A stretch of DNA of 64,000 nucleotides from NCBI RefSeq assembly GCF_000176855.2, contig NC_015138.1, positions 744,001 to 808,000 on the forward strand, written 5' to 3'. Position numbers and translations under genes: made by a program. Numbering within the stretch: position 1 is the first letter of the stretch; each line of letters opens with the position of its first letter. Under the pieces are notes generated by a model that did no database searches, was not told where the DNA came from, and saw only the letters and a program-made list of their open reading frames with translations. Below are positions 1-64,000 of this stretch, piece after piece. The DNA is from Paracidovorax avenae ATCC 19860 (GTDB taxonomy: Bacteria > Pseudomonadota > Gammaproteobacteria > Burkholderiales > Burkholderiaceae_C).

Positions 1-863
1 TCGCGCTGCACGACGCGGCGTGGCGCGCGCGGGCCCGGGATGCGGGGCTGGCGGTGCTCTACATCCACGGGCTGAATCCGCACGGCTTCTCGCACACGCG
101 CCGCGCAACGCACGAGAACGTGGACCTGAACCGCAATTTCCAGGACTTCGGCCGACCTCTGCCGGTCAACGGGGCCTACCGCGATGTCGCGCCGCTGTTG
201 CTGCCGGCGCAGTGGCCTCCGTCGCCGGAGAACGAGCGTGCCGTGGCCGCGTTCATCGCCGAGCGCGGCGAAGCGGCCTGGCAGGCGGCCATCACCGCGG
301 GGCAGCACGAGTTCCCGCAGGGGATGTTCTTCGGCGGCACCGGGCCCACCTGGAGCCACCTCACCCTGCGACGCGTGCTGCGCATGCACGGCGCGGCCGC
401 GCGGCACATCGGCTGGATCGACCTGCACACGGGCCTCGGGCCGGGCGGCCATGGCGAGCGCATCTACGCCGGCCGCAACGATGCCGCCGCCATCGCGCGT
501 GCGCGGGCCTGGTGGGGCGGAGGCGGCGCGACGCCGGTCACGTCGATCTACGACGGCTCGGCGAGCTCCGCCTTCCTCACCGGACTCATGTGGAACAGCG
601 TGTACGAAGAGTGCCCGCAGGCCGAAATGACCGGCATCGCGCTCGAATACGGCACCGTGCCCATCCTGGAGGTGCTGCAGGCCCTGCGCGCCGACCACTG
701 GCTGCACCTGCACCCCGAGGCGCCCTCCGGCCAGGCGGAGGCGATCCGGCAGCAGGTGCTGGCCGCGTTCTACACCGACACGCCGGCGTGGAAGGCGCGT
801 ATTGTCGAGCAGGCGCGCGAGGCGCTGCTGCAGGCCGCCGACGGCCTGGCCGGCCGGCCCTGA
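1..863 (+). CDS. DUF2817 / M14-like metallopeptidase, 5' end missing
   Basis: The reading frame is already open at base 3 and gives 286 residues to the TGA at 861-863, so the true start lies before the window; the GTG at 54 is only an internal codon. The visible part has the family pattern HGLNPHGFSH, DLNRNF and then DLHTGLGPGG, the last resembling the second zinc-binding stretch of M14-like DUF2817 proteins, with ALEYGT near residue 215 as the likely catalytic glutamate region. The first zinc motif is not in the window. The role is a putative zinc carboxypeptidase-like hydrolase; substrate unknown. No signal peptide can be judged because the N-terminus is missing. Confidence 0.8.
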   Translation, partial: ALHDAAWRARARDAGLAVLYIHGLNPHGFSHTRRATHENVDLNRNFQDFGRPLPVNGAYRDVAPLLLPAQWPPSPENERAVAAFIAERGEAAWQAAITAGQHEFPQGMFFGGTGPTWSHLTLRRVLRMHGAAARHIGWIDLHTGLGPGGHGERIYAGRNDAAAIARARAWWGGGGATPVTSIYDGSASSAFLTGLMWNSVYEECPQAEMTGIALEYGTVPILEVLQALRADHWLHLHPEAPSGQAEAIRQQVLAAFYTDTPAWKARIVEQAREALLQAADGLAGRP

Positions 864-1074
864 CGGCTGCGCGGCCCTGTCCCGCGGGATGGGCGAAAGG
901 CACGGCCTACAGCGATTTTCGTCACCCGCCTTCCGCAGCGTGGCGCGTGCCCCCTGGTTTTTTCGCGAATTCTTGCAAACAATGTCGAGACACCAACCAC
1001 ATCGGCAGTGACCGGGGCGGGAGAGGGCGCTCCGGAAGACCACACGGCCGTTCACCGTGAAGGGAGGAGCACCC

Positions 1075-2892
1075 ATGGAAGGGCAAGCAACAGGCCGCTG
1101 GACGATGGCGCGGCGTTTGATGGCGATCAACGCGCTCATCTTCGTGCTGCTGGCGGTCGCGGCCGTCTCGATCTGGACCATGATGGAGCGGCTCAGCCAC
1201 GATGCCGAGGTGGTCCGCGCCTACAACGTTCCGCAGTTGCAGCGCATCGCTGAGCTGGAGCTGAACGTCACGCGGGTCTCTCTGCAGCTACGGCACGCCA
1301 TCCTCTCGCGCACGCCCGAGGAACTCAACGCCACCCTGGCCGACATCGCGGCAAAGCGTGCCCTGCTGCAGAAGACGCTGAAGGATTTCGGCGACAACAT
1401 GATCTCCGACGACGGCCGCCAGGCCTATGCCCCGATCCCGGCCCTGATGGACGAGTTCTGGGCCACCGGCACCGACAACATCCAGCTCATCCAGGCCGGC
1501 CGCAAGGATGAGGCGTTCGCCATGCTGGTGGACCGCACGATCCCCGCGCGCAACCGCCTGCTGGCGCCGCTCGGGAAGGAAAAGGAGCGCCAGGGCGAAC
1601 GCCTGTCCGAGCGCATCAATGATGTGCAGGAACTGGCCAAGACCGACCGCAACCTCGCCACGATCGCGGTGCTGATCGTGGTGGCCTGTCTCGCCGGGCT
1701 GAGCTGGTACCTGCGGTCCGTGGTGCGCCAGCTGGGTGCGGACCCGCCCGACCTCAAGCGGGTGGCCCTGGCCGTGGCGGGGGGCAACCTGGCCGTGGAC
1801 GTGCCGGTGCGCGCGCGGGACGGCGCCAGCGTGATGGCCGGCCTGGGCTCGATGCGCGATCGGCTCGCGGCCGTGGTGACCACCGTGCGGTCCAGTTCGG
1901 AAAGCGTGTCTTCCGCCAGCCGCGAGATCGCGGCGGGCAACCACGACCTGTCGGCCCGCACCGAGCGGCAGGCCTCCGCGCTGGAGCAGACCGCCGCATC
2001 CATGGAAGAGCTCGGTTCGACCGTGCGCCGCAACGCCGACAGCGCGCGCCGCGCCAACGAACTGGCCCAGGCCGCCTCCAGCGTGGCGGCCGATGGCGGC
2101 ACCGTCGTCGCGCAGGTGGTGGACACCATGAAGGAAATCCAGGACAGCAGCCGGCAGATCGGCGACATCATCGGCGTGATCGACGGCATCGCCTTCCAGA
2201 CCAACATCCTCGCGCTGAACGCGGCCGTGGAAGCCGCGCGCGCCGGCGAGCAGGGCCGCGGATTCGCCGTGGTGGCGGCCGAGGTGCGCACCCTCGCGCA
2301 GCGCAGCGCCACGGCGGCCAAGGAAATCAAGGAGCTCATCACCGGCAGCGTCGAGCGCGTGGGCCGCGGCAGCGAACTCGTGGACCGGGCGGGGGCCACC
2401 ATGACGGAAGTCGTCGCCTCGATCCGCCGTGCCACCGACCTCATGGGCGAGATCAGCGCCTCCAGCGCCGAGCAGAGCCAGGGCGTGGACCAGATCGCCG
2501 AAGCCATCACCCACGTGGACCAGGCCACGCAGCAGAACGCCGCACTGGTGGAGCAGATGGCCGCGGCGGCCAGCAGCCTGAGCACCCAGGCGGCCGAACT
2601 GGTGCGTGCCGTGGAGGTGTTCCAGCTGGGGCGTGCACCGGCCGTGGCGCCGCACCACGCACCGCCCGCCGGGCCGCCGGCCGCCTCCCCCCGGGCCGCG
2701 CCCCGCAGCCCGGTGGCAGCGCCGGCCCCTTCCGCTGCGCGGGCGGTGCATCCGCCACGGTCCGTGCCGTCCCTGCCCGGCCGGACGGCGGGCAAGCCGC
2801 CGGCCGCCTCGGCCCCTCCGGCGCCCGCTGCCCGGCCGTCCCCGGCCGCCAGCCCCGCTGCGGGTGGCGCGGACGACTGGGAGATGTTCTGA
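1075..2892 (+). CDS. Methyl-accepting chemotaxis protein with C-terminal tethering pentapeptide
   Basis: Inner-membrane chemoreceptor of 605 residues. A first membrane helix spans about residues 16-34, a four-helix-bundle-like periplasmic sensor follows, a second helix sits at about 197-213, then a HAMP-like stretch and the cytoplasmic signalling hairpin with the invariant tip [19 protein letters not shown] near residue 374. A long Pro/Ala linker leads to a final DWEMF, which fits the xWxxF pentapeptide that tethers CheR and CheB. A GTG at 1057 is in frame, but the ATG at 1075 has AAGGGAGGA at a proper distance upstream, so I start there. The ligand is unknown. No chemotaxis operon lies next to it, so it is an orphan receptor gene. 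Confidence 0.95.
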
Positions 2893-2941
2893 CAGAGGCG
2901 TCTAAGATATCCACTCCATCCACCCGGAGACACGCTTTCCC

Positions 2942-3196
2942 ATGTCCGACCTGAACGCTGCTTTCGAAGCCGCCGTGGCCCAGTCCAAGAACCTCAGCGA
3001 GCGCCCCGACAACCCGACGCTGCTCAAGATCTACGCACTCTACAAGCAGGCCACCGCGGGCGACAACGCGGAAGCCCGCCCCGGCTTTTCCGACGTCGTG
3101 GGCCGCGCCAAGTGGGACGCCTGGACCAAGCTCAAGGGCACGGACGGCGATGCCGCGAAGCAGCAGTACATCGACCTGATCGAATCCCTGGGCTGA
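2942..3196 (+). CDS. Acyl-CoA-binding protein (ACBP)
   Basis: Small soluble protein of 84 residues, the normal size of the ACBP family, which binds long-chain acyl-CoA esters in the cytoplasm. Visible hallmarks are YALYKQATAGD in helix 2 and KWDAWTKLKG in helix 3, matching the family YxLYKQAT and KWDAW signatures that contact the CoA moiety. It starts 49 bases after the chemoreceptor stop; an A/G-rich GGAGA lies just before the start. It stands alone and is probably an intracellular acyl-CoA carrier or buffer. Its neighbours give no specific pathway. Confidence 0.95.
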   Translation: MSDLNAAFEAAVAQSKNLSERPDNPTLLKIYALYKQATAGDNAEARPGFSDVVGRAKWDAWTKLKGTDGDAAKQQYIDLIESLG

Positions 3197-3223
3197 CCGG
3201 CGCCGCGCGGCGTCCGTCCCGCG

Positions 3224-4381
3224 TCAATCGGCGGCCGGCGGGGGCGCGGCGCCGCGGGACGCCGGCAGCGCGGCGCGCAGCTCCCGCAGCCGCTCGTCCG
3301 GCGGCAGCGCGGCCAGCCGGCGCACGGCCTGGTAGAACCGCGGCCAGTCGCCCCCTTCCCTCCGGAACAGCGCCTCGAAGGCGGGCACGAGGTCGTCATA
3401 GGCTGCCTGCGCGCCGAAGGCCGCATTGTTGGCTTCGGCCACCCAGCGGTCGTAGCCCGCGATCTGCGCGGGCTGAGTGCCCTGCGCCAGCCAGCCGGCA
3501 CGCAGTTCGGCGTACCGGGCGCGGAATTGCTCCATCGCCTCGCGCTTGTGCTCCTGCAGCCCGGGCTGGCTCCCTTCCCCGGCAGACCGTGCATACAGCT
3601 CCGCCAGCCGCTCGCGCGTGTCCCGGGCCAGCGACCGGAACGCCGTGCGCCGTTCCTCGCCCAGCGCGTATTCGGCCCGGGCCTGCGGCGTGGCCCGCTC
3701 GGCGAGCCAGCGGGCCACGCCGAGCCGCTCCACCGCCGTGGCGAACGATTCGTTGAACATCGTGTCGCCGTTGGCATACACCACCTGGTGGGCCAGTTCG
3801 TGGAACAGCAGTCGCACGAAATCCCCCTCGGGCCAGCCGATGAAGGTATTGAGCAGCGGATCCCCGCCCAGCCAGTTGGTGTAGCCCAGCGTGGAATAGG
3901 CGGGCACGCCGTACACGGCCGTCTCCAGCCCGCCTGCGGCGAGGCGCGCGGCCTCCGCCCGTGCGTCGCCTTCCGCGAAGTAGCCCCGGTAGCCGATGCA
4001 GCCGGTGATCGGAAAGCACCAGGTGTGCAGCGTGAGCGAATCGGGCGGCGCGGCCACCACGTTCCAGACGGCGGCGCGGCGGCCAAGGTCGGCATAGCGG
4101 CGGTAGCTGGCGTTGTCGGGCAGGTGCAGTTCCTTGACCGCGAACGCACGCGCCTGCTGCGCGAGCTCCAGCCGGGCCCGCAGCGGCGCGGCGGTGCCGG
4201 GCCGCGCGATCCAGTCGTCCACCGGTTCCGCAGCGCGCATGATCTGCAGGTGGCCGCGCACCGATTGCCAGTAGTAGCCCAGCGTGTCGCCGGTATGGGC
4301 GCAGCCCGCGAGCAGGGCGCCTGCGAGGCCGGCGGCCGCGAGGCGCGCAGTGCGGGCAGGGGAGGGGGGCAGGGAAGTCAT
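3224..4381 (-). CDS. Putative aminopeptidase lipoprotein (COG4324 type)
   Basis: Protein of 385 residues beginning with a lipoprotein signal whose lipobox LLAGC places the acylated Cys at residue 27; an in-frame upstream ATG at 4429 would precede this signal by 16 residues and is less likely. The zinc site HELAHQ (His194, His198) followed by NESFAT is typical of the putative aminopeptidase family (Pfam Aminopep). Expected location is the periplasmic face of a membrane. It is convergent with the ACBP gene (28 bases apart) and divergent from tag. Substrate is not predictable from sequence. Confidence 0.85.
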   Translation of the reverse strand: MTSLPPSPARTARLAAAGLAGALLAGCAHTGDTLGYYWQSVRGHLQIMRAAEPVDDWIARPGTAAPLRARLELAQQARAFAVKELHLPDNASYRRYADLGRRAAVWNVVAAPPDSLTLHTWCFPITGCIGYRGYFAEGDARAEAARLAAGGLETAVYGVPAYSTLGYTNWLGGDPLLNTFIGWPEGDFVRLLFHELAHQVVYANGDTMFNESFATAVERLGVARWLAERATPQARAEYALGEERRTAFRSLARDTRERLAELYARSAGEGSQPGLQEHKREAMEQFRARYAELRAGWLAQGTQPAQIAGYDRWVAEANNAAFGAQAAYDDLVPAFEALFRREGGDWPRFYQAVRRLAALPPDERLRELRAALPASRGAAPPPAAD

Positions 4382-4485
4382 GGGGCGAAGAGGCGGGCGA
4401 AACGGATGTGAAACGGTCCGCAGGAGCACGGTGGAGTGTACGGAGCGGCGGCCGGTTCCCGGCGGCGGCTCCCTAGAATGGCGCC

Positions 4486-5193
4486 ATGCCCCACGATCCC
4501 CTTGCGCCCGCTGCCGAACCGGCGCCCACCGTGGCCGCCGCCCCCGCGTTGCCCGAAGGGCTGTTCGCGGATGGCCCGGCCGAGCCTGCCCGCTGCTTCT
4601 GGTGCCGCGCCACGCCGCTCTACCGCCACTACCATGACCATGAATGGGGCTTTCCGGTCAGCGACGACCGGCGCCTGTTCGAAAAGCTCTGCCTGGAGGG
4701 CTTCCAGGCCGGCCTGAGCTGGATCACCATCCTCAACAAGCGCGAAGCCTTCCGCGCGGGGTTCGCGAACTTCGATGCCGAGCGCATGGCGGATTTCGAC
4801 GAGGCTGACGTGGCGCGCCTGCTGGCCGACCCGGGCATCGTGCGCCACCGCGGCAAGATCGAGTCGGCCATCCGCAATGCGCGCCGCGTGCTGGAGTTGC
4901 GGCGTGAATTCGGCACCCTGGCGCACTACGTGTGGCGCTTCGCCCCGGCCGCGGCCGAGGGGCGCCCCGAACGGCTCACGCTGGCGGCCGCGAAGGCGCT
5001 CACCACCGCGCCGGCCGCCATGGCCCTGTCCAAGGACCTGAAGAAGCGCGGCTTCGGCTTCGTCGGGCCGACCACGATGTACGCCTTCATGCAGGCCATG
5101 GGCCTGGTCAACGACCACATCGAGGGCTGCGCCACGCGCGAGGCGGCCCAGGCCGCGCGCGCTGCTTTCCAGGTGCCCGGGCCCGTGCGCTGA
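4486..5193 (+). CDS. tag: DNA-3-methyladenine glycosylase I
   Basis: Cytoplasmic base-excision repair enzyme that removes 3-methyladenine from alkylated DNA. The 235-residue protein has a non-conserved N-terminal extension of about 33 residues, then aligns along the family: RCFWC, YHDHEWG, LEGFQAGLSWITIL, HRGKI and NDHIEGC. Cys37 and His50, together with the His and Cys in NDHIEGC, correspond to the zinc ligands known in E. coli Tag (Cys4, His17, His175, Cys179). The start ATG at 4486 has no strong ribosome site; an internal start nearer residue 30 cannot be excluded. Single gene, divergent from the aminopeptidase lipoprotein. Confidence 0.96.
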   Translation: MPHDPLAPAAEPAPTVAAAPALPEGLFADGPAEPARCFWCRATPLYRHYHDHEWGFPVSDDRRLFEKLCLEGFQAGLSWITILNKREAFRAGFANFDAERMADFDEADVARLLADPGIVRHRGKIESAIRNARRVLELRREFGTLAHYVWRFAPAAAEGRPERLTLAAAKALTTAPAAMALSKDLKKRGFGFVGPTTMYAFMQAMGLVNDHIEGCATREAAQAARAAFQVPGPVR

Positions 5194-5205
5194 ACGGCCC
5201 CGCGC

Positions 5206-5233
5206 ACAAAAAAGCCCTCGCGCAGGAGGGCTT
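5206..5233 (-). terminator. Rho-independent terminator for the minus-strand small gene
   Basis: Read on the minus strand, an 8-bp stem AAGCCCTC / GAGGGCTT with a 6-base loop is followed by a run of T residues (the A run at 5208-5213 on the plus strand). It lies about 50 bases beyond the stop of the small minus-strand gene at 5283-5453 and between two convergent genes, so it may also limit read-through from tag. Confidence 0.85.
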
Positions 5234-5282
5234 CGGGGCGCAGGGGCGGCCGCACGGGGCGCCGCCGCGGCAAAAAGGGGGC

Positions 5283-5453
5283 TCAGCCGCCCTTCTTGGA
5301 GCGCTTGCCGGGGTTCTTCTTGCTGCGCGTGGCGACGCCGCGCTCCAGGCTCACGCGCTGGCCGCGGCCGCCCGTGGGCAGGGACATGCCGGGCAGCGGC
5401 TTCGGTTGGGGGGTGCGCTTGCGGTCGGCTTCGGTAACGATCTTGTTGCCCAT
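5283..5453 (-). CDS. Small basic protein of unknown function (56 aa)
   Basis: 56-residue protein rich in Lys and Arg, ending in KKNPGKRSKKGG. The start ATG at 5453 has AGGAG eight bases upstream, and a clear terminator follows its stop, so the gene looks real although short. The tail resembles nucleic-acid-binding basic tails of small ribosome- or DNA-associated proteins, but I recognise no family and assign no function. A divergent methyltransferase-like gene begins 135 bases away. Confidence 0.75.
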   Translation of the reverse strand: MGNKIVTEADRKRTPQPKPLPGMSLPTGGRGQRVSLERGVATRSKKNPGKRSKKGG

Positions 5454-5588
5454 GGTGTGAGACTCCTGCTGGAACGTGCTGTGAAAACCCTCTATTAAGC
5501 CATAGACGGGCCGCAGGGCGTTCTGGCGGCCGGGTTTGTAAGACAGTTGCCATTGACGCTCGCCGGGGGCGGTCCAACAATCCTCCCC

Positions 5589-6875
5589 ATGAATCCCCTG
5601 CTGCGCGCCCTGGAAGAGCGGCTGGCCGTGTCGCCGGTCGGGCTCGCACTGGAGCTGCCCGGGGGGGAGCGGCTGGGCGTGCGCGATGCGCGCGTGGTGC
5701 TGCGCTTCCGCGACGCGATGGCGCTCGCCGCCCTTGCGCGGGGCAAGGTGGGCGACGTGGGCGCCGCCATCGTGGAGGGCCGCGTGGCCATGGAAGGGCG
5801 CGTGCGCGACCTCATGGCCGCGGCCGGCGCCCTGCTGCGGGGCGATCCGGCGCACGGGTCGTCCCACTGGGGCGCCGCGCTGGCGCACCGGATCCGCTCC
5901 TACCGCCTGCACACGCTGGGCCGGGACGCGCGGCAGATCCAGTTCCACTACGACCTTTCCGACCGCTTCTACGCGCTGTGGCTCGATCCGCGCCGCGTGT
6001 ATTCCTGCGCCTACTACCGCGACGCCGACATGCCGCTCGCCCGGGCGCAGGAGGCCAAGCTGGACCACATCTGCCGCAAGCTGCGCCTCGCGCCCGGCGA
6101 CCGCTTCCTGGACATCGGCGCGGGCTGGGGCGGGCTGCTGCTCTGGGCCGCGGAGCACTATGGCGTGGAAGGCACCGGCATCACGCTCTCGCGCAACCAG
6201 CATGCGCACGTGGCGCGGCTCATCGAGGAGAAGGGCCTGTCGGGCCGGGTGCGCATGCTGCTGTGCGACTACCGCGACCTGCCGCGCACCGCACAGCGGC
6301 CGTTCGACAAGATCGCCTCCGTGGGCATGTTCGAGCACGTGGGGCGCGCGCGCCTGCCGGAGTATTTCGCCTGCGTGCACGGCCTGCTGCGCCCCGGCGG
6401 GCTGCTGCTCAACCACGGCATCACCGCGGGCGGCGTGGACAATGACCAGCTCGGTGCCGGCATGGGCGACTTCATCGAGAAATACATCTTTCCCGGCGGC
6501 GAGCTGGTGCACGTGGGCGCCGTGCTGCACGACATGGCCGGTGCCGGCCTGGAGATGGTCGATACCGAGAACCTGCGCCCGCACTATGCGCGCACGCTCT
6601 GGGCCTGGTCGGATGCGCTGGAGGAGCGCCTGGCCGAGGCCGAGGCCATCCTGTCGGAAGAGGCCGGGGCCGATCGCGGCGCCAGGGCGCTGCGCGCCTA
6701 CCGCCTCTACCTGGCCGGCAGCGCCATGGGATTCGAGCGCGGATGGATGGCGCTGCACCAGATGCTCGCCATCCGGCCCGACGGCCGCACCGATTCCGGC
6801 CCCATGCCGGGCGCGCAATCCGGCTACCCTTTCCAGCGCGGCTACATGTACGAGGGCCTGCCACCAGCCTCCTGA
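5589..6875 (+). CDS. Cyclopropane-fatty-acyl-phospholipid synthase family protein
   Basis: Protein of 428 residues that would transfer a methylene from S-adenosylmethionine to the double bond of unsaturated acyl chains in membrane phospholipids. It has the SAM motif DIGAGWGG from Asp175, YSCAYY with Cys140 (equivalent to the active-site Cys139 of E. coli Cfa), FEHVG supplying the conserved Glu, HGIT supplying the conserved His, and RPHYARTL supplying the conserved Tyr. All expected active-site residues are therefore present. ATG at 5589 is preferred because the family N-terminus begins at MNPLL. It is followed closely by a DUF1840 gene. Confidence 0.92.
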   Translation: MNPLLRALEERLAVSPVGLALELPGGERLGVRDARVVLRFRDAMALAALARGKVGDVGAAIVEGRVAMEGRVRDLMAAAGALLRGDPAHGSSHWGAALAHRIRSYRLHTLGRDARQIQFHYDLSDRFYALWLDPRRVYSCAYYRDADMPLARAQEAKLDHICRKLRLAPGDRFLDIGAGWGGLLLWAAEHYGVEGTGITLSRNQHAHVARLIEEKGLSGRVRMLLCDYRDLPRTAQRPFDKIASVGMFEHVGRARLPEYFACVHGLLRPGGLLLNHGITAGGVDNDQLGAGMGDFIEKYIFPGGELVHVGAVLHDMAGAGLEMVDTENLRPHYARTLWAWSDALEERLAEAEAILSEEAGADRGARALRAYRLYLAGSAMGFERGWMALHQMLAIRPDGRTDSGPMPGAQSGYPFQRGYMYEGLPPAS

Positions 6876-6912
6876 ATCGGCTCCGTTTTTTTACCTGTCC
6901 CCTTCCCGATCC

Positions 6913-7248
6913 ATGCTCTACAAATTCAAGTCCCGCGCCACGGCCGACATCATCATGCTGCAGCCCCACGGCCGCCAGATCCTGCAGGCGATCGGCAAGT
7001 CCCCCGACGATGCGCACGGCATCATCACGGCCGAGCAGATCCCCGCGGCCATCCAGGCGCTGGAGGCCGCGGTGGCCGCCGACGAGGCCCGCCGCGCCGA
7101 GGGCGCAGAGGAGCAGGACGATGCGGCCGCCGAGGGCCGCGAGGAGCGCGGTAATCCGGCCGAGGCGGTGCGCCTGCGCCAGCGCGCGGCTCCCTTCATC
7201 GACATGCTGCGCCGCAGCGCCGCCGAGGGCCGCGAGGTCACCTGGTAG
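6913..7248 (+). CDS. DUF1840 domain-containing protein
   Basis: 111-residue cytoplasmic protein. The N-terminal MLYKFKSRATADIIML and the C-terminal block PFIDMLRRS are the recognisable conserved ends of the DUF1840 family, common in betaproteobacteria; the middle is an Ala/Glu-rich, low-complexity acidic stretch. It lies 37 bases after the cyclopropane synthase stop on the same strand and may be co-transcribed with it. Function is unknown for the family as far as I know. Confidence 0.88.
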   Translation: MLYKFKSRATADIIMLQPHGRQILQAIGKSPDDAHGIITAEQIPAAIQALEAAVAADEARRAEGAEEQDDAAAEGREERGNPAEAVRLRQRAAPFIDMLRRSAAEGREVTW

Positions 7249-7260
7249 CAGCGCCGCGGC

Positions 7261-8343
7261 TCAGTCCACCTTGGCGCCCGAGGCCTGCACCACGCGGGCC
7301 CACTTGGCGTGCTCGGCCTGGATGTGCCGCGCGAACTCGGCCGGCGTGTTGCCGCCGGGAATGGCGCCCTGCGCCAGCATGCGCTCCTTCACCGCGGGCG
7401 ATGCCAGTGCCTTGGCGGTTTCCTGCTGGATGCGGTTCACGATGTCGGCGGGCGTGCCCGCCGGGGCCAGCAGGCCGAACCACGAACTGGCCTCGTAGCC
7501 CTTGAGCGCCGGGCCGCCGGCCTCTTCCACGGTGGGCACGTCCGGCAGCGCAGGCGAGCGGGTCGCGCTGGTCACCGCCAGTGCCTTGAGCTTGCCCGCC
7601 TTGATCTGGGCCATGGAAGAGGGCAGGTTGTCGAACATCACGTCCATGTTGCCGCCCACCATGTCCAGCAGGGCCGGGCCCGAGCCGCGGTAGGGCATGT
7701 GCAGCATGTAGGTGCCGGTCATGCTCTTGAACAGCTCGCCCGCGAGGTGGATGGAGGTGCCGTTGCCGCTGGAGGCCATGTTGAGCTGGCCCGGGTGGGC
7801 CTTGGCGTAGCGGATGAAGTCCTGCACGCTCGAGATGCCCTGCGCGCGCGCCTTCTCGGCGTTGACTTCCATCACGTTCGGCACCGCGGCCACCAGCGTG
7901 ATCGGCACGAAGTCCTTGATGGGGTCGTAGGGCAGCTTGCCGTAGAGCGCGCGGTTGATGCCGTGCGTGCCCACGGTGCCCATGAGCAGGGTGTAGCCGT
8001 CGGCCGGCGACTTGGCGACGATCTCCGCGCCGATGTTGCCGCCCGCGCCCGCGCGGTTGTCCACCACGAACTGCTGCCCGAAGGCGCGGCTCAGTTCGGG
8101 TGCGACGGCCCGCGCGAGGATGTCGGTGGTGCCGCCCGGGGCGAAGGGCACGACGATGCGCACGGGCTTGGACGGCCACGTGTCGGCGCGCGCGGGCGAT
8201 TGCCAGGCCGCGAGCGCGGCGCCCGTGAGCAGCGCGCAGCCCAGGGCAATGGTGCGGCGGCGGCGCACGGCGGTGTCCTGCACGGCGGCAGCGGCATGGG
8301 CGCGTGGGCGGCGGGAGGGCGATGCATCGGCGGGCAGGGGCAT
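7261..8343 (-). CDS. Bug-family (TctC-like) tripartite tricarboxylate receptor
   Basis: Periplasmic solute-binding protein of the Bug/TctC family, 360 residues. After a twin-arginine-like RRRR and a hydrophobic stretch ending ARADTW comes the family sequence [19 protein letters not shown], with [11 protein letters not shown] and ADGYTLL further on. Bug proteins usually bind carboxylates; the ligand here is unknown. No tctA or tctB membrane genes are adjacent, as is usual for orphan Bug genes. The chosen ATG at 8343 lacks a good ribosome site and gives a long N-terminal region before the signal helix; the ATG at 8397 is an alternative. A second Bug gene lies just upstream on the same strand. 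Confidence 0.9.
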
Positions 8344-8503
8344 GGGGGAGAGTCTTTCGGGGAACCGTGGATCGGAAGCCCCGCCGTGCGGGGCCATATG
8401 CCCCCGTTGTAGGCGGGCCCGCGGCGCCATGGCAGATGGATAACCCGTAGCGCCGTGGAACGCATGCGTGCCGCGCGCTCCACCGCCTTCGCGGGCCCCA
8501 ATG

Positions 8504-8536
8504 GAAAACGCCCCGGGGCTGGCAGCCACGGGGCGT
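8504..8536 (-). terminator. Rho-independent terminator after the second Bug gene
   Basis: On the minus strand an 8-bp GC stem ACGCCCCG / CGGGGCGT is followed by TTTT. It lies about 40 bases beyond the stop of the minus-strand Bug gene at 8574-9566 and separates it from the next Bug gene, suggesting the two are transcribed separately. Confidence 0.8.
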
Positions 8537-8573
8537 CGGGGGGACGGACGGCCGGCCCGGTGGGCCGCTTCCG

Positions 8574-9566
8574 TCAGTCCGCGTAGGTGCCGGCGGCCTT
8601 GATGATGGGCCCCCACTTGTTGATCTCGGCCTGCACGAACTTCTTGTGCTCGGCCGGCTCGATGCGCTGGTCGGAAGCCACCACGGCGCCCAGGCCTTCC
8701 TGCTTCTTGATGAAGTCGGGGTCCTTCAGGGCGGCCTTGAGGGCTTCGTTGAGCTTGGCGACCACTTCGGCGGGCGTGCCCTTGGGCGCATAGAGGCCGT
8801 GCCAGATGGTGACCTGGAAGTCCTTCACGCCGGACTCGGCCAGCGTGGGCAGGTCCTTGAGCGAGGGCGTGGTCAGGCGCTTGGCCGTGGTGACGGCATA
8901 GGCCTTGACCTTCTTGGCCTCGATCTGCGAGGTGGTGTTGGTCGTCTGGTCGCACAGCAGATCGATCTGGCCGCCGATCAGGTCGGTGATGGCGGGGGCC
9001 GTGCCCTTGTAGGCCACGGTGGTCATCTCGACCTTGAGCGCGTTCTGGTAGAGCAGGCCGCACAGGTGCGAGGCGGCGCCCAGGCCGGCGTGGCCCAGGT
9101 TGATCTTGCCCTTGTTCTGTTCGATCCAGGTCGCGAGTTCCTTGTAGTTGTTGGCGGGCAGCGAGGGGCGGCCGATGAGCGTCATGGGCACGTCGTTCAC
9201 GATGCCCAGGTACTCGAAGTCGGTGGCCACGTTGAACGGCAGCTTGCGGTAGAGCGCCGGCATCGTGGCCATGGCGATGTGGTTGAGCAGCAGGGTGTAG
9301 CCATCGGGGTTGGCGCGTGCCACCTTGGCGGTGCCGATGCTGCTGCCGGCGCCTGCGGCGTTGTCGATCACCACGCTCACCCCGCCCAGCGGCTTGCGCA
9401 TGGCCTCGGCCAGGTCGCGTGCCACGCGGTCGGTGGGACCGCCGGCCGCGAAGGGCACGACGATGGTCACCGTCTTGTCCTTGGAGGGGAAGGCTTGCTG
9501 CGCCTGGACGCCGAAAGCGGCGGCTGCGGCAGCGGCCAGCAGGGCGGTCTTGAACAGTGATTTCAT
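8574..9566 (-). CDS. Bug-family (TctC-like) tripartite tricarboxylate receptor
   Basis: Periplasmic binding protein of 330 residues. The signal peptide is [22 protein letters not shown] followed by the mature QQAFPSKDK. Family marks are [25 protein letters not shown] and [12 protein letters not shown] at 9566 is chosen because AAGGAG lies six bases upstream. It belongs to the same family as the gene at 7261-8343 but is clearly diverged, so this is not a recent duplication. It lies downstream of the liv operon on the same strand, with about 200 relatively AT-rich bases between. Confidence 0.93.
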
Positions 9567-9767
9567 GGTGCTCCTTACGTGAAGAGGCGCCATGATAGTC
9601 ACGGGCTTTCGGGCCTACATCAAGGTAATCACTGAGGCGCGGGGATGCAGGGTTTTCAATTTTTTTGCGCTGTATCCATTGACCTGCAATGTTTTATTGC
9701 TATGGAAATGTGAGTGTAAGCCCCGTGCAATCCACCTGTGGCATGCGCCCGCCGGCGCCGTCCGGGG

Positions 9768-11015
9768 TCACCGGTAGCTGCGCGCATCCTCGATCACGCG
9801 GCCATCGTTGGGCAGGCTGCCCGGCGGCAGCATCTCCACCTCGGCGCGCAGCTTGGTGACATCGCGCACCGCGGCCGCCAGCTGGTCGGCCAGCCCGCCG
9901 GCGGTCTCCGACGTCTCCACGCGCAGCACCAGGGTGTCGCTGGCCATCTCTCCGGCCACGACGAGGCGCGCGCGCCCCACCTGCGGGAAGCGCCGGGCCA
10001 CCTCGGCCACCTGGCCGGGGTGCACGAACATGCCGCGCACCTTGGTGGTCTGGTCGGCCCGGCCCATCCAGCCGCGGATGCGGCGGTTCGTGCGGCCGGT
10101 GGGGCAGGGGCCGGGCAGCACGGCCGACAGATCGCCCGTGCCGAAGCGCACCAGGGGGTAGTCGGGATTGAGGGTGGTCACCACCACCTCGCCCACCTCG
10201 CCGTCGGGCACCGGATCTCCGGTGCCGGGGCGCACGATCTCCACGATCACATCCTCGCCCAACACCAGGCCCTCGCGGGCGCGCGTCTCGTAGGCGATCA
10301 GGCCCAGGTCGGCCGTGGCATAGCACTGGTAGGCCGCGACGCCGCGCTCCGCGAACCAGTCGCGCAGCGAGGGCGGCAGCGCCTCGCCCGACACCAGCGC
10401 CTTGCCCAGGTGCGGCAGCGCGGTGCCCGTCTCCGCCGCTTTCTCCAGCAGGATGCGCAGGAAGCTCGGCGTGCCGATATAGCCCGCGGGGCGCAGCTCG
10501 GCCATGGCCTGCACCTGCTGCTCCGTCTGCCCCGTGCCGCCCGCGAACACCGTGCAGCCCACGGCCTGCGCGCCGCCTTCCATCATCGCGCCAGCGGGCA
10601 CGAAGTGGTAGCTGAAGCAGTTGTGCACCAGCTCGCCCGGCCGGAACCCCGCGGCATGGATCGCACGCGCCATGCGCCAGTAATCAGCCCGGCGCCCCTC
10701 GGGCTCGTAGAGCGTGCCCGGGCTGGCGAACACCCGCGGCATCGCCGGCCCGAACGCCAGTGCGCTGAACCCCCCGAACGGGTTCGCGGCCCGGCCCGCC
10801 TGCTGCCGCTCCAGCAGCTCGTGCTTGCGCGTCACCGGCAGCGCGGCCAGCGCATCCCGGCTGGCCACGGCCCGCGGATCCACCCCCGCCAGGATCTCGC
10901 CGAAAGCCGCCGTGGCCGACCGCGCATGCGCCACCTGCGCCGGCAGCGCCGCCATCAGCGCAGCCTCGCGCTCCTCGGGCGCGCGGGTTTCGAGGGCGTC
11001 GTAGGAATCCATCAT
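9768..11015 (-). CDS. AMP-binding, phenylacetate-CoA-ligase-like adenylate-forming enzyme
   Basis: About 415 residues with the layout of the PaaK branch of adenylate-forming enzymes: SYHFVPAGAMMEGGAQAVGCTVF, then GTPSFLRILLE, the aromatic adenine-site region CYATADLGLIAYET, and the C-terminal RGWMGRADQTTKVRGMFVHPGQV typical of PaaK-type proteins. It likely activates an aromatic or other carboxylic acid to its CoA thioester in the cytoplasm. It is the last gene of the liv-type operon. Start is uncertain: ATGs at 11045, 11021, 11015 and 11012 are in frame, and GAAGG is best spaced for 11015. Confidence 0.8.
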   Translation of the reverse strand: MMDSYDALETRAPEEREAALMAALPAQVAHARSATAAFGEILAGVDPRAVASRDALAALPVTRKHELLERQQAGRAANPFGGFSALAFGPAMPRVFASPGTLYEPEGRRADYWRMARAIHAAGFRPGELVHNCFSYHFVPAGAMMEGGAQAVGCTVFAGGTGQTEQQVQAMAELRPAGYIGTPSFLRILLEKAAETGTALPHLGKALVSGEALPPSLRDWFAERGVAAYQCYATADLGLIAYETRAREGLVLGEDVIVEIVRPGTGDPVPDGEVGEVVVTTLNPDYPLVRFGTGDLSAVLPGPCPTGRTNRRIRGWMGRADQTTKVRGMFVHPGQVAEVARRFPQVGRARLVVAGEMASDTLVLRVETSETAGGLADQLAAAVRDVTKLRAEVEMLPPGSLPNDGRVIEDARSYR

Positions 11016-11198
11016 GCTCATGCCTTCATCCATGCGGTTGTGCATCCATCGTCATACGCAGCGGCGCCGCCATTCGGCGTGTGCCCCCGCTTTTTCCCTT
11101 GCCACGGCCCTGGAACCCCTGCAGCGCCACCTATCGAGAGGCCGCGGAGCAGGCCATGCCAGCAGACGCCGCGGAACGGGCTTCGCCCGGCCGCTGGC

Positions 11199-11270
11199 GT
11201 CGTCCCCCTGCCCGCCGTGCGCAACACGGCGAGAGCGGGGGGAAGCGGCGCAGCCGCGCAGGGGGGTGTT
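11199..11270. repeat. REP-like GC-rich intergenic element, copy A
   Basis: Non-coding stretch between two liv-operon genes that starts GTCGTCCCCCT and ends GGCGCAGCCGCGCAGGGGGG. The same start and nearly the same end recur at 12223-12364, so this is a dispersed extragenic element, of a kind I associate with Acidovorax-type genomes. It contains short inverted repeats but no T run. Confidence 0.65.
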
Positions 11271-11271
11271 C

Positions 11272-12096
11272 TCATGCAAGCCAGCGCTTGCGCCGCTTGT
11301 AGCTCTTCGCATCCTTGAAACTCTTGCGCTCCCCACCGCCCATGCCCAGGTAGAACTCCTTCACGTCCTCGTTGCTCGCGAGGTCGCGGGCCGCGCCGTC
11401 CATCACCACGCGGCCGCTTTCGAGGATGTAGCCGTAGTCGGCGTATTTCAGGGCCATGTGCGTGTTCTGCTCGGCCAGCAGGAAAGTGACCTTCTCGCGG
11501 GTGTTGAGGTCGCGCACGATGTGGAAGACCTCGTCCACGATCTGCGGCGCCAGGCCCATCGAGGGCTCGTCGAGCAGCACCATGCGCGGGTTGGCCATGA
11601 GCGCGCGGCCGATGGCGCACATCTGCTGCTCGCCGCCCGAGGTATAGGCCGCCTGGCTCGTGCGCCGCGTCTTCAGCCGCGGGAAATAGGCATACACCTT
11701 CTCCAGGTTCGCCGCGATCTCGCCGCGGTCGCGCCGCGTGTAGGCGCCCGTGAGCAGGTTCTCCTCGATCGTGAGGTGGGCAAAACAGTGGCGGCCCTCC
11801 ATCACCTGCACCACGCCACGGTCCACCAGCGCAGCGGGCGAGAGCTTTTCGATGCGCTCGCCGCGCAGCTCGATGCTGCCCTTCGTGACCTCCCCGCGCT
11901 CGCCCGCGAGCAGGTTGGACACCGCGCGCAGCGTCGTCGTCTTGCCCGCGCCATTGCCCCCCAGCAGGGCCACGATGGCGCCCTCGGGCACGGAAAGCGA
12001 CACGCCCTTGAGCACGAGGATCACGTGGTGGTAGATCACCTCGATGCCGTTGACGACGAGCAGCGGTTCACTGGCGGATGGCGGGGCTGTGGTCAT
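11272..12096 (-). CDS. livF: Branched-chain amino-acid-type ABC transporter ATPase (LivF)
   Basis: ATPase subunit of a HAAT-family importer, 274 residues. Walker A is GGNGAGKTTT, the ABC signature is SGGEQQM, Walker B is RMVLLDEPSMGL, and LLAEQN supplies the switch region. Start at ATG 12096 is favoured by GGAG upstream and because the LivF core begins soon after; an in-frame ATG at 12150 is further off. The C-terminus carries a basic extension ending RRKRWLA. It partners the second ATPase gene (livG) and two permeases of the same operon. REP-like sequence flanks the gene on both sides. The substrate may not be an amino acid. Confidence 0.93.
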   Translation of the reverse strand: MTTAPPSASEPLLVVNGIEVIYHHVILVLKGVSLSVPEGAIVALLGGNGAGKTTTLRAVSNLLAGERGEVTKGSIELRGERIEKLSPAALVDRGVVQVMEGRHCFAHLTIEENLLTGAYTRRDRGEIAANLEKVYAYFPRLKTRRTSQAAYTSGGEQQMCAIGRALMANPRMVLLDEPSMGLAPQIVDEVFHIVRDLNTREKVTFLLAEQNTHMALKYADYGYILESGRVVMDGAARDLASNEDVKEFYLGMGGGERKSFKDAKSYKRRKRWLA

Positions 12097-12222
12097 GGCT
12101 GGCTCCATGGGCATGATGTGGGTGGTCCGTGCGGTTCGGGGCTGGCGCATCGGTGTTGGAAAACGAGGCCTCGGCCACGGGGTACGAGAGACACCGAGGA
12201 AGGGCCGCTCCGCACCGAGGGT

Positions 12223-12364
12223 GTCGTCCCCCTTCCCGGACCGCGCAGCGGGCCGAGAGAAGGGGCTGAGTGCCGCGGCTCCAAGCCTGCCTGCGCAGGC
12301 TTGGACGTGCTCGAAGGGCAGTCGCCTCTGGCGGCAGCGCGGAGCGGCGCAGCCGCTCAGGGGG
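12223..12364. repeat. REP-like GC-rich intergenic element, copy B, with strong hairpin
   Basis: Between livF and livK. Starts GTCGTCCCCCT and ends GGCGCAGCCGCTCAGGGGG, matching copy A. It holds a perfect hairpin at 12281-12304: CCAAGCCTGC, loop CTGC, GCAGGCTTGG. No T run follows on either strand, so it is not a classical terminator, but it could stabilise mRNA ends or lower expression of livF relative to livK. Confidence 0.65.
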
Positions 12365-12366
12365 CG

Positions 12367-13689
12367 TTACCCGCAAGTCCTGGGTTTGATGTTCTTGTCC
12401 TTCGCATACTTCGCCGCGTACTCCTTCACCAGCGGATCGATGTGCGTCTTGTCGGCCTGGTACCAGTCGGACTGGATGTTCCACTTGCCGCCGTCCCACT
12501 GCACGATGCGCGCCCAGTCGGTGCCCATGTGGTTCTGGCAGGAGGTCTTCACGGGCCGCATGATCTCGCCGAAACCCAGGGCCTTGAGCCTGTCGGCCGT
12601 GAGGTCCAGGTTCTCGAAGCCCCAGCGCACCTGCTCGGGCGTGAGCACCTTGCCCTTGCCGTACTTCTCCTGCGCGGCGCGGATCGCCTCCACCTGCAGC
12701 ATGGAGATCATCATTCCGCGCGTGTGCGCCAGCGTGCCCACGCCCGTGGGCGCGCCCGTGCCCTGGCCCTTGTCGTAGACGAACTTCTTCAGGTCGTCGT
12801 GCACCTTGTCCTTCGCGGCGCTGTTGTGGATGGTGATGGCGTTGTAGCCCTTGGCGCCCGCGCCGATGTCCTTCACGTCGTGGTCCGAGCCGGCCCACCA
12901 GATGCCGTAGATCTTCTCGCGCGGGTAGCCGCTGGCCTGCGCCTCGCGGATGCCGGCGGGCGTCATCACGCCGGCCGACCAGAACAGCACGTAGTCGGGC
13001 TTCTGCTGGCGGATCTGCAGCCAGGTGGATTTCTGCTCCACGCCGGGCGGCGTGACGGGGAAGGTGCTGAGCGTGAAGCCGTCGGCCTCGGCGCGCTTTT
13101 GCAGCAGCGGGATCGGCTCCTTGCCGTAGGGGCTGTCGTGATAGACCAGCGCGATCTTCTTGCCCTTGAGGCTGCCGTTTTCCTTCTTGGCGATGTCCTG
13201 CAGCATCACGTCGGCGGCGGTCCAGTAGGTGCCCAGCAGCGGGAAGTTCCATTCGAACACCGTGCCGTCGGCCGATTGCGAGAGGCCGTAGCCCGGGGTC
13301 TCGACGGGGATCTTGTCCACGAAGGCCTTGTCGGTCACCGCGAAGGTGATGCCGGTGGATTGCGTGTCGAAGCCGGAGGCGCCGCCGCCCTTGCCCTTCA
13401 GGCGCTCGTAGCACTCCACGCCCTTGGCCGCGTCGTAGGCGGTCTCGCATTCCTCGAACGAGAGCTTGACGCCGTTCACGCCGCCGTCGCGGGCGTTCAC
13501 GAGCTTGAGGTAGTCCTGCTTGCCATCCGCCCAAGGGATCCCGAGCGGCGCGAACTGCCCGGTGCGGTAGACGAGCAGCGGCACGAACTGCTCGCCCGCG
13601 GCCTGCGCCTGCGCCAGCGGCGCGGTGGCGAGCGCGGAGAGGCCGGCCGCGAGAGCGGCGGCGATCGTGGCGATCTTCCTGGGTTGCAT
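12367..13689 (-). CDS. ABC transporter substrate-binding protein (LivK-like)
   Basis: Periplasmic binding protein, 440 residues, with signal peptide ending APLAQAQAAG. Features include the LVYRTGQFAPLGIPWADG opening, GVKLSFEECETAYD and the PEQVRWGFENLDLTADRL block that I associate with the Peripla_BP_6 group found beside CoA-ligase-containing liv operons. It is larger than E. coli LivK (about 345 mature residues). The start ATG has AAGGAGA seven bases upstream. It should deliver substrate to LivH/LivM. The gene order with two CoA ligases suggests a carboxylate ligand, which is an inference. Confidence 0.88.
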   Translation of the reverse strand: MQPRKIATIAAALAAGLSALATAPLAQAQAAGEQFVPLLVYRTGQFAPLGIPWADGKQDYLKLVNARDGGVNGVKLSFEECETAYDAAKGVECYERLKGKGGGASGFDTQSTGITFAVTDKAFVDKIPVETPGYGLSQSADGTVFEWNFPLLGTYWTAADVMLQDIAKKENGSLKGKKIALVYHDSPYGKEPIPLLQKRAEADGFTLSTFPVTPPGVEQKSTWLQIRQQKPDYVLFWSAGVMTPAGIREAQASGYPREKIYGIWWAGSDHDVKDIGAGAKGYNAITIHNSAAKDKVHDDLKKFVYDKGQGTGAPTGVGTLAHTRGMMISMLQVEAIRAAQEKYGKGKVLTPEQVRWGFENLDLTADRLKALGFGEIMRPVKTSCQNHMGTDWARIVQWDGGKWNIQSDWYQADKTHIDPLVKEYAAKYAKDKNIKPRTCG

Positions 13690-13758
13690 GGCATGTCTCC
13701 TTGGGTGTGTGGCACTCGGATGGTGCGTTGGGGAAAACGGTGGGTGCGGCGACGCCGG

Positions 13759-14823
13759 TCAGTGCGGGAACGGCCAGATGCGCAGCTTCTGCCGCGCGGT
13801 GGACCACAGCCGCGCGAGGCCGTGCGGCTCGACGATGAGGAAGAACACGATCAGCGCGCCGAAGATCATGTGCTCCAGGTGCGTGGCCGTGCCGGTGGAC
13901 AGCGGCAGCCCCAGCCAGTGGGGCACGTAGTTCAGCAGCAGCGGCAGCAGCACGATGAAGGCCGCGCCGAAGAAGCTGCCGGCGATGGAGCCCAGCCCGC
14001 CGATGATCACCATGAACAGCAGCTGGAACGAGCGGTCGATGCCGAAGGCCGCGGGCTCCCACGAGCCCAGGTGCACGAAGCCCCAGAGGCCGCCGGCCAC
14101 GCCGACGATGAAGCTGCTCACCGCGAACGCGCTGAGCTTGGCGTACACCGGGCGGATGCCGATCACGGCCGCGGCTACGTCCATGTCGCGCATGGCCATC
14201 CACTCGCGGCCCACGGCGCCGCGCACCAGGTTCTTGGCGAGCAGCGCGAACACGGCGACGAACCCCAGGCACAGCAGGTACTTCTGCACCGGCGTCTCGA
14301 TGCCGAAGCCCAGGATCTGCAGGTGGCCCACGCTGACCGAACCCGACGACGAATCGTTGGTGACCCACTTCACGCGGTTGGTGAACCAGTCGGTGAAGAA
14401 CTGCGCGGCGAGCGTCGCCACCGCCAGGTAGAGCCCGCGGATGCGCAGGCTCGGGATGCCGAACAGCACGCCGAATACCGTGGCGCAGAGCCCGCCGCCC
14501 AGCAGCGCGAGCAGCAGCGGCATGCCCTCGATGCGCACCTGCAGGTTGTAGGCCGCGTAGGCGCCCACGGCCATGAAGGCGCCCGTGCCCAGCGAGATCT
14601 GCCCGCAGTAGCCCACGAGGATGTTGAGCCCGATCGCCGCGAGCGACAGGATCAGGAACGGCACGGCGACGGCGCGGAAGAAGTAGTCGCTGCCCACCAG
14701 CGGCACGCCGACGAAGGCCACCGCCAGCAGGGCGAGTAGGGCCCAGCGGTCCTGGGCGATGGGGAACAGCGCCAGGTCGGCCTGGTAGCTGGTCTTGAAC
14801 TGGCCGTTTTCGCGGTAGAACAT
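13759..14823 (-). CDS. livM: Branched-chain amino-acid-type ABC permease (LivM)
   Basis: Inner-membrane permease, 354 residues with about ten hydrophobic helices. Characteristic LivM stretches are LNILVGYCGQISLGTGAFMA and GREWMAMRDMDVAAAVIGI with the cytoplasmic EAA-like loop, followed by VIIGGLGSIAGSFFGA. It lies 22 bases downstream of livH on the same strand, consistent with co-transcription, and forms the translocation pore with LivH. Confidence 0.94.
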   Translation of the reverse strand: MFYRENGQFKTSYQADLALFPIAQDRWALLALLAVAFVGVPLVGSDYFFRAVAVPFLILSLAAIGLNILVGYCGQISLGTGAFMAVGAYAAYNLQVRIEGMPLLLALLGGGLCATVFGVLFGIPSLRIRGLYLAVATLAAQFFTDWFTNRVKWVTNDSSSGSVSVGHLQILGFGIETPVQKYLLCLGFVAVFALLAKNLVRGAVGREWMAMRDMDVAAAVIGIRPVYAKLSAFAVSSFIVGVAGGLWGFVHLGSWEPAAFGIDRSFQLLFMVIIGGLGSIAGSFFGAAFIVLLPLLLNYVPHWLGLPLSTGTATHLEHMIFGALIVFFLIVEPHGLARLWSTARQKLRIWPFPH

Positions 14824-14845
14824 GTTGCCTGGCTCCTTCTACCGG

Positions 14846-15775
14846 TTACACGCGGTCGATGATCTTGTCGCCGAACAGGCCCTGCGGCCGGATCAGCAGG
14901 AAGCCCAGCGCGAGCACGTAGGCGAACCAGTTCTCGATGCCGCCGCCGAGGAACGGCCCGAGGTAGATCTCGGACACCTTCTCGCCCACGCCGATCAGCA
15001 GGCCGCCCACGATGGCGCCGGGCACGGAGGTGAGGCCGCCGAGGATCACCACCGGGAAGGCCTTGAGCGCCACGAGCGAGATGGAGAACTGCACGCCCAG
15101 CTTGCTGCCCCAGATGATGCCGGCCACGAGCGCGACGATGCCGCCCACCGACCACACGATCACCCAGATGCGCGAGAGCGGGATGCCGATGGACTGCGCG
15201 GCCTGGTGGTCGTCGGCCACGGCGCGCAGCGCGCGGCCGGTGCGCGTCTTCTGGAAAAAGAGCGAGAGCAGCGCCACGAGCGCGGCGGCCACCACGGCGG
15301 CGTAGAGGTCCTCCCTGGAGAGCAGCAGGCCGCCCTCGAAGACGTTCTCCAGCACGATCATCGGGTCCTTGGGCATGCCCACGTCGATCTTGTAGGTGCT
15401 GCTGCCGAAGATGAGCTGGCCCGCGCCGTCGAGGAAGTAGGTGATGCCCAGCGTGGCCATCAGCAGCGCGATCGGCTCCTGGTTCACGAGGTGGCGCAGC
15501 GCCAGCCGCTCCACCAGCCAGGCCACGCCCACCATGCACGCCACCGCCGCGCAGAAGGCCAGCACGTTCGCCAGCAGCAGGCTGTCGAAGCCCAGCCAGC
15601 GCGGCAGCCATTCCGCGAAGCGCGCCATCGCGAGCGCCGCGAACAGCACCATCGCGCCCTGCGCGAAATTGAACACGCCCGAGGCCTTGAAGATCAGCAC
15701 GAACCCCAGCGCCACGAGCGCGTAGAGCATGCCGGCCATCAGGCCGCCGAACACCGTTTCGAGAAAGAAACCCAT
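14846..15775 (-). CDS. livH: Branched-chain amino-acid-type ABC permease (LivH)
   Basis: Inner-membrane permease of 309 residues. It opens MGFFLETVFGGLMAGMLYAL, contains VFNFAQGAMVLF, GRALRAVADDHQAAQSIGI (the ATPase-contacting loop) and VVILGGLTSVPGAIVGGLLI, all typical of LivH. It lies 27 bases downstream of livG and 22 upstream of livM, within one compact operon. Confidence 0.95.
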   Translation of the reverse strand: MGFFLETVFGGLMAGMLYALVALGFVLIFKASGVFNFAQGAMVLFAALAMARFAEWLPRWLGFDSLLLANVLAFCAAVACMVGVAWLVERLALRHLVNQEPIALLMATLGITYFLDGAGQLIFGSSTYKIDVGMPKDPMIVLENVFEGGLLLSREDLYAAVVAAALVALLSLFFQKTRTGRALRAVADDHQAAQSIGIPLSRIWVIVWSVGGIVALVAGIIWGSKLGVQFSISLVALKAFPVVILGGLTSVPGAIVGGLLIGVGEKVSEIYLGPFLGGGIENWFAYVLALGFLLIRPQGLFGDKIIDRV

Positions 15776-15802
15776 GGCGTATGCCTCCGATGTCCTGCGT
15801 GT

Positions 15803-16594
15803 CTAGTGGCCTGCGCCGAGATAGGCGCGGATCACGTCTTCGTTGTTGCGCACGGCCTCGGGCGTGCCGTCGCCGATCTTCTTGCCGTAATCGAGCACCA
15901 CGACGCGGTCGGAGATGTCCATCACCACGCCCATGTCGTGCTCGATCAGCACGATGGTGGTGCCGAATTCGTCGTTCACGTCGAGGATGAAGCGGCACAT
16001 GTCCTGCTTTTCCTCCACGTTCATGCCGGCCATGGGCTCGTCGAGCAGCAGCACCTGCGGCTCCATGGCCAGGGCCCGGCCCAGGTCCACGCGCTTTTGC
16101 AGGCCGTAGGGCAGCTGGCCCACGGGTGCCTTGCGCCAGGCCTGGATCTCCAGAAAGTCGATGATGCGCTCGACCACTTCGCGGTGGCGGATCTCCTCGG
16201 CCACCGCCGGGCCGATGCGCAGCGCCTGCATCAGCAGGTTGCTTCTGATCTTCAGGTTGCGGCCCGACATGATGTTGTCGAGCACGCTCATGCCCTTGAA
16301 GAGCGCCAGGTTCTGGAAGGTGCGCGCCACGCCCATCTCGGCCACCTGGCGGCTGTTCATGTGGGCGAAGGTCTTGCCGCGGAAGGTGATGGAGCCTTCC
16401 TGCGGCGCATAGACGCCGTTGATGCAGTTGAGCATCGAGCTCTTGCCGGCGCCGTTCGGGCCGATGATGGAGCGGATCTCGTGCTCGCGCACGTCGAACG
16501 AGATGTCGGTGAGCGCCTTCACCCCGCCAAAGCGCAGGCTGATGTTGCGCACGTCGAGGATCACGTCGCCGGTCTTCTTGTGGGGAGTGGTCAT
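15803..16594 (-). CDS. livG: Branched-chain amino-acid-type ABC transporter ATPase (LivG)
   Basis: ATPase subunit, 263 residues. Walker A is GPNGAGKSS, Walker B is QVLLLDEPMAGM, followed by the LivG-type insert and LIEHDMGVVMDISDRVVVL. The signature segment reads LPYGLQKRVDLGRAL, a common LivG variant of LSGGQ. ATG at 16594 is chosen because the family core begins about ten residues later; the frame stays open further upstream inside the ligase gene, but that is overlap without meaning. It lies 29 bases downstream of the acyl-CoA ligase gene. Confidence 0.94.
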   Translation of the reverse strand: MTTPHKKTGDVILDVRNISLRFGGVKALTDISFDVREHEIRSIIGPNGAGKSSMLNCINGVYAPQEGSITFRGKTFAHMNSRQVAEMGVARTFQNLALFKGMSVLDNIMSGRNLKIRSNLLMQALRIGPAVAEEIRHREVVERIIDFLEIQAWRKAPVGQLPYGLQKRVDLGRALAMEPQVLLLDEPMAGMNVEEKQDMCRFILDVNDEFGTTIVLIEHDMGVVMDISDRVVVLDYGKKIGDGTPEAVRNNEDVIRAYLGAGH

Positions 16595-16623
16595 GGCGTT
16601 GTACGTTGTGCTGCGGCGCGGGT

Positions 16624-18570
16624 TCAGGCGGCCTGCCGCACGGGCGGGAAGGTCTTCGCGTCCTCGATGCGCAGCGTGGCGCTTACGCGGCCCGTGCGCC
16701 CGTCCTCGAACTTCACCTGCGTCTCGATGAACTGCTCGGCGCGGCCCGCGTAGAGCGCATCGACCAGCACGCCGTATTTGTCGGCGATGAAGCCGCGGCG
16801 GACCTTGTTGGTGCGCGTGAGTTCGCCGTCGTCGGCGTCCAGCTCCTTGTGCAGCACCAGGAAGCGGGCGACCTGGCTGCCCGCGAGCAGGCCGTCGGCC
16901 GCGAGGTCGGCGTTCACCTTCTCCACGCAGTCGCGGATCAGCGCCAGCACCTCGGGCTTGGCGGCGAGGTCGGTGTAGCCCGCGTACGGCAGGTTCTGCC
17001 GCTCGGCCCAGTTGCCCACCGCCTCGAAATCGATGTTGATCAGCGCACAGACCTTGTCGCGGCCGTTGCCGAGCGCCACGGCCTCCTTGATGTGCGGGAA
17101 GAACTTGAGCTTGTTCTCCACGTACTTGGGTGCGAACATCGCCCCGTCGTGCGCGCCGCCCGCGAGGCGGCCCACGTCCTTCACGCGGTCGATGATCTTG
17201 AGCTGGCCGCTCGCGTCGAGAAAGCCCGCATCGCTCGTGCGGTACCAGCCGTCCGGCGTGAGTACTTCGGCCGTCGCTTCGGGGTTCTTGTAGTAGCCGC
17301 GCAGCAGGCCCGCGGATTTCACGAGGATCTCGCCGTTGCCGTCCACCTTGATCTCCACGCCGCGGATCGGCACGCCCACGGTGTCGGCATGCACCGCGTC
17401 GTCGGGCTGCAGGCACACGAACACCGCCGTCTCGGTGGAGCCGTAGAGCTGCTTGAGGTTGATGCCGATCGAACGGTAGAACGTGAACAGGTCCGGCCCG
17501 ATCGCCTCGCCGGCCGTGTAGGCCACGCGCACCCGCGAGAAGCCCAGCGTGTTGCGCAGCGGGCCGTAGACCAGCAGATCGCCTGCCGCGTAACGCAGCC
17601 GGTCCCACCAGCCCACCGCCTGCCCGCTCTGCAGCGCCGGGCCCACGCGGCGCGCGTGCGCCATGCAGGTGCGGTACAGCCAGCGCTTGAAGGCGCCCGC
17701 GTCTTCCATGCGGATCGTCACGCTCGTGAGCAGGCCTTCGAAGATGCGCGGCGGCGCGAAATAGTAGGTGGGCCCGATCTCCTTGAGGTCGATCGACACC
17801 GTGGCGGCCGACTCGGGGCAGTTCACCACGTAGCCGCAGGCCAGCCACTGCGCATAGCTGAAGATGTTCTGCCCGATCCAGGCGGGCGGCAGGTAGGCGA
17901 GCACGTCCTCGGCGGCGGTGAGCCGGTCGAATTCGGCACCGGCCGTGGCGCGGTCCAGCAGCGTGGCATGCGTGTGCACCACGCCCTTGGGGTTGCCCGT
18001 GGTGCCGGAAGTGAAGAACATCGCGGCCACGTCATCGGGCTGCACGGATCCGGCGCGCGCGGCGAGCCAGCCCGGCGCGGTGCCGGCGATGCGCGCGCCG
18101 TCTTCCAGCAGCGCATCGATCGATTGCAGGCCCGGCTCGGCGTAGTTGCGCAGGCCGCGCGGATCGTCGTAGAAGATGCCGGCGATGGCGGGGCACTGCG
18201 CGCGGATCTCCAGCAGCTTGTCCACCTGCTCCTGGTCCTCCACCACGCAGAAGCGCACCTCGGCATTGTTCAGCGGATAGACGCATTCGGCCGCCACGGC
18301 GTCCTGGTAGAGCGGCACGGGGATGGCGCCCAGCGACTGCGCCGCGAGCATCGTGGCGTAGAGCCGCGGGCGGTTCGCGCCGATCACCACCAGGTGCTCG
18401 CCGCGCGCCAGGCCCGCGGCGTCCAGGCCCGCGGCCAGCTGCTCCACCAGCTGCGCCAGGCGCGCCCAGGTGGTGGTCTGCCAGATGCCGTATTCCTTCT
18501 CGCGCAACGCGGCGGCCTGGGGGCGTTCGGCCGCGTGGCGCAACAGCAGTCGGGGAAAGGTATCGCTCAT
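16624..18570 (-). CDS. Long-chain-type acyl-CoA ligase (AMP-binding)
   Basis: Adenylate-forming enzyme of 648 residues that would make an acyl-CoA from a carboxylate, ATP and CoA. Motifs: the ATP-binding P-loop FFTSGTTGNPKG, QLYGSTETAVF, then GWYRTSDAGFLDASGQLKIIDR with the adenylate-binding Asp, and TNKVRRGFI carrying a lysine near the C-terminus. Start at ATG 18570 has AGGAA seven bases upstream. It is the first gene of the minus-strand liv operon, a pairing seen widely in Burkholderiales, and suggests uptake coupled with CoA activation. Divergent from gspA, with a shared 216-base upstream region in which I see no convincing promoter. Confidence 0.9.
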   Translation of the reverse strand: MSDTFPRLLLRHAAERPQAAALREKEYGIWQTTTWARLAQLVEQLAAGLDAAGLARGEHLVVIGANRPRLYATMLAAQSLGAIPVPLYQDAVAAECVYPLNNAEVRFCVVEDQEQVDKLLEIRAQCPAIAGIFYDDPRGLRNYAEPGLQSIDALLEDGARIAGTAPGWLAARAGSVQPDDVAAMFFTSGTTGNPKGVVHTHATLLDRATAGAEFDRLTAAEDVLAYLPPAWIGQNIFSYAQWLACGYVVNCPESAATVSIDLKEIGPTYYFAPPRIFEGLLTSVTIRMEDAGAFKRWLYRTCMAHARRVGPALQSGQAVGWWDRLRYAAGDLLVYGPLRNTLGFSRVRVAYTAGEAIGPDLFTFYRSIGINLKQLYGSTETAVFVCLQPDDAVHADTVGVPIRGVEIKVDGNGEILVKSAGLLRGYYKNPEATAEVLTPDGWYRTSDAGFLDASGQLKIIDRVKDVGRLAGGAHDGAMFAPKYVENKLKFFPHIKEAVALGNGRDKVCALINIDFEAVGNWAERQNLPYAGYTDLAAKPEVLALIRDCVEKVNADLAADGLLAGSQVARFLVLHKELDADDGELTRTNKVRRGFIADKYGVLVDALYAGRAEQFIETQVKFEDGRTGRVSATLRIEDAKTFPPVRQAA

Positions 18571-18786
18571 GCCGGGTTCCTGCCGATGGGTGGAGGAAGC
18601 GGGAGGGGGCGGAGCCTGTCGCCAGGCGCGCCATCCGCGGGAATGCAACGGATGGTAGGAACCGCTTTGACGCCATCCTGTCTTGCCGACGACAATTTCG
18701 GGGAAACTCCTGACGGGTGTAACCCTGCGTGCCGCCCTGCCGGCCCCCGCGCGGAGCCGGCCATGCCCGGGCGGTATCCTCGCGCC

Positions 18787-20487
18787 ATGTACGCCCCGTT
18801 CTTCGGCCTCGAGCACGCGCCGTTTTCCATCGCCCCCGACCCGCGCTACCTGTTCATGAGCGACCGCCACCGCGAGGCGCTCGCCCACCTGCTCTACGGG
18901 CTGGAGGCCGGCGGCGGCTTCGTGCTGCTCACCGGCGAGATCGGCACCGGCAAGACCACCGTGTGCCGCTGCTTCCTGGAGCAGATCCCGGCCTACTGCA
19001 ACGTGGCCTACGTGTTCAACCCCAAGCTCACCGTGGGCGAGCTGCTGCGCTCCATCTGCGACGAGTTCGGCGTGGCGCACGCACCCGCCGTGCCCGGCGC
19101 GGAGACCGTCAAGGACTGCCTGGACCCGCTCAACGCCTTCCTGCTGCGCGAGCACGCCGCGGGGCGCAACAACGTGCTCATCATCGACGAGGCCCAGAGC
19201 CTCGCGCCCGAGGTGCTGGAGCAACTGCGCCTGCTCACCAACCTGGAGACCAGCGAGCGCAAGCTGCTGCAGATCGTGCTCATCGGCCAGCCCGAGCTGC
19301 GCGCCATGGTGGCCGACCCGGCGCTGGAGCAGTTGGCGCAGCGCGTGATCGCGCGCTACCACCTGGATGCGCTCACGCCCGAGGAAACCCGCCAGTACAT
19401 CGCGCACCGCATGGCGGTGGCGGGCCTGAAAGGGCCCCTGCCGTTCACCGCGGGCGCGCTGGTGCGCATCCACCAGCGCGCCCGGGGCATCCCGCGGCGC
19501 ATCAACCTGCTGTGCGACCGCGCGCTGCTGGGGGCCTATGCCGGCGGCCTGCACGCGGTGGACGAGGCCATCGTGGAGCGGGCGGCGGCGGAGGTGTTCG
19601 GCCCCGGGGGCGCAGGCCCGGCACCCACGGCCCGCCGGCCGCGCTGGGCCGCCGCGGGCGCCGGAGCGCTGGCGGGCGCCGCGGCCATCGCCGCCGCGGG
19701 CTGGGGCCTGGGATGGGGGCCGGCCTCCCGCCCATCCCCTGGATCATCGGCGGCGCCGCATGCACCGGGAGCCGTGGCAGCAGCGGTGGCGCCGGCGCCG
19801 CTGCCGGCCATGGCCGCATCGGCCGCCAGCGCGCCGGCGGCCCCGCAACCCGTGCATTCGGTCCTGCAGGATTTCCTGGCCGCACAGCCCTCCGGCGAGG
19901 ACGCCGCCTGGCGTGCGCTGGCCGCCGCCTGGGGCGTGAAGGGCGGGCTGGAAAGTGGCGACGCCTGCGACGCCCTGCAGCGCCAGGGCCTGCGCTGCTA
20001 CCGCCAGCGGCGCGCCAGCCTGGCCCTGGTGCGCCAGCTGGACCGGCCCGGCTGGCTGACCCTCTATCCGTCCGCGGATGCGCCGGTCTCCGTGCTCCTG
20101 GCGGGCTTCGATCCCGTGCGGCAGACGGCGCTGCTGGAAGGGGCGGGCGGCCGGCGCCTGGAGGTGACCGCGGCGGACCTCGCCCAGGCCTGGCGCGGTG
20201 AATTCGCGACCCTGTGGCGCGCGCCCGCGGAATGGCCCGCCGGCGGGCGGATGGAGTCCGGCCCTCCCCAGGCCCAGGCCTGGCTGGATGCCCAGCTCGC
20301 GCGCGCCGGCGCCGGCGCTTCCCCGGCGGCCCGACAGCCGGCGGCCACCGCCGCGCAGCGCCGCGCCCGCATCTACCGCTTCCAGGTGGCCCAGGGCCTG
20401 GTGCCCGATGGCGTGGCCGGCCCGCTCACGCTCATGCTGCTCAACCGCGCCGCGGGCGTGGACGAGCCCCGCCTGAAGACTTCCTGA
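18787..20487 (+). CDS. gspA: ExeA/GspA-type AAA ATPase with C-terminal peptidoglycan-binding domain
   Basis: 566 residues. The N-terminal part is an ExeA-type AAA domain: opening MYAPFFGLEHAPFSIAPDP, Walker A GEIGTGKTT at about 50-58, Walker B VLIIDEAQ with Asp134-Glu135, and RGIPRRINLLCDRALLGAY. A single Ala-rich membrane segment follows at about 288-310, a Pro/Ala linker, a middle periplasmic domain, and a C-terminal peptidoglycan-binding_1 motif (IYRFQVAQGLVPDGVAGPLT). GspA with GspB helps assemble the type II secretin through the cell wall. The gspB gene starts 18 bases downstream. No other type II secretion genes are in the window. Confidence 0.9.
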   Translation: MYAPFFGLEHAPFSIAPDPRYLFMSDRHREALAHLLYGLEAGGGFVLLTGEIGTGKTTVCRCFLEQIPAYCNVAYVFNPKLTVGELLRSICDEFGVAHAPAVPGAETVKDCLDPLNAFLLREHAAGRNNVLIIDEAQSLAPEVLEQLRLLTNLETSERKLLQIVLIGQPELRAMVADPALEQLAQRVIARYHLDALTPEETRQYIAHRMAVAGLKGPLPFTAGALVRIHQRARGIPRRINLLCDRALLGAYAGGLHAVDEAIVERAAAEVFGPGGAGPAPTARRPRWAAAGAGALAGAAAIAAAGWGLGWGPASRPSPGSSAAPHAPGAVAAAVAPAPLPAMAASAASAPAAPQPVHSVLQDFLAAQPSGEDAAWRALAAAWGVKGGLESGDACDALQRQGLRCYRQRRASLALVRQLDRPGWLTLYPSADAPVSVLLAGFDPVRQTALLEGAGGRRLEVTAADLAQAWRGEFATLWRAPAEWPAGGRMESGPPQAQAWLDAQLARAGAGASPAARQPAATAAQRRARIYRFQVAQGLVPDGVAGPLTLMLLNRAAGVDEPRLKTS

Positions 20488-20505
20488 CCCGGAACCCTTT
20501 CCCGT

Positions 20506-21258
20506 ATGTCCTACATCCTCGATGCCCTGCGGCGCGCCGAAGCCGAGCGCGGCCGCGGCGCCATTCCCGGCCTGCACACGCCCGGCCCGTCCCCGGTCCC
20601 GGGGCCCACGCCCCCGCCGCCCGGTGGCGCGCGCCGCGCTCCGTTGGCCCTGGCTGCTGCCCTGCTGTTCGCCGCCGGCGCTGCCGCCCTGGCCTGGTGG
20701 GCCGCGTCCTCGCGGGCGTTGCCCGCCGGTCCGGTGGCCAGCACCGGCACCGCGGCGCCCGCGGTCGCCGTGGCACCGGCGGAGCGTACCGCGCCGGTGC
20801 AGGCGCCGCCTGCCATTCCCGTCCCGCCATCCACGGTGACTGCGACACCTGCACCTGCACCTGCACCTGCAGTGCATCGCGCTCCTCCTCCGGCAACACA
20901 CAGGGCCCCCGCGTCGGCACCCGCGCCGGCACAGGCCTCGGCGCGTCTGGCTTCGGCCCCCGCCCCGGTCGCACCCGCCGCACCCGCGCGGCACGAAACG
21001 ACCCCTGCCGCGCGTGCTCCGGCTCCCGCGGTGGTGGCCCTGCGGGATCTGCCGGACAGCGTGCGCGCCCAGTTCCCCGCGCTGCAGGTCAGCGGAGTCA
21101 CGTACTCGTCCAATCCCCTCTACCGCATGGCCATCGTCAACGGACAGGTGCTGCACGAGGGCGATACGGCCGCGCAGGGCGTGGTGCTGGAGGTGATCGA
21201 GCCCGAGCGCGTGGTGTGGAAGTTCCGTGACCAGCGAATCGCCCAGCCAGCGAGATAG
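20506..21258 (+). CDS. gspB: GspB-type general secretion protein
   Basis: Inner-membrane protein of 250 residues with the diagnostic N-terminus MSYILDALRRAEAERGRG, one membrane helix at about 46-66, a long Pro/Ala linker, and a C-terminal domain (about 180-250) with the motif NPLYRMAIVNGQVLHEGD, as in the GspB family. It works with GspA, which ends 18 bases upstream, so the pair is translationally linked. The linker contains a hexanucleotide repeat. Confidence 0.9.
   Translation: MSYILDALRRAEAERGRGAIPGLHTPGPSPVPGPTPPPPGGARRAPLALAAALLFAAGAAALAWWAASSRALPAGPVASTGTAAPAVAVAPAERTAPVQAPPAIPVPPSTVTATPAPAPAPAVHRAPPPATHRAPASAPAPAQASARLASAPAPVAPAAPARHETTPAARAPAPAVVALRDLPDSVRAQFPALQVSGVTYSSNPLYRMAIVNGQVLHEGDTAAQGVVLEVIEPERVVWKFRDQRIAQPAR
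20847..20870 (+). repeat. Hexanucleotide tandem repeat, 4 x ACCTGC, in gspB
   Basis: Four exact ACCTGC units encode alternating Pro-Ala in the GspB linker. A six-base unit keeps the frame when copies are gained or lost, so it would change linker length rather than switch the gene off. Confidence 0.85.
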
Positions 21259-21448
21259 CGCGTGCTATAGCGGCATTTGGGATTGGTTCCCCATTTATTG
21301 TTAATTTGTGTAATCCATTGTGTGGAATTTCACGGACCCCTTCTACACTCCGCCCCCAAGTTCAACAGCCCGACAGGGCGAGGTGGGGGTAGCGGCCGGC
21401 CCGTAGGGGGCCTGGGTTGCGCGCGCCCGCGAATCAAGGGGGGCGCGT

Positions 21449-24400
21449 ATGCGTCAAGGCATGGGGGGAGGGCGCACGCGTCCTGTTCGGGCGTGGATGA
21501 TTCTGGCGGCACGGCTGGCATTGGCGCTGGCCGCGCTGGTGCTGCTGAGCGCCCGCGCAGGCAGCCCGGAGGTGTCGCGCGGCCTGGCATGGCTGCAGGC
21601 ACAGGTCGGGGCGGACGGCGCTCTCGCGGGTAATGCACGCGGCGCCCATCCGCTGCAGGCGCTTTCCGAAACCGTGCGCACCCTGGCTGCGCTGTCCGGC
21701 CCGTCTGCCGTTGCCCCCCCGTTGACTGCACGGCTGGCAGCAGGGGCGGGAGACGACACCGAATGGATGGCGCGGGCCGCCCTGGCGTTGCGCACCGCGG
21801 GCTGCCCGTCCGATTCCCTGGAGGCTTCGCTGCGCGCGCGCCAGTCGGCCGACGGCGGCTTCCCGGCATCGGCCGCCCCCGGCGAACCCTCCACGCTCCT
21901 CGACACGCTTTGGGCCCACGACGCGCTGGCGCTGGCCGACGGCGGCACCTCCGCGGGCGCTGCGCCCGCCCGGGCATGGCTGCGTGCAGTGCAGCAGGAC
22001 GACGGTGGCATGGCGGGCGAATCCGCCGGTGGGCGCGTGCAGGCCACGGCCCTGGCCGTCCAGGCATTCACGCCGGGCGCCGCGGCGGATGCCGCGCAGC
22101 AGGCCGCGGTGCTGCCCATGGTGGCGTGGCTGGCGGACCGGCAGCAGACCGACGGCAGCTGGCACGGCAGTGTCTATCTCACCGCGCTGGGCCTGCATGC
22201 GCTCACGCTGCAGGGGGCGGATTCGGCAGCGCGCGGCGCCGCCCGGCAGTGGCTGGTGGCCGCACAGGCCGCGGATGGCAGCTGGTCGGGCGACGCCTTC
22301 CTGACGGCCGTCGCCCTGCGCGCCCTGGCGGCGGAACCCCCCGCCACGCCCGTGGCCGCAGCACTGGCCGGCCGGGTGGTGGATGCCGCCAGCGGCCAGC
22401 CCCTGGCGGGCGCCACGGTGGAACTCTCGGGTGCCGCGGCGCAGGCCGCCACCTCCGGCGCGCAGGGGGCCTTCCGGTTCTCCGGGCTCGCCGCGGGCCG
22501 GTACGAACTGCGCGTGACGCTGGCCGGCTACGCGGCGCTGGTGCGCCCGGCGGAACTGGCCACCGGGCAGCAACTGGACCTGGGCCTGCTGGCCCTGGCG
22601 GGAACATCCACCACGGGGGCGATCCGCGGACAGGTGCTCGATGCGTCGGGCACGCCCGTCGGTGACGCGCTCGTGGCGCTGGACGCCGGCGCCGGCGCGC
22701 GCACCGACACGCAGGGCCGCTACCGCATCGACGGCGTGGCGCCGGGCCCCGTCGGCCTCACGGCCTCGCGCGACGGCTTCCGCGCCGTGCAGGCCAGCGG
22801 TACCCTCGCCGCGGGTCAGACGCTGGTGTTCTCGCCCACGCTCACGTCATCGTCCGAGCCGGCACCGCAGCCCACGGCGGCGCGTTTCAAGGGCCGCGCC
22901 GTGGACGGGCAGGGCCAGGGCCTGGGCGGCGTGTCGGTGGCCATTGGCGCTGCCACCACGGGTGCCACCGGTGCCACGGGATCGTTCGACCTGCAGGCGC
23001 CCGCCGGCAGCTACCGCGTGGCTTTCTCCCGCAGCGGCTACCGCTCCGCATCCGCCGACGTGCTGGCCGCGTCCGGCTCCGTGGTGGACTTCGGCGATGT
23101 CGTGTTGCAAGCCGTGCGCACCACCACCGAGGTCGCGGGCCGTGTCACCGATGCCGACACCGGGACCGCCATCGCCAATGCGGAGGTGTCGGGCGGCGGT
23201 GCCAGCGCGCGCAGCGCGGCCGACGGAAGCTATGCGCTGTCCGGCATCACCTCCACCCGCTTCGACCTGCGCGTCGTCGCCGTGGGTTATCTCACCCAGT
23301 CCTGGCGCCTGGAGGCGGCCGAGCCCGCGCAGGTGCGCAAGGACTTCGCGATGGCGCCGGCCGGCACGGGTGCCGTCCGGATCACCACGCCGGCCGCCTC
23401 CACGGGCCAGGCCGGGGCGAACGCCTCCGTCGCGGTCACGGCGTCCGTGGAGCACACCGGTGGCGATCCGCGCGACCTGGTCGCCCAACTGGCGGTGCTC
23501 GATGCCCAGGGCGCATCCATCGGCCTCGCGCCGGCCCTTGCTCCGTCGGGCAGCGAGCCGCTGGGCGCCTTCACGCTGTCGCAGGGCGAGGCGCGGCCGC
23601 TGCGCTTCGCCTGGAACACGGGGCAGTTCGCGCCCGGTGCCTATACCCTGCTGGTGCGGGTCGTCCAGGCCGGCTCCGCGAGCCGCGAGAACCCGGCCGG
23701 CCAGGTGCTCGCCACCCGCAGCCTCCCGCTGGAGATCCGGGGCGAGGCGCTGTTCGACGGCGCCGTGGCGGCCCATCCGCCGGTCGTGCGCGCACAGGCC
23801 GCCACGCCGGTCGATCTGCACGCCGTGATCCGCAGCACGGGCAACCTCGCGCTGCCCGCTCAGGCCTACCGCCTGACCATCGTGGACGAGGCGCAGGGCG
23901 ATACCGTCGCCACATTCGAGGCGAGCGCAGGAGCGCTGGCGCCAAGCATGCCCGCCACGCTGTCGTTCGGCCGCTGGGTGCCCTCGCGTCCCGGCAGCTT
24001 CGCGTTGCGCCTGGCCGCTGCCACGGGCGATGCCCAGGGCGTGGCGCTGGGCCGCCTCTACGCGGGCGACACCGCCACGGGTGCCTACACGGTGGACCGG
24101 CCCGTGGTGCCCACGGGAACGCAGACCGTGCGTGCCACGGTGCGCATCACGGGCGAGGACGCGGCCACCGGCGGAACCACGAACCCGCTGTCCGCGGCCA
24201 TCAAGTCGGCGATCCAGAAGAGCGTCACCTACGGCGACGTGCAGGCCGCCGCCTGGACGGCCGGCAACCAGTGCCAGGGCTGCCACGTGCAGACGCAGGC
24301 CCTCGTGGGCGGCGAGCTCTCCCGTGGCCTGACCGACCACGATCCCAGGCTGCGCAATGCCATTTACAACACCGTGGCCCTCTACCGCCAGCCCGATGGC

Positions 24401-27400
24401 GCGCTGCGCGACGATGCCTTCGGCTTCTCCAAGGCCGAGACGCTGCTGAACCTCTGGGCACTCAACGCCTGGCACAAGAAGGGCGAGATCACGCCCACGC
24501 TGGCGAGCGCGGCCTCCTACACCCAGCGGGTGCAGGACGGCGACGGCGGCTGGAGCACCGACTACACGGGCGGCTGGTGGACGGCGCGGGCCTCGCAGAC
24601 CGCCTTCAACGTCAAGAACCTGGTGGCGGTGGCGGACCAGCTGGGGCAGCGCAAGCCGTGGGTGCAGCATGCGGCGGAGACGTTCAGCGAGGGGGGCGGG
24701 CTCTCCGGTGCCTACCACCTCTACAACGATGCCGGCCGGTTGCTGGTGACCAACAGCGATGCAGGTACGGTGGCGCAGATCGGCCAGGACGGGCGCCTCA
24801 GCGTGTTCGCGTCGGGCATCGACCGGCCTGCCGGCATGGCCATGGGGCCGGACGGGCTGCTGGTCGTCGCCAGCCGTAGCGGCATCTATTCGGTATCGCC
24901 GTCCGGCGGCACGCCACGGCTGCTCAGCCCCCTGGCGGACGCCATGGGTCCGGTGTTCACGCCGTCCGGCGACCTGTATGTCGCGCACTACGGTCACAAC
25001 ACGGTCTATCGCATCCTGCCTTCCGGCGAGGCCCAACCTTTCTTGTCCGGTGCTCCGCTGGCCGGTCCGACCAGCCTGGCGGTGGATACCGAAGGCCGCC
25101 TCGTCGTCGTCAACTACAACGCCCGCAAGATCGTGCGCTTCCGCCTGGACGACAAGTCCTACGACACGCCCGTCTCGCTGCTCTACGGCAATCCGCGTTC
25201 GGTGGTGAAGGAAGGTTCCGGCTGGCTGGTGGGCACGAACAACGGCGCCTACCGCTTCAACGCCGACTGGCAGGGCCAGCGCCTGAGTTTCGCTCCGGCC
25301 GAGGGCGTGGCCGTCCTGCAGGACGGCACCATCTTCACGTCCGACGGCGGGCAGCGCGTCTATAAGCTGGCCGCGCAGGCGCCCGACGTGGATGCGCTCG
25401 TCGCCGGCTACGACGCTTCGGCGCAGCGCGGTGCGCAGTGGTTGCTGAACGATGCCAACATCAACCCGTCGAGCAACCTAGAGCTCGCGCACCAGCTGAT
25501 CGGCCTGGGCAGCGCCCAGCGCCGCTTTGCCGGCACGCCGCTGGCGCAGACCCTGCACGACCGCATGGCGGCCGTGGGCGCGGCACTCAAGGCGCGCCAG
25601 CGTGCCGATGGCGGCTGGGGCTGGTACGACTACCACGGCAGCGATTCGATGGTCACGGCCCAGGTGGGCTATGCGCTCGACTACCTGAACCCGAGCCCCC
25701 AGGACCCCTACATCCTCAATGCGGTGCAGTTCCTGCTGGCGCGCCAGCAGGCCGACGGCTCGTGGATGAGCGAGAACGGCCTCTTCACCACGCGCTACGG
25801 CGCCACCTCGTGGGTGGAAGTCTGGCTGCCCGTGGCGCTGGAGCGGGTGGGCGGCATCGACACCGACCTGCGCCTGCGCTTCGCGCCCGACGTGCAACTG
25901 GCCAACCCGTCGCTCGCGCCCACGCAGTCCGCTGCGCAGCCCGATGGGTCCACGGACTACCTCTGGAAGCTCGTCGGCGTGACCACCAAGGCCCGCCAGA
26001 TCGAGTTCGACCTGACGCTGGACGGCCTGCGGCCCGGTGAGTCGCGGCCCTCGTCCACCTTTGCGGCGCTCACCTTCCGCAACAGCTTCCTGGGCGACAG
26101 CGTGGACGCTCCGGTGGATATTCCCGCAGTGAAGGCCTCGGCCTATCTGGGCATCGGCGTGTCCACCGACCGGGCCGCCTATCCGGCGAGCACGCCGGTG
26201 GCCATCACCGCCCGGGTGAGCAACTCCGGCGCGGGTGCCGCGTCCGGCCACGTGGCCCTGGCCATCGCCACGCCTGCGGGTGGCACGGTGGCGGACCTGG
26301 GCCGCGTGCCGTTCAGCGCGCTGGCTGCCGGTGGCACCATCGATCTGCCGGCCACCTGGAACACGGCAGACACGCAGGCCGGCAGCTACCGCGTGGTGGC
26401 ACGCCTGGCCGATGCGGCGGGCCTGCCGGTCGAGGAAGCCGTGGCGGATTTCCGCATCGTCGCGGATGCGAGCGGCGGCACCGGCCTCACGGCCCGCGTG
26501 CAGACCGACCGGCGCAGCTACGAGCCCACGGACACGGTCCGCATCGCCAACCGGCTGCAGAACCTCGCGGCCAACCAGGCCTGGAACGACCTCAAAACCA
26601 CCACTACCGTCACCGGCTCGGACGGCGCCGAGCGCTGGTCCGCGCAGGCGGCCGTGTCCACGCTGCCGGCCCAGGGCCTGCATGACTTCGGCCATGTGCT
26701 GCCGCCTTCCGGCCTGCCAGCGGGTGATTACGCCGTGCGCCTGGTGGCCCGCAGCGCCGGGGGCGAGACCGTGGCGAGCGCCACCACCACGTTCACCGTG
26801 CGCAGCACGGCCGATACCGGCGCCGGCGTGCGCGGCACGCTGCAGGCGCAGCCCGCCGTCGCCGCCATCGGCGAGCCCGTGCAGCTGTCGCTCGCGCTGG
26901 ACAACGCCGGCAACGCCGACGTGCGCAACGCCACGGTGCGCGTGCGCATCCTGGACGCCGGCAGCGACCGCGTCGTCGCCACCTTCACGCGCCCGGGCGT
27001 GGACCTGGTGCGGGGCACGCCGCTGACCCTGTCCTGGCCCTGGACGGCCGACGGCACGCCCGGCACCATCCTGCCCGCGGCCGCATCCATCGAGGTCGCT
27101 GCCGGGCAGGAGGTGACCTTGTCCACCACCACGATCCAGCTGCGCCAGGCGGCCCCGGCGGCGACCGTCACCGCGGCCATCGGCAACGGCAGCGATGCGC
27201 GCCTGCTGGTCCTGGTGGCTTGCAGCGCGGCGGACGACGGGCAGCCGCCGTCCGCGGCCTGCGACGAGGCCAAGGCCCAGGCCCTGCGGGACGACCTGGC
27301 CACCCGCGGCCTGACCGCGAAGGTGGTGACCACGCGCGCCGAGTTCGAAACCGAAATGCGCTGCGGCCGCTACAACGTGTACTGGATCAGCGGCGGCGCG

Positions 27401-29080
27401 CAGAAGCTCGGCGACGTGGCCGTGCGCGAAGTGCGCGAAGCCGCCCGCCGCGGCGCGGGCCTGCTGGTCGATGGCGCCACGGCGGACCGCGACGCGGTGC
27501 TGCTCGAGGCCATCGGCGTGCAGGCGCAGGGCACGTCCGGCCTGCAGGGCGCGGTCGCCACGCTCACCGGGCCGGTCTATCCGCAGGGTGGCGGGCTGCC
27601 CACGCCGGGCCAGCCGCAGCGCCTGGCCGCGCAGGGCGCCACCGTGCAGGCCACGCTCACGGGCGGCGGCGTGGCGGTGGCCGGCCGTGCCATCGGCCGC
27701 GGCCGGGGCCTCGCCATGGCCTTCAGCCTGTCCACGCTGCTGGCGCGTCCCGGCGCAGGCACGGATGCGTTCCTGGGCACGTTCGTCAGCGACACGCTGC
27801 AATACCTCACCGTGCCCGCGGTGAACACCCGCGTGCCCGGCAGCCTGCAGAGCCTGTCCACCGTGCTGCGCAACCCCGGCACGCAAGCCCTGCAGGTGAC
27901 GGTGCGGGCGCGGCTGCCGCAGGGCGCGCAGGCCCTGGACGCCATCCCCGACGCCAGCGGCGCCGTCGCGGGCGCTTCGGTCGTCGAATGGAGCGTGCCG
28001 CTCGCGGCCGGTGCATCCACGCAGCTGATCCTGCACGCCACGGCCACCGCGCCGGGCCGCTACGACGTGCCGTGGGAGATTTCCGCGGTCTTGGCGGGCG
28101 CGTCCGGGGCGGCGCCCGCGGTGCAGACGCTCGCGCAATCCTTCGAGATCCGCGAGGCCATGGATCTGGCGCGCGACGCGCAGGCCGCGGCCGATGCCTT
28201 CGCGGCAGCGGGTGGCGGCAGCGCGGCGTCTTCCGCGCGCAATGCGGTCGCGTCCGCCGTGCAGTCCATGGGCCAGGGCCTGCCCGCGCAGAGCCTCGCC
28301 CCCTGGACCGCCGCCGCCGACGCCCTGCGCGGAGCGGCCGGCACGGGTGCCGACGCAGCGCGTGCCGCCATCGCCGAGGCACTGCAGTCCGCCCAGCGGC
28401 AACTGTGCGGCCAGTGGGCCTGCATCACCGGCGACCTGGACTTCCAGGTGCGCGGCCAGTCCGCCCGCGAGGTGCCCCTGCAGGACACCATCGTCGGCAG
28501 CCGCACGGTGTTCAACCGCTGCCCGCCGCAGATCAAGGACATCCCCGTCACCTCGCAGTGGGTGCTGCGGCGCACCGGCGCCACCGTGCAGCACCTGTGG
28601 GACAACCTCACGATCCCCGGCTACCAGAACAACCGCCGCGACAACGGCTGGCAGGCCCAGGGCCAGAACGGCGACGTGGTGGACGCCACGCTCACCGCCG
28701 AATGGCAGGGCCAGGTGCTGCACCTCGACCGCGACAGCTTCCGCATCGTCGTGCTCCCGCCCGTGCTGGCCGGAAGCGTCAGCGCCAGCCCCGCGCGGGC
28801 CCGCGCGGGGCAGAACGTGACCCTGTCGCGCACGGTACGCAACAGCGGGGCCATGGGCAAGGACATCCCCGTGCAGTTGCGCGTGGTCAACCTGACGCGG
28901 GGCACCGCTTCCGTCGCCTGGAGCCAGTCGATGACGCTCAACCCCGGCGAGACGAACAGCGGCAACGCCAACTGGCAGGTCCAGGGCGCGGCGGGCGACG
29001 CGCTGCGCATCGAACTGGTCGCCACCGTGAACGGCACCGTGCAGGTGCTGGGCACGGCCGGCTTCGCCATCGAGCCCTGA
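21449..29080 (+). CDS. Giant secreted multidomain protein: alpha-toroid, carboxypeptidase-regulatory, beta-propeller and CARDB-like domains (2543 aa)
   Basis: Signal peptide with cleavage near LLSARA-GS. Approximate domains: prenyltransferase/squalene-cyclase-like alpha-toroid with QQTDGSW-type repeats (40-300); four tandem CarboxypepD_reg-like modules (306-385, 388-465, 477-555, 561-640); Ig-like modules (650-900); a second toroid beginning with a CQGCH heme-c-like motif (Cys942, Cys945, His946) and GGWSTDYTGGWW near 1033; an NHL/SMP-30-like beta-propeller inserted at about 1091-1321; the rest of the toroid with RQRADGGWGWYDY to about 1485; CARDB-like repeats (1567-1900); a glutamine-amidotransferase-like fold (1917-2110); helical and Cys-containing parts; a last CARDB-like module (2440-2543). 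ATG 21449 follows AAGGGGGG. The transglutaminase-fold gene follows directly. Function unknown; it may be a surface scaffold or partner for that protein. Confidence 0.85.
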   Translation: MRQGMGGGRTRPVRAWMILAARLALALAALVLLSARAGSPEVSRGLAWLQAQVGADGALAGNARGAHPLQALSETVRTLAALSGPSAVAPPLTARLAAGAGDDTEWMARAALALRTAGCPSDSLEASLRARQSADGGFPASAAPGEPSTLLDTLWAHDALALADGGTSAGAAPARAWLRAVQQDDGGMAGESAGGRVQATALAVQAFTPGAAADAAQQAAVLPMVAWLADRQQTDGSWHGSVYLTALGLHALTLQGADSAARGAARQWLVAAQAADGSWSGDAFLTAVALRALAAEPPATPVAAALAGRVVDAASGQPLAGATVELSGAAAQAATSGAQGAFRFSGLAAGRYELRVTLAGYAALVRPAELATGQQLDLGLLALAGTSTTGAIRGQVLDASGTPVGDALVALDAGAGARTDTQGRYRIDGVAPGPVGLTASRDGFRAVQASGTLAAGQTLVFSPTLTSSSEPAPQPTAARFKGRAVDGQGQGLGGVSVAIGAATTGATGATGSFDLQAPAGSYRVAFSRSGYRSASADVLAASGSVVDFGDVVLQAVRTTTEVAGRVTDADTGTAIANAEVSGGGASARSAADGSYALSGITSTRFDLRVVAVGYLTQSWRLEAAEPAQVRKDFAMAPAGTGAVRITTPAASTGQAGANASVAVTASVEHTGGDPRDLVAQLAVLDAQGASIGLAPALAPSGSEPLGAFTLSQGEARPLRFAWNTGQFAPGAYTLLVRVVQAGSASRENPAGQVLATRSLPLEIRGEALFDGAVAAHPPVVRAQAATPVDLHAVIRSTGNLALPAQAYRLTIVDEAQGDTVATFEASAGALAPSMPATLSFGRWVPSRPGSFALRLAAATGDAQGVALGRLYAGDTATGAYTVDRPVVPTGTQTVRATVRITGEDAATGGTTNPLSAAIKSAIQKSVTYGDVQAAAWTAGNQCQGCHVQTQALVGGELSRGLTDHDPRLRNAIYNTVALYRQPDGALRDDAFGFSKAETLLNLWALNAWHKKGEITPTLASAASYTQRVQDGDGGWSTDYTGGWWTARASQTAFNVKNLVAVADQLGQRKPWVQHAAETFSEGGGLSGAYHLYNDAGRLLVTNSDAGTVAQIGQDGRLSVFASGIDRPAGMAMGPDGLLVVASRSGIYSVSPSGGTPRLLSPLADAMGPVFTPSGDLYVAHYGHNTVYRILPSGEAQPFLSGAPLAGPTSLAVDTEGRLVVVNYNARKIVRFRLDDKSYDTPVSLLYGNPRSVVKEGSGWLVGTNNGAYRFNADWQGQRLSFAPAEGVAVLQDGTIFTSDGGQRVYKLAAQAPDVDALVAGYDASAQRGAQWLLNDANINPSSNLELAHQLIGLGSAQRRFAGTPLAQTLHDRMAAVGAALKARQRADGGWGWYDYHGSDSMVTAQVGYALDYLNPSPQDPYILNAVQFLLARQQADGSWMSENGLFTTRYGATSWVEVWLPVALERVGGIDTDLRLRFAPDVQLANPSLAPTQSAAQPDGSTDYLWKLVGVTTKARQIEFDLTLDGLRPGESRPSSTFAALTFRNSFLGDSVDAPVDIPAVKASAYLGIGVSTDRAAYPASTPVAITARVSNSGAGAASGHVALAIATPAGGTVADLGRVPFSALAAGGTIDLPATWNTADTQAGSYRVVARLADAAGLPVEEAVADFRIVADASGGTGLTARVQTDRRSYEPTDTVRIANRLQNLAANQAWNDLKTTTTVTGSDGAERWSAQAAVSTLPAQGLHDFGHVLPPSGLPAGDYAVRLVARSAGGETVASATTTFTVRSTADTGAGVRGTLQAQPAVAAIGEPVQLSLALDNAGNADVRNATVRVRILDAGSDRVVATFTRPGVDLVRGTPLTLSWPWTADGTPGTILPAAASIEVAAGQEVTLSTTTIQLRQAAPAATVTAAIGNGSDARLLVLVACSAADDGQPPSAACDEAKAQALRDDLATRGLTAKVVTTRAEFETEMRCGRYNVYWISGGAQKLGDVAVREVREAARRGAGLLVDGATADRDAVLLEAIGVQAQGTSGLQGAVATLTGPVYPQGGGLPTPGQPQRLAAQGATVQATLTGGGVAVAGRAIGRGRGLAMAFSLSTLLARPGAGTDAFLGTFVSDTLQYLTVPAVNTRVPGSLQSLSTVLRNPGTQALQVTVRARLPQGAQALDAIPDASGAVAGASVVEWSVPLAAGASTQLILHATATAPGRYDVPWEISAVLAGASGAAPAVQTLAQSFEIREAMDLARDAQAAADAFAAAGGGSAASSARNAVASAVQSMGQGLPAQSLAPWTAAADALRGAAGTGADAARAAIAEALQSAQRQLCGQWACITGDLDFQVRGQSAREVPLQDTIVGSRTVFNRCPPQIKDIPVTSQWVLRRTGATVQHLWDNLTIPGYQNNRRDNGWQAQGQNGDVVDATLTAEWQGQVLHLDRDSFRIVVLPPVLAGSVSASPARARAGQNVTLSRTVRNSGAMGKDIPVQLRVVNLTRGTASVAWSQSMTLNPGETNSGNANWQVQGAAGDALRIELVATVNGTVQVLGTAGFAIEP

Positions 29081-29150
29081 CCGGAGGCGGACGCACAGCA
29101 TGCCAACGACACCGCACTGCATATCAAAGAAATCGAGGGAGAACCCATCC

Positions 29151-32100
29151 ATGCCATCGTCGAACACCCGCCATGCGTGGCGCCCGGTGCTGCGGCCCGT
29201 CGGCGGTTTCGTCATCGCGGCCCAGCTCGCGCTGGCGCTGCAGCCGCTGAGTGCGCTGGCGCAGGACGGCAGCGGCAACGCTGCCGCATCCAGCCCGCTC
29301 GCCCAGTCGCAACTGCGGCGCGCGGCCCAGTGGCAGCAGCGCGTGGAGACTGCGCGCGTCGCGCAGGCCCAGGCCGCCCAGCCGGCCGGCGCGCAGGCCA
29401 GCGAGCGCACCAGCCGCAACCTGGTGCGCGTGCATGACCTGGTGCGCAAGCTCGCGGGGCGCGCCGCAGCGCCGGACGTGGCGGGCCGCAAGAGCGCGCC
29501 CGCCGCCGTGCCATCCGCCGCGCGCGCAGCCCCTACCGCATCCGACGATGCCGACCGCGCGCAGATGGCCCAGTTGCTCGACGCCATCGATGCCGATACC
29601 GATGCCGTGCTGGCGGACTTCGAGGCCCAGGGTGCGGAACTGCGCGGACGCGCCGTCGGCGCGGAAATCCTGGCCCGGCACGATGCGGCCCATGCGGCCG
29701 TCCGCCTGCGTGCGGAAGAGCTGCGTGGCCTGATCCGCCAATGGCGCCAGGCACCCGGCGATGCCGCCGTGCAGGCCCTGGCTGCCTACTTCGAGCGCTA
29801 TCCTGCTGCCAAGCCCCAGGTGCCCACGGGCGCGGGGCCGCTGCCCTGGAGCACACCGAAGCCCACGGAACGCCTGCCTGCGGAAACCCGCGCTGCCTGG
29901 TACCGCCACACTTACGCCGCCGAGGGCGTGCAGCTGGCCCAGGCCGGCTCCGGCCCGGGCGGCCTGCATTTCGACGTGCCGCCCGAGCCCGGCGAGGCCC
30001 CGGTGGCCGACGACCTCGCGGCCACGCCCGAAGTCACCCTCACCGCCGCGATCCGCGCCAAGGCCGAAGAGCTGGGCCGCAACCCGGTGGACATCCAGAA
30101 TTGGGTGCGCAACACCATCGAATGGGTGCCCACCTGGGGCGCGATCCAGAACGCCCAGGACACGCTGGACAAGCGGCGCGGCAACGCCATCGACATCGCC
30201 GGCCTGCAGATCGCCCTGCTGCGCGCGGCCGGCATTCCGGCCCGCTACCAGTTCGGCACCGTGCAGGTCCCCATCGCCCAGGCGATGAACTGGGTGGGCA
30301 ACGCGCAGAACGCCCAGGCCGCGCAGCAGCTCATGGCGCAGGGCGGCATCGCCACGCGCCTGCTGGTGAGCGACGGCCAGCCCGTGGCCCTGCGCATGGA
30401 ACACGCCTGGGTGCAGGCCTACGTGAACTGGGCGCCCGCGCGCGGCTCGGTCAACGGCAGCGCCACGCAGCACCCGAACCCGCAGGGCCCGCTCAATGCC
30501 TGGGTGCCGCTGGATGCGAGCTTCAAGCAATACGACTACGCCGCCGGCATGGACCTGCAGGCCGCCGTGCCGCTCGATGCGCAGGCCCTGCTCGCCGCGG
30601 CGCAGAGCGGCGCCACCGTGAACGCGCAGGAAGGCTGGGTGCAGAACCTTAACCAGGCGGCCATCCAGGCCCAGATGGAGGGCTACCAGGCGCGCCTGAA
30701 GGCCTACATCGACGGCCGCAAGGCCGATGCCACCGTGGGCGACGTCATCGGCCGCAAGATCGTGGCCCAAAGGGTGTCCAGCGTGCTCGCAGGCGTCACG
30801 CCCCTGGCGCGCGTGCAGGCCGCACAGCAGGCCACTGCCGTGCCCGAGGCCCTGCGCCACCGCTTCCGCTACACCCTCTCCGACGCCTGGGGCAACGAAC
30901 TGCTCACCTACACCCAGGCCACGAGCGAACTCGTGGGCCGCCGCTTCACCCTGGCCTACGAGCCGGCCGACACCGCGAGCGCGGACCTGATCGCCAGCTA
31001 CCTGCCCAAGCCGCATGCGGACGGCAGCCCGATCCAGCCGGGCGAACTGCCCACCAGCCTGCCGGGCTACCTGATCCGGCTCAAGCCGCGCCTGATGCTG
31101 GACGGCCAGGTGGTGGCGCAGGGCACGCAGGCCGTGGCCATGGGGTCCGAACTGGTGGGCCAGGGCGGCTTCTCCGTGCTGGGCGATGCATCGCAGCAAT
31201 GGGACCTGAATTCGGACGCGAGCCACGTGGCGGGCCAGGCCACGGCCATCGGCATCAGCGCCGGCGGCATCAGCGCGCGGCAACTGGATGCGCTGAAGGA
31301 CCGGCTGGAACAGTCCAAGGGGCTGCTGCAGACCGGCAGCGTGGAGGGCCTGACAGGCGAGCGCCTGAGCGGCGACCTGCTCACCGCCGTGATCTGGAGC
31401 TGGTTCGCGGCCACGGAAAGCCACAGCCGGCTGAGCCAGCGCGCCGCCGGCATGGTGGAGAACCCGGGGCTGAGCTACGGGCTGTTCCACGCGGTGGCGC
31501 AACCCGTGTACAGCTGGGGCGTGGTGCGGCGGGTGGAGTTCCCCGGGGTGAACATCGACATCGGGCACATGCGCAACCTGGCCTGGTCGCGGAGCAACGA
31601 CAAGGCCCAATGGGTGGCGTACAACCGGATGCGGGGCCAATACATGAGCGCGCTGGAGCACGCGGTGCCGGAGCGTTTCTTCAATGATCCGGCGAAATGC
31701 AACCTGGCGGGCAGCGCCAATCCGGTGGCTGGGCTGCCGGACTGTCCGCAAGGCATCAGCGCAGTGAAGGCGCTGGGGCTGGCCGCGCAGCAGGGCCAGA
31801 GGATCTACACGATCACGCCGCAGGTCTACGCGAACCAGCCCAACATCGTGAACACGGCGCTGGTGGCGCACAGCCCGGGCACCCGGGCGAAAGTGCAGGC
31901 GGCGCTGGACGAGAGCAAGGAGGTGACCATCCACGAGGCGCCGATTGCGCAGAGCGGGTGGGTGGGGGCGGGGTTTACGGTGATCGAGCAGGGGACGGGG
32001 GCGGGGGCTTATACGATTGAAGGCGGGAGTCAAGGAGGGTGGTTGGCGTTGGCATCTGCCGCACTGTCTGGGCTGGTGGACTCCCTGACTCAGAAATTAA

Positions 32101-32414
32101 GAAATCCTAACGCTGTTAACGGACCTTTAAATGAAATATCAAGGTCTTACTATATAAATGCTATGTCCAAGGCGACAACTGCGGTGACTTTCATGAAGTC
32201 AATTTATGATCTTGTGGATTCTGATGTATCCACTCCTAAAAAGATTGCTCAGATAGTATTGACTCTCTGCTTTACAGTCGCTGCCATGGAAGGCGCCGCC
32301 GCTTTGGGAGCATTCTTTGCTAGTCCTTTGACTGGAGCGGTAATGGCAATCATGCTTGCCGTGGTGCTCGCATATTTCTTATTGGAGCTGAATGAGGCCA
32401 TATCAAATCTATGA
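29151..32414 (+). CDS. Secreted transglutaminase-fold protein with a swapped AT-rich hydrophobic C-terminal tip
   Basis: About 1087 residues with a signal peptide (ALQPLSALA-QDG). After a helical region comes a transglutaminase-like core: RRGNAIDIAGLQIALLRAAG then IPARY, MEHAWVQAYV (His418) and WVPLDASFKQY (Asp455). The catalytic Cys position holds Ala346, so it is probably not a classical enzyme. The conserved body continues to GAGAYTIEGG at about residue 960. Beyond about 32040 the DNA turns AT-rich (19 G/C of 60 at 32101-32160 against 38 of 60 at 31981-32040) and encodes a ~125-residue tip with a long hydrophobic C-terminal region. I read this as an exchangeable effector tip. Start 29151 has GGGAGA upstream; ATG 29100 is an alternative. 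Stop overlaps the next ATG. Confidence 0.85.
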   Translation: MPSSNTRHAWRPVLRPVGGFVIAAQLALALQPLSALAQDGSGNAAASSPLAQSQLRRAAQWQQRVETARVAQAQAAQPAGAQASERTSRNLVRVHDLVRKLAGRAAAPDVAGRKSAPAAVPSAARAAPTASDDADRAQMAQLLDAIDADTDAVLADFEAQGAELRGRAVGAEILARHDAAHAAVRLRAEELRGLIRQWRQAPGDAAVQALAAYFERYPAAKPQVPTGAGPLPWSTPKPTERLPAETRAAWYRHTYAAEGVQLAQAGSGPGGLHFDVPPEPGEAPVADDLAATPEVTLTAAIRAKAEELGRNPVDIQNWVRNTIEWVPTWGAIQNAQDTLDKRRGNAIDIAGLQIALLRAAGIPARYQFGTVQVPIAQAMNWVGNAQNAQAAQQLMAQGGIATRLLVSDGQPVALRMEHAWVQAYVNWAPARGSVNGSATQHPNPQGPLNAWVPLDASFKQYDYAAGMDLQAAVPLDAQALLAAAQSGATVNAQEGWVQNLNQAAIQAQMEGYQARLKAYIDGRKADATVGDVIGRKIVAQRVSSVLAGVTPLARVQAAQQATAVPEALRHRFRYTLSDAWGNELLTYTQATSELVGRRFTLAYEPADTASADLIASYLPKPHADGSPIQPGELPTSLPGYLIRLKPRLMLDGQVVAQGTQAVAMGSELVGQGGFSVLGDASQQWDLNSDASHVAGQATAIGISAGGISARQLDALKDRLEQSKGLLQTGSVEGLTGERLSGDLLTAVIWSWFAATESHSRLSQRAAGMVENPGLSYGLFHAVAQPVYSWGVVRRVEFPGVNIDIGHMRNLAWSRSNDKAQWVAYNRMRGQYMSALEHAVPERFFNDPAKCNLAGSANPVAGLPDCPQGISAVKALGLAAQQGQRIYTITPQVYANQPNIVNTALVAHSPGTRAKVQAALDESKEVTIHEAPIAQSGWVGAGFTVIEQGTGAGAYTIEGGSQGGWLALASAALSGLVDSLTQKLRNPNAVNGPLNEISRSYYINAMSKATTAVTFMKSIYDLVDSDVSTPKKIAQIVLTLCFTVAAMEGAAALGAFFASPLTGAVMAIMLAVVLAYFLLELNEAISNL
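31317..32038 (+). repeat. Conserved pre-tip segment, copy 1 (within the transglutaminase-fold gene)
   Basis: About 720 bases that recur almost unchanged at 33583-34303. The repeat begins at AAGGGGCTGCTGC and ends just after GAGGG following the GAYTIEGG codons, exactly where base composition falls. Two smaller relics of it lie at 35138-35278 and 37338-37433. The arrangement marks the junction between constant carrier and variable tip. Confidence 0.9.
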
Positions 32415-32677
32415 AGAAAAAATTTTTAACTTACCTGCTGCCATTGTTAATTATTGCGGTAGGCGCAACGATCTCCTTTTCCATAGGAAAAATATTCGAT
32501 TTAGGAGAGGTTAATATATTTATTATCATTATAATTGTTATAGCTTTTTGTTTTTTGGAAATAAATGTGATAAAAAAATTCCCCGAAGAGCTACTTGTTT
32601 ATATGAGCTTGGATGGAAAGATGTTTCCTTTTTTTTCGGTTGGGGTGGGAGCTGGATTAATTTTGTTAAAGAATTAA
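32411..32677 (+). CDS. Small membrane protein, candidate immunity protein for the adjacent tip
   Basis: 88 residues with three predicted membrane helices (about 5-25, 34-52, 70-86) and a basic start MKKKF. Its ATG overlaps the TGA of the transglutaminase-fold gene (ATGA), so translation is coupled. Base composition is very low in GC (9 of 60 at 32521-32580), like the tip. The pairing of a hydrophobic tip with a coupled membrane protein resembles pore-forming bacteriocins and their membrane immunity proteins; this role is an inference. A decayed paralogue of its C-terminal third is found at 37186-37284, with 26 of 30 residues identical over the last stretch. Confidence 0.75.
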   Translation: MKKKFLTYLLPLLIIAVGATISFSIGKIFDLGEVNIFIIIIIVIAFCFLEINVIKKFPEELLVYMSLDGKMFPFFSVGVGAGLILLKN

Positions 32678-32751
32678 TCGATGATGATCGCTATTTCTAG
32701 CAGGCTAAGAGCGGCTAACACGACCTGTTCATAGCCCAGCGCGAAGCAGCT

Positions 32752-33177
32752 ATGCTTGGCGCCCTCATGGCAAGAAGACCCGTCAGCAAAGAACTGTGGC
32801 GACAGCTGCAGCCGCTCATCCCGGCCTTCGTGCCCTCGGCCAAAGGCGGGGCGCGCAAGCGCACCGTCAGCGATGAAGCCGCACTCAATGGCATCCTATT
32901 CGTGCTGCACACCGGCATCGCCTGGGAGGACCTGCCGCAGGAACTCGGTTTTGGCAGTGGCATGACGTGCTGGCGGCGGCTGCGCGACTGGAACGCTGCC
33001 GGGGTGTGGGAGAAGCTGCACCACGCCATGCTGGTGCGCCTGCGCGAGCACGACCAGATCGATTGGAGCCGGGCAAGCATCGATGGCTCGTCGGTACCAA
33101 GCCCCCGGGGGGCCAGGAAACAGGGCCCAACCCCACGGACAGAGGCAAACTCGGCTCCAAGCGGCACATCGTCGTAG
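32752..33177 (+). CDS. IS5-family transposase, N-terminal frame (OrfA)
   Basis: 141 codons in frame one. The DUF4096-like N-terminal part (ILFVLHTGIAWEDLPQELGF, then CWRRLRDWNAAGVWEKLH) is the helix-turn-helix region typical of IS5 transposases, and ASIDGSSV supplies the first catalytic Asp. The frame runs out of homology at the run CCCCGGGGGGCC near 33105, where a -1 shift joins OrfB. ATG at 32767 (MARRPVSKELW) is an alternative start; neither has a clear ribosome site. Confidence 0.85.
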   Translation: MLGALMARRPVSKELWRQLQPLIPAFVPSAKGGARKRTVSDEAALNGILFVLHTGIAWEDLPQELGFGSGMTCWRRLRDWNAAGVWEKLHHAMLVRLREHDQIDWSRASIDGSSVPSPRGARKQGPTPRTEANSAPSGTSS

Positions 33178-33575
33178 ACGCGCGGGGCATTCCGCTGGTG
33201 GTGCTGGTCAGTGGTGCGAATCGGCACGATTCGATGATGTTCGAGAAATGCATCGATGCTCTGCCAGCCGTCAGGGGACTGCAGGGCAAGCCGCGTCGCA
33301 GGCCATCGAAGCTGCACGCCGACAAGGGCTACGACTATGAGCGCTGCCGTGTCTTCCTGAGACAGCGGGGCATCGCCAGCCGGATTGCCAGACGAGGCAT
33401 CGAAAGCAGCGAGCGGCTGGGTCGGCATCGGTGGGTGGTGGAGAGAACGCACGGATGGTTTGCAGGCTTCGGCAAGCTGCGCATCCGATTCGAGAGGCGG
33501 CTGGACATCCACGAAGCGCTATTGAAACTGGCGGCAGCGATCATCTGCGCGCGCTTCGTGGATCGGTGGTGTTAG
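33108..33575 (+). CDS. IS5-family transposase, C-terminal frame (OrfB, by -1 frameshift)
   Basis: Continues the transposase in the -1 frame relative to OrfA: PNPTDRGKLGSKRHIVVDA, then LVSGANRHDS, LHADKGYDYERC (second catalytic Asp) and RHRWVVERTHGWFAGFGKLR (catalytic Glu). Stop TAG at 33573-33575 overlaps the right inverted repeat. Two-frame organisation is normal in the IS427 group, so a programmed shift at the C/G run near 33105 is more likely than damage. The start coordinate is only the approximate slip site. Confidence 0.8.
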   Translation, partial: GGQETGPNPTDRGKLGSKRHIVVDARGIPLVVLVSGANRHDSMMFEKCIDALPAVRGLQGKPRRRPSKLHADKGYDYERCRVFLRQRGIASRIARRGIESSERLGRHRWVVERTHGWFAGFGKLRIRFERRLDIHEALLKLAAAIICARFVDRWC

Positions 33576-33582
33576 CCGCTCT

Positions 33583-34413
33583 AAGGGGCTGCTGCGGACC
33601 GGCAGCGTGGACGGCCTGACGGGCGAGTGCCTGAGCGGCGACCTGCTCACCGCCGTGATCTGGAGCTGGTTCGCGGCCACGGACAGCCACAGCCGGCTGA
33701 GCCAGCGCGCCGCCGGCATGGTGGAGAACCCGGGGCTGAGCTACGGGCTGTTCCACGCGGTGGCGCAGCCGGTGTACAGCTGGGGCGTGGTGTGCCGGGT
33801 GGAGTTCCCCGGGGTGAACATCGACATCGGGCACATCCGCAACCTGGCTTGGTCGCGGAACAACGACAAGGCCCAATGGGTGGCGTACAACCGGATGCGG
33901 GGCCAGTACATGAGCGCACTGGAGCACGCGGTGCCGGAACGATTCTTCAATGATCCGGCGAAATGCAACCTCGCAGGCAGCACCAACCCGGTGGCCGGGT
34001 TGCCGGACTGCCCCCAAGGCATCAGCGCGGTGAAGGCGCTGGGGCTGGCCGCGCAGCAAGGCCAGAAGATCTACACGATCACGCCGGAGGTCTATGCGAA
34101 CCAGCCCCACATCGTGAACACGGCGCTGGTGGCGCACAGCCCGGGCACGCGGGCAAAGGTGCAGGCGGCGCTGGACGAGGGCAAGGAGGTGGCCATCCAC
34201 GAGGCGCCGATTGCGCAGAGCGGGTGGGTGGGGGGCGGGGTTTACGGTGATTGAGGAGGGAACGGGGGCTGGGGCTTACACGATTGAAGGGGGAGTAATG
34301 GAGGAGGCTTGTATGAGTTTATCTTTGGCGCAGGCATAGGCGCGCTTTTGATTGCCTCCGGTCTTATTGTTGGCCAGGCGTTCAGTGCATTGATGCTTTC
34401 TACCTTTGGCTAG
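33583..34413 (+). pseudogene. Orphan second cassette: conserved pre-tip segment plus a different hydrophobic tip
   Basis: Bases 33583-34303 repeat 31317-32038 nearly exactly, without the upstream two thirds of the carrier and without a start or signal peptide. The frame is broken by one extra G in the run at 34230-34235 and restored by one missing base at about 34289-34293. The net frame is unchanged, and reading through both gives a tip of about 38 residues starting SNGGGLYEF, containing FGAGIGALLIASGLIVG, and ending LMLSTFG before TAG at 34411. The tip shares no sequence with tip 1 beyond the GG junction. It would need recombination into the upstream gene to be expressed, as with orphan Rhs or CdiA tips. 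Confidence 0.85.
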
Positions 34414-34524
34414 GCCCTTTAATTTTGTTCTCGCTGTCAGTCGTATTGTTTGCTGTGAGCGGGGATGCTGCTCTGTCGTGCGTCCGGTCCTGAATCGAAT
34501 AATGCAATTTTATACGGGTGGATC

Positions 34525-35010
34525 ATGAGCGATGTTGAAATAATTTGGTGGACTGCAGCTTTTCTTGGTATTTTATTTTTGGTATTTTATGATTTGCTCT
34601 GTTTAATTGTCCTGCTCTTCGCTTTGGGCTTGCTTTCCGTTAAATTTATTTTTTTCACGGATGATTTTTTAAATTATCTTATCAGACTTGTTGTTGCAAT
34701 TGTTCTTGGAGGGTTGGCAATACGAACGAAAGTGGGCGGCGCATCAATATTGTCGCTGTGTTTGCTTTTGTCATCCATGTGGATTCATGGATCCAGCCCC
34801 GATGTTTTGATTTTCGGTGGCGTCTTGCTTGTTTTTGTAATGCCTATGCTGTTCGTAAAACTGCGTGGTTTTGGCGGACCTATGAGTATCTGTTTTTTGG
34901 GCATAAAAAAATTAGATGATGCCGCAGGAAGATTCTTTGTGCCTTTATTCTGGATTGCTATGGTCTTCCCGTTTGTAATGCTATTTATAACTCGAAGAGG
35001 TATTGCTTGA
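34525..35010 (+). CDS. Integral membrane protein, candidate immunity protein of cassette 2
   Basis: 161 residues starting MSDVEIIWW, with about five hydrophobic helices (IIWWTAAFLGILFLVFYD, LIVLLFALGLLSVKFIFF, LIRLVVAIVLGGLA, then two more, the last before FITRRGIA). AT-rich like the flanking tip DNA. It lies 111 bases after the tip 2 stop, the position expected for an immunity gene. No family recognised. An in-frame ATG at 34465 would add 20 residues and is not favoured because the hydrophobic N-terminus would be preceded by a non-conserved polar stretch. Confidence 0.6.
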   Translation: MSDVEIIWWTAAFLGILFLVFYDLLCLIVLLFALGLLSVKFIFFTDDFLNYLIRLVVAIVLGGLAIRTKVGGASILSLCLLLSSMWIHGSSPDVLIFGGVLLVFVMPMLFVKLRGFGGPMSICFLGIKKLDDAAGRFFVPLFWIAMVFPFVMLFITRRGIA

Positions 35011-35137
35011 TGGGTTTATTTATTTCATTAAATATGCTAAATAGCTATTCGCGATTTCTCATTCATTCGGTGTCTTTTGTGCCAGGAGGCCTGGAAGAAT
35101 CAACAAGATCAAAGCCGAAATCAGAGTTAAATCCTGT

Positions 35138-35278
35138 TTCGCGGTACCGTAGCAGTTATTCGGCGACCCGGCGATATACAACTTGGCAGGGAGCACCAAC
35201 CTGGTGGCAGGGCTACCGGACCGCCCCAAGGCATCAGCTCGTTAGAGCGCCGGGACTGGCCGCGCAGCAGAGCCAAGG
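35138..35278 (+). pseudogene. Decayed fragment of the conserved pre-tip segment (third copy)
   Basis: The 372 bases between the genes at 34525 and 35383 hold no credible gene. Within them, 35138-35278 aligns with 31670-31806 of the carrier gene: GGCGACCCGGCGA, then ACTTGGCAGGGAGCACCAAC, GCATCAGC and CTGGCCGCGCAGCAG are shared in order, with substitutions and small indels that destroy the frame. It is a GC-rich island in AT-rich surroundings, a relic of another cassette. The ORF that runs across it is meaningless. Confidence 0.8.
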
Positions 35279-35382
35279 GCCACGGCGGGTGGCTTTGTAC
35301 ATAGGGTTCTTTTGCTGCCTCCGTGGCTATATTAGAAATGGTCGCGGAGATCCTATTGGGACATTGAAAATCTCCGCTGAAA

Positions 35383-35928
35383 ATGAATATTCAAAATATC
35401 GAAGGCATGGCCCTGTTTGTTTCGGAGGCACGCGAGATTGAGCATATGCTCATACCTCAAATAGCAATAGTTGGCATTGACTCGGCATTGCTGAAACTTG
35501 CTGAAGTCCTGAAAGAAATGAAAGTCGAAGGAAATGAAGAGGTTCGATTGAAAACCAGCTTCGATGAGCATGATGGGGAGATGGTTTTGAGGGTATATGG
35601 GAGACTTTATTCTGGCTTGAGTGAATTTCAATTGCCGGAAAGCTTCGGGTGGATTTGTCCGCTAAGAGGGATTGAAATTGACTATTGCGATAGACCCGCA
35701 TTTGGCCTTGACCTCAGATCTGATAACGAGCAGCGAGTTTTGTTTTCAATGGGTGAGGTTGCTGCCAAAGTAATTGGTGAATTGCTCGATATCTTTGTGG
35801 CTGAAAAGGGGGCGGAGAGATTCCCCCTGGAACATGATGGTTATATGCCGTCTATCTCTCCTTTGAGCTACGAGCTTATTTTTCTCAAAGCTGGCTCGAC
35901 GCTTGGCAGAAATATGCTTGCAGGGTGA
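35383..35928 (+). CDS. Soluble hypothetical protein, possible immunity protein
   Basis: 181 residues without membrane helices or signal peptide, acidic overall, with LIPQIAIVGIDSALLKLAEVLKEM near the start and ESFGWICPLRGIEIDYCDRP in the middle. No family recognised. It follows directly after the third, decayed copy of the pre-tip segment, the place of an immunity gene in such loci. Intermediate-to-low GC points to acquisition. The ribosome site is weak. Also possible: an unrelated gene carried in the island. Confidence 0.6.
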   Translation: MNIQNIEGMALFVSEAREIEHMLIPQIAIVGIDSALLKLAEVLKEMKVEGNEEVRLKTSFDEHDGEMVLRVYGRLYSGLSEFQLPESFGWICPLRGIEIDYCDRPAFGLDLRSDNEQRVLFSMGEVAAKVIGELLDIFVAEKGAERFPLEHDGYMPSISPLSYELIFLKAGSTLGRNMLAG

Positions 35929-36008
35929 TTAAATGTCGGGTTGGCTTGTTGGGTAGTTGGTCTTGCGACTGGGATGGAATAATTTTCGATTGATCAACCT
36001 GTTTTGTG

Positions 36009-36206
36009 ATGAAATATTTAATTCCGGCTATAAGTGTCTTTCTTCTTGGATTCGCATCTTTGGGGTTGAGCGAAAAAAGACGTAGAAAAACAGCAACCAA
36101 AAAAGATTATTTGTTATATTTTTTCTCATTGCTGTTATTTATTTTGATGGTGTCTAATAAAGACGTGCGGGAGTTTGGTGCGAATATATGGTGGGCACAT
36201 GGGTAG
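36009..36206 (+). CDS. Small two-helix membrane protein
   Basis: 65 residues: helix at about 3-20 (YLIPAISVFLLGFASLGL), a cationic cytoplasmic loop EKRRRKTATKKD, then a second helix YLLYFFSLLLFILMV. AT-rich. No family recognised. The codon before the ATG is an in-frame GTG; I use the ATG. One of a series of small membrane proteins in the island. Confidence 0.5.
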   Translation: MKYLIPAISVFLLGFASLGLSEKRRRKTATKKDYLLYFFSLLLFILMVSNKDVREFGANIWWAHG

Positions 36207-36225
36207 AAAATTGTGTGTCCAATAA

Positions 36226-36462
36226 TTGGCCTATAACTTCACTGAACTGAATGAATTTCCGGTATATGGGGTCATTGTGAAGATGGTTTTGGTTTTTATT
36301 TTCTGCTTGTCATTGTTGGCAAACTATTTTGCTTGGAAATATTTGGCTCAGCCTTGGGATTTCTTTGCAATGGTGATTTCCGTGGTGGTTGCTTGGTCGA
36401 CTTTTAGAAAACTAGTTAGACCATCTAGAGCTGTAAAGATGAATGGTGACGAGCCGCGCTGA
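36226..36462 (+). CDS. Small membrane protein or gene remnant
   Basis: 78 codons opening with TTG immediately after an in-frame TAA, so either a TTG start or a truncated gene. One or two hydrophobic helices (VIVKMVLVFIFCLSLLANYF, then FFAMVISVVVAW) and a basic tail. ATG at 36283 would give a shorter protein. AT-rich, no family recognised. Confidence 0.4.
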   Translation: MAYNFTELNEFPVYGVIVKMVLVFIFCLSLLANYFAWKYLAQPWDFFAMVISVVVAWSTFRKLVRPSRAVKMNGDEPR

Positions 36463-36554
36463 TTAATTGATGGCAGCAGCAGGGAGGGGGTAGTCGTTTT
36501 TGAATATCAAGCCTCATGGTGGCGGTTATGTGATATGAGTTTGGCTTATTAAAT

Positions 36555-36821
36555 ATGATTGAGTATTTTGCTTCAATGCTCTATCAATGGATAAAAATAT
36601 ATCCGCTGGTTAGTCTCCTGCTGTTCTTTCTTGCGTTCAGTGCTGGAATGAGAAACGGCTTGCATGGATGGTTGACTTTTTTGATTTTGATATTGATTTC
36701 GGCTGTGTGCTTTTTGCTGGAAGGGTTTTTCTACGGTGCTTTACAGGTGCTGGCGTTGATTTTGGGAGGCTATTATTACTACCGCCTTGGCAGAAATAAA
36801 GTCAGTCTGCATAAGGGGTGA
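36555..36821 (+). CDS. Small membrane protein with three helices
   Basis: 88 residues starting MIEYFASMLYQWIKIYP, with helices at about 17-31, 38-56 and 58-78, and a basic end GRNKVSLHKG. No clear ribosome site. Just upstream, 36505-36535 has a short GGT-GGC-GGT stretch followed by ATATGAGTTT that resembles the GGG-Leu-Tyr-Glu junction of tip 2 (34298-34322), so this gene might again follow a cassette relic. No family recognised. Confidence 0.5.
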   Translation: MIEYFASMLYQWIKIYPLVSLLLFFLAFSAGMRNGLHGWLTFLILILISAVCFLLEGFFYGALQVLALILGGYYYYRLGRNKVSLHKG

Positions 36822-36910
36822 AGGTTATTCTGAGCTGCGGATGCCCCAGCGGTGGCGCCGCTAGTAGGAAGAGCCTTCATGGGATTTGCATTGAAGTCGG
36901 AGGTGAAATC

Positions 36911-37084
36911 ATGCATGCGTCTGGCAAGAGTGATGGTAAGTATGGACTGTTTGTCCTGTTGCTCACAGTGATGGTGGGTATTTGGGGTGGAGATTTATAT
37001 TCTTTTAGAGGCTTGGTCGTTCTGTGCTGTGCATTTGGAGTTTTTCTGATTTTCTTGGATGTCTATAAGAGAGCGCCGAAATAA
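36911..37084 (+). CDS. Small membrane protein (57 aa)
   Basis: 57 residues starting MHASGKSDGKYG, with two hydrophobic helices (LFVLLLTVMVGIWGG and LVVLCCAFGVFLIFL) and the end VYKRAPK. The start is set by an excellent ribosome site, GGAGGTG, six bases before ATG 36911; the frame is open further upstream but without such a site. That site makes this one of the more credible small genes of the island. No family recognised. Confidence 0.6.
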   Translation: MHASGKSDGKYGLFVLLLTVMVGIWGGDLYSFRGLVVLCCAFGVFLIFLDVYKRAPK

Positions 37085-37185
37085 TCCGCAGCTTGCAGTG
37101 AAAGCAATCTCCGACCGAGCCAGGACGACGCCGGCATAGTGGACGGCTGAGGGCCGAGCTGAGGCTCACTGTTGGTTCTTCAGGG

Positions 37186-37284
37186 ATTCCAGAAGAAACG
37201 CTTGTATATATGAGTTTGGATGGAAAGATGTTTCCTTTCTTTTCTGTCGGATTAGGAAGCGGTTTGATCTTGTTGGGAAATTAA
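37186..37284 (+). pseudogene. Decayed paralogue of the 88-aa membrane protein (C-terminal third)
   Basis: The 457 bases from 37085 to 37541 contain no intact gene. This part reads, in one frame to TAA, a 30-residue end with MSLDGKMFPFFSVG and GLILL in it, identical to the 88-residue protein at 26 of 30 positions, while the DNA differs at many third positions. The N-terminal two thirds are missing. It is the relic of an older, related immunity-like gene. Confidence 0.85.
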
Positions 37285-37337
37285 TATCGATACTGATCAT
37301 CTGTCTTGCAGTTCAGAACGCAGAAAGGTTGGCCGCA

Positions 37338-37433
37338 CTGGATAGGCTTTATCACACAGTGGCGCAGCCCATTGACAGCTGGGGCGTGGCACTGGAGGCT
37401 GAGTTCCCTGAAGTGAGCGGTGATATCGAGTTC
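37338..37433 (+). pseudogene. Decayed fragment of the conserved pre-tip segment (fourth copy)
   Basis: Reads LYHTVAQPIDSWGVALEAEF and EFPEVSGDIEF, matching LFHAVAQPVYSWGVVRRVEF and EFPGVNIDIGH of the carrier. It lies 53 bases after the immunity-like relic, the same order as the intact immunity-like gene followed by copy 2. Divergence is much greater than between copies 1 and 2, so it is older. The rest of 37085-37541 shows nothing I recognise. Confidence 0.75.
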
Positions 37434-37541
37434 CGAGGTAAATGGTTATTTCGTCGATCGATATGAAAATATATCCATGGCATTTTTCTGTTAATGAATT
37501 ATTGTCGTTCTTCGTTGTATTTTTGTTATGAATAAATTTTT

Positions 37542-37925
37542 ATGTCTCTTGTCATTGCTGAATTAATTTTTGCTTTTTATCTTTTGATTGCTGGTGAAGT
37601 TTTTTACTACTTGATAGAGGGCGATTTGCGTCATGCTGTTGCGAAAATTTTGCTTCGCATCCTGCTGGTTTTTGGTGCTCCGCTGATCGTTGGTTATATT
37701 GTCTTCGGTGCCACGGTGTCCATGGCGGTGCTGATGTTTTCCTATCTCGCTGGGGTTTTTATTTGCGGCATTTATTTGAAGCCGATAATAATTGAGAGAC
37801 AACATCAAATTCTTCTGGATCTGCCATATTTCGATATGGAGAAATATCCTTTCTTGAGTGCTGGATCGCTTGTCATTGCTTACTGGGTGATGGCAGCTCT
37901 TTTCATCAAGGAAATTATTGAATAA
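37542..37925 (+). CDS. Integral membrane protein, candidate immunity-like
   Basis: 127 residues with four helices (about 3-23, 36-55, 58-78, 105-123) starting MSLVIAELIFAFYLLIAGEV. AT-rich. It comes directly after the fourth cassette relic, again in the position expected for an immunity gene. No ribosome site is evident in the AT-rich leader. No family recognised. The next 160 bases (37926-38085) show no gene. Confidence 0.55.
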   Translation: MSLVIAELIFAFYLLIAGEVFYYLIEGDLRHAVAKILLRILLVFGAPLIVGYIVFGATVSMAVLMFSYLAGVFICGIYLKPIIIERQHQILLDLPYFDMEKYPFLSAGSLVIAYWVMAALFIKEIIE

Positions 37926-38085
37926 TTTTCGATATGCCGTTTTGATTTCTCGAGAAGAGTGCGCCTGGTATGGTGCGAACGGAATTGTGGACGCTCAGCG
38001 ACGGATGTTCCAGTGTAAGCAAGGGCTTGGTCGGTCTGATGCGTGAAGCACTCACGCGGATATTCTTGATGGCAGGAGTTGGTGC

Positions 38086-38577
38086 ATGCAGGATCTGCTT
38101 TTGGTTTTTTATCTGGCAAGCCTCGGTGCCTTGGCTGGGGTGCTGCTCGTTGGTCTGAAACGGGTAAGGTTCGAGTTCGCGATTGTTTTTTTCTTGATCA
38201 TCACTTTGTTTGCCGGACTTTGTTTGAAGGCCGCTATCGGCGCGATGGACGCCTGGTGGAAGCTGGGTGCTGTGGCCGCGGTGTCATGCCTCTGCTTCGT
38301 GGTTGCCTGCCGAAGCTGGAGCGAGGAAGCCACGGCGGTGGGCGGTCAGTCGAGATGGTCTCAAGCACTGTTCGCGCTGGTGCTGCTGGGCTTCAGCACC
38401 GGCTATGCATTCCATAGCGACGTATTGATGATGGGCTTCCTGGTGGGGCGCGATGAGCAGCTGGCGATGTGGCCCTTATGGCTGTCCGGTACGCTGGCGA
38501 TGGGCCTTGTGGGAATGAGGCTGCTGCTTCAGCTGTCGAAAAAATCGCCGCGCCGGGCGAAATCTGAAGGACGCTAG
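38086..38577 (+). CDS. Integral membrane protein, first gene of a hypothetical operon
   Basis: 163 residues starting MQDLLLVFYLASLGALAGV, with about five helices and the basic tail KKSPRRAKSEGR. CAGGAG lies seven bases before the ATG. GC rises here compared with the preceding genes. Four bases separate its stop from the next start, so it is co-transcribed with 38582-40762. No family recognised; a membrane immunity or transport role is conceivable but unproven. Confidence 0.7.
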   Translation: MQDLLLVFYLASLGALAGVLLVGLKRVRFEFAIVFFLIITLFAGLCLKAAIGAMDAWWKLGAVAAVSCLCFVVACRSWSEEATAVGGQSRWSQALFALVLLGFSTGYAFHSDVLMMGFLVGRDEQLAMWPLWLSGTLAMGLVGMRLLLQLSKKSPRRAKSEGR

Positions 38578-38581
38578 TGCC

Positions 38582-39001
38582 ATGAGTGCATTGCTGCGCT
38601 ACCAGGAGTTGTTCGCCCTGGCGCTGGAGGGGGATGGGCTGCCTCTCAGCGAGTTCATCGACAAAGTCCGGCTCGGTGAGGTTTCGCTCAGCGAGGTGGA
38701 TGAAATCGTCGAGCATATAAAGCAGTCATATGACGGCCTTCCCTGCCGCCTCAGGGCAACCGCGCTGACGTGTCTCTTTCAAATGCATGCCGAAGCAGGC
38801 TATGAAGTGGCTCGACGCGATCTTCCCAAGGTGGTCGCGGAGTTCCGCAGGCATGCGGGCTATCTGCACCAGGTGGTCGGTTTGCTGGTGAAGCACCGGG
38901 GGCTCCGGGTCCCCCTGGCACAGGATGATTACGACACGACCATGAGGGTCGCTTTCGCGTTGAACGAGGGCATCGATGTGAACAGGTTTTTGAAGAAATG
39001 A
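38582..39001 (+). CDS. Hypothetical helical protein, paralogue family member 1
   Basis: 139 residues, soluble, mainly helical. It resembles the next gene in order: RLRATALTCLFQMHAEAGYE, ARRDLPKVVAEFRRHAGYLHQ, then DDYDTTMRVAFALNEG compared with the corresponding residues of 39056-39487. The two are therefore diverged tandem paralogues. No known family recognised. HEAT-like helical pairing is a guess. Operon-coupled to the membrane protein upstream. Confidence 0.7.
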   Translation: MSALLRYQELFALALEGDGLPLSEFIDKVRLGEVSLSEVDEIVEHIKQSYDGLPCRLRATALTCLFQMHAEAGYEVARRDLPKVVAEFRRHAGYLHQVVGLLVKHRGLRVPLAQDDYDTTMRVAFALNEGIDVNRFLKK

Positions 39002-39055
39002 TTTCTAACGTCGAACCGGTCCACACGACGCTCTGGGTTTTGATGGGGAGGATGC

Positions 39056-39487
39056 ATGAATTTGCTGTCATGCTATGACAATGCGATTGGCTTGGCCGAG
39101 ACCGGTGATTTCTCCGGGTTGGACAGCTTTTTCAAGCAATGGGGGAGCAGCCCCTCCTCCGGGGCGAATCGGGGCGAATGGCTGGACCATATGCTGCTGG
39201 GATACGGTGCCCTGGACGTTTCCATCAAGGCCTATTTGCTGGATGCCCTGGTGACGATCGACATGGAAGCTGCATGCAGGCTGGCGGAGAAGGATCTGGC
39301 GACTGCGTATTGGGATTTCAGATGGAGCGGCGGCGATGTCCATCAGCACCTTTCCATCATGGCCCAGATGGAAGGAGCCGACCTCCCTACGATCTGCCTG
39401 GATTACAACCAGAACATGGCGATGGCTTCGGCCGTGCTGGACGGTTCGAGTCTGAAACGGGTGTTGCATGACCAGGCCCAGCGCTAG
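39056..39487 (+). CDS. Hypothetical helical protein, paralogue family member 2
   Basis: 143 residues. Shares with the previous protein the block of ALxxxDxEAA, AxxDLxxxxxxFRxxxGxxHQ and DYxxxMxxAxAL. GGGAGG lies upstream of the ATG. Its end overlaps the next gene by 20 bases. Function unknown. Tandem diverged copies like this are common among immunity genes that accumulate against different effectors, which would fit the context. Confidence 0.72.
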   Translation: MNLLSCYDNAIGLAETGDFSGLDSFFKQWGSSPSSGANRGEWLDHMLLGYGALDVSIKAYLLDALVTIDMEAACRLAEKDLATAYWDFRWSGGDVHQHLSIMAQMEGADLPTICLDYNQNMAMASAVLDGSSLKRVLHDQAQR

Positions 39488-40214
39488 CCCGAAAGTGGCC
39501 ATTGCCGCCGCCCGTGCCGAGCTCGCGGAGGCCTATAAAGCGGCCAGGCTCGCGTTCGGCCATGTTTCACAGCGGCTGTTCGCCATCCACAACCTCTACC
39601 CTTTCGCCGAAGGGCTCAGCGCGTTCCCATCCGATGAGAACCTGGGATGGGCCCGGGCCATCGCGGCGCTTCCGGCTGACGGGCTGGAGGCGTGGGCCCG
39701 GCAACAAGGCGGATGCCGTCTTCTCGCAGCCGATGCAGAGCATCTTGCAGATCCAGAGGAGCATCCCGGCGGGCCGGTGCATGACGATGCGCCGTGCTCC
39801 TGCATCGCGGAATTCCAGGCCACCATGGAGCCGGAGCTTCTGGACGGCTCCATGCCCAGTGAGCTCGATGAATGGATCGAACGGGCCTGCGAGGGTCGTT
39901 TTGTTCCCGGAGCGGAGGCCGTGGCGCTGGCGCGGCATATCGCCCGAAACTTCGACCGTTATGGCGGGGAAGTGCAATCGAGCGTGCTTTTCTTTCTGGG
40001 CAAGATCTCACCGTCCGTGGCTTGCGAGGTGGCGCTCGACGGCTTGGGGCGCGTGCATGCGCGCGCCTGCTCCTGCTTCGAGGAGCTCCAACGCCTGGTC
40101 GATCTGATGTTGCGCCACGGGGAAGCGACTGGCCGCGAGGCGCCGGTGGATGTCGATGGGTACTTCCGGGCTGCCTACCTGCTGCTGCATCCGCCCCGGC
40201 GGCCGGCGCCATGA
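39468..40214 (+). CDS. Hypothetical protein of the same operon
   Basis: 248 residues, soluble. Its C-terminal third (EVQSSVLFFLGKISPSVACE, then VALDGLGRVHARACSCFEEL and VDVDGYFRAAYLLL) has the same helical rhythm as the two preceding paralogues and may be a longer, more diverged relative. The N-terminal half (FGHVSQRLFAIHNLYPFAEG) is unique. It overlaps the previous gene by 20 bases and the next by 4, so translation is coupled. No family recognised. Confidence 0.7.
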   Translation: MTRPSASPKVAIAAARAELAEAYKAARLAFGHVSQRLFAIHNLYPFAEGLSAFPSDENLGWARAIAALPADGLEAWARQQGGCRLLAADAEHLADPEEHPGGPVHDDAPCSCIAEFQATMEPELLDGSMPSELDEWIERACEGRFVPGAEAVALARHIARNFDRYGGEVQSSVLFFLGKISPSVACEVALDGLGRVHARACSCFEELQRLVDLMLRHGEATGREAPVDVDGYFRAAYLLLHPPRRPAP

Positions 40215-40762
40215 ATCTGCTGCGGTTCCTGCTGCAGGCAGGAGGCGAAGGCTTCAGGGCCACGGAGTTTTCCTCTGCCGCGGTAAGCGCCGGTATTCCC
40301 GTGGGGGTTGTGGCCCACGTCCGGAAGCCGCAGGGTGGGCCGGCCATGGATTCCGGTTTGCCGGGCACTGGCGGCGATGCCTTCCTGCTGTGGCGATCCA
40401 CCAAGGTGGACTATGCGGTATCCAGGCAGCAGTACCGGGCGCAGCAGGCGTTCGGCGCGCCGGAATTCCTGCAGTCCTGGAAGAGGGAGGAAGAGGCCAT
40501 CCTGGACTACCTGGGCTGGATGGCGGACCGGCTGCCGCGCGTGTCCGATTACTGCGACGGCGCATCCTTCCTGCTGCTGAAGCTGATCTACGGCGAGGAG
40601 GAAGAGGGCGGTGCCGGCACCACGGGGTGGTTGTATTCGGCCGCGCTCATGCAGATGCTGGCCCGCATGGGTGCGGGGATGGAGGCGGATCAGGAACTGG
40701 TGGACGTCCATTTCGCCCGCGTGGAATCGGGGGCGTCCTCTTGCTCTCCCTCTCGGCGATAA
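40211..40762 (+). CDS. Hypothetical protein, last gene of the operon
   Basis: 183 residues, soluble, acidic in the middle (YGEEEEGG). Starts MNLLRFLLQAGGEGFRATEF and overlaps the preceding stop by ATGA. No family recognised. It ends eight bases before the 5' end of RNase P RNA, so the rnpB promoter must lie inside its coding sequence. GC is like the host chromosome. Confidence 0.7.
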   Translation: MNLLRFLLQAGGEGFRATEFSSAAVSAGIPVGVVAHVRKPQGGPAMDSGLPGTGGDAFLLWRSTKVDYAVSRQQYRAQQAFGAPEFLQSWKREEEAILDYLGWMADRLPRVSDYCDGASFLLLKLIYGEEEEGGAGTTGWLYSAALMQMLARMGAGMEADQELVDVHFARVESGASSCSPSRR

Positions 40763-40769
40763 TCCCTCC

Positions 40770-41107
40770 GTGAAGCGCGCCAGACCGCCGCTGGTGCAAG
40801 TGCCGAAAGGCCGCACTGGAGGAACGTCCGGACTGCACAGGACGGCGTAGCAGCTAACGGCTGTCCACCGCGAGGTGAGGATCAGAGCAACAGAGACGAG
40901 TCCGGAAGGAGTGCCGCAAGGCAGACCAGCCGGGGTGAAACGGGCAATCTCTACGCGCAGCAATACCAAGTAGGCCAGCGTTGACGTGGTTCCGCGGAGC
41001 TGGCGGGTAGGTAGCATCGAGCCGGGCGGGCGACCCCCGGCCCAGAGTAATGGCGGTCACATGCGGGCAACTGCATGCACAGAATCCGGCTTATCGGCGC
41101 GCTTCAC
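40770..41107 (+). ncRNA. rnpB: RNase P RNA (bacterial type A)
   Basis: The catalytic RNA that matures the 5' ends of tRNAs. The outer helix is visible as GTGAAGCGCGCC at 40770-40781 pairing with GGCGCGCTTCAC at 41096-41107. Conserved blocks in order are GAGGAACGTCCGGACT (40821 area), GAGGATCAGAGCAACAGAGA, GCCGCAAGGCAGACC, GGTGAAACGG and the 3' ACAGAATCCGGCTTAT. A T-rich stretch (CTTTTGTTTTCC) follows directly and probably ends transcription. Length of about 338 nt suits the type. Confidence 0.96.
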
Positions 41108-41184
41108 ACTTTTGTTTTCCGTGCGCCTGCGCCCTGCAGGCGCCGCCGCACGCCTGGCGGCACCTACACATCCTTCATTGCATT

Positions 41185-42546
41185 TCAGGGCCGCGCGCAG
41201 TGCTGCGCATGGCCGGCGCGCAGTTGCGCGGCGCGCTGTTCCGTGCCGGGGTGGGTGGCGAGCAGGCCCATCCACACGCTGTCGCCGCTGCCCTTGCGCG
41301 CCTCGGGCGTCTCGCGCGCAGCCGGGGCGCTGCCCGGGGCCGCTGAAGGCTTCGCGGCCGTGCTGCCTTCGCCGCCCTGGTTCGCGGCTCCATCCGCATC
41401 GTCTTTTTCCTCGCGGCCATCCTTCGTGCGGTCGCCTGCGGGCGCCTTGCCGCGGTGCGGCGCCTCCCGCTGCTCCTGCGCGATGGCCAGCAGCAGGTCG
41501 GCCATGGGCGCGGTGGGCAGGTGTGCGTGGCCCATGAGCGCGAGGGCGTAGCAGTCGGCCTCGCGCTCGTGCGCGCGGCTGTAGGCCAGGCCGGTGACGA
41601 GGGCGCCTCCGGTGGACAGCAGGCTGGAGACGTCGCCCAGCGCCAGGCCCAGGCCGATGTTGAGCACGCCTTGTTCGACCACGGTGCGCGTGGTGTGGCG
41701 GTACACGACGTGGCCGATCTCGTGCGCGAGCACGCCGGCCAGGGCATCGTCGCCCAGGCCCCGGCGGGACGCGGTTTCCGCGAGGCCGTCGGTGATGACC
41801 ACGGTGCCGCCCGGCAGGGCGAAGGCGTTGGCGCCCATGCCGCGCCGGAACTCCAGGCGCAGCGTGGGCGCGTAGCCCGCATAGCGCTGTGGCGCCGCCG
41901 GCATGCCCTGCACGAGCGTGTCGAAGCGGGCGCGCAGCTGCTGCTGGCGCTCGGGCGCGAGGCGCGAGGGGCGCAGCAGGTCGCCGTCCATGCGCTCCAG
42001 CGTTTCCCGGGCGAGGGAGGTCTCCCACCCCAGGGGCACGGCCCGGGTCAGCTGGGTGGCCAGCCAGGGCGTGCCGTAGCGGTAGAAGAGCGCCAGCACC
42101 AGCACGGAGGCGAGCAGCACGGCCGCCAGCACGCCCCAGCGGGTCTGCATGCGCTGGGCGATGCCGGCGCGGTGGCCGGCCGCCTGCAGCGCCGCGTGCC
42201 AGCGTGCGATGCCATCGCCCGCGATTTCCAGGCTGCCGCGCTCGCCCAGGTCCACCGCCAGCCGCGGGGGAGGGCGGCGCGGGTTCCAGGCCTCGGGCCA
42301 GTCCACCGCATCGTGCGCGAAGTGCTCCGGGACCCCACACTCGGCACCCACGGGGTGCAGCGTGAGTTCGGGCCCGCGCAGGCCGGGGGCGATGGCCGCG
42401 AGCACGGCGCGGCCCTGGCTGCTGCGCCCGTCGAACCAGCGCGCGGGCACGGGCTGCGGGGCCGTGCTGGAGGGCGTTCCGGCCCCCGTGGCGGCGTGCC
42501 CGGAATCTGCCCGCGGTGGCGGGGGCGGCGGCGCGGTGGAGGCCAT
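41185..42546 (-). CDS. M48-family metallopeptidase, membrane anchored
   Basis: 453 residues. One membrane helix at about 138-156 (WGVLAAVLLASVLVLALFY) precedes a zinc peptidase domain with LAHEIGHVVYRHTTR (HExxH) and the third ligand region AYSRAHEREADCYAL. This places it with the periplasmic/membrane M48 (Ste24/HtpX/BepA-like) proteases. A long acidic, Ala-rich low-complexity insert follows. The N-terminus is Pro-rich. It lies 17 bases downstream of the YjgN-like gene and is likely co-transcribed; this pairing is common. Start at ATG 42546, with coding potential upstream only by frame overlap. Confidence 0.9.
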   Translation of the reverse strand: MASTAPPPPPPRADSGHAATGAGTPSSTAPQPVPARWFDGRSSQGRAVLAAIAPGLRGPELTLHPVGAECGVPEHFAHDAVDWPEAWNPRRPPPRLAVDLGERGSLEIAGDGIARWHAALQAAGHRAGIAQRMQTRWGVLAAVLLASVLVLALFYRYGTPWLATQLTRAVPLGWETSLARETLERMDGDLLRPSRLAPERQQQLRARFDTLVQGMPAAPQRYAGYAPTLRLEFRRGMGANAFALPGGTVVITDGLAETASRRGLGDDALAGVLAHEIGHVVYRHTTRTVVEQGVLNIGLGLALGDVSSLLSTGGALVTGLAYSRAHEREADCYALALMGHAHLPTAPMADLLLAIAQEQREAPHRGKAPAGDRTKDGREEKDDADGAANQGGEGSTAAKPSAAPGSAPAARETPEARKGSGDSVWMGLLATHPGTEQRAAQLRAGHAQHCARP

Positions 42547-42563
42547 GGCAGGGCGGGCGCCGT

Positions 42564-43805
42564 TCAGCCGATCAGGTCGAGCCCTGCGGCGTCGGCCAGG
42601 GCGTCGCCCACGCCGTTCTGCTGCTGCCGCTGGAGCTGCCCCGCCAGCTGGTCCACGCCGCCCTTGACGTGCAGCGTCACGGATTCGAGCTTCATGCGGT
42701 ACTCGTTCACGCGGGCGAACGGGCGGTAGAAGCCCAGCGTGAGCAGGGTGAGCAGCAGGTTCCTGATGCGCAGGCCGACGAAGCGGCGCGCGCGCAGGTG
42801 GCATTTGAAGCGGGCCACGTGGCTCACGCCGATCTGGTTCCAGGTGATCTGGAACAGGCGTGCCTCGCGGTAGGCGCGCGCCGGCGCCGAGACCAGCAGC
42901 GCCATGAAGCCGAAGAAGACGAAGCCCACGATGAACAGCAGGGCCAGCCAGATCCCCATGTGCTGCATCTTGCCGGACAGCAGCGCCAGCGACCCGCCGA
43001 AGGCGGCTCCCACGATGGCGCTCATCCCCGCCACGGTGAGCAGGAACACGCCCACGGTGGCCAGCCACACCTTCACGAAATCCATGTACACCGGCTTCCA
43101 GCGGCCGGGCTCGGTGCCCAGGCGCGAATGGAGCACCAGCATGCTGCGGTAGTTGTATTCGAGCCGGATGGCGCACAGCACGGTGAGCATGAGCGTCAGG
43201 GCGAGCAGCCCCCACATCGCGCCCGTGACCTGGGGGATCCGGCGGCCGGAGGCGCCGGCCACGGGCTCCGGTGCCAGCGCGTGCAGTCCGTAGAACGCGG
43301 CCAGCCACAGGGCAGCGATGGCGAAGATGGGCCAGCTCGCCGCATAGACCTGCCGCCAGCCGGCGGTGAACTGCAGGCGCAATCCGCGCCAGCGCGTGTT
43401 GCCGAGGCGGAAGCGCATGGCGCTGCCCCAGATGAGCGGGGCGAGCGCTGCGCCCGCGAGGATGAAGAGGCCCACCGCGGTGTCCTGCCCGGTGCGCACG
43501 GCGATCTGGTAGGCGGCGGTGAGCACCAGCAGCACGACGAAGCCGAAGACCATGCGGCGCTGCTGCGCGGTGAATTCGAGCGGGCTGCCGGCCACGAGCG
43601 TGTGGCCGTAGAAGTACTGCACGGTGCGGCGGCGCGCCCAGGGGGTGTAGAGGCCCAGCGTCAGGATGCCCAGCAGCACGTTGACGATCCAGACGCGGAA
43701 GTACTCGCCGCCGCTGCCGGTGAACTCCAGCGGGTGCGGCTCGATGCCGTGCGACGTGAACGATGACGCCATGCGTGCCACGTGGGGCTCGACGCGCTGA
43801 TCCAT
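42564..43805 (-). CDS. YjgN/DUF898 family inner-membrane protein
   Basis: 413 residues with about six to eight membrane helices. Three family modules show the repeated pattern of FRVWIVNVLLGILTLGLYTP followed by WARRRTVQYFYGHT, as in DUF898/YjgN proteins, whose function is not established. The start ATG has GGGAGG upstream. Same operon as the M48 peptidase gene downstream. Confidence 0.9.
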   Translation of the reverse strand: MDQRVEPHVARMASSFTSHGIEPHPLEFTGSGGEYFRVWIVNVLLGILTLGLYTPWARRRTVQYFYGHTLVAGSPLEFTAQQRRMVFGFVVLLVLTAAYQIAVRTGQDTAVGLFILAGAALAPLIWGSAMRFRLGNTRWRGLRLQFTAGWRQVYAASWPIFAIAALWLAAFYGLHALAPEPVAGASGRRIPQVTGAMWGLLALTLMLTVLCAIRLEYNYRSMLVLHSRLGTEPGRWKPVYMDFVKVWLATVGVFLLTVAGMSAIVGAAFGGSLALLSGKMQHMGIWLALLFIVGFVFFGFMALLVSAPARAYREARLFQITWNQIGVSHVARFKCHLRARRFVGLRIRNLLLTLLTLGFYRPFARVNEYRMKLESVTLHVKGGVDQLAGQLQRQQQNGVGDALADAAGLDLIG

Positions 43806-43855
43806 GGATATGCCTCCCTCGAAGAGCCCGGCAGTTTATCGCGGCGGCGCGAGGA

Positions 43856-44659
43856 TCAGAAGCGCTCCCACGGCAGCAGGTAGCGCCACTGGCCTTCGGG
43901 GACTTTGGCGAGCGAGACGCGCCCGATGCGCAGCCGCTTGAGCGCCGTCACCTGCAGGCCCACGGCCTCGCACATCGCGGGGATCTGCCCCGGGCGGATG
44001 CCCTTGAGCGCGAAGCGCAGCCGCGTCTCGCTCTGCCAGCTCACCCTGGCGGGCGGCAGGGGGCGGCCGTTGAACTCCAGGCCCCGGCAGAGGCGCTCGA
44101 GGCCGCCCTCGGCGATGCGGCCCTCCACGGTGGCGATGCATTCCTGCTCGAGCAGCTCGATGTCTTCTGCCAGGCGGCGCGCCATGCGGCGGTCCTGCGT
44201 ATAGACCACGAGCCCGCTGGCGGCGTCGGCCAGCGGCGTGAAGCACTCCTGCTGCCGGAAATGCCGCTGCAGCACCCGCACGGGCGGGCTGTCGCCCACG
44301 TACCGGTTGCCGGGCTCCAGCAGCGTGCCGGCGTCGGGTGCCCCGCCGCTGCGTGCCTGGCGTGGATCGCCCGCGGGGCCGTGGCCGATGCCGGCCTCCC
44401 AGCCGGCGGGCTTGTGCAGCAGGAGGGTGACGGGCGGTGCCTCCTCGGCCTTCGCGTTCTGCGCGACCACGACGTCCTGGTCGGGGCGGACACGGGCGCC
44501 CGGCGCTTCGGTCATCCGGCCGTCCACCTGCACCCAGCCGCCTTCGATGAGCCACTCCGCCTCGCGGCGGGAGCAGCCGCGCATCCCGGCGACGCGCTTG
44601 GACAGGCGGATGTGGCCGGCTTCTCCGGCACTGTTGTCGTTGGGGGGGAGATCATGCAT
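43856..44659 (-). CDS. RsuA/RluB-family pseudouridine-synthase-like protein with S4 domain
   Basis: 267 residues. An N-terminal S4 RNA-binding domain (HIRLSKRVAGMRGCSRREAE then WLIEGGWVQVDG) is followed by LLLHKPAGWEAG and a synthase-like domain ending in IRPGQIPAMCEAVGLQVTAL and LKRLRIGRVSLAKVPEGQWR, typical of the RluB/E/F branch acting on 23S rRNA. The catalytic motif, usually GRLDxxTSGL, reads PLADAASGL: the expected Asp position is Ala and an Asp sits one place later. It may thus be inactive or of a divergent subtype. ATG 44659 overlaps the Nudix/MBL stop by eight bases. Confidence 0.82.
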   Translation of the reverse strand: MHDLPPNDNSAGEAGHIRLSKRVAGMRGCSRREAEWLIEGGWVQVDGRMTEAPGARVRPDQDVVVAQNAKAEEAPPVTLLLHKPAGWEAGIGHGPAGDPRQARSGGAPDAGTLLEPGNRYVGDSPPVRVLQRHFRQQECFTPLADAASGLVVYTQDRRMARRLAEDIELLEQECIATVEGRIAEGGLERLCRGLEFNGRPLPPARVSWQSETRLRFALKGIRPGQIPAMCEAVGLQVTALKRLRIGRVSLAKVPEGQWRYLLPWERF

Positions 44660-46322
44660 GGCCGGCCTCCAGCGCGCGCAGGCGCTCCACATGGGCGAGC
44701 AGGGAGCGCTGCGCCACGGGCCACAGCCGCTCGGGCACGTCGGCATAGGCGTGGCGCACCCAGTCGTCCATGCTGCCTTCCGGCAGGGCCTGCATGGCCG
44801 CGAGCACTTTGGCCTCGCGTGCGAGCCGGTGCGCCTTCAGCCGGGCGATGGCCCCGCGCGCACCGGCGATCGCATGGCCGTGGGCCGGCAGGATGAATTC
44901 CACGCCATGGCGTTCGCACAGCGCGTCCAGACGGTCGAGCGACGCGAGGTAGTCGTCCATGTTGCCGTCCGGCGGATCGATCACGGTGGTGCTGCCGTTG
45001 AGGATGTGGTCGCCGCTGAACAGCAGGCCGTCCTCGCGCAGCAGCAGGCACAGGTGGTTCGCGGCATGGCCCGGGGTGTGGATCACTTCGAGCGTGTGGG
45101 TGACGTCGCCTTCCAGCTGCCGGCCGCTCAAGGTGATCCGCTCGCCATCGGCCAGGGCCCGGTCGGGCGTGAACCGGCTGGCCGCGCGCGCCGTGGGGGC
45201 GGAGGGCAGGCCCAGCAAGGGCGGGCGCGGGCGGCCGGCCGCGGCCACGCGTGCGGCCAGCGGCGCGGCGCCCGGCGCGTGGTCGGCATGGGAGTGCGTG
45301 CACACGATGGCGCGGATGTCGCCGCCCGCCGCATGCCAGAGGCGCTCGAGATGCGCCTCGTCGGCCGGGCCGGGATCGATGGCGATGTAGCCGGTGGACG
45401 GATCGCCCACCAGGTAGCTGTTGGTGCCCGGGCCGGTCATGGCGCCGGGGTTGGCCGCGGTGAGCCGCTGCAGGTTGCGCAGCAGCGGCACGGGCCGCTC
45501 GGGCTGCCAGTCGAGCGGGTGCACGATCTGCCCGTCGGGGCAGACCAGGGCCAGCTCGCCGTAGGGCGCCTCGTGCTCCATGTAGCGCGCCTCGCGGCCC
45601 GCGAGCAGGCCGGCGCGCGGGCAGCTGGTCCACAGCGGCTGCTCGTGGGCCACGGCGGCGAGCACCGCGTCGGCGCTGGCGAATTCCGCCAGGCGCTCCA
45701 GCGTGCGGATGGTCGGGAAGATCATGAAGAACCGGCCGGCCGCATGCCGGTCCAGCGCGTCCCGCGGACGCACCCAGACGGGCTCGAACTGCTCGGTCTC
45801 GTCGGCCACGGGCTCCTGGCCCTGCGGCATGCGCGCGACCAGGAAGGGCACGTCGAAGCGCCTGGGCAGGTCGCGGTCGGCCGTCCAGTGCGCGAGCAGG
45901 AAGACCGCGTCGGCGGCCAGCCGGAGGCCGCGCGCGGCGCATTGCGGGACGAAGGGCGCGGCACGGTCGAGCGCGGCGATGTCCCGGGCGTCGGCGAAGC
46001 GGCCGTCCGCATGCCGCGCGAGCAGCACGCCCAGTTCCTCGAAGCTCTCGCGGATGGCCGCGACGGCCTGGGTGACGCGCTCGCCCGCCTGCGCGGGGCG
46101 GTGGTCGACCTGGGCATGCGTGGCGGCCTCGGCGTCCTGCGCGTCGATGGCGCCGCCGGGAAACACGTAGGCCCCCGGCGCGAAGCTGGCCTGGGGCGAG
46201 CGCCGCGTCATGAGCACTTCGAGTCCGCCGCCGGGCGCGTCGCGCAGCAGCAGCACGGTGGCTGCCGCGCGCGTGGCGGCGGGCTCGCGGTGGGGATGGA
46301 GTTGTTGGGAGGGGCGGGGCAT
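44652..46322 (-). CDS. Fused Nudix hydrolase and metallo-beta-lactamase-fold protein
   Basis: 556 residues. The N-terminal half is a Nudix-like domain: VFPGGAIDAQD, a long insert, then AAIRESFEELGVLLA, which keeps the REUxEExGU core. The C-terminal half is a metallo-beta-lactamase fold with PGTNSYLVG, THSHADHAPG (HxHxDH), HTPGHAANHLCLLL and FSGDHILNGSTTV, similar to LACTB2/glyoxalase-II-like hydrolases. It may hydrolyse acyl-CoA or nucleotide-linked esters; the substrate is unknown. Translationally coupled to the pseudouridine-synthase-like gene. Confidence 0.88.
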   Translation of the reverse strand: MPRPSQQLHPHREPAATRAAATVLLLRDAPGGGLEVLMTRRSPQASFAPGAYVFPGGAIDAQDAEAATHAQVDHRPAQAGERVTQAVAAIRESFEELGVLLARHADGRFADARDIAALDRAAPFVPQCAARGLRLAADAVFLLAHWTADRDLPRRFDVPFLVARMPQGQEPVADETEQFEPVWVRPRDALDRHAAGRFFMIFPTIRTLERLAEFASADAVLAAVAHEQPLWTSCPRAGLLAGREARYMEHEAPYGELALVCPDGQIVHPLDWQPERPVPLLRNLQRLTAANPGAMTGPGTNSYLVGDPSTGYIAIDPGPADEAHLERLWHAAGGDIRAIVCTHSHADHAPGAAPLAARVAAAGRPRPPLLGLPSAPTARAASRFTPDRALADGERITLSGRQLEGDVTHTLEVIHTPGHAANHLCLLLREDGLLFSGDHILNGSTTVIDPPDGNMDDYLASLDRLDALCERHGVEFILPAHGHAIAGARGAIARLKAHRLAREAKVLAAMQALPEGSMDDWVRHAYADVPERLWPVAQRSLLAHVERLRALEAGHA

Positions 46323-46401
46323 CGGGGGATTATCGGCAGCGGCCGCCGGCCGCGCGAGAGGGCCGCCAGCAAGCCCCCGCGCCGCAAGGGCACGGCCGCT
46401 T

Positions 46402-47709
46402 TCAGGCCGCCGGCTGCGGTGCCGTCTGCCGGTGGCCCGCGGCGGCCTTGTAGCTGCGCACCCAGTCGGCCAGCATCGACGGGTCGAGCACGTCGCCGAT
46501 GCGCTCGAAACCATCGGGCGCGCGCTCCTCCACCATGTCGAGGATGGCGTCCAGGCCTTCAGCGCGGTTGAGCTCCACGATGCGCGCGGTCATGGGCCGG
46601 CGCCCGTCCTCGTAGGCATCGAGCGCGGCGGGCAGGTCGTGCGGGTGGGCGGCCAGCGCGTCGGCGATGGCGCGCGCGTCCAGCAGCGCCTGGGTGGCGC
46701 CGTTGGAACCGATGGGGTACATGGGGTGGGCCGCGTCGCCCAGCAGCGTCACGCCGCGGCCCTGGCGCCAGCGCGGCAGCGGGTCGCGGTCCACCATGGG
46801 CCATTCGAGGATCTGCGTGGCCTGCGCGATCAGGCCCGGCACGTCCACGAAGCCGAAGCGCCAGGTGCCGAAGGTGGGCAGCAGGTCGTCCACCGAGCCG
46901 GGGCGGCTCCAGTCCTCGCGGCCCGGGGCCACGAGGCCGCCGCCGAAGCCATCCTCGCGCAGCCGGCGGTCGGCCACCCAGTTGATCAATTGCAGGCCGT
47001 CCTCGCGCGGCGGGGCGATGGGGTAGACGACGAATTTCGCGCGGCGGTGGCCGGCCTGCACCATGGTGCGGCCGTCCATGAAGGGCTTCGCCCAGGTGGT
47101 GCCGCGCCACATCATCATGCCGTTCCAGCGCGGCGCGCCTTCATGGGGGTGGAACTGGCGCCGCAGCGCCGAATGGATGCCGTCCGCCCCGACCAGCAAA
47201 TCGCAGCGCAGCGTGGTGGCGCCCCCGTCCGCGAGCTCGGCCTGCGCCAGCACCCGGCCATCGGCTTCCTCGGTGCAGCCGGTGATGCGGGTGCCGGCGC
47301 GCACCCGGTCTGCGCCCAGGCGCTGCAGGCAGGTGTTCCACAGCAGCATCTGCAGCTCGCCGCGGTGCACGCTGTATTGCGGATGGCTGTAGCCCGCCTC
47401 GGTGCCGCGCAGGTCTTCGTAGATCGGCTGGCCGTGCCGGTTGGCGAACACCAGGGCGCGCGTGCGCACGGCAGTGGTGTCGAGTGCCGGCAGCAGGCCC
47501 AGGCTGTCCAGCACCTCCACGGCGTGCGGCAGCAGGTTGATGCCCACGCCCAGCGGCTGGGGCCGCGCCGCGGCCTCGCAGACGGTGACGCGGTGCCCCT
47601 GCGCGCAGAGGGCGAGCGCGGCGGCGAGGCCGCCGATGCCGCCGCCGGCGATCACGATGTCCAGCGGTCGCGGCGTGGCCTGGGAGGGGGCGGGGGAGGG
47701 CGAAGTCAT
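46402..47709 (-). CDS. Flavin-dependent monooxygenase (FAD-binding, PhzS-like)
   Basis: 435 residues. An N-terminal Rossmann motif DIVIAGGGIGGLAAALAL binds FAD; GADGIHSALRR is the conserved DG region and GDAAHPMYPIGSNGATQAL the flavin-contacting GD motif of class A aromatic hydroxylases. It would use NAD(P)H and O2 on an aromatic substrate in the cytoplasm. It is divergent from a MarR gene, with an intergenic region of 64 bases holding a likely MarR operator, so it is probably repressed by that MarR protein. Confidence 0.9.
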   Translation of the reverse strand: MTSPSPAPSQATPRPLDIVIAGGGIGGLAAALALCAQGHRVTVCEAAARPQPLGVGINLLPHAVEVLDSLGLLPALDTTAVRTRALVFANRHGQPIYEDLRGTEAGYSHPQYSVHRGELQMLLWNTCLQRLGADRVRAGTRITGCTEEADGRVLAQAELADGGATTLRCDLLVGADGIHSALRRQFHPHEGAPRWNGMMMWRGTTWAKPFMDGRTMVQAGHRRAKFVVYPIAPPREDGLQLINWVADRRLREDGFGGGLVAPGREDWSRPGSVDDLLPTFGTWRFGFVDVPGLIAQATQILEWPMVDRDPLPRWRQGRGVTLLGDAAHPMYPIGSNGATQALLDARAIADALAAHPHDLPAALDAYEDGRRPMTARIVELNRAEGLDAILDMVEERAPDGFERIGDVLDPSMLADWVRSYKAAAGHRQTAPQPAA

Positions 47710-47737
47710 GGCGGTGCGTTCTCCGGGTTAATGCCGC

Positions 47738-47782
47738 TTGACGCGGATCAATGTGCCCCACTATTGTTGCGCCATGCAACAA
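47738..47782 (+). promoter_or_regulatory. Promoter and inverted-repeat operator for the MarR gene
   Basis: TTGACG (47738-47743) and TATTGT (47762-47767) are 18 bases apart, a good sigma-70 arrangement. A perfect 7-bp inverted repeat TTGTTGC-GCCAT-GCAACAA (47764-47782) overlaps the -10 box and the ATG at 47774, which suits autorepression by the encoded MarR protein and possibly control of the divergent monooxygenase. The transcription start would fall at or near the ATG. Confidence 0.65.
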
Positions 47783-48313
47783 AAAGAGCGCTCCGCAGAA
47801 ACCCGCAGTCCCGGCGCACGCACCCCTGCGGCCGCCCGGGCGTCCGATGCGCCCGAGGGCTCCCTGCGGCCGCTGCCCGGACTGCGCTACGGCGTGCTCG
47901 ACCAGCTCATGGGCTATGCGCTGCGCCGGGCGCAGAACGCGCTCTACCTCGATTTCCAGCGCGCCGTGGGCGATGACGTGAGCCCGCAGCGCTTCGCCGC
48001 CCTGGTGCTGGTGGTGGGCAATCCGGGCCTGCGCCAGGGCCTGCTGGCCGAGGCGATGGGTCTGCACCGCAGCGGCGGCATGCGCCTGGTGGACTGGCTG
48101 CACGCCCAGGGCTGGGTGCTGCGCGAGGCCGATCCGCAGGACCGGCGTTCCTGGCTGCTCCATCCCACCCCGCAGGGCCGCGCCGCGCTGGAGACGCTGT
48201 CGGCCCGCGTGCGCGCGCACGATGCCGCGCTGGTCGCCTCCCTGGGGCCTGGCGGCGAAACCCTGCATCCGCTGCTGGAGCGCCTGGCCCGCGCGGTGCC
48301 CGGCCTCGAGTGA
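47774..48313 (+). CDS. MarR-family transcriptional regulator
   Basis: 179 residues. Winged-helix region from about residue 60: SPQRFAALVLVVGNPGLRQG, LLAEAMGLHRSGGMRLVDWL, then VLREADPQDRRSWLLHPTPQ with the wing Asp-Arg-Arg of the MarR family. An N-terminal, poorly structured 35-residue stretch precedes it. The ATG at 47774 lies inside the putative operator and lacks a ribosome site, so translation may be leaderless or start a little downstream. Likely regulates the divergent monooxygenase and itself; the effector is probably a phenolic compound, by family analogy. Confidence 0.88.
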   Translation: MQQKERSAETRSPGARTPAAARASDAPEGSLRPLPGLRYGVLDQLMGYALRRAQNALYLDFQRAVGDDVSPQRFAALVLVVGNPGLRQGLLAEAMGLHRSGGMRLVDWLHAQGWVLREADPQDRRSWLLHPTPQGRAALETLSARVRAHDAALVASLGPGGETLHPLLERLARAVPGLE

Positions 48314-48380
48314 AGATACGCCCCCGCCGGTACGGGCGACGCAGTCCGGCATGATTCGAACACTTCAGGAGACAAGCACC

Positions 48381-49403
48381 ATGACCCATTCCATCCCGCG
48401 GGGCGTTCCCCGCGCTCTTGCGCCGCAGGGCATCCGCCGGCGCGATGCCGGCCTGGCGCTGGCCGCGCTGTGCTTCGGCGGCGCCGGGCCCGCGGCGGCG
48501 CAGCAAAGCGTGCAGCGCATCCTGGTGGGCTTTCCCGCGGGAGGCTCGGTGGATGTGGTGGCACGGCGCCTGGCCGAGAGCTGGCGCGCGCGCAGCGGCA
48601 CGACCGTGGTGGTCGAGTCCCGCTCCGGCGCAGGCGGGCGCATCGCGCTCACGGCGCTGAAGGACGCGCCGCCCGACGGGCTCACCATGGTGCTCAGTCC
48701 CTCGTCCATGCTCACGATCTATCCCCACGTGTACAAGCGGCTGCAGTACAGGCCCGCCACGGATTTCATCGCCGTGGCACCGGTGGCGCTGTCCACCTGC
48801 GGCTTCATGGTGGGGCCCAAGGTGCCCGATTCGGTGAAAACGCTCAAGCAGTTCGCGGAGTGGGCCAAGGGCCGGCCCGAGCCCGAGGGCTATGCCTCTC
48901 CCGCCGCGGGCGCCATGCCGCATTTCCTCGGCAACCAGTTCGCGCGCGCCGCGGGCATCGCGCTCACGCACGTGCCCTACCGCGGCGCGGCGCCCGGCCT
49001 GCAGGACCTCATGGGCGGACAGGTGGCCTCGGGCTGCTTCAGCGTGGGCGACTGCCTGCCGCACGTGCCCACGGGCCGCGTGCGCGTGCTCGCGGTGAGC
49101 GACAAACAGCGGTCACGCTTCCTGCCCGACGTGCCCACCTTCGCCGAGCAGGGCTTCGCGGGCATCCAGGGCGTGGAGAGCTACGGGCTCTACCTGCCCG
49201 CCCGCGCGCCGGCGGCAGTGGCCGAGCGCTGGGCCGAAGCGGCCCGTGCGGCCGTGGGCGAGCCGGCGGTCGTGGAGGCGCTGGCCAAGCTCGGCTTCGA
49301 GCCTGCGTCGGGAACGCCCGAGGAATATGCCCGCCAGCTCGCCCAGGAGCGCGATCGCTGGGCGCCCGTGGTCGCCGCCTCGGGTTTCTCGTCGGAGGAG
49401 TAG
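48381..49403 (+). CDS. Bug-family (TctC-like) tripartite tricarboxylate receptor
   Basis: Periplasmic binding protein of 340 residues. Signal region ends FGGAGPAAA-QQS, then VQRILVGFPAGGSVDVVARR and ESRSGAGGRIAL, typical Bug marks, with DVPTFAEQGF near residue 252. AGGAGA precedes ATG 48381 by nine bases. It follows the MarR gene by 67 bases and may be under the same control, hinting that the substrate relates to the monooxygenase pathway. It is diverged from the two Bug proteins at 7261 and 8574. Confidence 0.92.
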   Translation: MTHSIPRGVPRALAPQGIRRRDAGLALAALCFGGAGPAAAQQSVQRILVGFPAGGSVDVVARRLAESWRARSGTTVVVESRSGAGGRIALTALKDAPPDGLTMVLSPSSMLTIYPHVYKRLQYRPATDFIAVAPVALSTCGFMVGPKVPDSVKTLKQFAEWAKGRPEPEGYASPAAGAMPHFLGNQFARAAGIALTHVPYRGAAPGLQDLMGGQVASGCFSVGDCLPHVPTGRVRVLAVSDKQRSRFLPDVPTFAEQGFAGIQGVESYGLYLPARAPAAVAERWAEAARAAVGEPAVVEALAKLGFEPASGTPEEYARQLAQERDRWAPVVAASGFSSEE

Positions 49404-49415
49404 CGGAAGGGCCCC

Positions 49416-50765
49416 ATGCCAACTCCCGCCGCCGAGGGCGTTCGCCCGTCCACCGTGTCCCTCGCGCAGGCCCTGCGCTTCTGGCTGAAGCTCGGCTTCA
49501 TCGGTTTCGGCGGGCCGGCCGGGCAGATCGCGCTCATGCACGACGAACTGGTGGACCGGCGCCGCTGGATCTCCGAAAGGCGCTTTTTGCATGCGCTGAA
49601 CTACTGCATGCTGCTGCCCGGGCCCGAGGCGCAGCAGCTCGCCACCTACCTCGGCTGGCTGCTGCACCGCACGTGGGGCGGCATCCTGGCGGGCGTGCTT
49701 TTCGTGCTGCCGTCGCTGTTCATCCTGGTGGCCCTGGCCTGGCTGTACATGGCGCACGGCGATACGCCTGCGGTGGCGGGCGTCTTCCACGGCATCCAGC
49801 CGGCCGTGACGGCCATCGTGGCGCAGGCCGCCCTGCGGATCGGGGGGCGGTCGCTGCGCAGCGGCTGGCTGTGGTGCATCGCCATCGCGGCGTTCGTCGC
49901 GCTCTTCGCCTTCGACGCGCCGTTCCCCGCCATCGTGGCGGCTGCAGCGGTGGCGGGGCATGTCGGCGGCAGGCTGCGCCCGGCGGCGTTCGGTGCCGCG
50001 GCGGCCACCGCGCCTCCAGCGGAAATGTCCCGGGCACAGGGCCGCGCGCTCATCGACGACGACACGCCGGTGCCCGCCCATGCGCGCTTTTCCTGGCGGC
50101 GTGCGTGCGCCGTGCTGCTGGCCGGCATCGCCCTCTGGCTGCTGGCCATGGGCGGACTGTGGGCCGCATTCGGCCGTGATGCGGTCCTGGTGCACATGGC
50201 CTGGTTCTTCACCAAGGCGGCGCTGATGACCTTCGGGGGCGCGTACGCGGTGCTGCCCTATGTGTACCAGGGCGCGGTCGAGCACTTCCAGTGGATCACC
50301 CCGGCGCAGATGATGGACGGCCTGGCCCTCGGCGAAACCACGCCCGGGCCGCTCATCATGGTGGTGTCGTTCGTCGCTTTCGTGGGAGGCTGGGCGCGGG
50401 CGCTCTTCGGGCCGGAGGCGCTGCCGCTGGCCGGAGCGGCGGCGGCGGCCGTGGTGACGTTCTTCACCTTCCTGCCGTCCTTCGTCTTCATCCTGCTGGG
50501 CGGCCCGTTCATCGAGTCCACGCGCGGCAACCTCCGGCTCGCGGCGCCGCTGGCGGGCATCGCGGCGGCCGTGGTCGGGGTGATCGCGAACCTGGCGGTG
50601 TTCTTCGCCCTGCACGTGTTCTGGCCGCAGGGACTGCACGCGGGCCCCGACATGCGCGCGCTGCTCATCGGGCTGGCGGCGGCGGTGGCGCTGATGCGCT
50701 GGCGGGTGGGCGTGGTGCCGGTCATCCTCGCCGCGGGGGGCATCGGCTTCGTCGGGAGCCTGTGA
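49416..50765 (+). CDS. chrA: Chromate transporter (ChrA, two-domain)
   Basis: Inner-membrane protein, 449 residues, with two CHR domains. The first opens FWLKLGFIGFGGPAGQIALM and has LPGPEAQQLATYLGW; the second carries FFTKAALMTFGGAYAVLPYV and LALGETTPGPLIMVVSFVAF. These are the signature repeats of CHR-superfamily proteins that export chromate. About ten to twelve helices in total. It starts 13 bases after the Bug gene, so it is co-transcribed. Whether the substrate is chromate cannot be told from sequence. Confidence 0.92.
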   Translation: MPTPAAEGVRPSTVSLAQALRFWLKLGFIGFGGPAGQIALMHDELVDRRRWISERRFLHALNYCMLLPGPEAQQLATYLGWLLHRTWGGILAGVLFVLPSLFILVALAWLYMAHGDTPAVAGVFHGIQPAVTAIVAQAALRIGGRSLRSGWLWCIAIAAFVALFAFDAPFPAIVAAAAVAGHVGGRLRPAAFGAAAATAPPAEMSRAQGRALIDDDTPVPAHARFSWRRACAVLLAGIALWLLAMGGLWAAFGRDAVLVHMAWFFTKAALMTFGGAYAVLPYVYQGAVEHFQWITPAQMMDGLALGETTPGPLIMVVSFVAFVGGWARALFGPEALPLAGAAAAAVVTFFTFLPSFVFILLGGPFIESTRGNLRLAAPLAGIAAAVVGVIANLAVFFALHVFWPQGLHAGPDMRALLIGLAAAVALMRWRVGVVPVILAAGGIGFVGSL

Positions 50766-50830
50766 CGCAGGCCGGGCGGTAACCCGGCAAGGACTTCCGC
50801 GGCCGGGACGACCACCGGCCTGGGCCGTGC

Positions 50831-51265
50831 TCATCGGCGCTGGTACATCACCCCCTGGACCAGGACCTGATCCGGCTCCGGCGCCTCGTCAAAACGCTGG
50901 TGTGCCTCGGCGATGGCGGCCTGGTTCTCGTTCGCCCAGTGGACCAGCGCCATGACGGGCTTCAGCAGCGTTCTTCCCATGTCGGTCAGTTCGTAATCGA
51001 CGCGCGGCGGGATCGTCGGATAGAGCGTACGCGTGACCAGCCCGTCGCGTTCCAGTCCGCGCAAGGTCAGCGTCAGCATGCGCTGGGAAATACCGTCGAT
51101 GCCGCGCTTCAATGCGTTGAAGCGCTGCGGGCCGTCCGCCAGCATGGCGACGATGTAGAGGCTCCACTTGTCGCCGATGCGATCCAGGATCTGGCGGGTG
51201 GCCAGGCAGCCGCCAGCATCAGGCGCAGGGCGTTCTGCAGGTGGCGCGATGTGACCAGGTGACAT
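50831..51265 (-). CDS. HxlR-family transcriptional regulator
   Basis: 144 residues: [20 protein letters not shown] then [20 protein letters not shown] and [17 protein letters not shown], the standard HxlR winged helix. A Cys at position 20 lies where redox-sensing HxlR proteins such as Bacillus YodB carry their sensor Cys. Start at ATG 51265 is supported by AGAAGG eight bases upstream; an ATG at 51301 is an alternative. Divergent from an azoreductase gene, the kind of target YodB controls, so a quinone or electrophile sensor is likely. Confidence 0.9.
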
Positions 51266-51320
51266 GCGTGTGCCTTCTTGTGGGGGCGTGGCAGGGACCA
51301 TACCATCCTTTGTATGGATT

Positions 51321-51345
51321 GGTAATTCAATATCGATTGATTACC
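51321..51345. promoter_or_regulatory. Candidate HxlR operator between the regulator and azoR
   Basis: Near-perfect inverted repeat: GGTAATTCAAT on the left and ATTGATTACC on the right (one extra T in the left arm), centred 42 bases before the azoR start. A second, shorter dyad CCATA / TATGG lies at 51299-51316. AT-rich DNA here, with TTATACC near 51356, is the only plausible promoter region for both divergent genes. Confidence 0.55.
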
Positions 51346-51374
51346 TGGTTCTCATTTTATACCTAGGATCCCCC

Positions 51375-51992
51375 ATGGGCCGCACTCTCCTTGTCACCTC
51401 CAGTCCGCGCGGGGCTGACAGTCTTTCCACCCGCTTCGCCACCGAAATCGCCGAAGGCATCCAGGCCCGCTCTGGCGGCCCGCTGACCGTGCGCGACCTC
51501 GCCGCGGATCCGCCGCCACACATCACCCCGGCCTACATCCAGGGCCGGATCACGCCGGCGGAACAGCGCACACCGGAACAGGTCGAGGCGGTGAATATCG
51601 CCCAGGCGCTCGTCGACGAACTGACCAGCGCCGACGTGATCGTGGTCGGCTCGAGCATGATGAATTTCGGGCCGCCCTCGCAGCTCAAGGCGTGGTTCGA
51701 TCACGTCACCTGGCCAGGCGTCACCTTCAGCTATGGCGATGCCGGACCGAAAGGACTGCTGGCCGGCAAGAAGGTCTATCTCGTGACCGCTGCCGGCGGC
51801 GTGTTCTCGCACGGTGCCTGGGCACCGTTCGACTTCCAGACCAGCTACCTGCTGCACCTGCTCGGCTTCATCGGCCTGACCGATGTCGAAGTGCTGCGCG
51901 TCGAAGGCACGGTGCTCGGCCCCGATGCGGTGAACGCCGCCATCGGCAAGGCCGCAACGGCCATCGACGCCTTGCTGGCGAAGGCGGGGTGA
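51375..51992 (+). CDS. azoR: FMN-dependent NADH:quinone oxidoreductase / azoreductase
   Basis: 205-residue flavodoxin-fold enzyme that reduces quinones and azo compounds with NADH. It opens [20 protein letters not shown] (FMN phosphate loop), has [20 protein letters not shown] (the MYNF-type FMN loop) and the [11 protein letters not shown] active-site region. It fits the AzoR/AcpD family in length. First gene of an operon with an SDR and an FrnE-like protein; probably induced by quinones through the divergent HxlR regulator. Confidence 0.93.
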
Positions 51993-51996
51993 GCGC

Positions 51997-52650
51997 ATGA
52001 CCGGGAACAAGACCGTCGCCTTGTTCGGTGCGACCGGGCCGACCGGGCGGCACCTCATCGAGGAAGCCTTGAAACGTGGCTATCGCCTGTCGGTCTATAC
52101 GCGCGACGCCGCGAAGCTCGCGTCGTTCGCGGAAAAGGTCGATATCGTGGTCGGCGACCTGCAGGACCGCAACGCCATCGCGAAGTGCGTCCAGGGGGCG
52201 GACGCGGTCATCAGCGCCCTCGGCCCCAACGGTCTCAAGACGCAAGGCGACAGGCCGGTCATGCACGGCCTGTCCCACATCATCGCCGCGATGCAGCAGG
52301 CCGGCGTGCGCCGCCTTGTCCAGATCTCCACCGCTGCCTACCGCGATCCCAAGGATGGTTTTGACCTTGGTTCGCGCGCGAACGCGCTGATGTTCAAGCT
52401 GATTGCCCGCAAGGCTTACGACGACATCAAAGCCACGGGCGAACTGATCGCCAACTCGGATCTGGACTGGACACTGGTGCGGATTCCATTCCTCAAGGAT
52501 GGCCCTGCGAACGGAAAGATCGATGTGGGTTGGTATGGAAAAACCAGGCTCGGTTCGAAACTTTCCCGGGGAAATCTGGCGGATTTCCTGGTGGGGCAGA
52601 TCGCTGACAAGAAGTTCGTGCGGGCCGCGCCTGGCATCGCCAATGGTTGA
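51997..52650 (+). CDS. NAD(P)H-binding SDR-type oxidoreductase (NmrA-like)
   Basis: 217 residues of atypical short-chain dehydrogenase type. The N-terminal GATGPTGRHLIEEALKRGY is the nucleotide-binding GxxGxxG, followed by VDIVVGDLQD and VRRLVQISTAAY. The C-terminal part (WTLVRIPFLKDG) resembles NAD(P)H-binding PF13460 proteins such as flavin reductase/biliverdin reductase B. It starts four bases after azoR and belongs to the same operon. Substrate unknown. Confidence 0.9.
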   Translation: MTGNKTVALFGATGPTGRHLIEEALKRGYRLSVYTRDAAKLASFAEKVDIVVGDLQDRNAIAKCVQGADAVISALGPNGLKTQGDRPVMHGLSHIIAAMQQAGVRRLVQISTAAYRDPKDGFDLGSRANALMFKLIARKAYDDIKATGELIANSDLDWTLVRIPFLKDGPANGKIDVGWYGKTRLGSKLSRGNLADFLVGQIADKKFVRAAPGIANG

Positions 52651-52667
52651 AGAAGGGGGTATCCAGC

Positions 52668-53309
52668 ATGTTGAAAATCGACCTCCATACCGAGATCAGT
52701 TGCCCTTGGTGCTTCGTCGGACACCACCGTCTCGACAAGGTGCTGGCGGAGCGTTTCCCCGACCTGGCCGTGGACATCCGGCAGCATCCGGTCCTGCTGC
52801 TGCCGGATGCGCCGGCGAGCGGTCTCTACATTCCCGACCTGCTGCGCTCACGCTACGGCATCACCGATCCGAAGGCCGCCTTTGCCCGCCCCGAGGCGGA
52901 AGCGCGCGCTTCGGGCTTCGACCTGGATCTCGGTCGCCAGCTCCGGACGTATCCGACCCAGGCGGCGCATGCCGTGATCCTGGCGGCCGCCGGGCGCGCC
53001 ACCCAGCACCGGCTCGCCGTCGCCATCACCGATGCCTACTTCATCGCAGCGAGGAACATCGCCGACGCGGATGTGCTGGCCGACATCGCAGCCGACCACG
53101 GTTTCGACCGCGACCAGGCCCGTGCCATCGCACTCGATCCTGCGCAGCACCGCCGCGTCGAGGCGGAAGCGGCCAGGGCGGCGCAGGCCGGTGTCCGTTC
53201 GGTTCCCCACTTCGGCTTCGGCGGAAGCATCGCCATCAACGGGGGGCGCAGCGAAGACGAGATCGCGTCGGCCATACGAGCGGCTGCGCTGCAGGAGGGC
53301 TCCACCTGA
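52668..53309 (+). CDS. DsbA-family oxidoreductase (FrnE-like)
   Basis: 213 residues, cytoplasmic (no signal peptide), with the thioredoxin-fold active site SCPWCFVG near residue 13 and the cis-Pro loop VRSVPHFGF near residue 170, as in FrnE/2-hydroxychromene-2-carboxylate isomerase-like proteins. The start ATG at 52668 has AAGAAGGGGG upstream; a TTG at 52647 would lengthen it by seven residues. Third gene of the azoR operon, in line with thiol or quinone stress handling. Confidence 0.9.
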   Translation: MLKIDLHTEISCPWCFVGHHRLDKVLAERFPDLAVDIRQHPVLLLPDAPASGLYIPDLLRSRYGITDPKAAFARPEAEARASGFDLDLGRQLRTYPTQAAHAVILAAAGRATQHRLAVAITDAYFIAARNIADADVLADIAADHGFDRDQARAIALDPAQHRRVEAEAARAAQAGVRSVPHFGFGGSIAINGGRSEDEIASAIRAAALQEGST

Positions 53310-53354
53310 TCTGCAGGGCTTCCACCGCCGGCCGTGCGCCCGGAGCGCGCGTGC

Positions 53355-54068
53355 TCAGGCCCGCGCGGGAATCTCCAGCCCGCGCGCCACGGCAGGCCGG
53401 GCCACGAAGGTGTCCAGCACGCGGCGCACGTGCGTGAACCGATCGAACTCCACCAATTCGCCGGCCTCGTAGAAGCCCACGAGGTTGCGCACCCACGGGA
53501 ACACCGCGATGTCGGCGATGGTGTAGTCGTCGCCCACCAGCCAGGCGCGGCCGTCCGCCAGCTGCCGGTCGAGCACACCCAGCAGGCGTTTGCTTTCGGC
53601 CACGTAGCGGTCGCGCGGGCGCTTGTCCTCGTAGTCCTTGCCGGCGAACTTGTGGAAGAAGCCGAGCTGGCCGAACATGGGGCCGACGCCGCCCATCTGC
53701 CACATCAGCCACTGCAGCGCGGCATAGCGCTGCGCCCCCGCCGGGGCCAGGAAGCGGCCCGTCTTGTCCGCCAGATAGACCAGGATCGCGCCGGACTCGA
53801 ACAGCGCCAGCGGCTGGCCGCCCGGGCCGTTCGGGTCCAGGATGGCCGGGATCTTGTTGTTGGGATTGAGCGAGAGGAATTCGGGTGAGGTCTGGTCGTC
53901 CTGGTCGAAGCGCACGAGGTGCGGCTCGTAGGGCAGGCCGGTTTCCTCCAGCATGATCGAAGCCTTCACGCCGTTGGGCGTGGGCAGCGAATACAGCTGC
54001 AGGCGGTCGGGGTGGCGGGCGGGCCATTTGCGGGTGATGGGGAAGGCGGCGAGCACGTCGTCGGTCAT
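53355..54068 (-). CDS. Glutathione S-transferase family protein (YghU/YfcG-like)
   Basis: 237 residues. Thioredoxin-like N-domain with [20 protein letters not shown], the cis-Pro segment [14 protein letters not shown] and [18 protein letters not shown] (ES motif that binds the glutathione gamma-Glu), then the helical C-domain with [16 protein letters not shown]. The Thr/Asn pair in PTPNGVK is as in YghU/YfcG-type enzymes with disulfide-bond reductase activity. GAGGAG six bases upstream of ATG 54068. Convergent with the FrnE-like gene; divergent from dapF. Confidence 0.92.
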
Positions 54069-54189
54069 CGGAACTCCTCGGGGGCCAGGGGATGGCTGCA
54101 ATGGATGGATGCCGCCATCATCGCGCGCCCGGCCGGCCCCTGCCGGCGAGGGGCCATACCATGCCCGCCGGGCAACGATAATCCTGCGG

Positions 54190-55083
54190 ATGCAGATCCG
54201 CTTCACCAAAATGCAGGGTGCCGGCAACGATTTCGTCGTGCTCGACGAAACGCAGGGGCGCCTGGGCCTCACGCCCGCGCAGTACCGCTACCTCGCCGAC
54301 CGCCACTTCGGGGTCGGCGCCGACCAGATCCTCACCGTGCGTCCTTCGCCGGCCGACGGCATCGACTTCGAATACGTCATCCACAACGCCGACGGCGGCG
54401 AGGTCGAGCAGTGCGGCAACGGCGCGCGCTGCTTCGCCCGCTACGTGCGCGACAAGGGCCTCACCGACCGGGACACCATCCGCGTGCAGACCCTGGCCGG
54501 CGTGATCGCGCCACGCCTCACCGAGGACGGCCGCGTCACCGTGGACATGGGCCGCCCGCGTTTCGACCCCGCCGAGGTGCCTTTCGATGCCTCCGGCCTT
54601 GAGTCCACAGTCCGCGGAGCGGGGCAGACATGGCCCCTGGACCTCGGCGCTGGCGCTGGCGCCGGTGCGCAGGAGGGCGATGTGGTCGACGTGGCGGTGG
54701 TCTCCATGGGCAACCCGCATGCCGTGCAACTGGTCGAGGACGTGGACACGGCGCCGGTGGCGCGCACCGGTCCGCTCATCGAGCGCCACGTGCGCTTTCC
54801 GCAGCGCGTGAACGCGGGCTACCTGCAGATCGAGGACCGGTCCCGCGTGCGCCTGCGCGTGTATGAACGCGGCGCCGGCGAAACCCTGGCCTGCGGCACG
54901 GGCGCCTGCGCCGCCGTGGCTGCGGGCATCCGCCTGGGCCTGCTGGACACGCGCGTCGATGTGCGCACGCGCGGCGGCCTGCTCACCATCGCCTGGAGCG
55001 GCGACCCGTCCGAGTCCGTCTTCATGACCGGCCCGGCGACCACCGTCTTCGAAGGCCAGATCGACATTCCCGACGCACCATGA
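54190..55083 (+). CDS. dapF: Diaminopimelate epimerase
   Basis: 297-residue cytoplasmic enzyme that turns LL-diaminopimelate into the meso form for lysine and peptidoglycan synthesis. The two catalytic cysteines are in [15 protein letters not shown] (Cys75) and [11 protein letters not shown] (Cys235). Start [19 protein letters not shown] is the family N-terminus; the frame is open upstream but without meaning. A short Ala/Gly insert ([13 protein letters not shown]) lies in the middle. First gene of the conserved dapF-DUF484-xerC cluster. Confidence 0.97.
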
Positions 55084-55781
55084 CCCATCCGCATTCCCCC
55101 GCCCAGGCCGTGCCTCCCATCACGGAAGAAGACATCGCCGAATTCCTCGCCAACACCCCGGGCTTCTTCGAGCGCCACGCCGAGCTGCTGACCGGCGTGG
55201 TCCTCACCAGCCCCCACGGGCAGCGCGCGGTCAGCCTGCAGGAGCGCCAGGCCGAGATGCTGCGCGAGAAGATCAAGGGCCTGGAGCAGCGCATCATGGA
55301 AATGGTGCGCCACAGCCACGAGAACACCGCCATCGCGCAGAAGATCCACCAGTGGACGCGTGAACTGGCGCAGGCCGGAGACCCGGCGCTGCTGCCGGGC
55401 CTGGTGGAGCAGGGCATCCGCCGGCTGTTCGACGTGCCGCAGGCGGCGCTGCGCCTCTGGGACGTGGCCGGCCCGTACGCGGGGGCCGCCTTCGCGCAGG
55501 GCGCGAGCGCCGATGCGCGCTCGTTCGCCACCTCGCTCACGCAGCCGTTCTGCGGCCCCAACCTCGGCTTCGAGCCCGCGGGCTGGCTGCCCGAGCCGGC
55601 CTCGGTGCAGTCGATCGCCCTGTTGCCGCTGCGCCAGGGGGCGCTCGATGGCGACGCGCCGGCTTTCGGCCTGCTGGTGCTGGGCTCGCCCGATCCGCAG
55701 CGCTTCGGCGCCGACATGGGCACCGACTTCCTCGTGCGCATGGCCGAACTGGCCAGCTCGGCGCTCTCGCGCCTGCGCTGA
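55080..55781 (+). CDS. DUF484 family protein
   Basis: 233 residues. N-terminal [20 protein letters not shown] then [20 protein letters not shown] marks the family, followed by a coiled-coil and a GAF-like C-terminal domain ([14 protein letters not shown], then [10 protein letters not shown] and [14 protein letters not shown]). Its start overlaps the dapF stop by ATGA. DUF484 genes between dapF and xerC are conserved across proteobacteria. Function not established. Confidence 0.93.
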
Positions 55782-55788
55782 TCCGGCC

Positions 55789-56769
55789 ATGGCGGACGCC
55801 GTGCAGCCGGTCGCGCCCACCGATCCGGACGTGCTGCGCTACCTGGAGCACGTGCGCGTGGAAAAGCGCCTGGCGCAGCGCACCGTCACGCTCTACACGC
55901 TCGACCTGGCCAAGCTGGCCGCCAGCGCGCGCGATGCGGGCGTGCCGCTGCTGCAACTGCAGACCGCGCACATCCGCCGTTTCGTCGCGCAGATGCATGC
56001 GGGCGGGCGCGGCGGGCGGGGCATCGCGCTGATCCTGTCGGGCTGGCGCGGCTTTTTCACCTGGGCGGCGCGGCAGGGCCTCGTGCCCCACAACCCCGTG
56101 CAGGGTGTGCGCGCCCCGCGCGCGCCAAAGCCGCTGCCCAAGGCGCTGGGCGTGGACGACGCGGTGCGGCTGGCGGAGTTCGAGGGCTCGTCGGGCAGCG
56201 ACCCGTGGCTGGAGGCCCGCGATGCGGCGATGGTCGAACTGCTCTACGGCTGCGGCCTGCGCGTGGGGGAACTGGCCGGCCTGGACGCCGTGCCGGGGCC
56301 GGACACGCAGCGCCAGGGCCGGGGCTGGATCGATCTGCAGGCGGCCGAGGCGCATGTCTTCGGCAAAGGCTCGAAACGGCGCAGCGTGCCGGTCGGATCG
56401 GCCGCGCTGGCGGCCTTGCGCGCCTGGCTGGAGGTGCGGCTGCAGCCCTTCGGCGCGGCGTCCGGCCGGGCGGATGCCGCGCTCTTCCTGGGCCGGCGCG
56501 GCGCGCGGCTCACGGGGCAGTCCATCTGGTCGCGCCTGCGGCAGCGCAGCCAGCTCGCCGGGCTGTCCACGCCCGTGCATCCGCACATGCTGCGGCACTC
56601 CTTCGCCAGCCACCTGCTGCAGTCCAGCGGCGACCTGCGGGCGGTGCAGGAGCTGCTGGGCCACGCCAACATCACCACCACGCAGGTCTATACGCGCCTG
56701 GATTTCCAGCACCTCGCCAAGGTGTACGACGCCTCCCATCCGCGGGCGCGCCGCAAGCCCGGCGGCTGA
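55789..56769 (+). CDS. xerC: Tyrosine recombinase XerC
   Basis: 326-residue site-specific recombinase that resolves chromosome dimers at dif together with XerD. The catalytic residues are visible: Arg in LLYGCGLRVGELAGL, Lys in VFGKGSKRR, His and Arg in HPHMLRHSFASHLL, His in LLGHANITTTQ and the nucleophile Tyr in VYTRLDFQHL. SAM-like N-domain over residues 1-100. ATG 55789 lies seven bases after the DUF484 stop. Confidence 0.95.
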   Translation: MADAVQPVAPTDPDVLRYLEHVRVEKRLAQRTVTLYTLDLAKLAASARDAGVPLLQLQTAHIRRFVAQMHAGGRGGRGIALILSGWRGFFTWAARQGLVPHNPVQGVRAPRAPKPLPKALGVDDAVRLAEFEGSSGSDPWLEARDAAMVELLYGCGLRVGELAGLDAVPGPDTQRQGRGWIDLQAAEAHVFGKGSKRRSVPVGSAALAALRAWLEVRLQPFGAASGRADAALFLGRRGARLTGQSIWSRLRQRSQLAGLSTPVHPHMLRHSFASHLLQSSGDLRAVQELLGHANITTTQVYTRLDFQHLAKVYDASHPRARRKPGG

Positions 56770-56845
56770 CGGCCGGTCGCTGGCAACCTGCGGCGGCCAG
56801 TCCCTCCATGGCGGCAGGGATTTTCCGTGCTGCAGAATCCGGCCC

Positions 56846-58198
56846 ATGCCCTCTCTCGTCGCCACGTTGTTGTCCTCCCCCACCGATCCACGCCGCCGGC
56901 GCCTGTTCGCCCAGGCGGCCGGGCTGTCGTCCCTGCTGGCGGCGCCGCTCCTGCTGGAAGGCTGTGGCGGAGGGGCCAGCGCGGGCGCGGGCGCGGCCGG
57001 CCCGGAGCCGTCCTTCACGCGGGCCCGGCCCCTGCGGGCCAGCTGGATCTCCACGGTCCTGAACCTGGACTGGCCCTCCGCGGAGTCTGCCCGGATCGCC
57101 GACGATGCGCAGCGCGTCGCCGTGCAGCAGGCGGAACTGCTGCGCATTCTGGACGAGGCGGTGGCCACCGGCCTCAACGCGGTGATCTTCCAGGCCAAGC
57201 CGTGCGCGGATGCGCTCTACGCCTCCGACCTCCTGCCCTGGTCGCCCTACCTGACCGGCACGCTGGGCCGGCATCCCGGATTCGACCCCCTGGCCTTCGC
57301 CGTGGAGCAGGCGCATGCGAGGGGGCTGGAACTGCACGCCTGGCTCAATCCGTACCGCGTGTCGATGGACGTAGGCGCGGACACCGTGCGCATGCTGGGC
57401 ACCGCGCCCGCCGGCGGCCCGCCCAGCATCTACCGCACCCGGCCCGACTGGATCCGCACGGCCGCCCGGCGCTTCGTGCTGGACCCGGGGCTGCCCGAGG
57501 TGCGGGCTTGGCTGGGCAGCGTGGTGGCCGAGATCACGTCGCGCTATGCCGTCGATGCCATCCACTTCGACGACTACTTCTATTACGAGACCGCCGATTC
57601 GCGCCTGGACGACGCACGGACCTTCGCCACCTACGGCCAGGGATTCGCGGACAAGGGCGACTGGCGCCGCCACAGTACCCGGCTGCTGGTGCAGGGGCTG
57701 TCGGAGCAGTTGCGCGCCATCAGCCCCGGGGTGCGCTTCGCGGTCAGCCCCGCAGGTGTCTGGCGCAACCGGGCCGATGATCCGCGCGGCTCGGACACGC
57801 AGGCCGGCGCGCCCAGCTACGACGCGGCCTTCGCCGATACGCGCCAGTGGGTGCTCGATGGCCTGGTGGACGACATCGTGCCCCAGGTGTACTGGCCCTT
57901 CGCGCGGCAGGCGGTGGGCTACGGCACCATCGCGCGCTGGTGGGCGGACGTGGCGCTGGCCTCGCCCGGCGTGCAGGTCCACATCGGCATGGCGCTCTAC
58001 AAGGCGGGCCGGCCCACGGCCCAGGAGCCCGACTGGGGCGTGGAGGGGGGCGTACCGGAATTCCGCCGCCAGATCGACCTCAACGAATCCACGCCCGGCA
58101 TCCACGGTAGCGTGCTGTTCCGCCACGCCTTCTTGCGGGACCCTGCGGCAGCCGCCGTCACGGCCTGGCTGCGGCAGCGGTGGGCGCCCGCGCCCTGA
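56846..58198 (+). CDS. Glycosyl-hydrolase-like 10 (GHL10/YngK) lipoprotein
   Basis: 450 residues. A twin-arginine-like RRRRLF and hydrophobic stretch lead to the lipobox LLEGC, so it is a probable exported lipoprotein. The mature part is a TIM-barrel glycosidase-like domain: RASWISTVLNLDWPS, NAVIFQAKPCADALYASDLL, GLELHAWLNPYRV, then DAIHFDDYFYYE and VRFAVSPAGVWRN, which are the blocks of PF02638. Possible acidic catalytic residues lie in HFDDYFYYE. Likely acts on cell-wall or exopolysaccharide glycans. Single gene after xerC. Confidence 0.9.
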   Translation: MPSLVATLLSSPTDPRRRRLFAQAAGLSSLLAAPLLLEGCGGGASAGAGAAGPEPSFTRARPLRASWISTVLNLDWPSAESARIADDAQRVAVQQAELLRILDEAVATGLNAVIFQAKPCADALYASDLLPWSPYLTGTLGRHPGFDPLAFAVEQAHARGLELHAWLNPYRVSMDVGADTVRMLGTAPAGGPPSIYRTRPDWIRTAARRFVLDPGLPEVRAWLGSVVAEITSRYAVDAIHFDDYFYYETADSRLDDARTFATYGQGFADKGDWRRHSTRLLVQGLSEQLRAISPGVRFAVSPAGVWRNRADDPRGSDTQAGAPSYDAAFADTRQWVLDGLVDDIVPQVYWPFARQAVGYGTIARWWADVALASPGVQVHIGMALYKAGRPTAQEPDWGVEGGVPEFRRQIDLNESTPGIHGSVLFRHAFLRDPAAAAVTAWLRQRWAPAP

Positions 58199-58216
58199 GG
58201 CAGGCTCCCCGCTGGC

Positions 58217-59842
58217 TCACCCGTGCTGCAGCAGCGCCCGGGGGGCGGAGGCCGGCGGCAGCGCCGCGCCGGCGAGGGCGAGCCTTTCGACCGGCAGCCG
58301 GAAGCTGGCCACGGTGCCGACCAGTTCCCGCGCGCGCTGGCTCAGGGCCGCGGCGGCGGCGGCCATCTCCTCGACCAGCGCCGCGTTGTGCTGGGTGGAG
58401 CGGTCCATGTCGTTCACCGCGTCGTTGATCTGGTCCACGCCCTGGCTCTGCTCCTGGCTGGCGGCGGTGATTTCCCCCACCAGTTGCGACAGCCCCTGGA
58501 TCGACTGCACCACGCTCGCCATGGTCTGGCCGGCGCGGCCCACCAGCGCGGTGCCCGCGGCCACGCGGTCCATGCTGGCACCGACCAGGCCCTTGATCTC
58601 GCCGGCCGCCTGGCCCGCGCGCTGGGCGAGGCGGCGCACCTCTCCGGCGACCACTGCGAAACCCCGGCCCTGTTCGCCCGCGCGGGCGGCTTCCACCGCG
58701 GCGTTGAGCGCGAGCAGGTTGGTCTGGAAGGCGATGCTGTCGATGATGCCGGTGATGTCCGCGATGCGCCGGCTGCTGTCCTGGATCTGCTGCATGGTGT
58801 CCACCACCTCGGTCACCACCGCGCCGCCCTGGGCGGCCACGCGCGATGCGGCCTGCGCCACGCGGTCTGCCTCCAGCGCATTGCCCGCGTTCTGCCGCAC
58901 GGTGCCGTTCAACTGCTCCATGGAGGCCGCCGTCTGCTGCAGCGCACCCGCCTGGCCTTCGGTGCGCGCCGAGAGATCGCTGTTGCCCTGGGCGATCTGC
59001 AGCGCGGCAGAAGACACGCTCTCGGCGCTCTCGTGGATGGCCGCCACCATGGCGGCGAGCTGGTCGCGCATGCTCCGCAACTGGGCCATCAGGCTCGCCG
59101 TGTCGCCCTGGCGCGCGGGAATCTCGATGGTGAGGTCGCCCTGCGCCACGCTGCGGGCCACGGCCGCGGCCGCGCCGGGTTCCGCGCCGAGCTCCCGCAG
59201 GATGCCGCGCACCACCAGGGCGCCGAAGCCGATGGCGAACACCATGCCCGCCAGCACCGCCGCGATGACGCCCGCCCGGGTGTCGCCGTAACGGGTCTCG
59301 GCCGCCTCGTAGGTGCTGCGCGCGGTGTCCAGCTGCACCTGCGTGAGGGCCGCGAGCACGGCCTGCAGCGGATCGAGGGCCGGATACATCTCGCGGGCGG
59401 CGAAGGCCGTCAGGCCGGGGATGTCCCGGGCGCGCAGCAATCCTTCCAGGGCCTGCACGGCGGCATCGGCACGCGCCTGCAGCGGCCCGAACTCCTCGAG
59501 CAACCGGTGCTCCTCGGCATGCAGGCCGGTCGCCAGGTAAGCGGCCCACTGCTCCCGCACCTCCTTGCGCGCCGCATCGATCGACTCCAGGCCCTGCTGC
59601 GGCGTCAGCGCGCCGTCTCGCACCTTGTGGGCGGTGTCCACGATGTTCACCGCGTAGGCGTCGGCCACCCGCTTGATCTGCTGCAGCGGCACCACCCGGT
59701 CGTGGTAGACGGAAACCAGGCCGGCATTGGAGCGGGCCATGCCCAGCAACCCGGTGGCGCCGGCACCGGCAGCCAGCAGGCAAAGGGCGGCCAGGAGCCA
59801 GCCGAGACGCGTCGAGACCTTGAGCCGGTGTAGGTAGTGCAT
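58217..59842 (-). CDS. Methyl-accepting chemotaxis protein
   Basis: 541-residue membrane receptor. Helices at about 13-35 and 188-210 flank a four-helix-bundle periplasmic domain (4HB_MCP type). HAMP follows, then the signalling domain with the tip [19 protein letters not shown]. Unlike the receptor at 1075-2892 it has no xWxxF end; it stops at ALLQHG after a short Pro/Ala stretch, so it may depend on other receptors for adaptation. GAGGGA lies six bases before ATG 59842. Convergent with the GHL10 gene (18 bases). Confidence 0.95.
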
Positions 59843-60096
59843 GGAAGTTCCCTCTGTAGTGGATGGTGGATCTGCTCTTGCGCGGGCCGCACGGGGCAGC
59901 TGCAGGCCCGGATCCTAGGAAAGCCCGGATCCGGCTTTCTCAACAATCCTCAAATCTTCTTTCCCACAGAATTTCCTGCGCATGAAAGCCACGTTTTGGG
60001 AGCTTTCCGTGTAGGGAGGGGCGGCCTGGGGCCCGGGTCCATGGAGAATGCGCATCTCAAGAAAACCCACGGGAAGCGCCTCGATGCGCAGGTTGC

Positions 60097-62511
60097 ATGA
60101 CTGAATCCAGGAAGGCAGGGCTGCCCCCTTCGGGCTTGCACGCGTGGCTGAGCGTGGGCTTGGCCCTGGTGCTGCTGTGCGGTTTTACCGTAGCGGGCGG
60201 CCAATGGACCGCGGCGAGGCTGAAGGCCTTGCCGTCCAAGGAGGCCGGGCCGGGGCGCGCCTTCGGCCATGTGGATTCGCTGCAGCGCGCTTCTGACGGA
60301 TCGCTGCGCATCCAGGGGTGGGCGATCAGTCCGGACGGCATCCGGAAACTGGAGGCCCATGTGAACGGGCGGCCGGTGGACATTCCCTACGGCCTGATCC
60401 GCCGGGATGTCTTCCGGGCCCATCCCGGGAAGCGCGGCGCCCTGGCAGCCGGTTTCGACGGCAAGCTGCCCATCGGCGACATCGCGCGCCAGACTGACCT
60501 GGAAGTCGTGGTCGTCGATCAGAAGGGCGGGAAGACGACGTTGCTCAGCCAGCCGTTCTTCCCGCAGGCCTACAAGACCCGCTGGGGGGATTTCCGGCCC
60601 GGGCGGAGCGTGGATCCGGATGATGTGTTCTTTTTCCCCATGGCCACGAGCCATGTGGAAGCAGGGGGCGCCGACGGCATCCGGGAAACCTACGGTCCCT
60701 ACGAGAGCCGCACCGTCAAGGCCGGGATCCGTGTCCAGATCCTCTACATGCGCACCACCACCGGCGCCCGGGGAGACTACGCGTTCGATCCGGATTTCGT
60801 CCCGGACAAGAAGTGCGGCCGGCGCCTCATCGCGGAAGACAGCCTGCACGGCGTGATGCGATACGCCATCGAGAAGAAAATGCCCGTGCTGTTCACGCTC
60901 AACGGAGGGATCTGGGCCGACGCGCCCTGCGACGCACCCCAGTGGGACATCAACGATGTGCTGGAGCAGGACGAGACGCTCTGCCAATGGAACGACAGGA
61001 ACGGGGTGATGCCCGACTCGGCGATCGAGGGGCAGGCCGGATCGTTCGAGTCGCCGGAACTGGGGCGTGCCCTGAGCCTGAACGTGTTCGCCGAGCGCGT
61101 CCGCTTCTACAAGAAGCGCAACCTGCAGCAGGCCGCTGCCCTGATCCAGCGCTTCGCCATCGAGCACCCTGACCTGTTCATCGGCATCAGCCTGGACCCG
61201 GACGTGTACATCAACCCCTTCTTCGAGGGGCGGCAGTGGTACGACTACAACCCGCAGACGCTGCGCCAGTTCCGCGACTGGCTGCGCGGCAGCGGGCCCT
61301 ACGCGAACGAAGGCGGCCCCGGCGTGCCGGACCTGCGGGCCTACCGGCGGCCGCAGCCGCTGACCCTGGCGGATATCGACAGGATGAGGGGCCGGCACCA
61401 CGCCAGCTGGGACGAGGTCGATCCTCCGCGGAAATTTCCCAAGGCACCGCATCCGTTCTGGCAGGAGCCCTGGACCCAGGCGTGGGAGCAGTTCCGCCGC
61501 CATCTCGTGAAGCTGCATTACGACGAGCTGTCGCAGTGGGTGGCGCAGACCGGCGTTCCCGCCAGCCGCATCTATTCCGCGCAAGGCTTCATGCCCCCGG
61601 GCTTGATGGAGCCCTTTGCCGTGCGCCTCGACAGCCCCGCCAAAAGCTACGATTCCGGAGGCGTTTCGATCGAGGGCTCGGCGCCGGTGCAGGGGCGCCT
61701 GGGCGCGATCATCTATGGCGACAGCGCCACCAATTCGATCCCCATGGAAGGCAAGTTGTCGCTGTTCGGCGAATTCCGCCACTACAGCCCGGAATGGGCC
61801 GTGGTGGAATACAACACGGCCGACCTGACCGCGCCCCGGCGCATGGCAAGCTACGACCGTGCCTATCGCTCGCTGAGGGAGATTGCCAACTATGGGGCGC
61901 GCCTCGTCTCTCCCATGGCCTGGAACGGCAGCCCGGGCGAAGCGGCGAATACGACAGGCTATGTCAGCTACACGTCGCTGCGCCGTACGCCGCTCGAAGA
62001 TGCCATCCAGCATTTCATGGTGTCGCGGTATGACCTGCCCCGCGGCGCGCGCCTCTGGACCTTCGGATCGGGAAGGCACCACGACACGGATGGGTGGCAG
62101 GCCGGTGCAGGAGCGACGGTGGCCGCCACCCCGGACGGACTGCACCTGGTCCTGGACGGCGAAGGCCGTGCCAGCGCCGTATCGCCCGCCGAACTGGCCA
62201 TGCGCCCCGGCGCGTTCGATGCACTGGTCGTGCAGGCCGAAGGCGGCGGCGAAGACCTGAGGCTGGCGGTGGACGTGCAGGCCGCAGGCGGCGCCTGGCA
62301 GCCGCTGGTGGCCGAAGCCCCCCTGCGGCAGCGGGAGCGGCGCAGCGCGGGATTCCGCATTCCGCTGCCGGCGGCTGCCGCTCCGGATGCGGTGGCTTTC
62401 GACCGGCTGCGGCTGGTCTGGCGTGGCCGTCCCGGCGCCGCCGTGGATATCGGCCTCGTGGCGCTCTACCCGGCGCCGCGCCCGGCCGCCGTGGAACCCG
62501 CCGCCCGCTGA
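60097..62511 (+). CDS. Large exported glycosidase-like protein of unknown family
   Basis: 804 residues with an N-terminal membrane segment (SVGLALVLLCGFTVAGG, residues 19-35), either an uncleaved anchor or signal peptide. Residues 50-150 form a beta-rich module (GHVDSLQRASDGSLRIQGWA). The central 170-640 part looks like a TIM barrel: VLFTLNGGIWADAPCDAP, LFIGISLDPDVYINPFFEG, WYDYNPQTLRQFRDWL (as in GH42-like beta-galactosidases) and the later VEYNTADLTAP and SPMAWNGSPG. A C-terminal beta-sandwich follows. Conserved acidic residues suggest a glycoside hydrolase, but I cannot name a family. Stands alone. Confidence 0.7.
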   Translation: MTESRKAGLPPSGLHAWLSVGLALVLLCGFTVAGGQWTAARLKALPSKEAGPGRAFGHVDSLQRASDGSLRIQGWAISPDGIRKLEAHVNGRPVDIPYGLIRRDVFRAHPGKRGALAAGFDGKLPIGDIARQTDLEVVVVDQKGGKTTLLSQPFFPQAYKTRWGDFRPGRSVDPDDVFFFPMATSHVEAGGADGIRETYGPYESRTVKAGIRVQILYMRTTTGARGDYAFDPDFVPDKKCGRRLIAEDSLHGVMRYAIEKKMPVLFTLNGGIWADAPCDAPQWDINDVLEQDETLCQWNDRNGVMPDSAIEGQAGSFESPELGRALSLNVFAERVRFYKKRNLQQAAALIQRFAIEHPDLFIGISLDPDVYINPFFEGRQWYDYNPQTLRQFRDWLRGSGPYANEGGPGVPDLRAYRRPQPLTLADIDRMRGRHHASWDEVDPPRKFPKAPHPFWQEPWTQAWEQFRRHLVKLHYDELSQWVAQTGVPASRIYSAQGFMPPGLMEPFAVRLDSPAKSYDSGGVSIEGSAPVQGRLGAIIYGDSATNSIPMEGKLSLFGEFRHYSPEWAVVEYNTADLTAPRRMASYDRAYRSLREIANYGARLVSPMAWNGSPGEAANTTGYVSYTSLRRTPLEDAIQHFMVSRYDLPRGARLWTFGSGRHHDTDGWQAGAGATVAATPDGLHLVLDGEGRASAVSPAELAMRPGAFDALVVQAEGGGEDLRLAVDVQAAGGAWQPLVAEAPLRQRERRSAGFRIPLPAAAAPDAVAFDRLRLVWRGRPGAAVDIGLVALYPAPRPAAVEPAAR

Positions 62512-62567
62512 GCCGCCGCTGCGCCGGTCCGGGCGCCCTTGCGGCTGGCGGACGGACAATACGGTCC

Positions 62568-63755
62568 ATGAAAACCATCCGCCTGCGCCCTGGCAAGGAG
62601 CGTTCCCTCCTGCGCCGCCATCCCTGGATCTTCGAATCGGCCATCGCCAAGGGCGGCGGCGACAGCGGGGAGACCGTGCGGGTGGAGTCGGCGGACGGCC
62701 GCTTCCTGGCCTGGGCCGCCTTCAGCCCCGCATCGCGCATCCGCGCCCGCGCCTGGAGTTTCGACGAGGCGCAGCGCATCGACCCCGCATTCTTCGCCGC
62801 GGCCGTGGACCGCGCGGTCAGGGCGCGGGAGCGCTTCGCCATCGAGAGCGACGGCGTGCGCCTGGTGCATGGGGAATCCGACGGCCTGCCCGGCCTGATC
62901 GTGGACCGCTACGGCGACACCCTGGTGGCGCAGTTCACCAGCGCCGGCACCGAGCGCTGGAAAACCGTGATCGCCGATGCCCTGCTGAAGTCCACGGGCC
63001 TCGCCAGGCTCTACGAACGCTCCGATGCCAGCGTGCGGCAGCTGGAGGGACTGGAGCCCGCCACGGGGTGGCTGCGCGGCGACGGCCCCACGGAGCTGTC
63101 CATTCGCGAACACGGCTGGCGCCTCACCCTGGACATCGCCGAAGGCCACAAGACCGGCTTCTACCTCGACCAGCGCGACAGCCGCCACCGCTTCTCCGAG
63201 GCCGTGCGCCGGCTCGGCGCCCGCCAGGTGCTCAACTGCTATTGCTACACCGGTGGTTTCACCGTCGCGGCGCTCGCGGGCGGAGCCTCGCAGGTGACCT
63301 CCATCGATTCGTCGGGACCGGCGCTGGAGCGCGCGCGCTCGCACGCGGCCCTCAACGGCTTCGAGGCCGCCCGCACGGAATTCCTCGATGCCGACGTGAA
63401 CGCCTCCCTGCGGCGCTTCCTGCAGGAGGGCCGCCGCTTCGACGCCATCGTGCTCGATCCGCCGAAGTTCGCTCCCACGGCCGCGCATGCCGAGCGCGCC
63501 GCACGGGCCTACAAGGACATCAACCGCCTGGGCCTGCAACTGCTGGCCCCTGGGGGGCTGCTCTACACCTTCTCCTGCTCCGGCGGGATCAGCGCCGACC
63601 TGTTCCACAAGATCGTGGCCTCGGCCGGCGCCGACGCGGGGGTGGACGGCTACATCCTGGAGCGCCTCGGCGGCGCGCCCGACCACCCCATGACCCTGGA
63701 ATTCCCCGAGGGGGAATACCTCAAGGGGCTGGCGGTGATGCGCAAGGGAGCGTGA
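62568..63755 (+). CDS. rlmI: Class I SAM-dependent rRNA methyltransferase (RlmI-like)
   Basis: 395 residues, likely the 23S rRNA m5C1962 methyltransferase. The N-terminal PUA domain reads RLRPGKERSLLRRHPWIFES; an EEHD-like linker follows; the Rossmann domain has DIAEGHKTGFYLDQRDSR, VLNCYCYTGGFTVAAL, FDAIVLDPPKFAPT (motif IV) and LYTFSCSGGISADLF, where the Cys of SCSG is the expected catalytic Cys. Start ATG 62568 gives the family N-terminus. It overlaps the 3' end of the minus-strand GGDEF gene by 35 bases. Confidence 0.92.
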   Translation: MKTIRLRPGKERSLLRRHPWIFESAIAKGGGDSGETVRVESADGRFLAWAAFSPASRIRARAWSFDEAQRIDPAFFAAAVDRAVRARERFAIESDGVRLVHGESDGLPGLIVDRYGDTLVAQFTSAGTERWKTVIADALLKSTGLARLYERSDASVRQLEGLEPATGWLRGDGPTELSIREHGWRLTLDIAEGHKTGFYLDQRDSRHRFSEAVRRLGARQVLNCYCYTGGFTVAALAGGASQVTSIDSSGPALERARSHAALNGFEAARTEFLDADVNASLRRFLQEGRRFDAIVLDPPKFAPTAAHAERAARAYKDINRLGLQLLAPGGLLYTFSCSGGISADLFHKIVASAGADAGVDGYILERLGGAPDHPMTLEFPEGEYLKGLAVMRKGA

Positions 63756-64000
63756 CGGGCGCCTGCGGCTCGCTGTCGGCACCGGCCATCTCGACGCGTC
63801 CGCGGCCACCGCGCTTGGCGGCGTAACAGGCAGCGTCCGCGTCGGCCATGAGGTTTTCCAGGGACTCGGGCGTGTTCCCGAACAGACGCACGCCGATGCT
63901 CGCGCCGATCCGAAACACGTGCTGCGCCGCATGGAAAGGCTCGCTGCGCAGTGCCTCCACGATCTGCAGGCCGATGCTCCGGGCACCATGCCGGCTGCAG
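63721..64000 (-). CDS. GGDEF (diguanylate cyclase-type) protein, C-terminal part only
   Basis: The frame is open through the right edge, so the gene continues outside. The visible ~92 residues contain the end of a GGDEF domain: VFRIGASIGVRLF and ENLMADADAACYAAKRGGRG followed by RVEM, then a short Pro/Ala tail and TGA at 63721. The GGDEF active-site loop itself is beyond the window, so activity in making cyclic di-GMP cannot be judged. Tail-to-tail overlap with rlmI. Confidence 0.88.
   Translation of the reverse strand, partial: CSRHGARSIGLQIVEALRSEPFHAAQHVFRIGASIGVRLFGNTPESLENLMADADAACYAAKRGGRGRVEMAGADSEPQAPVTLPCASPPAP

Follow-up and report, generated by a model that had tools for sequence, protein, structure and literature searches.

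In the window, a 64,000-nucleotide stretch of Paracidovorax avenae ATCC 19860 DNA, a gene for a large protein (P0001) is followed on the same strand by a carrier gene (P0002), a small membrane-protein gene, an insertion sequence, and an array of broken carrier pieces and small genes (Table 1). The carrier open reading frame encodes 1104 aa; the database entry begins 17 codons later and has 1087 aa. The original prediction described a carrier ending in an AT-rich hydrophobic tip, joined by ATGA to a small membrane-protein gene; the open reading frame, the overlap and the fall in GC are all present, with GC at 0.70 over 31700-31999, then 0.47 and 0.36 over the next two 300-base steps.

Table 1. 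Features of the carrier locus, in positions of the window (G006, a sister species; P. cattleyae as named; other numbers are our identifiers for loci and genomes).
Feature	Position	Strand	Remarks
Partner protein P0001, 2543 aa	21449..29080	+	Signal-peptide-like start
Carrier protein P0002	29100..32414	+	Signal-peptide-like start, helical region, transglutaminase-fold domain, pre-tip domain, variable tip
Transglutaminase-like domain of carrier	30039..30515	+	Residues 314-472; His435 and Asp472 kept; Ala in place of the catalytic cysteine
Pre-tip domain	31347..32039	+	Ends in TGAGAYTIEGGSQGG, the exchange junction
Active tip, 124 aa	32040..32411	+	Hydrophobic helices
Small membrane protein, probable immunity gene of active tip	32411..32677	+	ATG overlaps tip stop TGA (ATGA)
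Insertion sequence, IS4/5-type transposase in two frames	~32708..33585	+	Separates active cassette from displaced pre-tip
Second pre-tip copy	33580..34294	+	Protein 90-91% identical; reading frame broken ahead of junction
Broken second tip	34288..34500	+	Pieces in different frames, no open reading frame
Small membrane protein	34465..35010	+	72% identical to the gene right after the same (second) tip in G006
Decayed pre-tip fragment 3	~35111..35251	+	Protein match
Small gene	35383..35928	+	Kept in G006 and P. cattleyae arrays; no match to post-tip genes
Small membrane-protein gene	36006..36206	+	Kept in G006; no match to post-tip genes
Small membrane-protein gene	36226..36462	+	Kept in G006; no match to post-tip genes
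Small membrane-protein gene	36555..36821	+	Kept in G006; no match to post-tip genes
Small membrane-protein gene	36818..37084	+	Relative overlaps and follows third-tip end of P. cattleyae (L007), E 8e-28 (83 sequences)
Decayed copy of immunity gene 32411-32677	37189..37285	+	76% identical; counterpart at equivalent place in G006
Decayed pre-tip fragment 4	~37344..37454	+	Protein match
Orphan immunity-like membrane gene	37542..37925	+	Relative right after P. cattleyae active tip, E 4e-35
Orphan immunity-like membrane gene	38086..38577	+	Relative right after tip in G014 (L091), E 2e-36
Soluble small gene	38582..39001	+	Weak relative of gene behind L015 long tip, 18.4 bits, E 8e-6 (83 sequences); fragment only in G006
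Soluble small gene	39056..39487	+	Weak relative of gene behind L015 long tip, 14.1 bits, E 2e-4; not found in G006
Soluble small gene	39468..40214	+	Weak relative of gene behind L015 long tip, 16.9 bits, E 2e-5; 90% identical in G006
Soluble orphan immunity-like gene	40211..40762	+	Relatives right after long tips in L009 and G009 (L096), E 2e-36 and 2e-34

The transglutaminase fold proposed for the carrier was recovered; its catalytic cysteine is missing. At the position that the general transglutaminase motif suggests for the cysteine, alanine stands without exception in 50 aligned rows, and among 72 main carriers it is found in 59, with other residues in 3 and an unrecognised motif in 10. 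An N-terminal hydrophobic stretch is present in 91 of the 101 proteins of at least 950 aa. Rhs and CdiA proteins combine a constant body and a junction motif with orphan tips and immunity genes downstream. The window's carrier has a different body: at E 0.1, P0002 contains neither RHS nor haemagglutinin repeats, and no Pfam domain for TPS secretion, filamentous haemagglutinin repeats, PAAR, VgrG or Hcp was found in P0001 or P0002. Nor was there an RHS match within the window among the listed matches (150 of 241 candidates scored).

The carrier end is exchanged at a sharp boundary. Compared with two sister species, carrier DNA is 87-100% identical over 31800-32010 (30-base steps), then drops to background level past the junction. 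Across 120 carriers, a single profile-defined junction separates 115 tips, which fall into 57 groups without BLAST similarity to one another; homologues clearly do not share one tip. Even where carrier bodies are at least 90% identical, tips are similar in only 1 of 16 pairs. The gene behind the tip varies with it. We compiled 64 close pairs (pre-tip body at least 70% identical, and at least 90% in 20 of them; tips of at least 80 aa; 11 of the pairs within one locus), in which tip and next gene both differ in 58, both are shared in 5, a weakly similar tip alone is shared in 1, and the next gene alone in none; recent common descent helps 4 of the 5 pairs that share both, because their bodies are 79-96% identical. 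Among all pairs, downstream similarity occurs in 7. Every one of them belongs to the 26 pairs with similar tips, the other 19 of which are mostly distant and have next genes that BLAST does not match; of the 3979 pairs with dissimilar tips, 0 show downstream similarity. The sister species, the 115 tips and the 64 pairs thus agree with the expectation of a constant carrier with a variable tip and a variable next gene.

The active tip of the window matches only P0025 and P0049 among 1288 candidate proteins, besides its own, and is also related to tips at loci of Pseudomonas (L017, 45%) and Sterolibacterium (L018, 33%). It has no match to known toxin families, and its structure model predicts four helices at low confidence. 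A membrane segment, called from a hydropathy count only, is predicted in 86/90 tips against 4/370 random carrier segments, and in 115/115 tips in another count. An open reading frame of at least 50 aa comes next after 84/90 tips and at 260/370 random sites of the same loci; since random sites have one so often, its mere presence is weak evidence, and the informative part is the enrichment of membrane-type next genes (65/90 tips, 86/370 random sites). Tip length matters as well: of 66 short tips, 61 have a next gene predicted to encode a membrane protein, and of 18 long tips, 14 have one with a predicted soluble product (Fisher p 8e-9). The product of the gene overlapping the window's tip matches, very weakly, that of the gene following the related L017 tip (12.4 bits, E 8e-4, 83 sequences); the overlapping gene is the probable immunity gene for the active tip.

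Recognised families are absent from most of the 57 tip groups. Some long tips carry known toxin domains: L059 has NucA/NucB, beside a SUKH gene of immunity type; L083 and L084 have Ntox16, each next to a DUF6714 gene; and L046 and L067 have NlpC/P60. DUF6310 is found in the tip of L052 and in that of L058, whose neighbour carries DUF5953. Neither NlpC/P60 tip has a membrane segment, and by eye their neighbours have signal-peptide-like or lipoprotein-like starts. Several tips in series are found at 14/70 loci, with six at L074 of Ottowia.

Downstream of the active cassette, the window preserves what appear to be remains of earlier cassettes. At 96% identity, the stretch 31314-31613 is repeated at 33580-33879, and a second stretch, 31964-32026, has a 90% identical copy at 34231-34293; a repeat of 300 bases with 96% identity cannot have arisen by chance. 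The second pre-tip segment is therefore near-identical, as first described, but the tip attached to it is not an intact open reading frame, its frames being broken. Between this segment and the active cassette lies an insertion sequence, of which six more copies are 100% identical and one further copy 91%. Pieces of this second tip match the active tips of G006 and of P0004, a carrier whose body is 97.5% identical to the window's; the first piece is 97.5% identical over 40 aa. The two further decayed pre-tip pieces and the decayed paralogue of the small membrane-protein gene were also located as predicted, the shorter repeats of 70-76% identity being supported by protein matches. All five pre-tip matches in the genome lie inside this locus.

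The small genes that follow had been called an immunity-gene graveyard. The array is real, but graveyard is too strong a word: each of the later 12 small genes has an open frame, and G006 keeps nine of the 11 that lie at 35383 or beyond in the same order, with one present as a fragment and one (39056) not found there. Eight of the 12 resemble post-tip genes elsewhere, five strongly and three weakly (14-18 bits, with E values against only 83 sequences); no post-tip match was obtained for the remaining four. The original prediction had regarded downstream genes conserved independently of the tips as evidence against itself. This holds for the distal genes, which G006 retains, and such conservation regardless of the active tip is expected of orphan immunity genes; the gene directly behind the tip co-varies with it. 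The layout resembles that of the Vibrio cholerae type VI secretion system (T6SS) loci for which excerpts of Kirchberger et al. (2017, PMC5361080) describe a new effector-immunity module displacing the old effector and moving old immunity genes and an effector end downstream. In contrast to those arrays, no T6SS part was found in the window's carrier, and its array also holds decayed pre-tips and an insertion sequence.

The tips might also be exchangeable anchors in the membrane, or variable segments of a self-acting surface protein that serves, for example, immune or phage evasion, with the next genes as assembly partners. This would account for the membrane segment predicted in nearly all tips (115/115; 86/90) and for the membrane proteins that mostly neighbour short tips. 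However, a DNase beside a SUKH gene, Ntox16 and NlpC/P60 all occupy this slot in relatives, and neighbours remain after the tip is lost or broken, which suits an antidote and does not suit a partner. We consider the anchor or surface reading unlikely.

The locus instead resembles polymorphic toxin systems as outlined in the sections of Zhang et al. (2012, PMC3482391) used here: a conserved N-terminal trafficking part bears diverse C-terminal domains, the gene directly downstream is tip-specific, as its co-variation indicates, and standalone cassettes and orphan immunity genes lie nearby. No description of such a carrier was known to the original prediction. A related type is in print, since the same sections describe toxins with an inactive transglutaminase domain always followed by RHS repeats; common to both are a signal-peptide-like start, a transglutaminase domain minus its catalytic residue, and a variable end. 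The window's form differs in having no RHS array and mostly membrane-spanning tips, and these sections make no mention of a 2543-aa partner. We file the carrier as an RHS-less, membrane-tip variant of inactive-transglutaminase toxins.

One might go further and regard it simply as such an RHS toxin that has lost its repeats in some lineages, the membrane tips being the usual toxin ends of the class. RHS-bearing cousins do share the body, the junction and mostly the partner gene: carriers with tails of ~1800 residues have the same body and junction, all three scanned carry RHS repeats, and for 4/5 long-tail carriers a relative of the partner lies upstream within the locus. Against this, the RHS-less form is the commoner here, at 92/97 units with a complete pre-tip (a count biased towards short carriers, from which the profile had been built), and it spans Nitrospirae to Comamonadaceae with its own mostly membrane tip repertoire. 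Loss of RHS has a substantial minority probability, which overlaps with that of our preferred explanation because the two differ in classification, not mechanism.

By description, the membrane tips are like the ionophore toxins of contact-dependent inhibition (CDI). These too are polymorphic, helical toxins of the membrane, paired with membrane immunity proteins that diverge strongly, and they form a five-helix membrane bundle that dissipates membrane potential (excerpts of Halvorsen et al. 2024, PMC11630599). Those toxins ride on CdiA with CdiB, whereas no such domain occurs in P0001 or P0002.

P0001 is a conserved neighbour of the carrier: relatives lie within the locus, mostly directly upstream, at 36/43 loci where 5 kb or more precedes a main carrier, and separate clustering places them in 49/64 loci. 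Above cut-offs it contains CarboxypepD_reg (4 stretches) and CARDB, with MG2-type and squalene-cyclase-type stretches below them. A role for it in delivery is putative. No secretion operon was found adjoining the window's carrier copy, but at the Uliginosibacterium locus, a non-pathogenic relative, a type II-like operon lies alongside.

As to the target, close relatives of the carrier belong to Paracidovorax and Acidovorax, several of which are plant pathogens, so action on a eukaryotic host might be imagined. The immunity-type neighbours, the orphan arrays and tips of peptidoglycan-hydrolase type argue against it, as does the occurrence of the family in myxobacteria and in groundwater and other metagenome bins; we regard a host target as highly improbable. 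A swapped carrier end with an antidote-like gene behind each points to a probable weapon against competing bacteria. Comparative genomics supports the polymorphic-toxin reading well, through tip exchange, co-variation, toxin domains in some relatives' tips and homology of the array, and the locus is very probably a polymorphic toxin locus with predicted action against other bacteria, working broadly as follows. Sec would export the carrier, whose cysteine-less transglutaminase fold probably binds instead of cutting, and the pre-tip domain would present the strain-variable tip. Carrier and partner would probably bring it to the target-cell periplasm, where a short hydrophobic tip such as the window's may enter the inner membrane as a pore or ionophore. 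In long tips the membrane part may let a soluble toxin tail enter, and periplasm-acting NlpC/P60 tips would need none. The next gene would encode the antidote, membrane-bound for membrane tips and soluble for soluble-tail tips, and each new tip-antidote cassette would enter at the junction, shoving the old pair downstream to build the window's array. Our literature search found no experiment on this carrier family.

A more specific proposal is tentative, and we rate it somewhat short of even: that this is an undescribed two-gene interbacterial weapon, comprising a large multi-domain partner and a cysteine-less transglutaminase-fold carrier (with a type II secretion-like operon alongside in some bacteria), which delivers tips only to the target periplasm. 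Since delivery would then stop at the periplasm, the tip would supply its own inner-membrane device, giving three kinds of tip (a membrane device alone, a membrane device joined to a soluble toxin, or a peptidoglycan hydrolase that has none) with immunity in the matching compartment. As immunity compartment goes with tip type, the question of a periplasmic stop can be tested. If the interpretation is true, the RHS-less carrier family, which extends from Comamonadaceae to myxobacteria and Nitrospirae, would join the known delivery proteins of bacterial competition, and its mostly membrane-active tip repertoire would supply many candidates for pores, ionophores and membrane immunity proteins. 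Moreover, the window captures tip displacement, the likely earlier state of which persists in relatives.

The genome holding the window (positions 744001-808000) is complete at 5,482,170 bases, and its nearest named relatives are Paracidovorax cattleyae (locus L007) and other Paracidovorax and Acidovorax. From N to C terminus, the carrier comprises a helical part, a transglutaminase-like domain, a pre-tip domain and the hydrophobic, 124-residue tip. In a shared ATGA, the stop codon of the tip and the start of a gene for an 88-aa membrane protein overlap. No fold was assigned to the pre-tip domain by the searches run with it. The partner protein features four CarboxypepD_reg stretches and CARDB, together with sub-threshold squalene-cyclase-type, MG2 and NHL or lyase-type stretches, a mix that is unusual for a secreted protein.

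Features of the partner-carrier locus and of the array behind it
Feature	Position	Size or score	Remark
Partner gene	21449-29080	2543 aa	signal-peptide-like start
Carrier gene	29100-32414	1104 aa	signal-peptide-like start; adjoins partner gene
Transglutaminase-like domain	carrier residues 314-472	E 4.7e-14	
Pre-tip domain	31230-32039 (carrier P0002 residues 711-980)	mean pLDDT 90.5	confident predicted model
Insertion sequence	32708-33585	about 880 bp	3' of the 88-aa gene, at start of displaced pre-tip copy; IS4/5-type transposase
Second pre-tip copy			3' of insertion sequence; broken tip
Two decayed pre-tip fragments and decayed copy of 88-aa gene			further 3' in array
Small gene 34465	34465-35010		
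Twelve open small genes, 34465 among them	run reaching 40762		
RNase P RNA (RF00010)	40772-41109	196.8 bits	directly 3' of last small gene; marks array end

The carrier tip is exchanged between relatives. At a cut-off of E 1e-10, a protein search with carrier residues 300-985 returned 491 relatives, and the analysis took the best 120 (P0003, listed as the window's own protein, was dropped and P0002 itself retained, which keeps the number at 120). A complete pre-tip end is present in 116 of these 120 and a tip of at least 30 residues in 115; single-linkage BLAST (E 1e-3, coverage of at least half of the shorter tip) sorted the 115 tips into 57 groups. Among the same best 120 of 491, tips are similar in 1 of 16 pairs with body identity of at least 90%, and in 9 of 146 pairs at 80-90%. 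The database entry P0004 is 97.5% identical to the window's carrier over the body (938/962), and their tips differ. At the DNA level, identity to a sister species (G006, locus L113) and to P. cattleyae is 87-100% in 30-base steps across 31800-32010, then drops past 32010 to 3-70%, nearly always 50% or less. This collapse sets the breakpoint in the TGAGAYTIEGG codons, where the original prediction had placed it.

The gene behind a tip changes together with it. In a scan of the genome collection, 152 stretches encoded relatives; the best 80 were retained, yielding 78 loci. Three sister genomes contributed five more, and the window was added. These contain 97 units with a complete pre-tip (profile end at position 224 of 231 or later) and a closed frame, comprising 92 short and 5 long ends; removing two ends of fewer than 30 residues left 90 tips. 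An ORF of at least 50 aa starts near the stop of 84/90 tips, which is weak evidence, since 260/370 random sites also have one. Membrane segments in the downstream ORF are informative, unlike its mere presence (65/90 vs 86/370 random sites). Of 66 tips shorter than 155 aa, 61 have a predicted membrane protein next to them, and of 18 longer tips, 14 have a soluble one (short vs long, Fisher p 8e-9). Downstream similarity occurs in seven pairs, every one within the 26 tip-similar pairs, and in 0 of 3979 tip-dissimilar pairs; 19 of the 26, mostly distant, lack it, which counts against co-variation. Carrier relatedness was held close in a contrast of 64 pairs with pre-tip bodies at least 70% identical (20 at 90% or more; 11 within one locus), drawn from 87 units with tips of at least 80 aa: tip and next gene both differ in 58 pairs and are both shared in five, one pair has a weakly similar tip but a different next gene, and the reverse case is absent. 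The window's tip shares 45% identity with the tip of a Pseudomonas locus (L017), and their next genes show at best a very weak likeness (12.4 bits, E 8e-4 against 83 sequences).

Some tips carry known toxin domains. A scan of 84 tips (six short ends or near-duplicates among the 90 were left out) identified two NlpC/P60 (L046, L067), two Ntox16 (L083, L084) and two DUF6310 tips (L052, L058), one NucA/NucB DNase (L059), and one Tox-ART-HYD1 (L070) scoring below its cut-off. The window's own tip and the long tips of loci L009 and L015 gave no recognised family. Directly behind the NucA/NucB tip lies a SUKH-1 domain protein, a kind counted among immunity proteins in PMC3482391. DUF6714 follows both Ntox16 tips, and DUF5953 the DUF6310 tip of L058.

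The tips are also predicted to span membranes: a simple hydropathy count called segments in 115/115 database tips (from the best 120 of 491 relatives) and 86/90 locus tips, against 4/370 random carrier segments. In most long tips the membrane segments come first, and roughly 43 to 215 residues of tail lie behind them. NlpC/P60 domains act in the periplasm. Both NlpC/P60 tips are among the four locus tips that lack a segment, and their neighbours have, judged by eye, a signal-peptide-like or lipoprotein-like start. In our reading, this pattern suggests a carrier that takes its cargo to the periplasm and a tip that provides the membrane step. Other carriers, such as those of CDI (PMC11630599), are also known to bear polymorphic toxins that act on membranes. 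Type II secretion-like genes occur near the partner-carrier pair in L120 (3939-12927), L069, L081, L011, L022 and L014; the GspF, GspE and secretin of L120 score under equivalog cut-offs, so this machine may be unusual.

Five units feature tails of about 1800 residues past the same kind of junction, and all three scanned contain RHS repeats; the end of one of them matches GIY-YIG weakly. The RHS-less carriers are therefore close cousins of RHS-bearing ones, with a short tip replacing the RHS array. On one contig of Ramlibacter sp. WS9 (L014, L060), a carrier with a short membrane tip lies next to one with a tail of 1896 aa, the latter probably of RHS type. In inactive-transglutaminase RHS toxins as described by Zhang et al. 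(PMC3482391), an RHS array invariably comes after the transglutaminase domain; because the window's carrier lacks this defining feature, the locus is classed here as a polymorphic toxin variant outside that subclass.

The array records earlier cassettes. The broken second tip matches active tips of G006 and P0004 (97.5% to G006 over the first piece's 40 aa), and gene 34465 is 72% identical to the G006 gene directly behind the same tip; this tip was therefore likely once active, the present cassette having entered before it. Such displacement would resemble the model for V. cholerae immunity arrays (PMC5361080). An insertion sequence, of which the genome has further copies, six at 100% identity and another at 91%, now separates the present cassette from the displaced pre-tip and tip. 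The original prediction saw an immunity-gene graveyard. In a comparison against 83 sequences, 8 of the 12 small genes are similar to a gene that comes immediately after a tip elsewhere: strongly for 34465, 36818, 37542, 38086 and 40211 (E 8e-28 or better), weakly for 38582, 39056 and 39468 (14-18 bits, all to one L015 gene). Genes 35383, 36006, 36226 and 36555 had no match among those 83. The graveyard itself fits less well: all 12 are open, and 9 of the 11 from 35383 on occur in G006 in unchanged order, about 71-93% identical, while the active cassette differs; there 38582 is a fragment, and 39056 was not found. The distal genes look more like a kept set of putative antidotes.

Within the genus, 9 of 17 genomes have pre-tip matches; at the level of the order, 13 of 250 sampled genomes have carrier matches, which probably include RHS-type carriers. 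The window's own genome is counted in each figure. In Ottowia sp. oral taxon 894 (L074, 9341-20646), six tip units follow one another, a full carrier and five shorter ones, several with pre-tips more than 90% identical, which makes this locus a good natural example of a tip array. While toxin and immunity roles, secretion and target are putative for the window's system, the finding of a probable polymorphic toxin locus stands, based on tip exchange, a next gene that varies along with the tip, known toxin domains among some of the relatives, and the orphan array.
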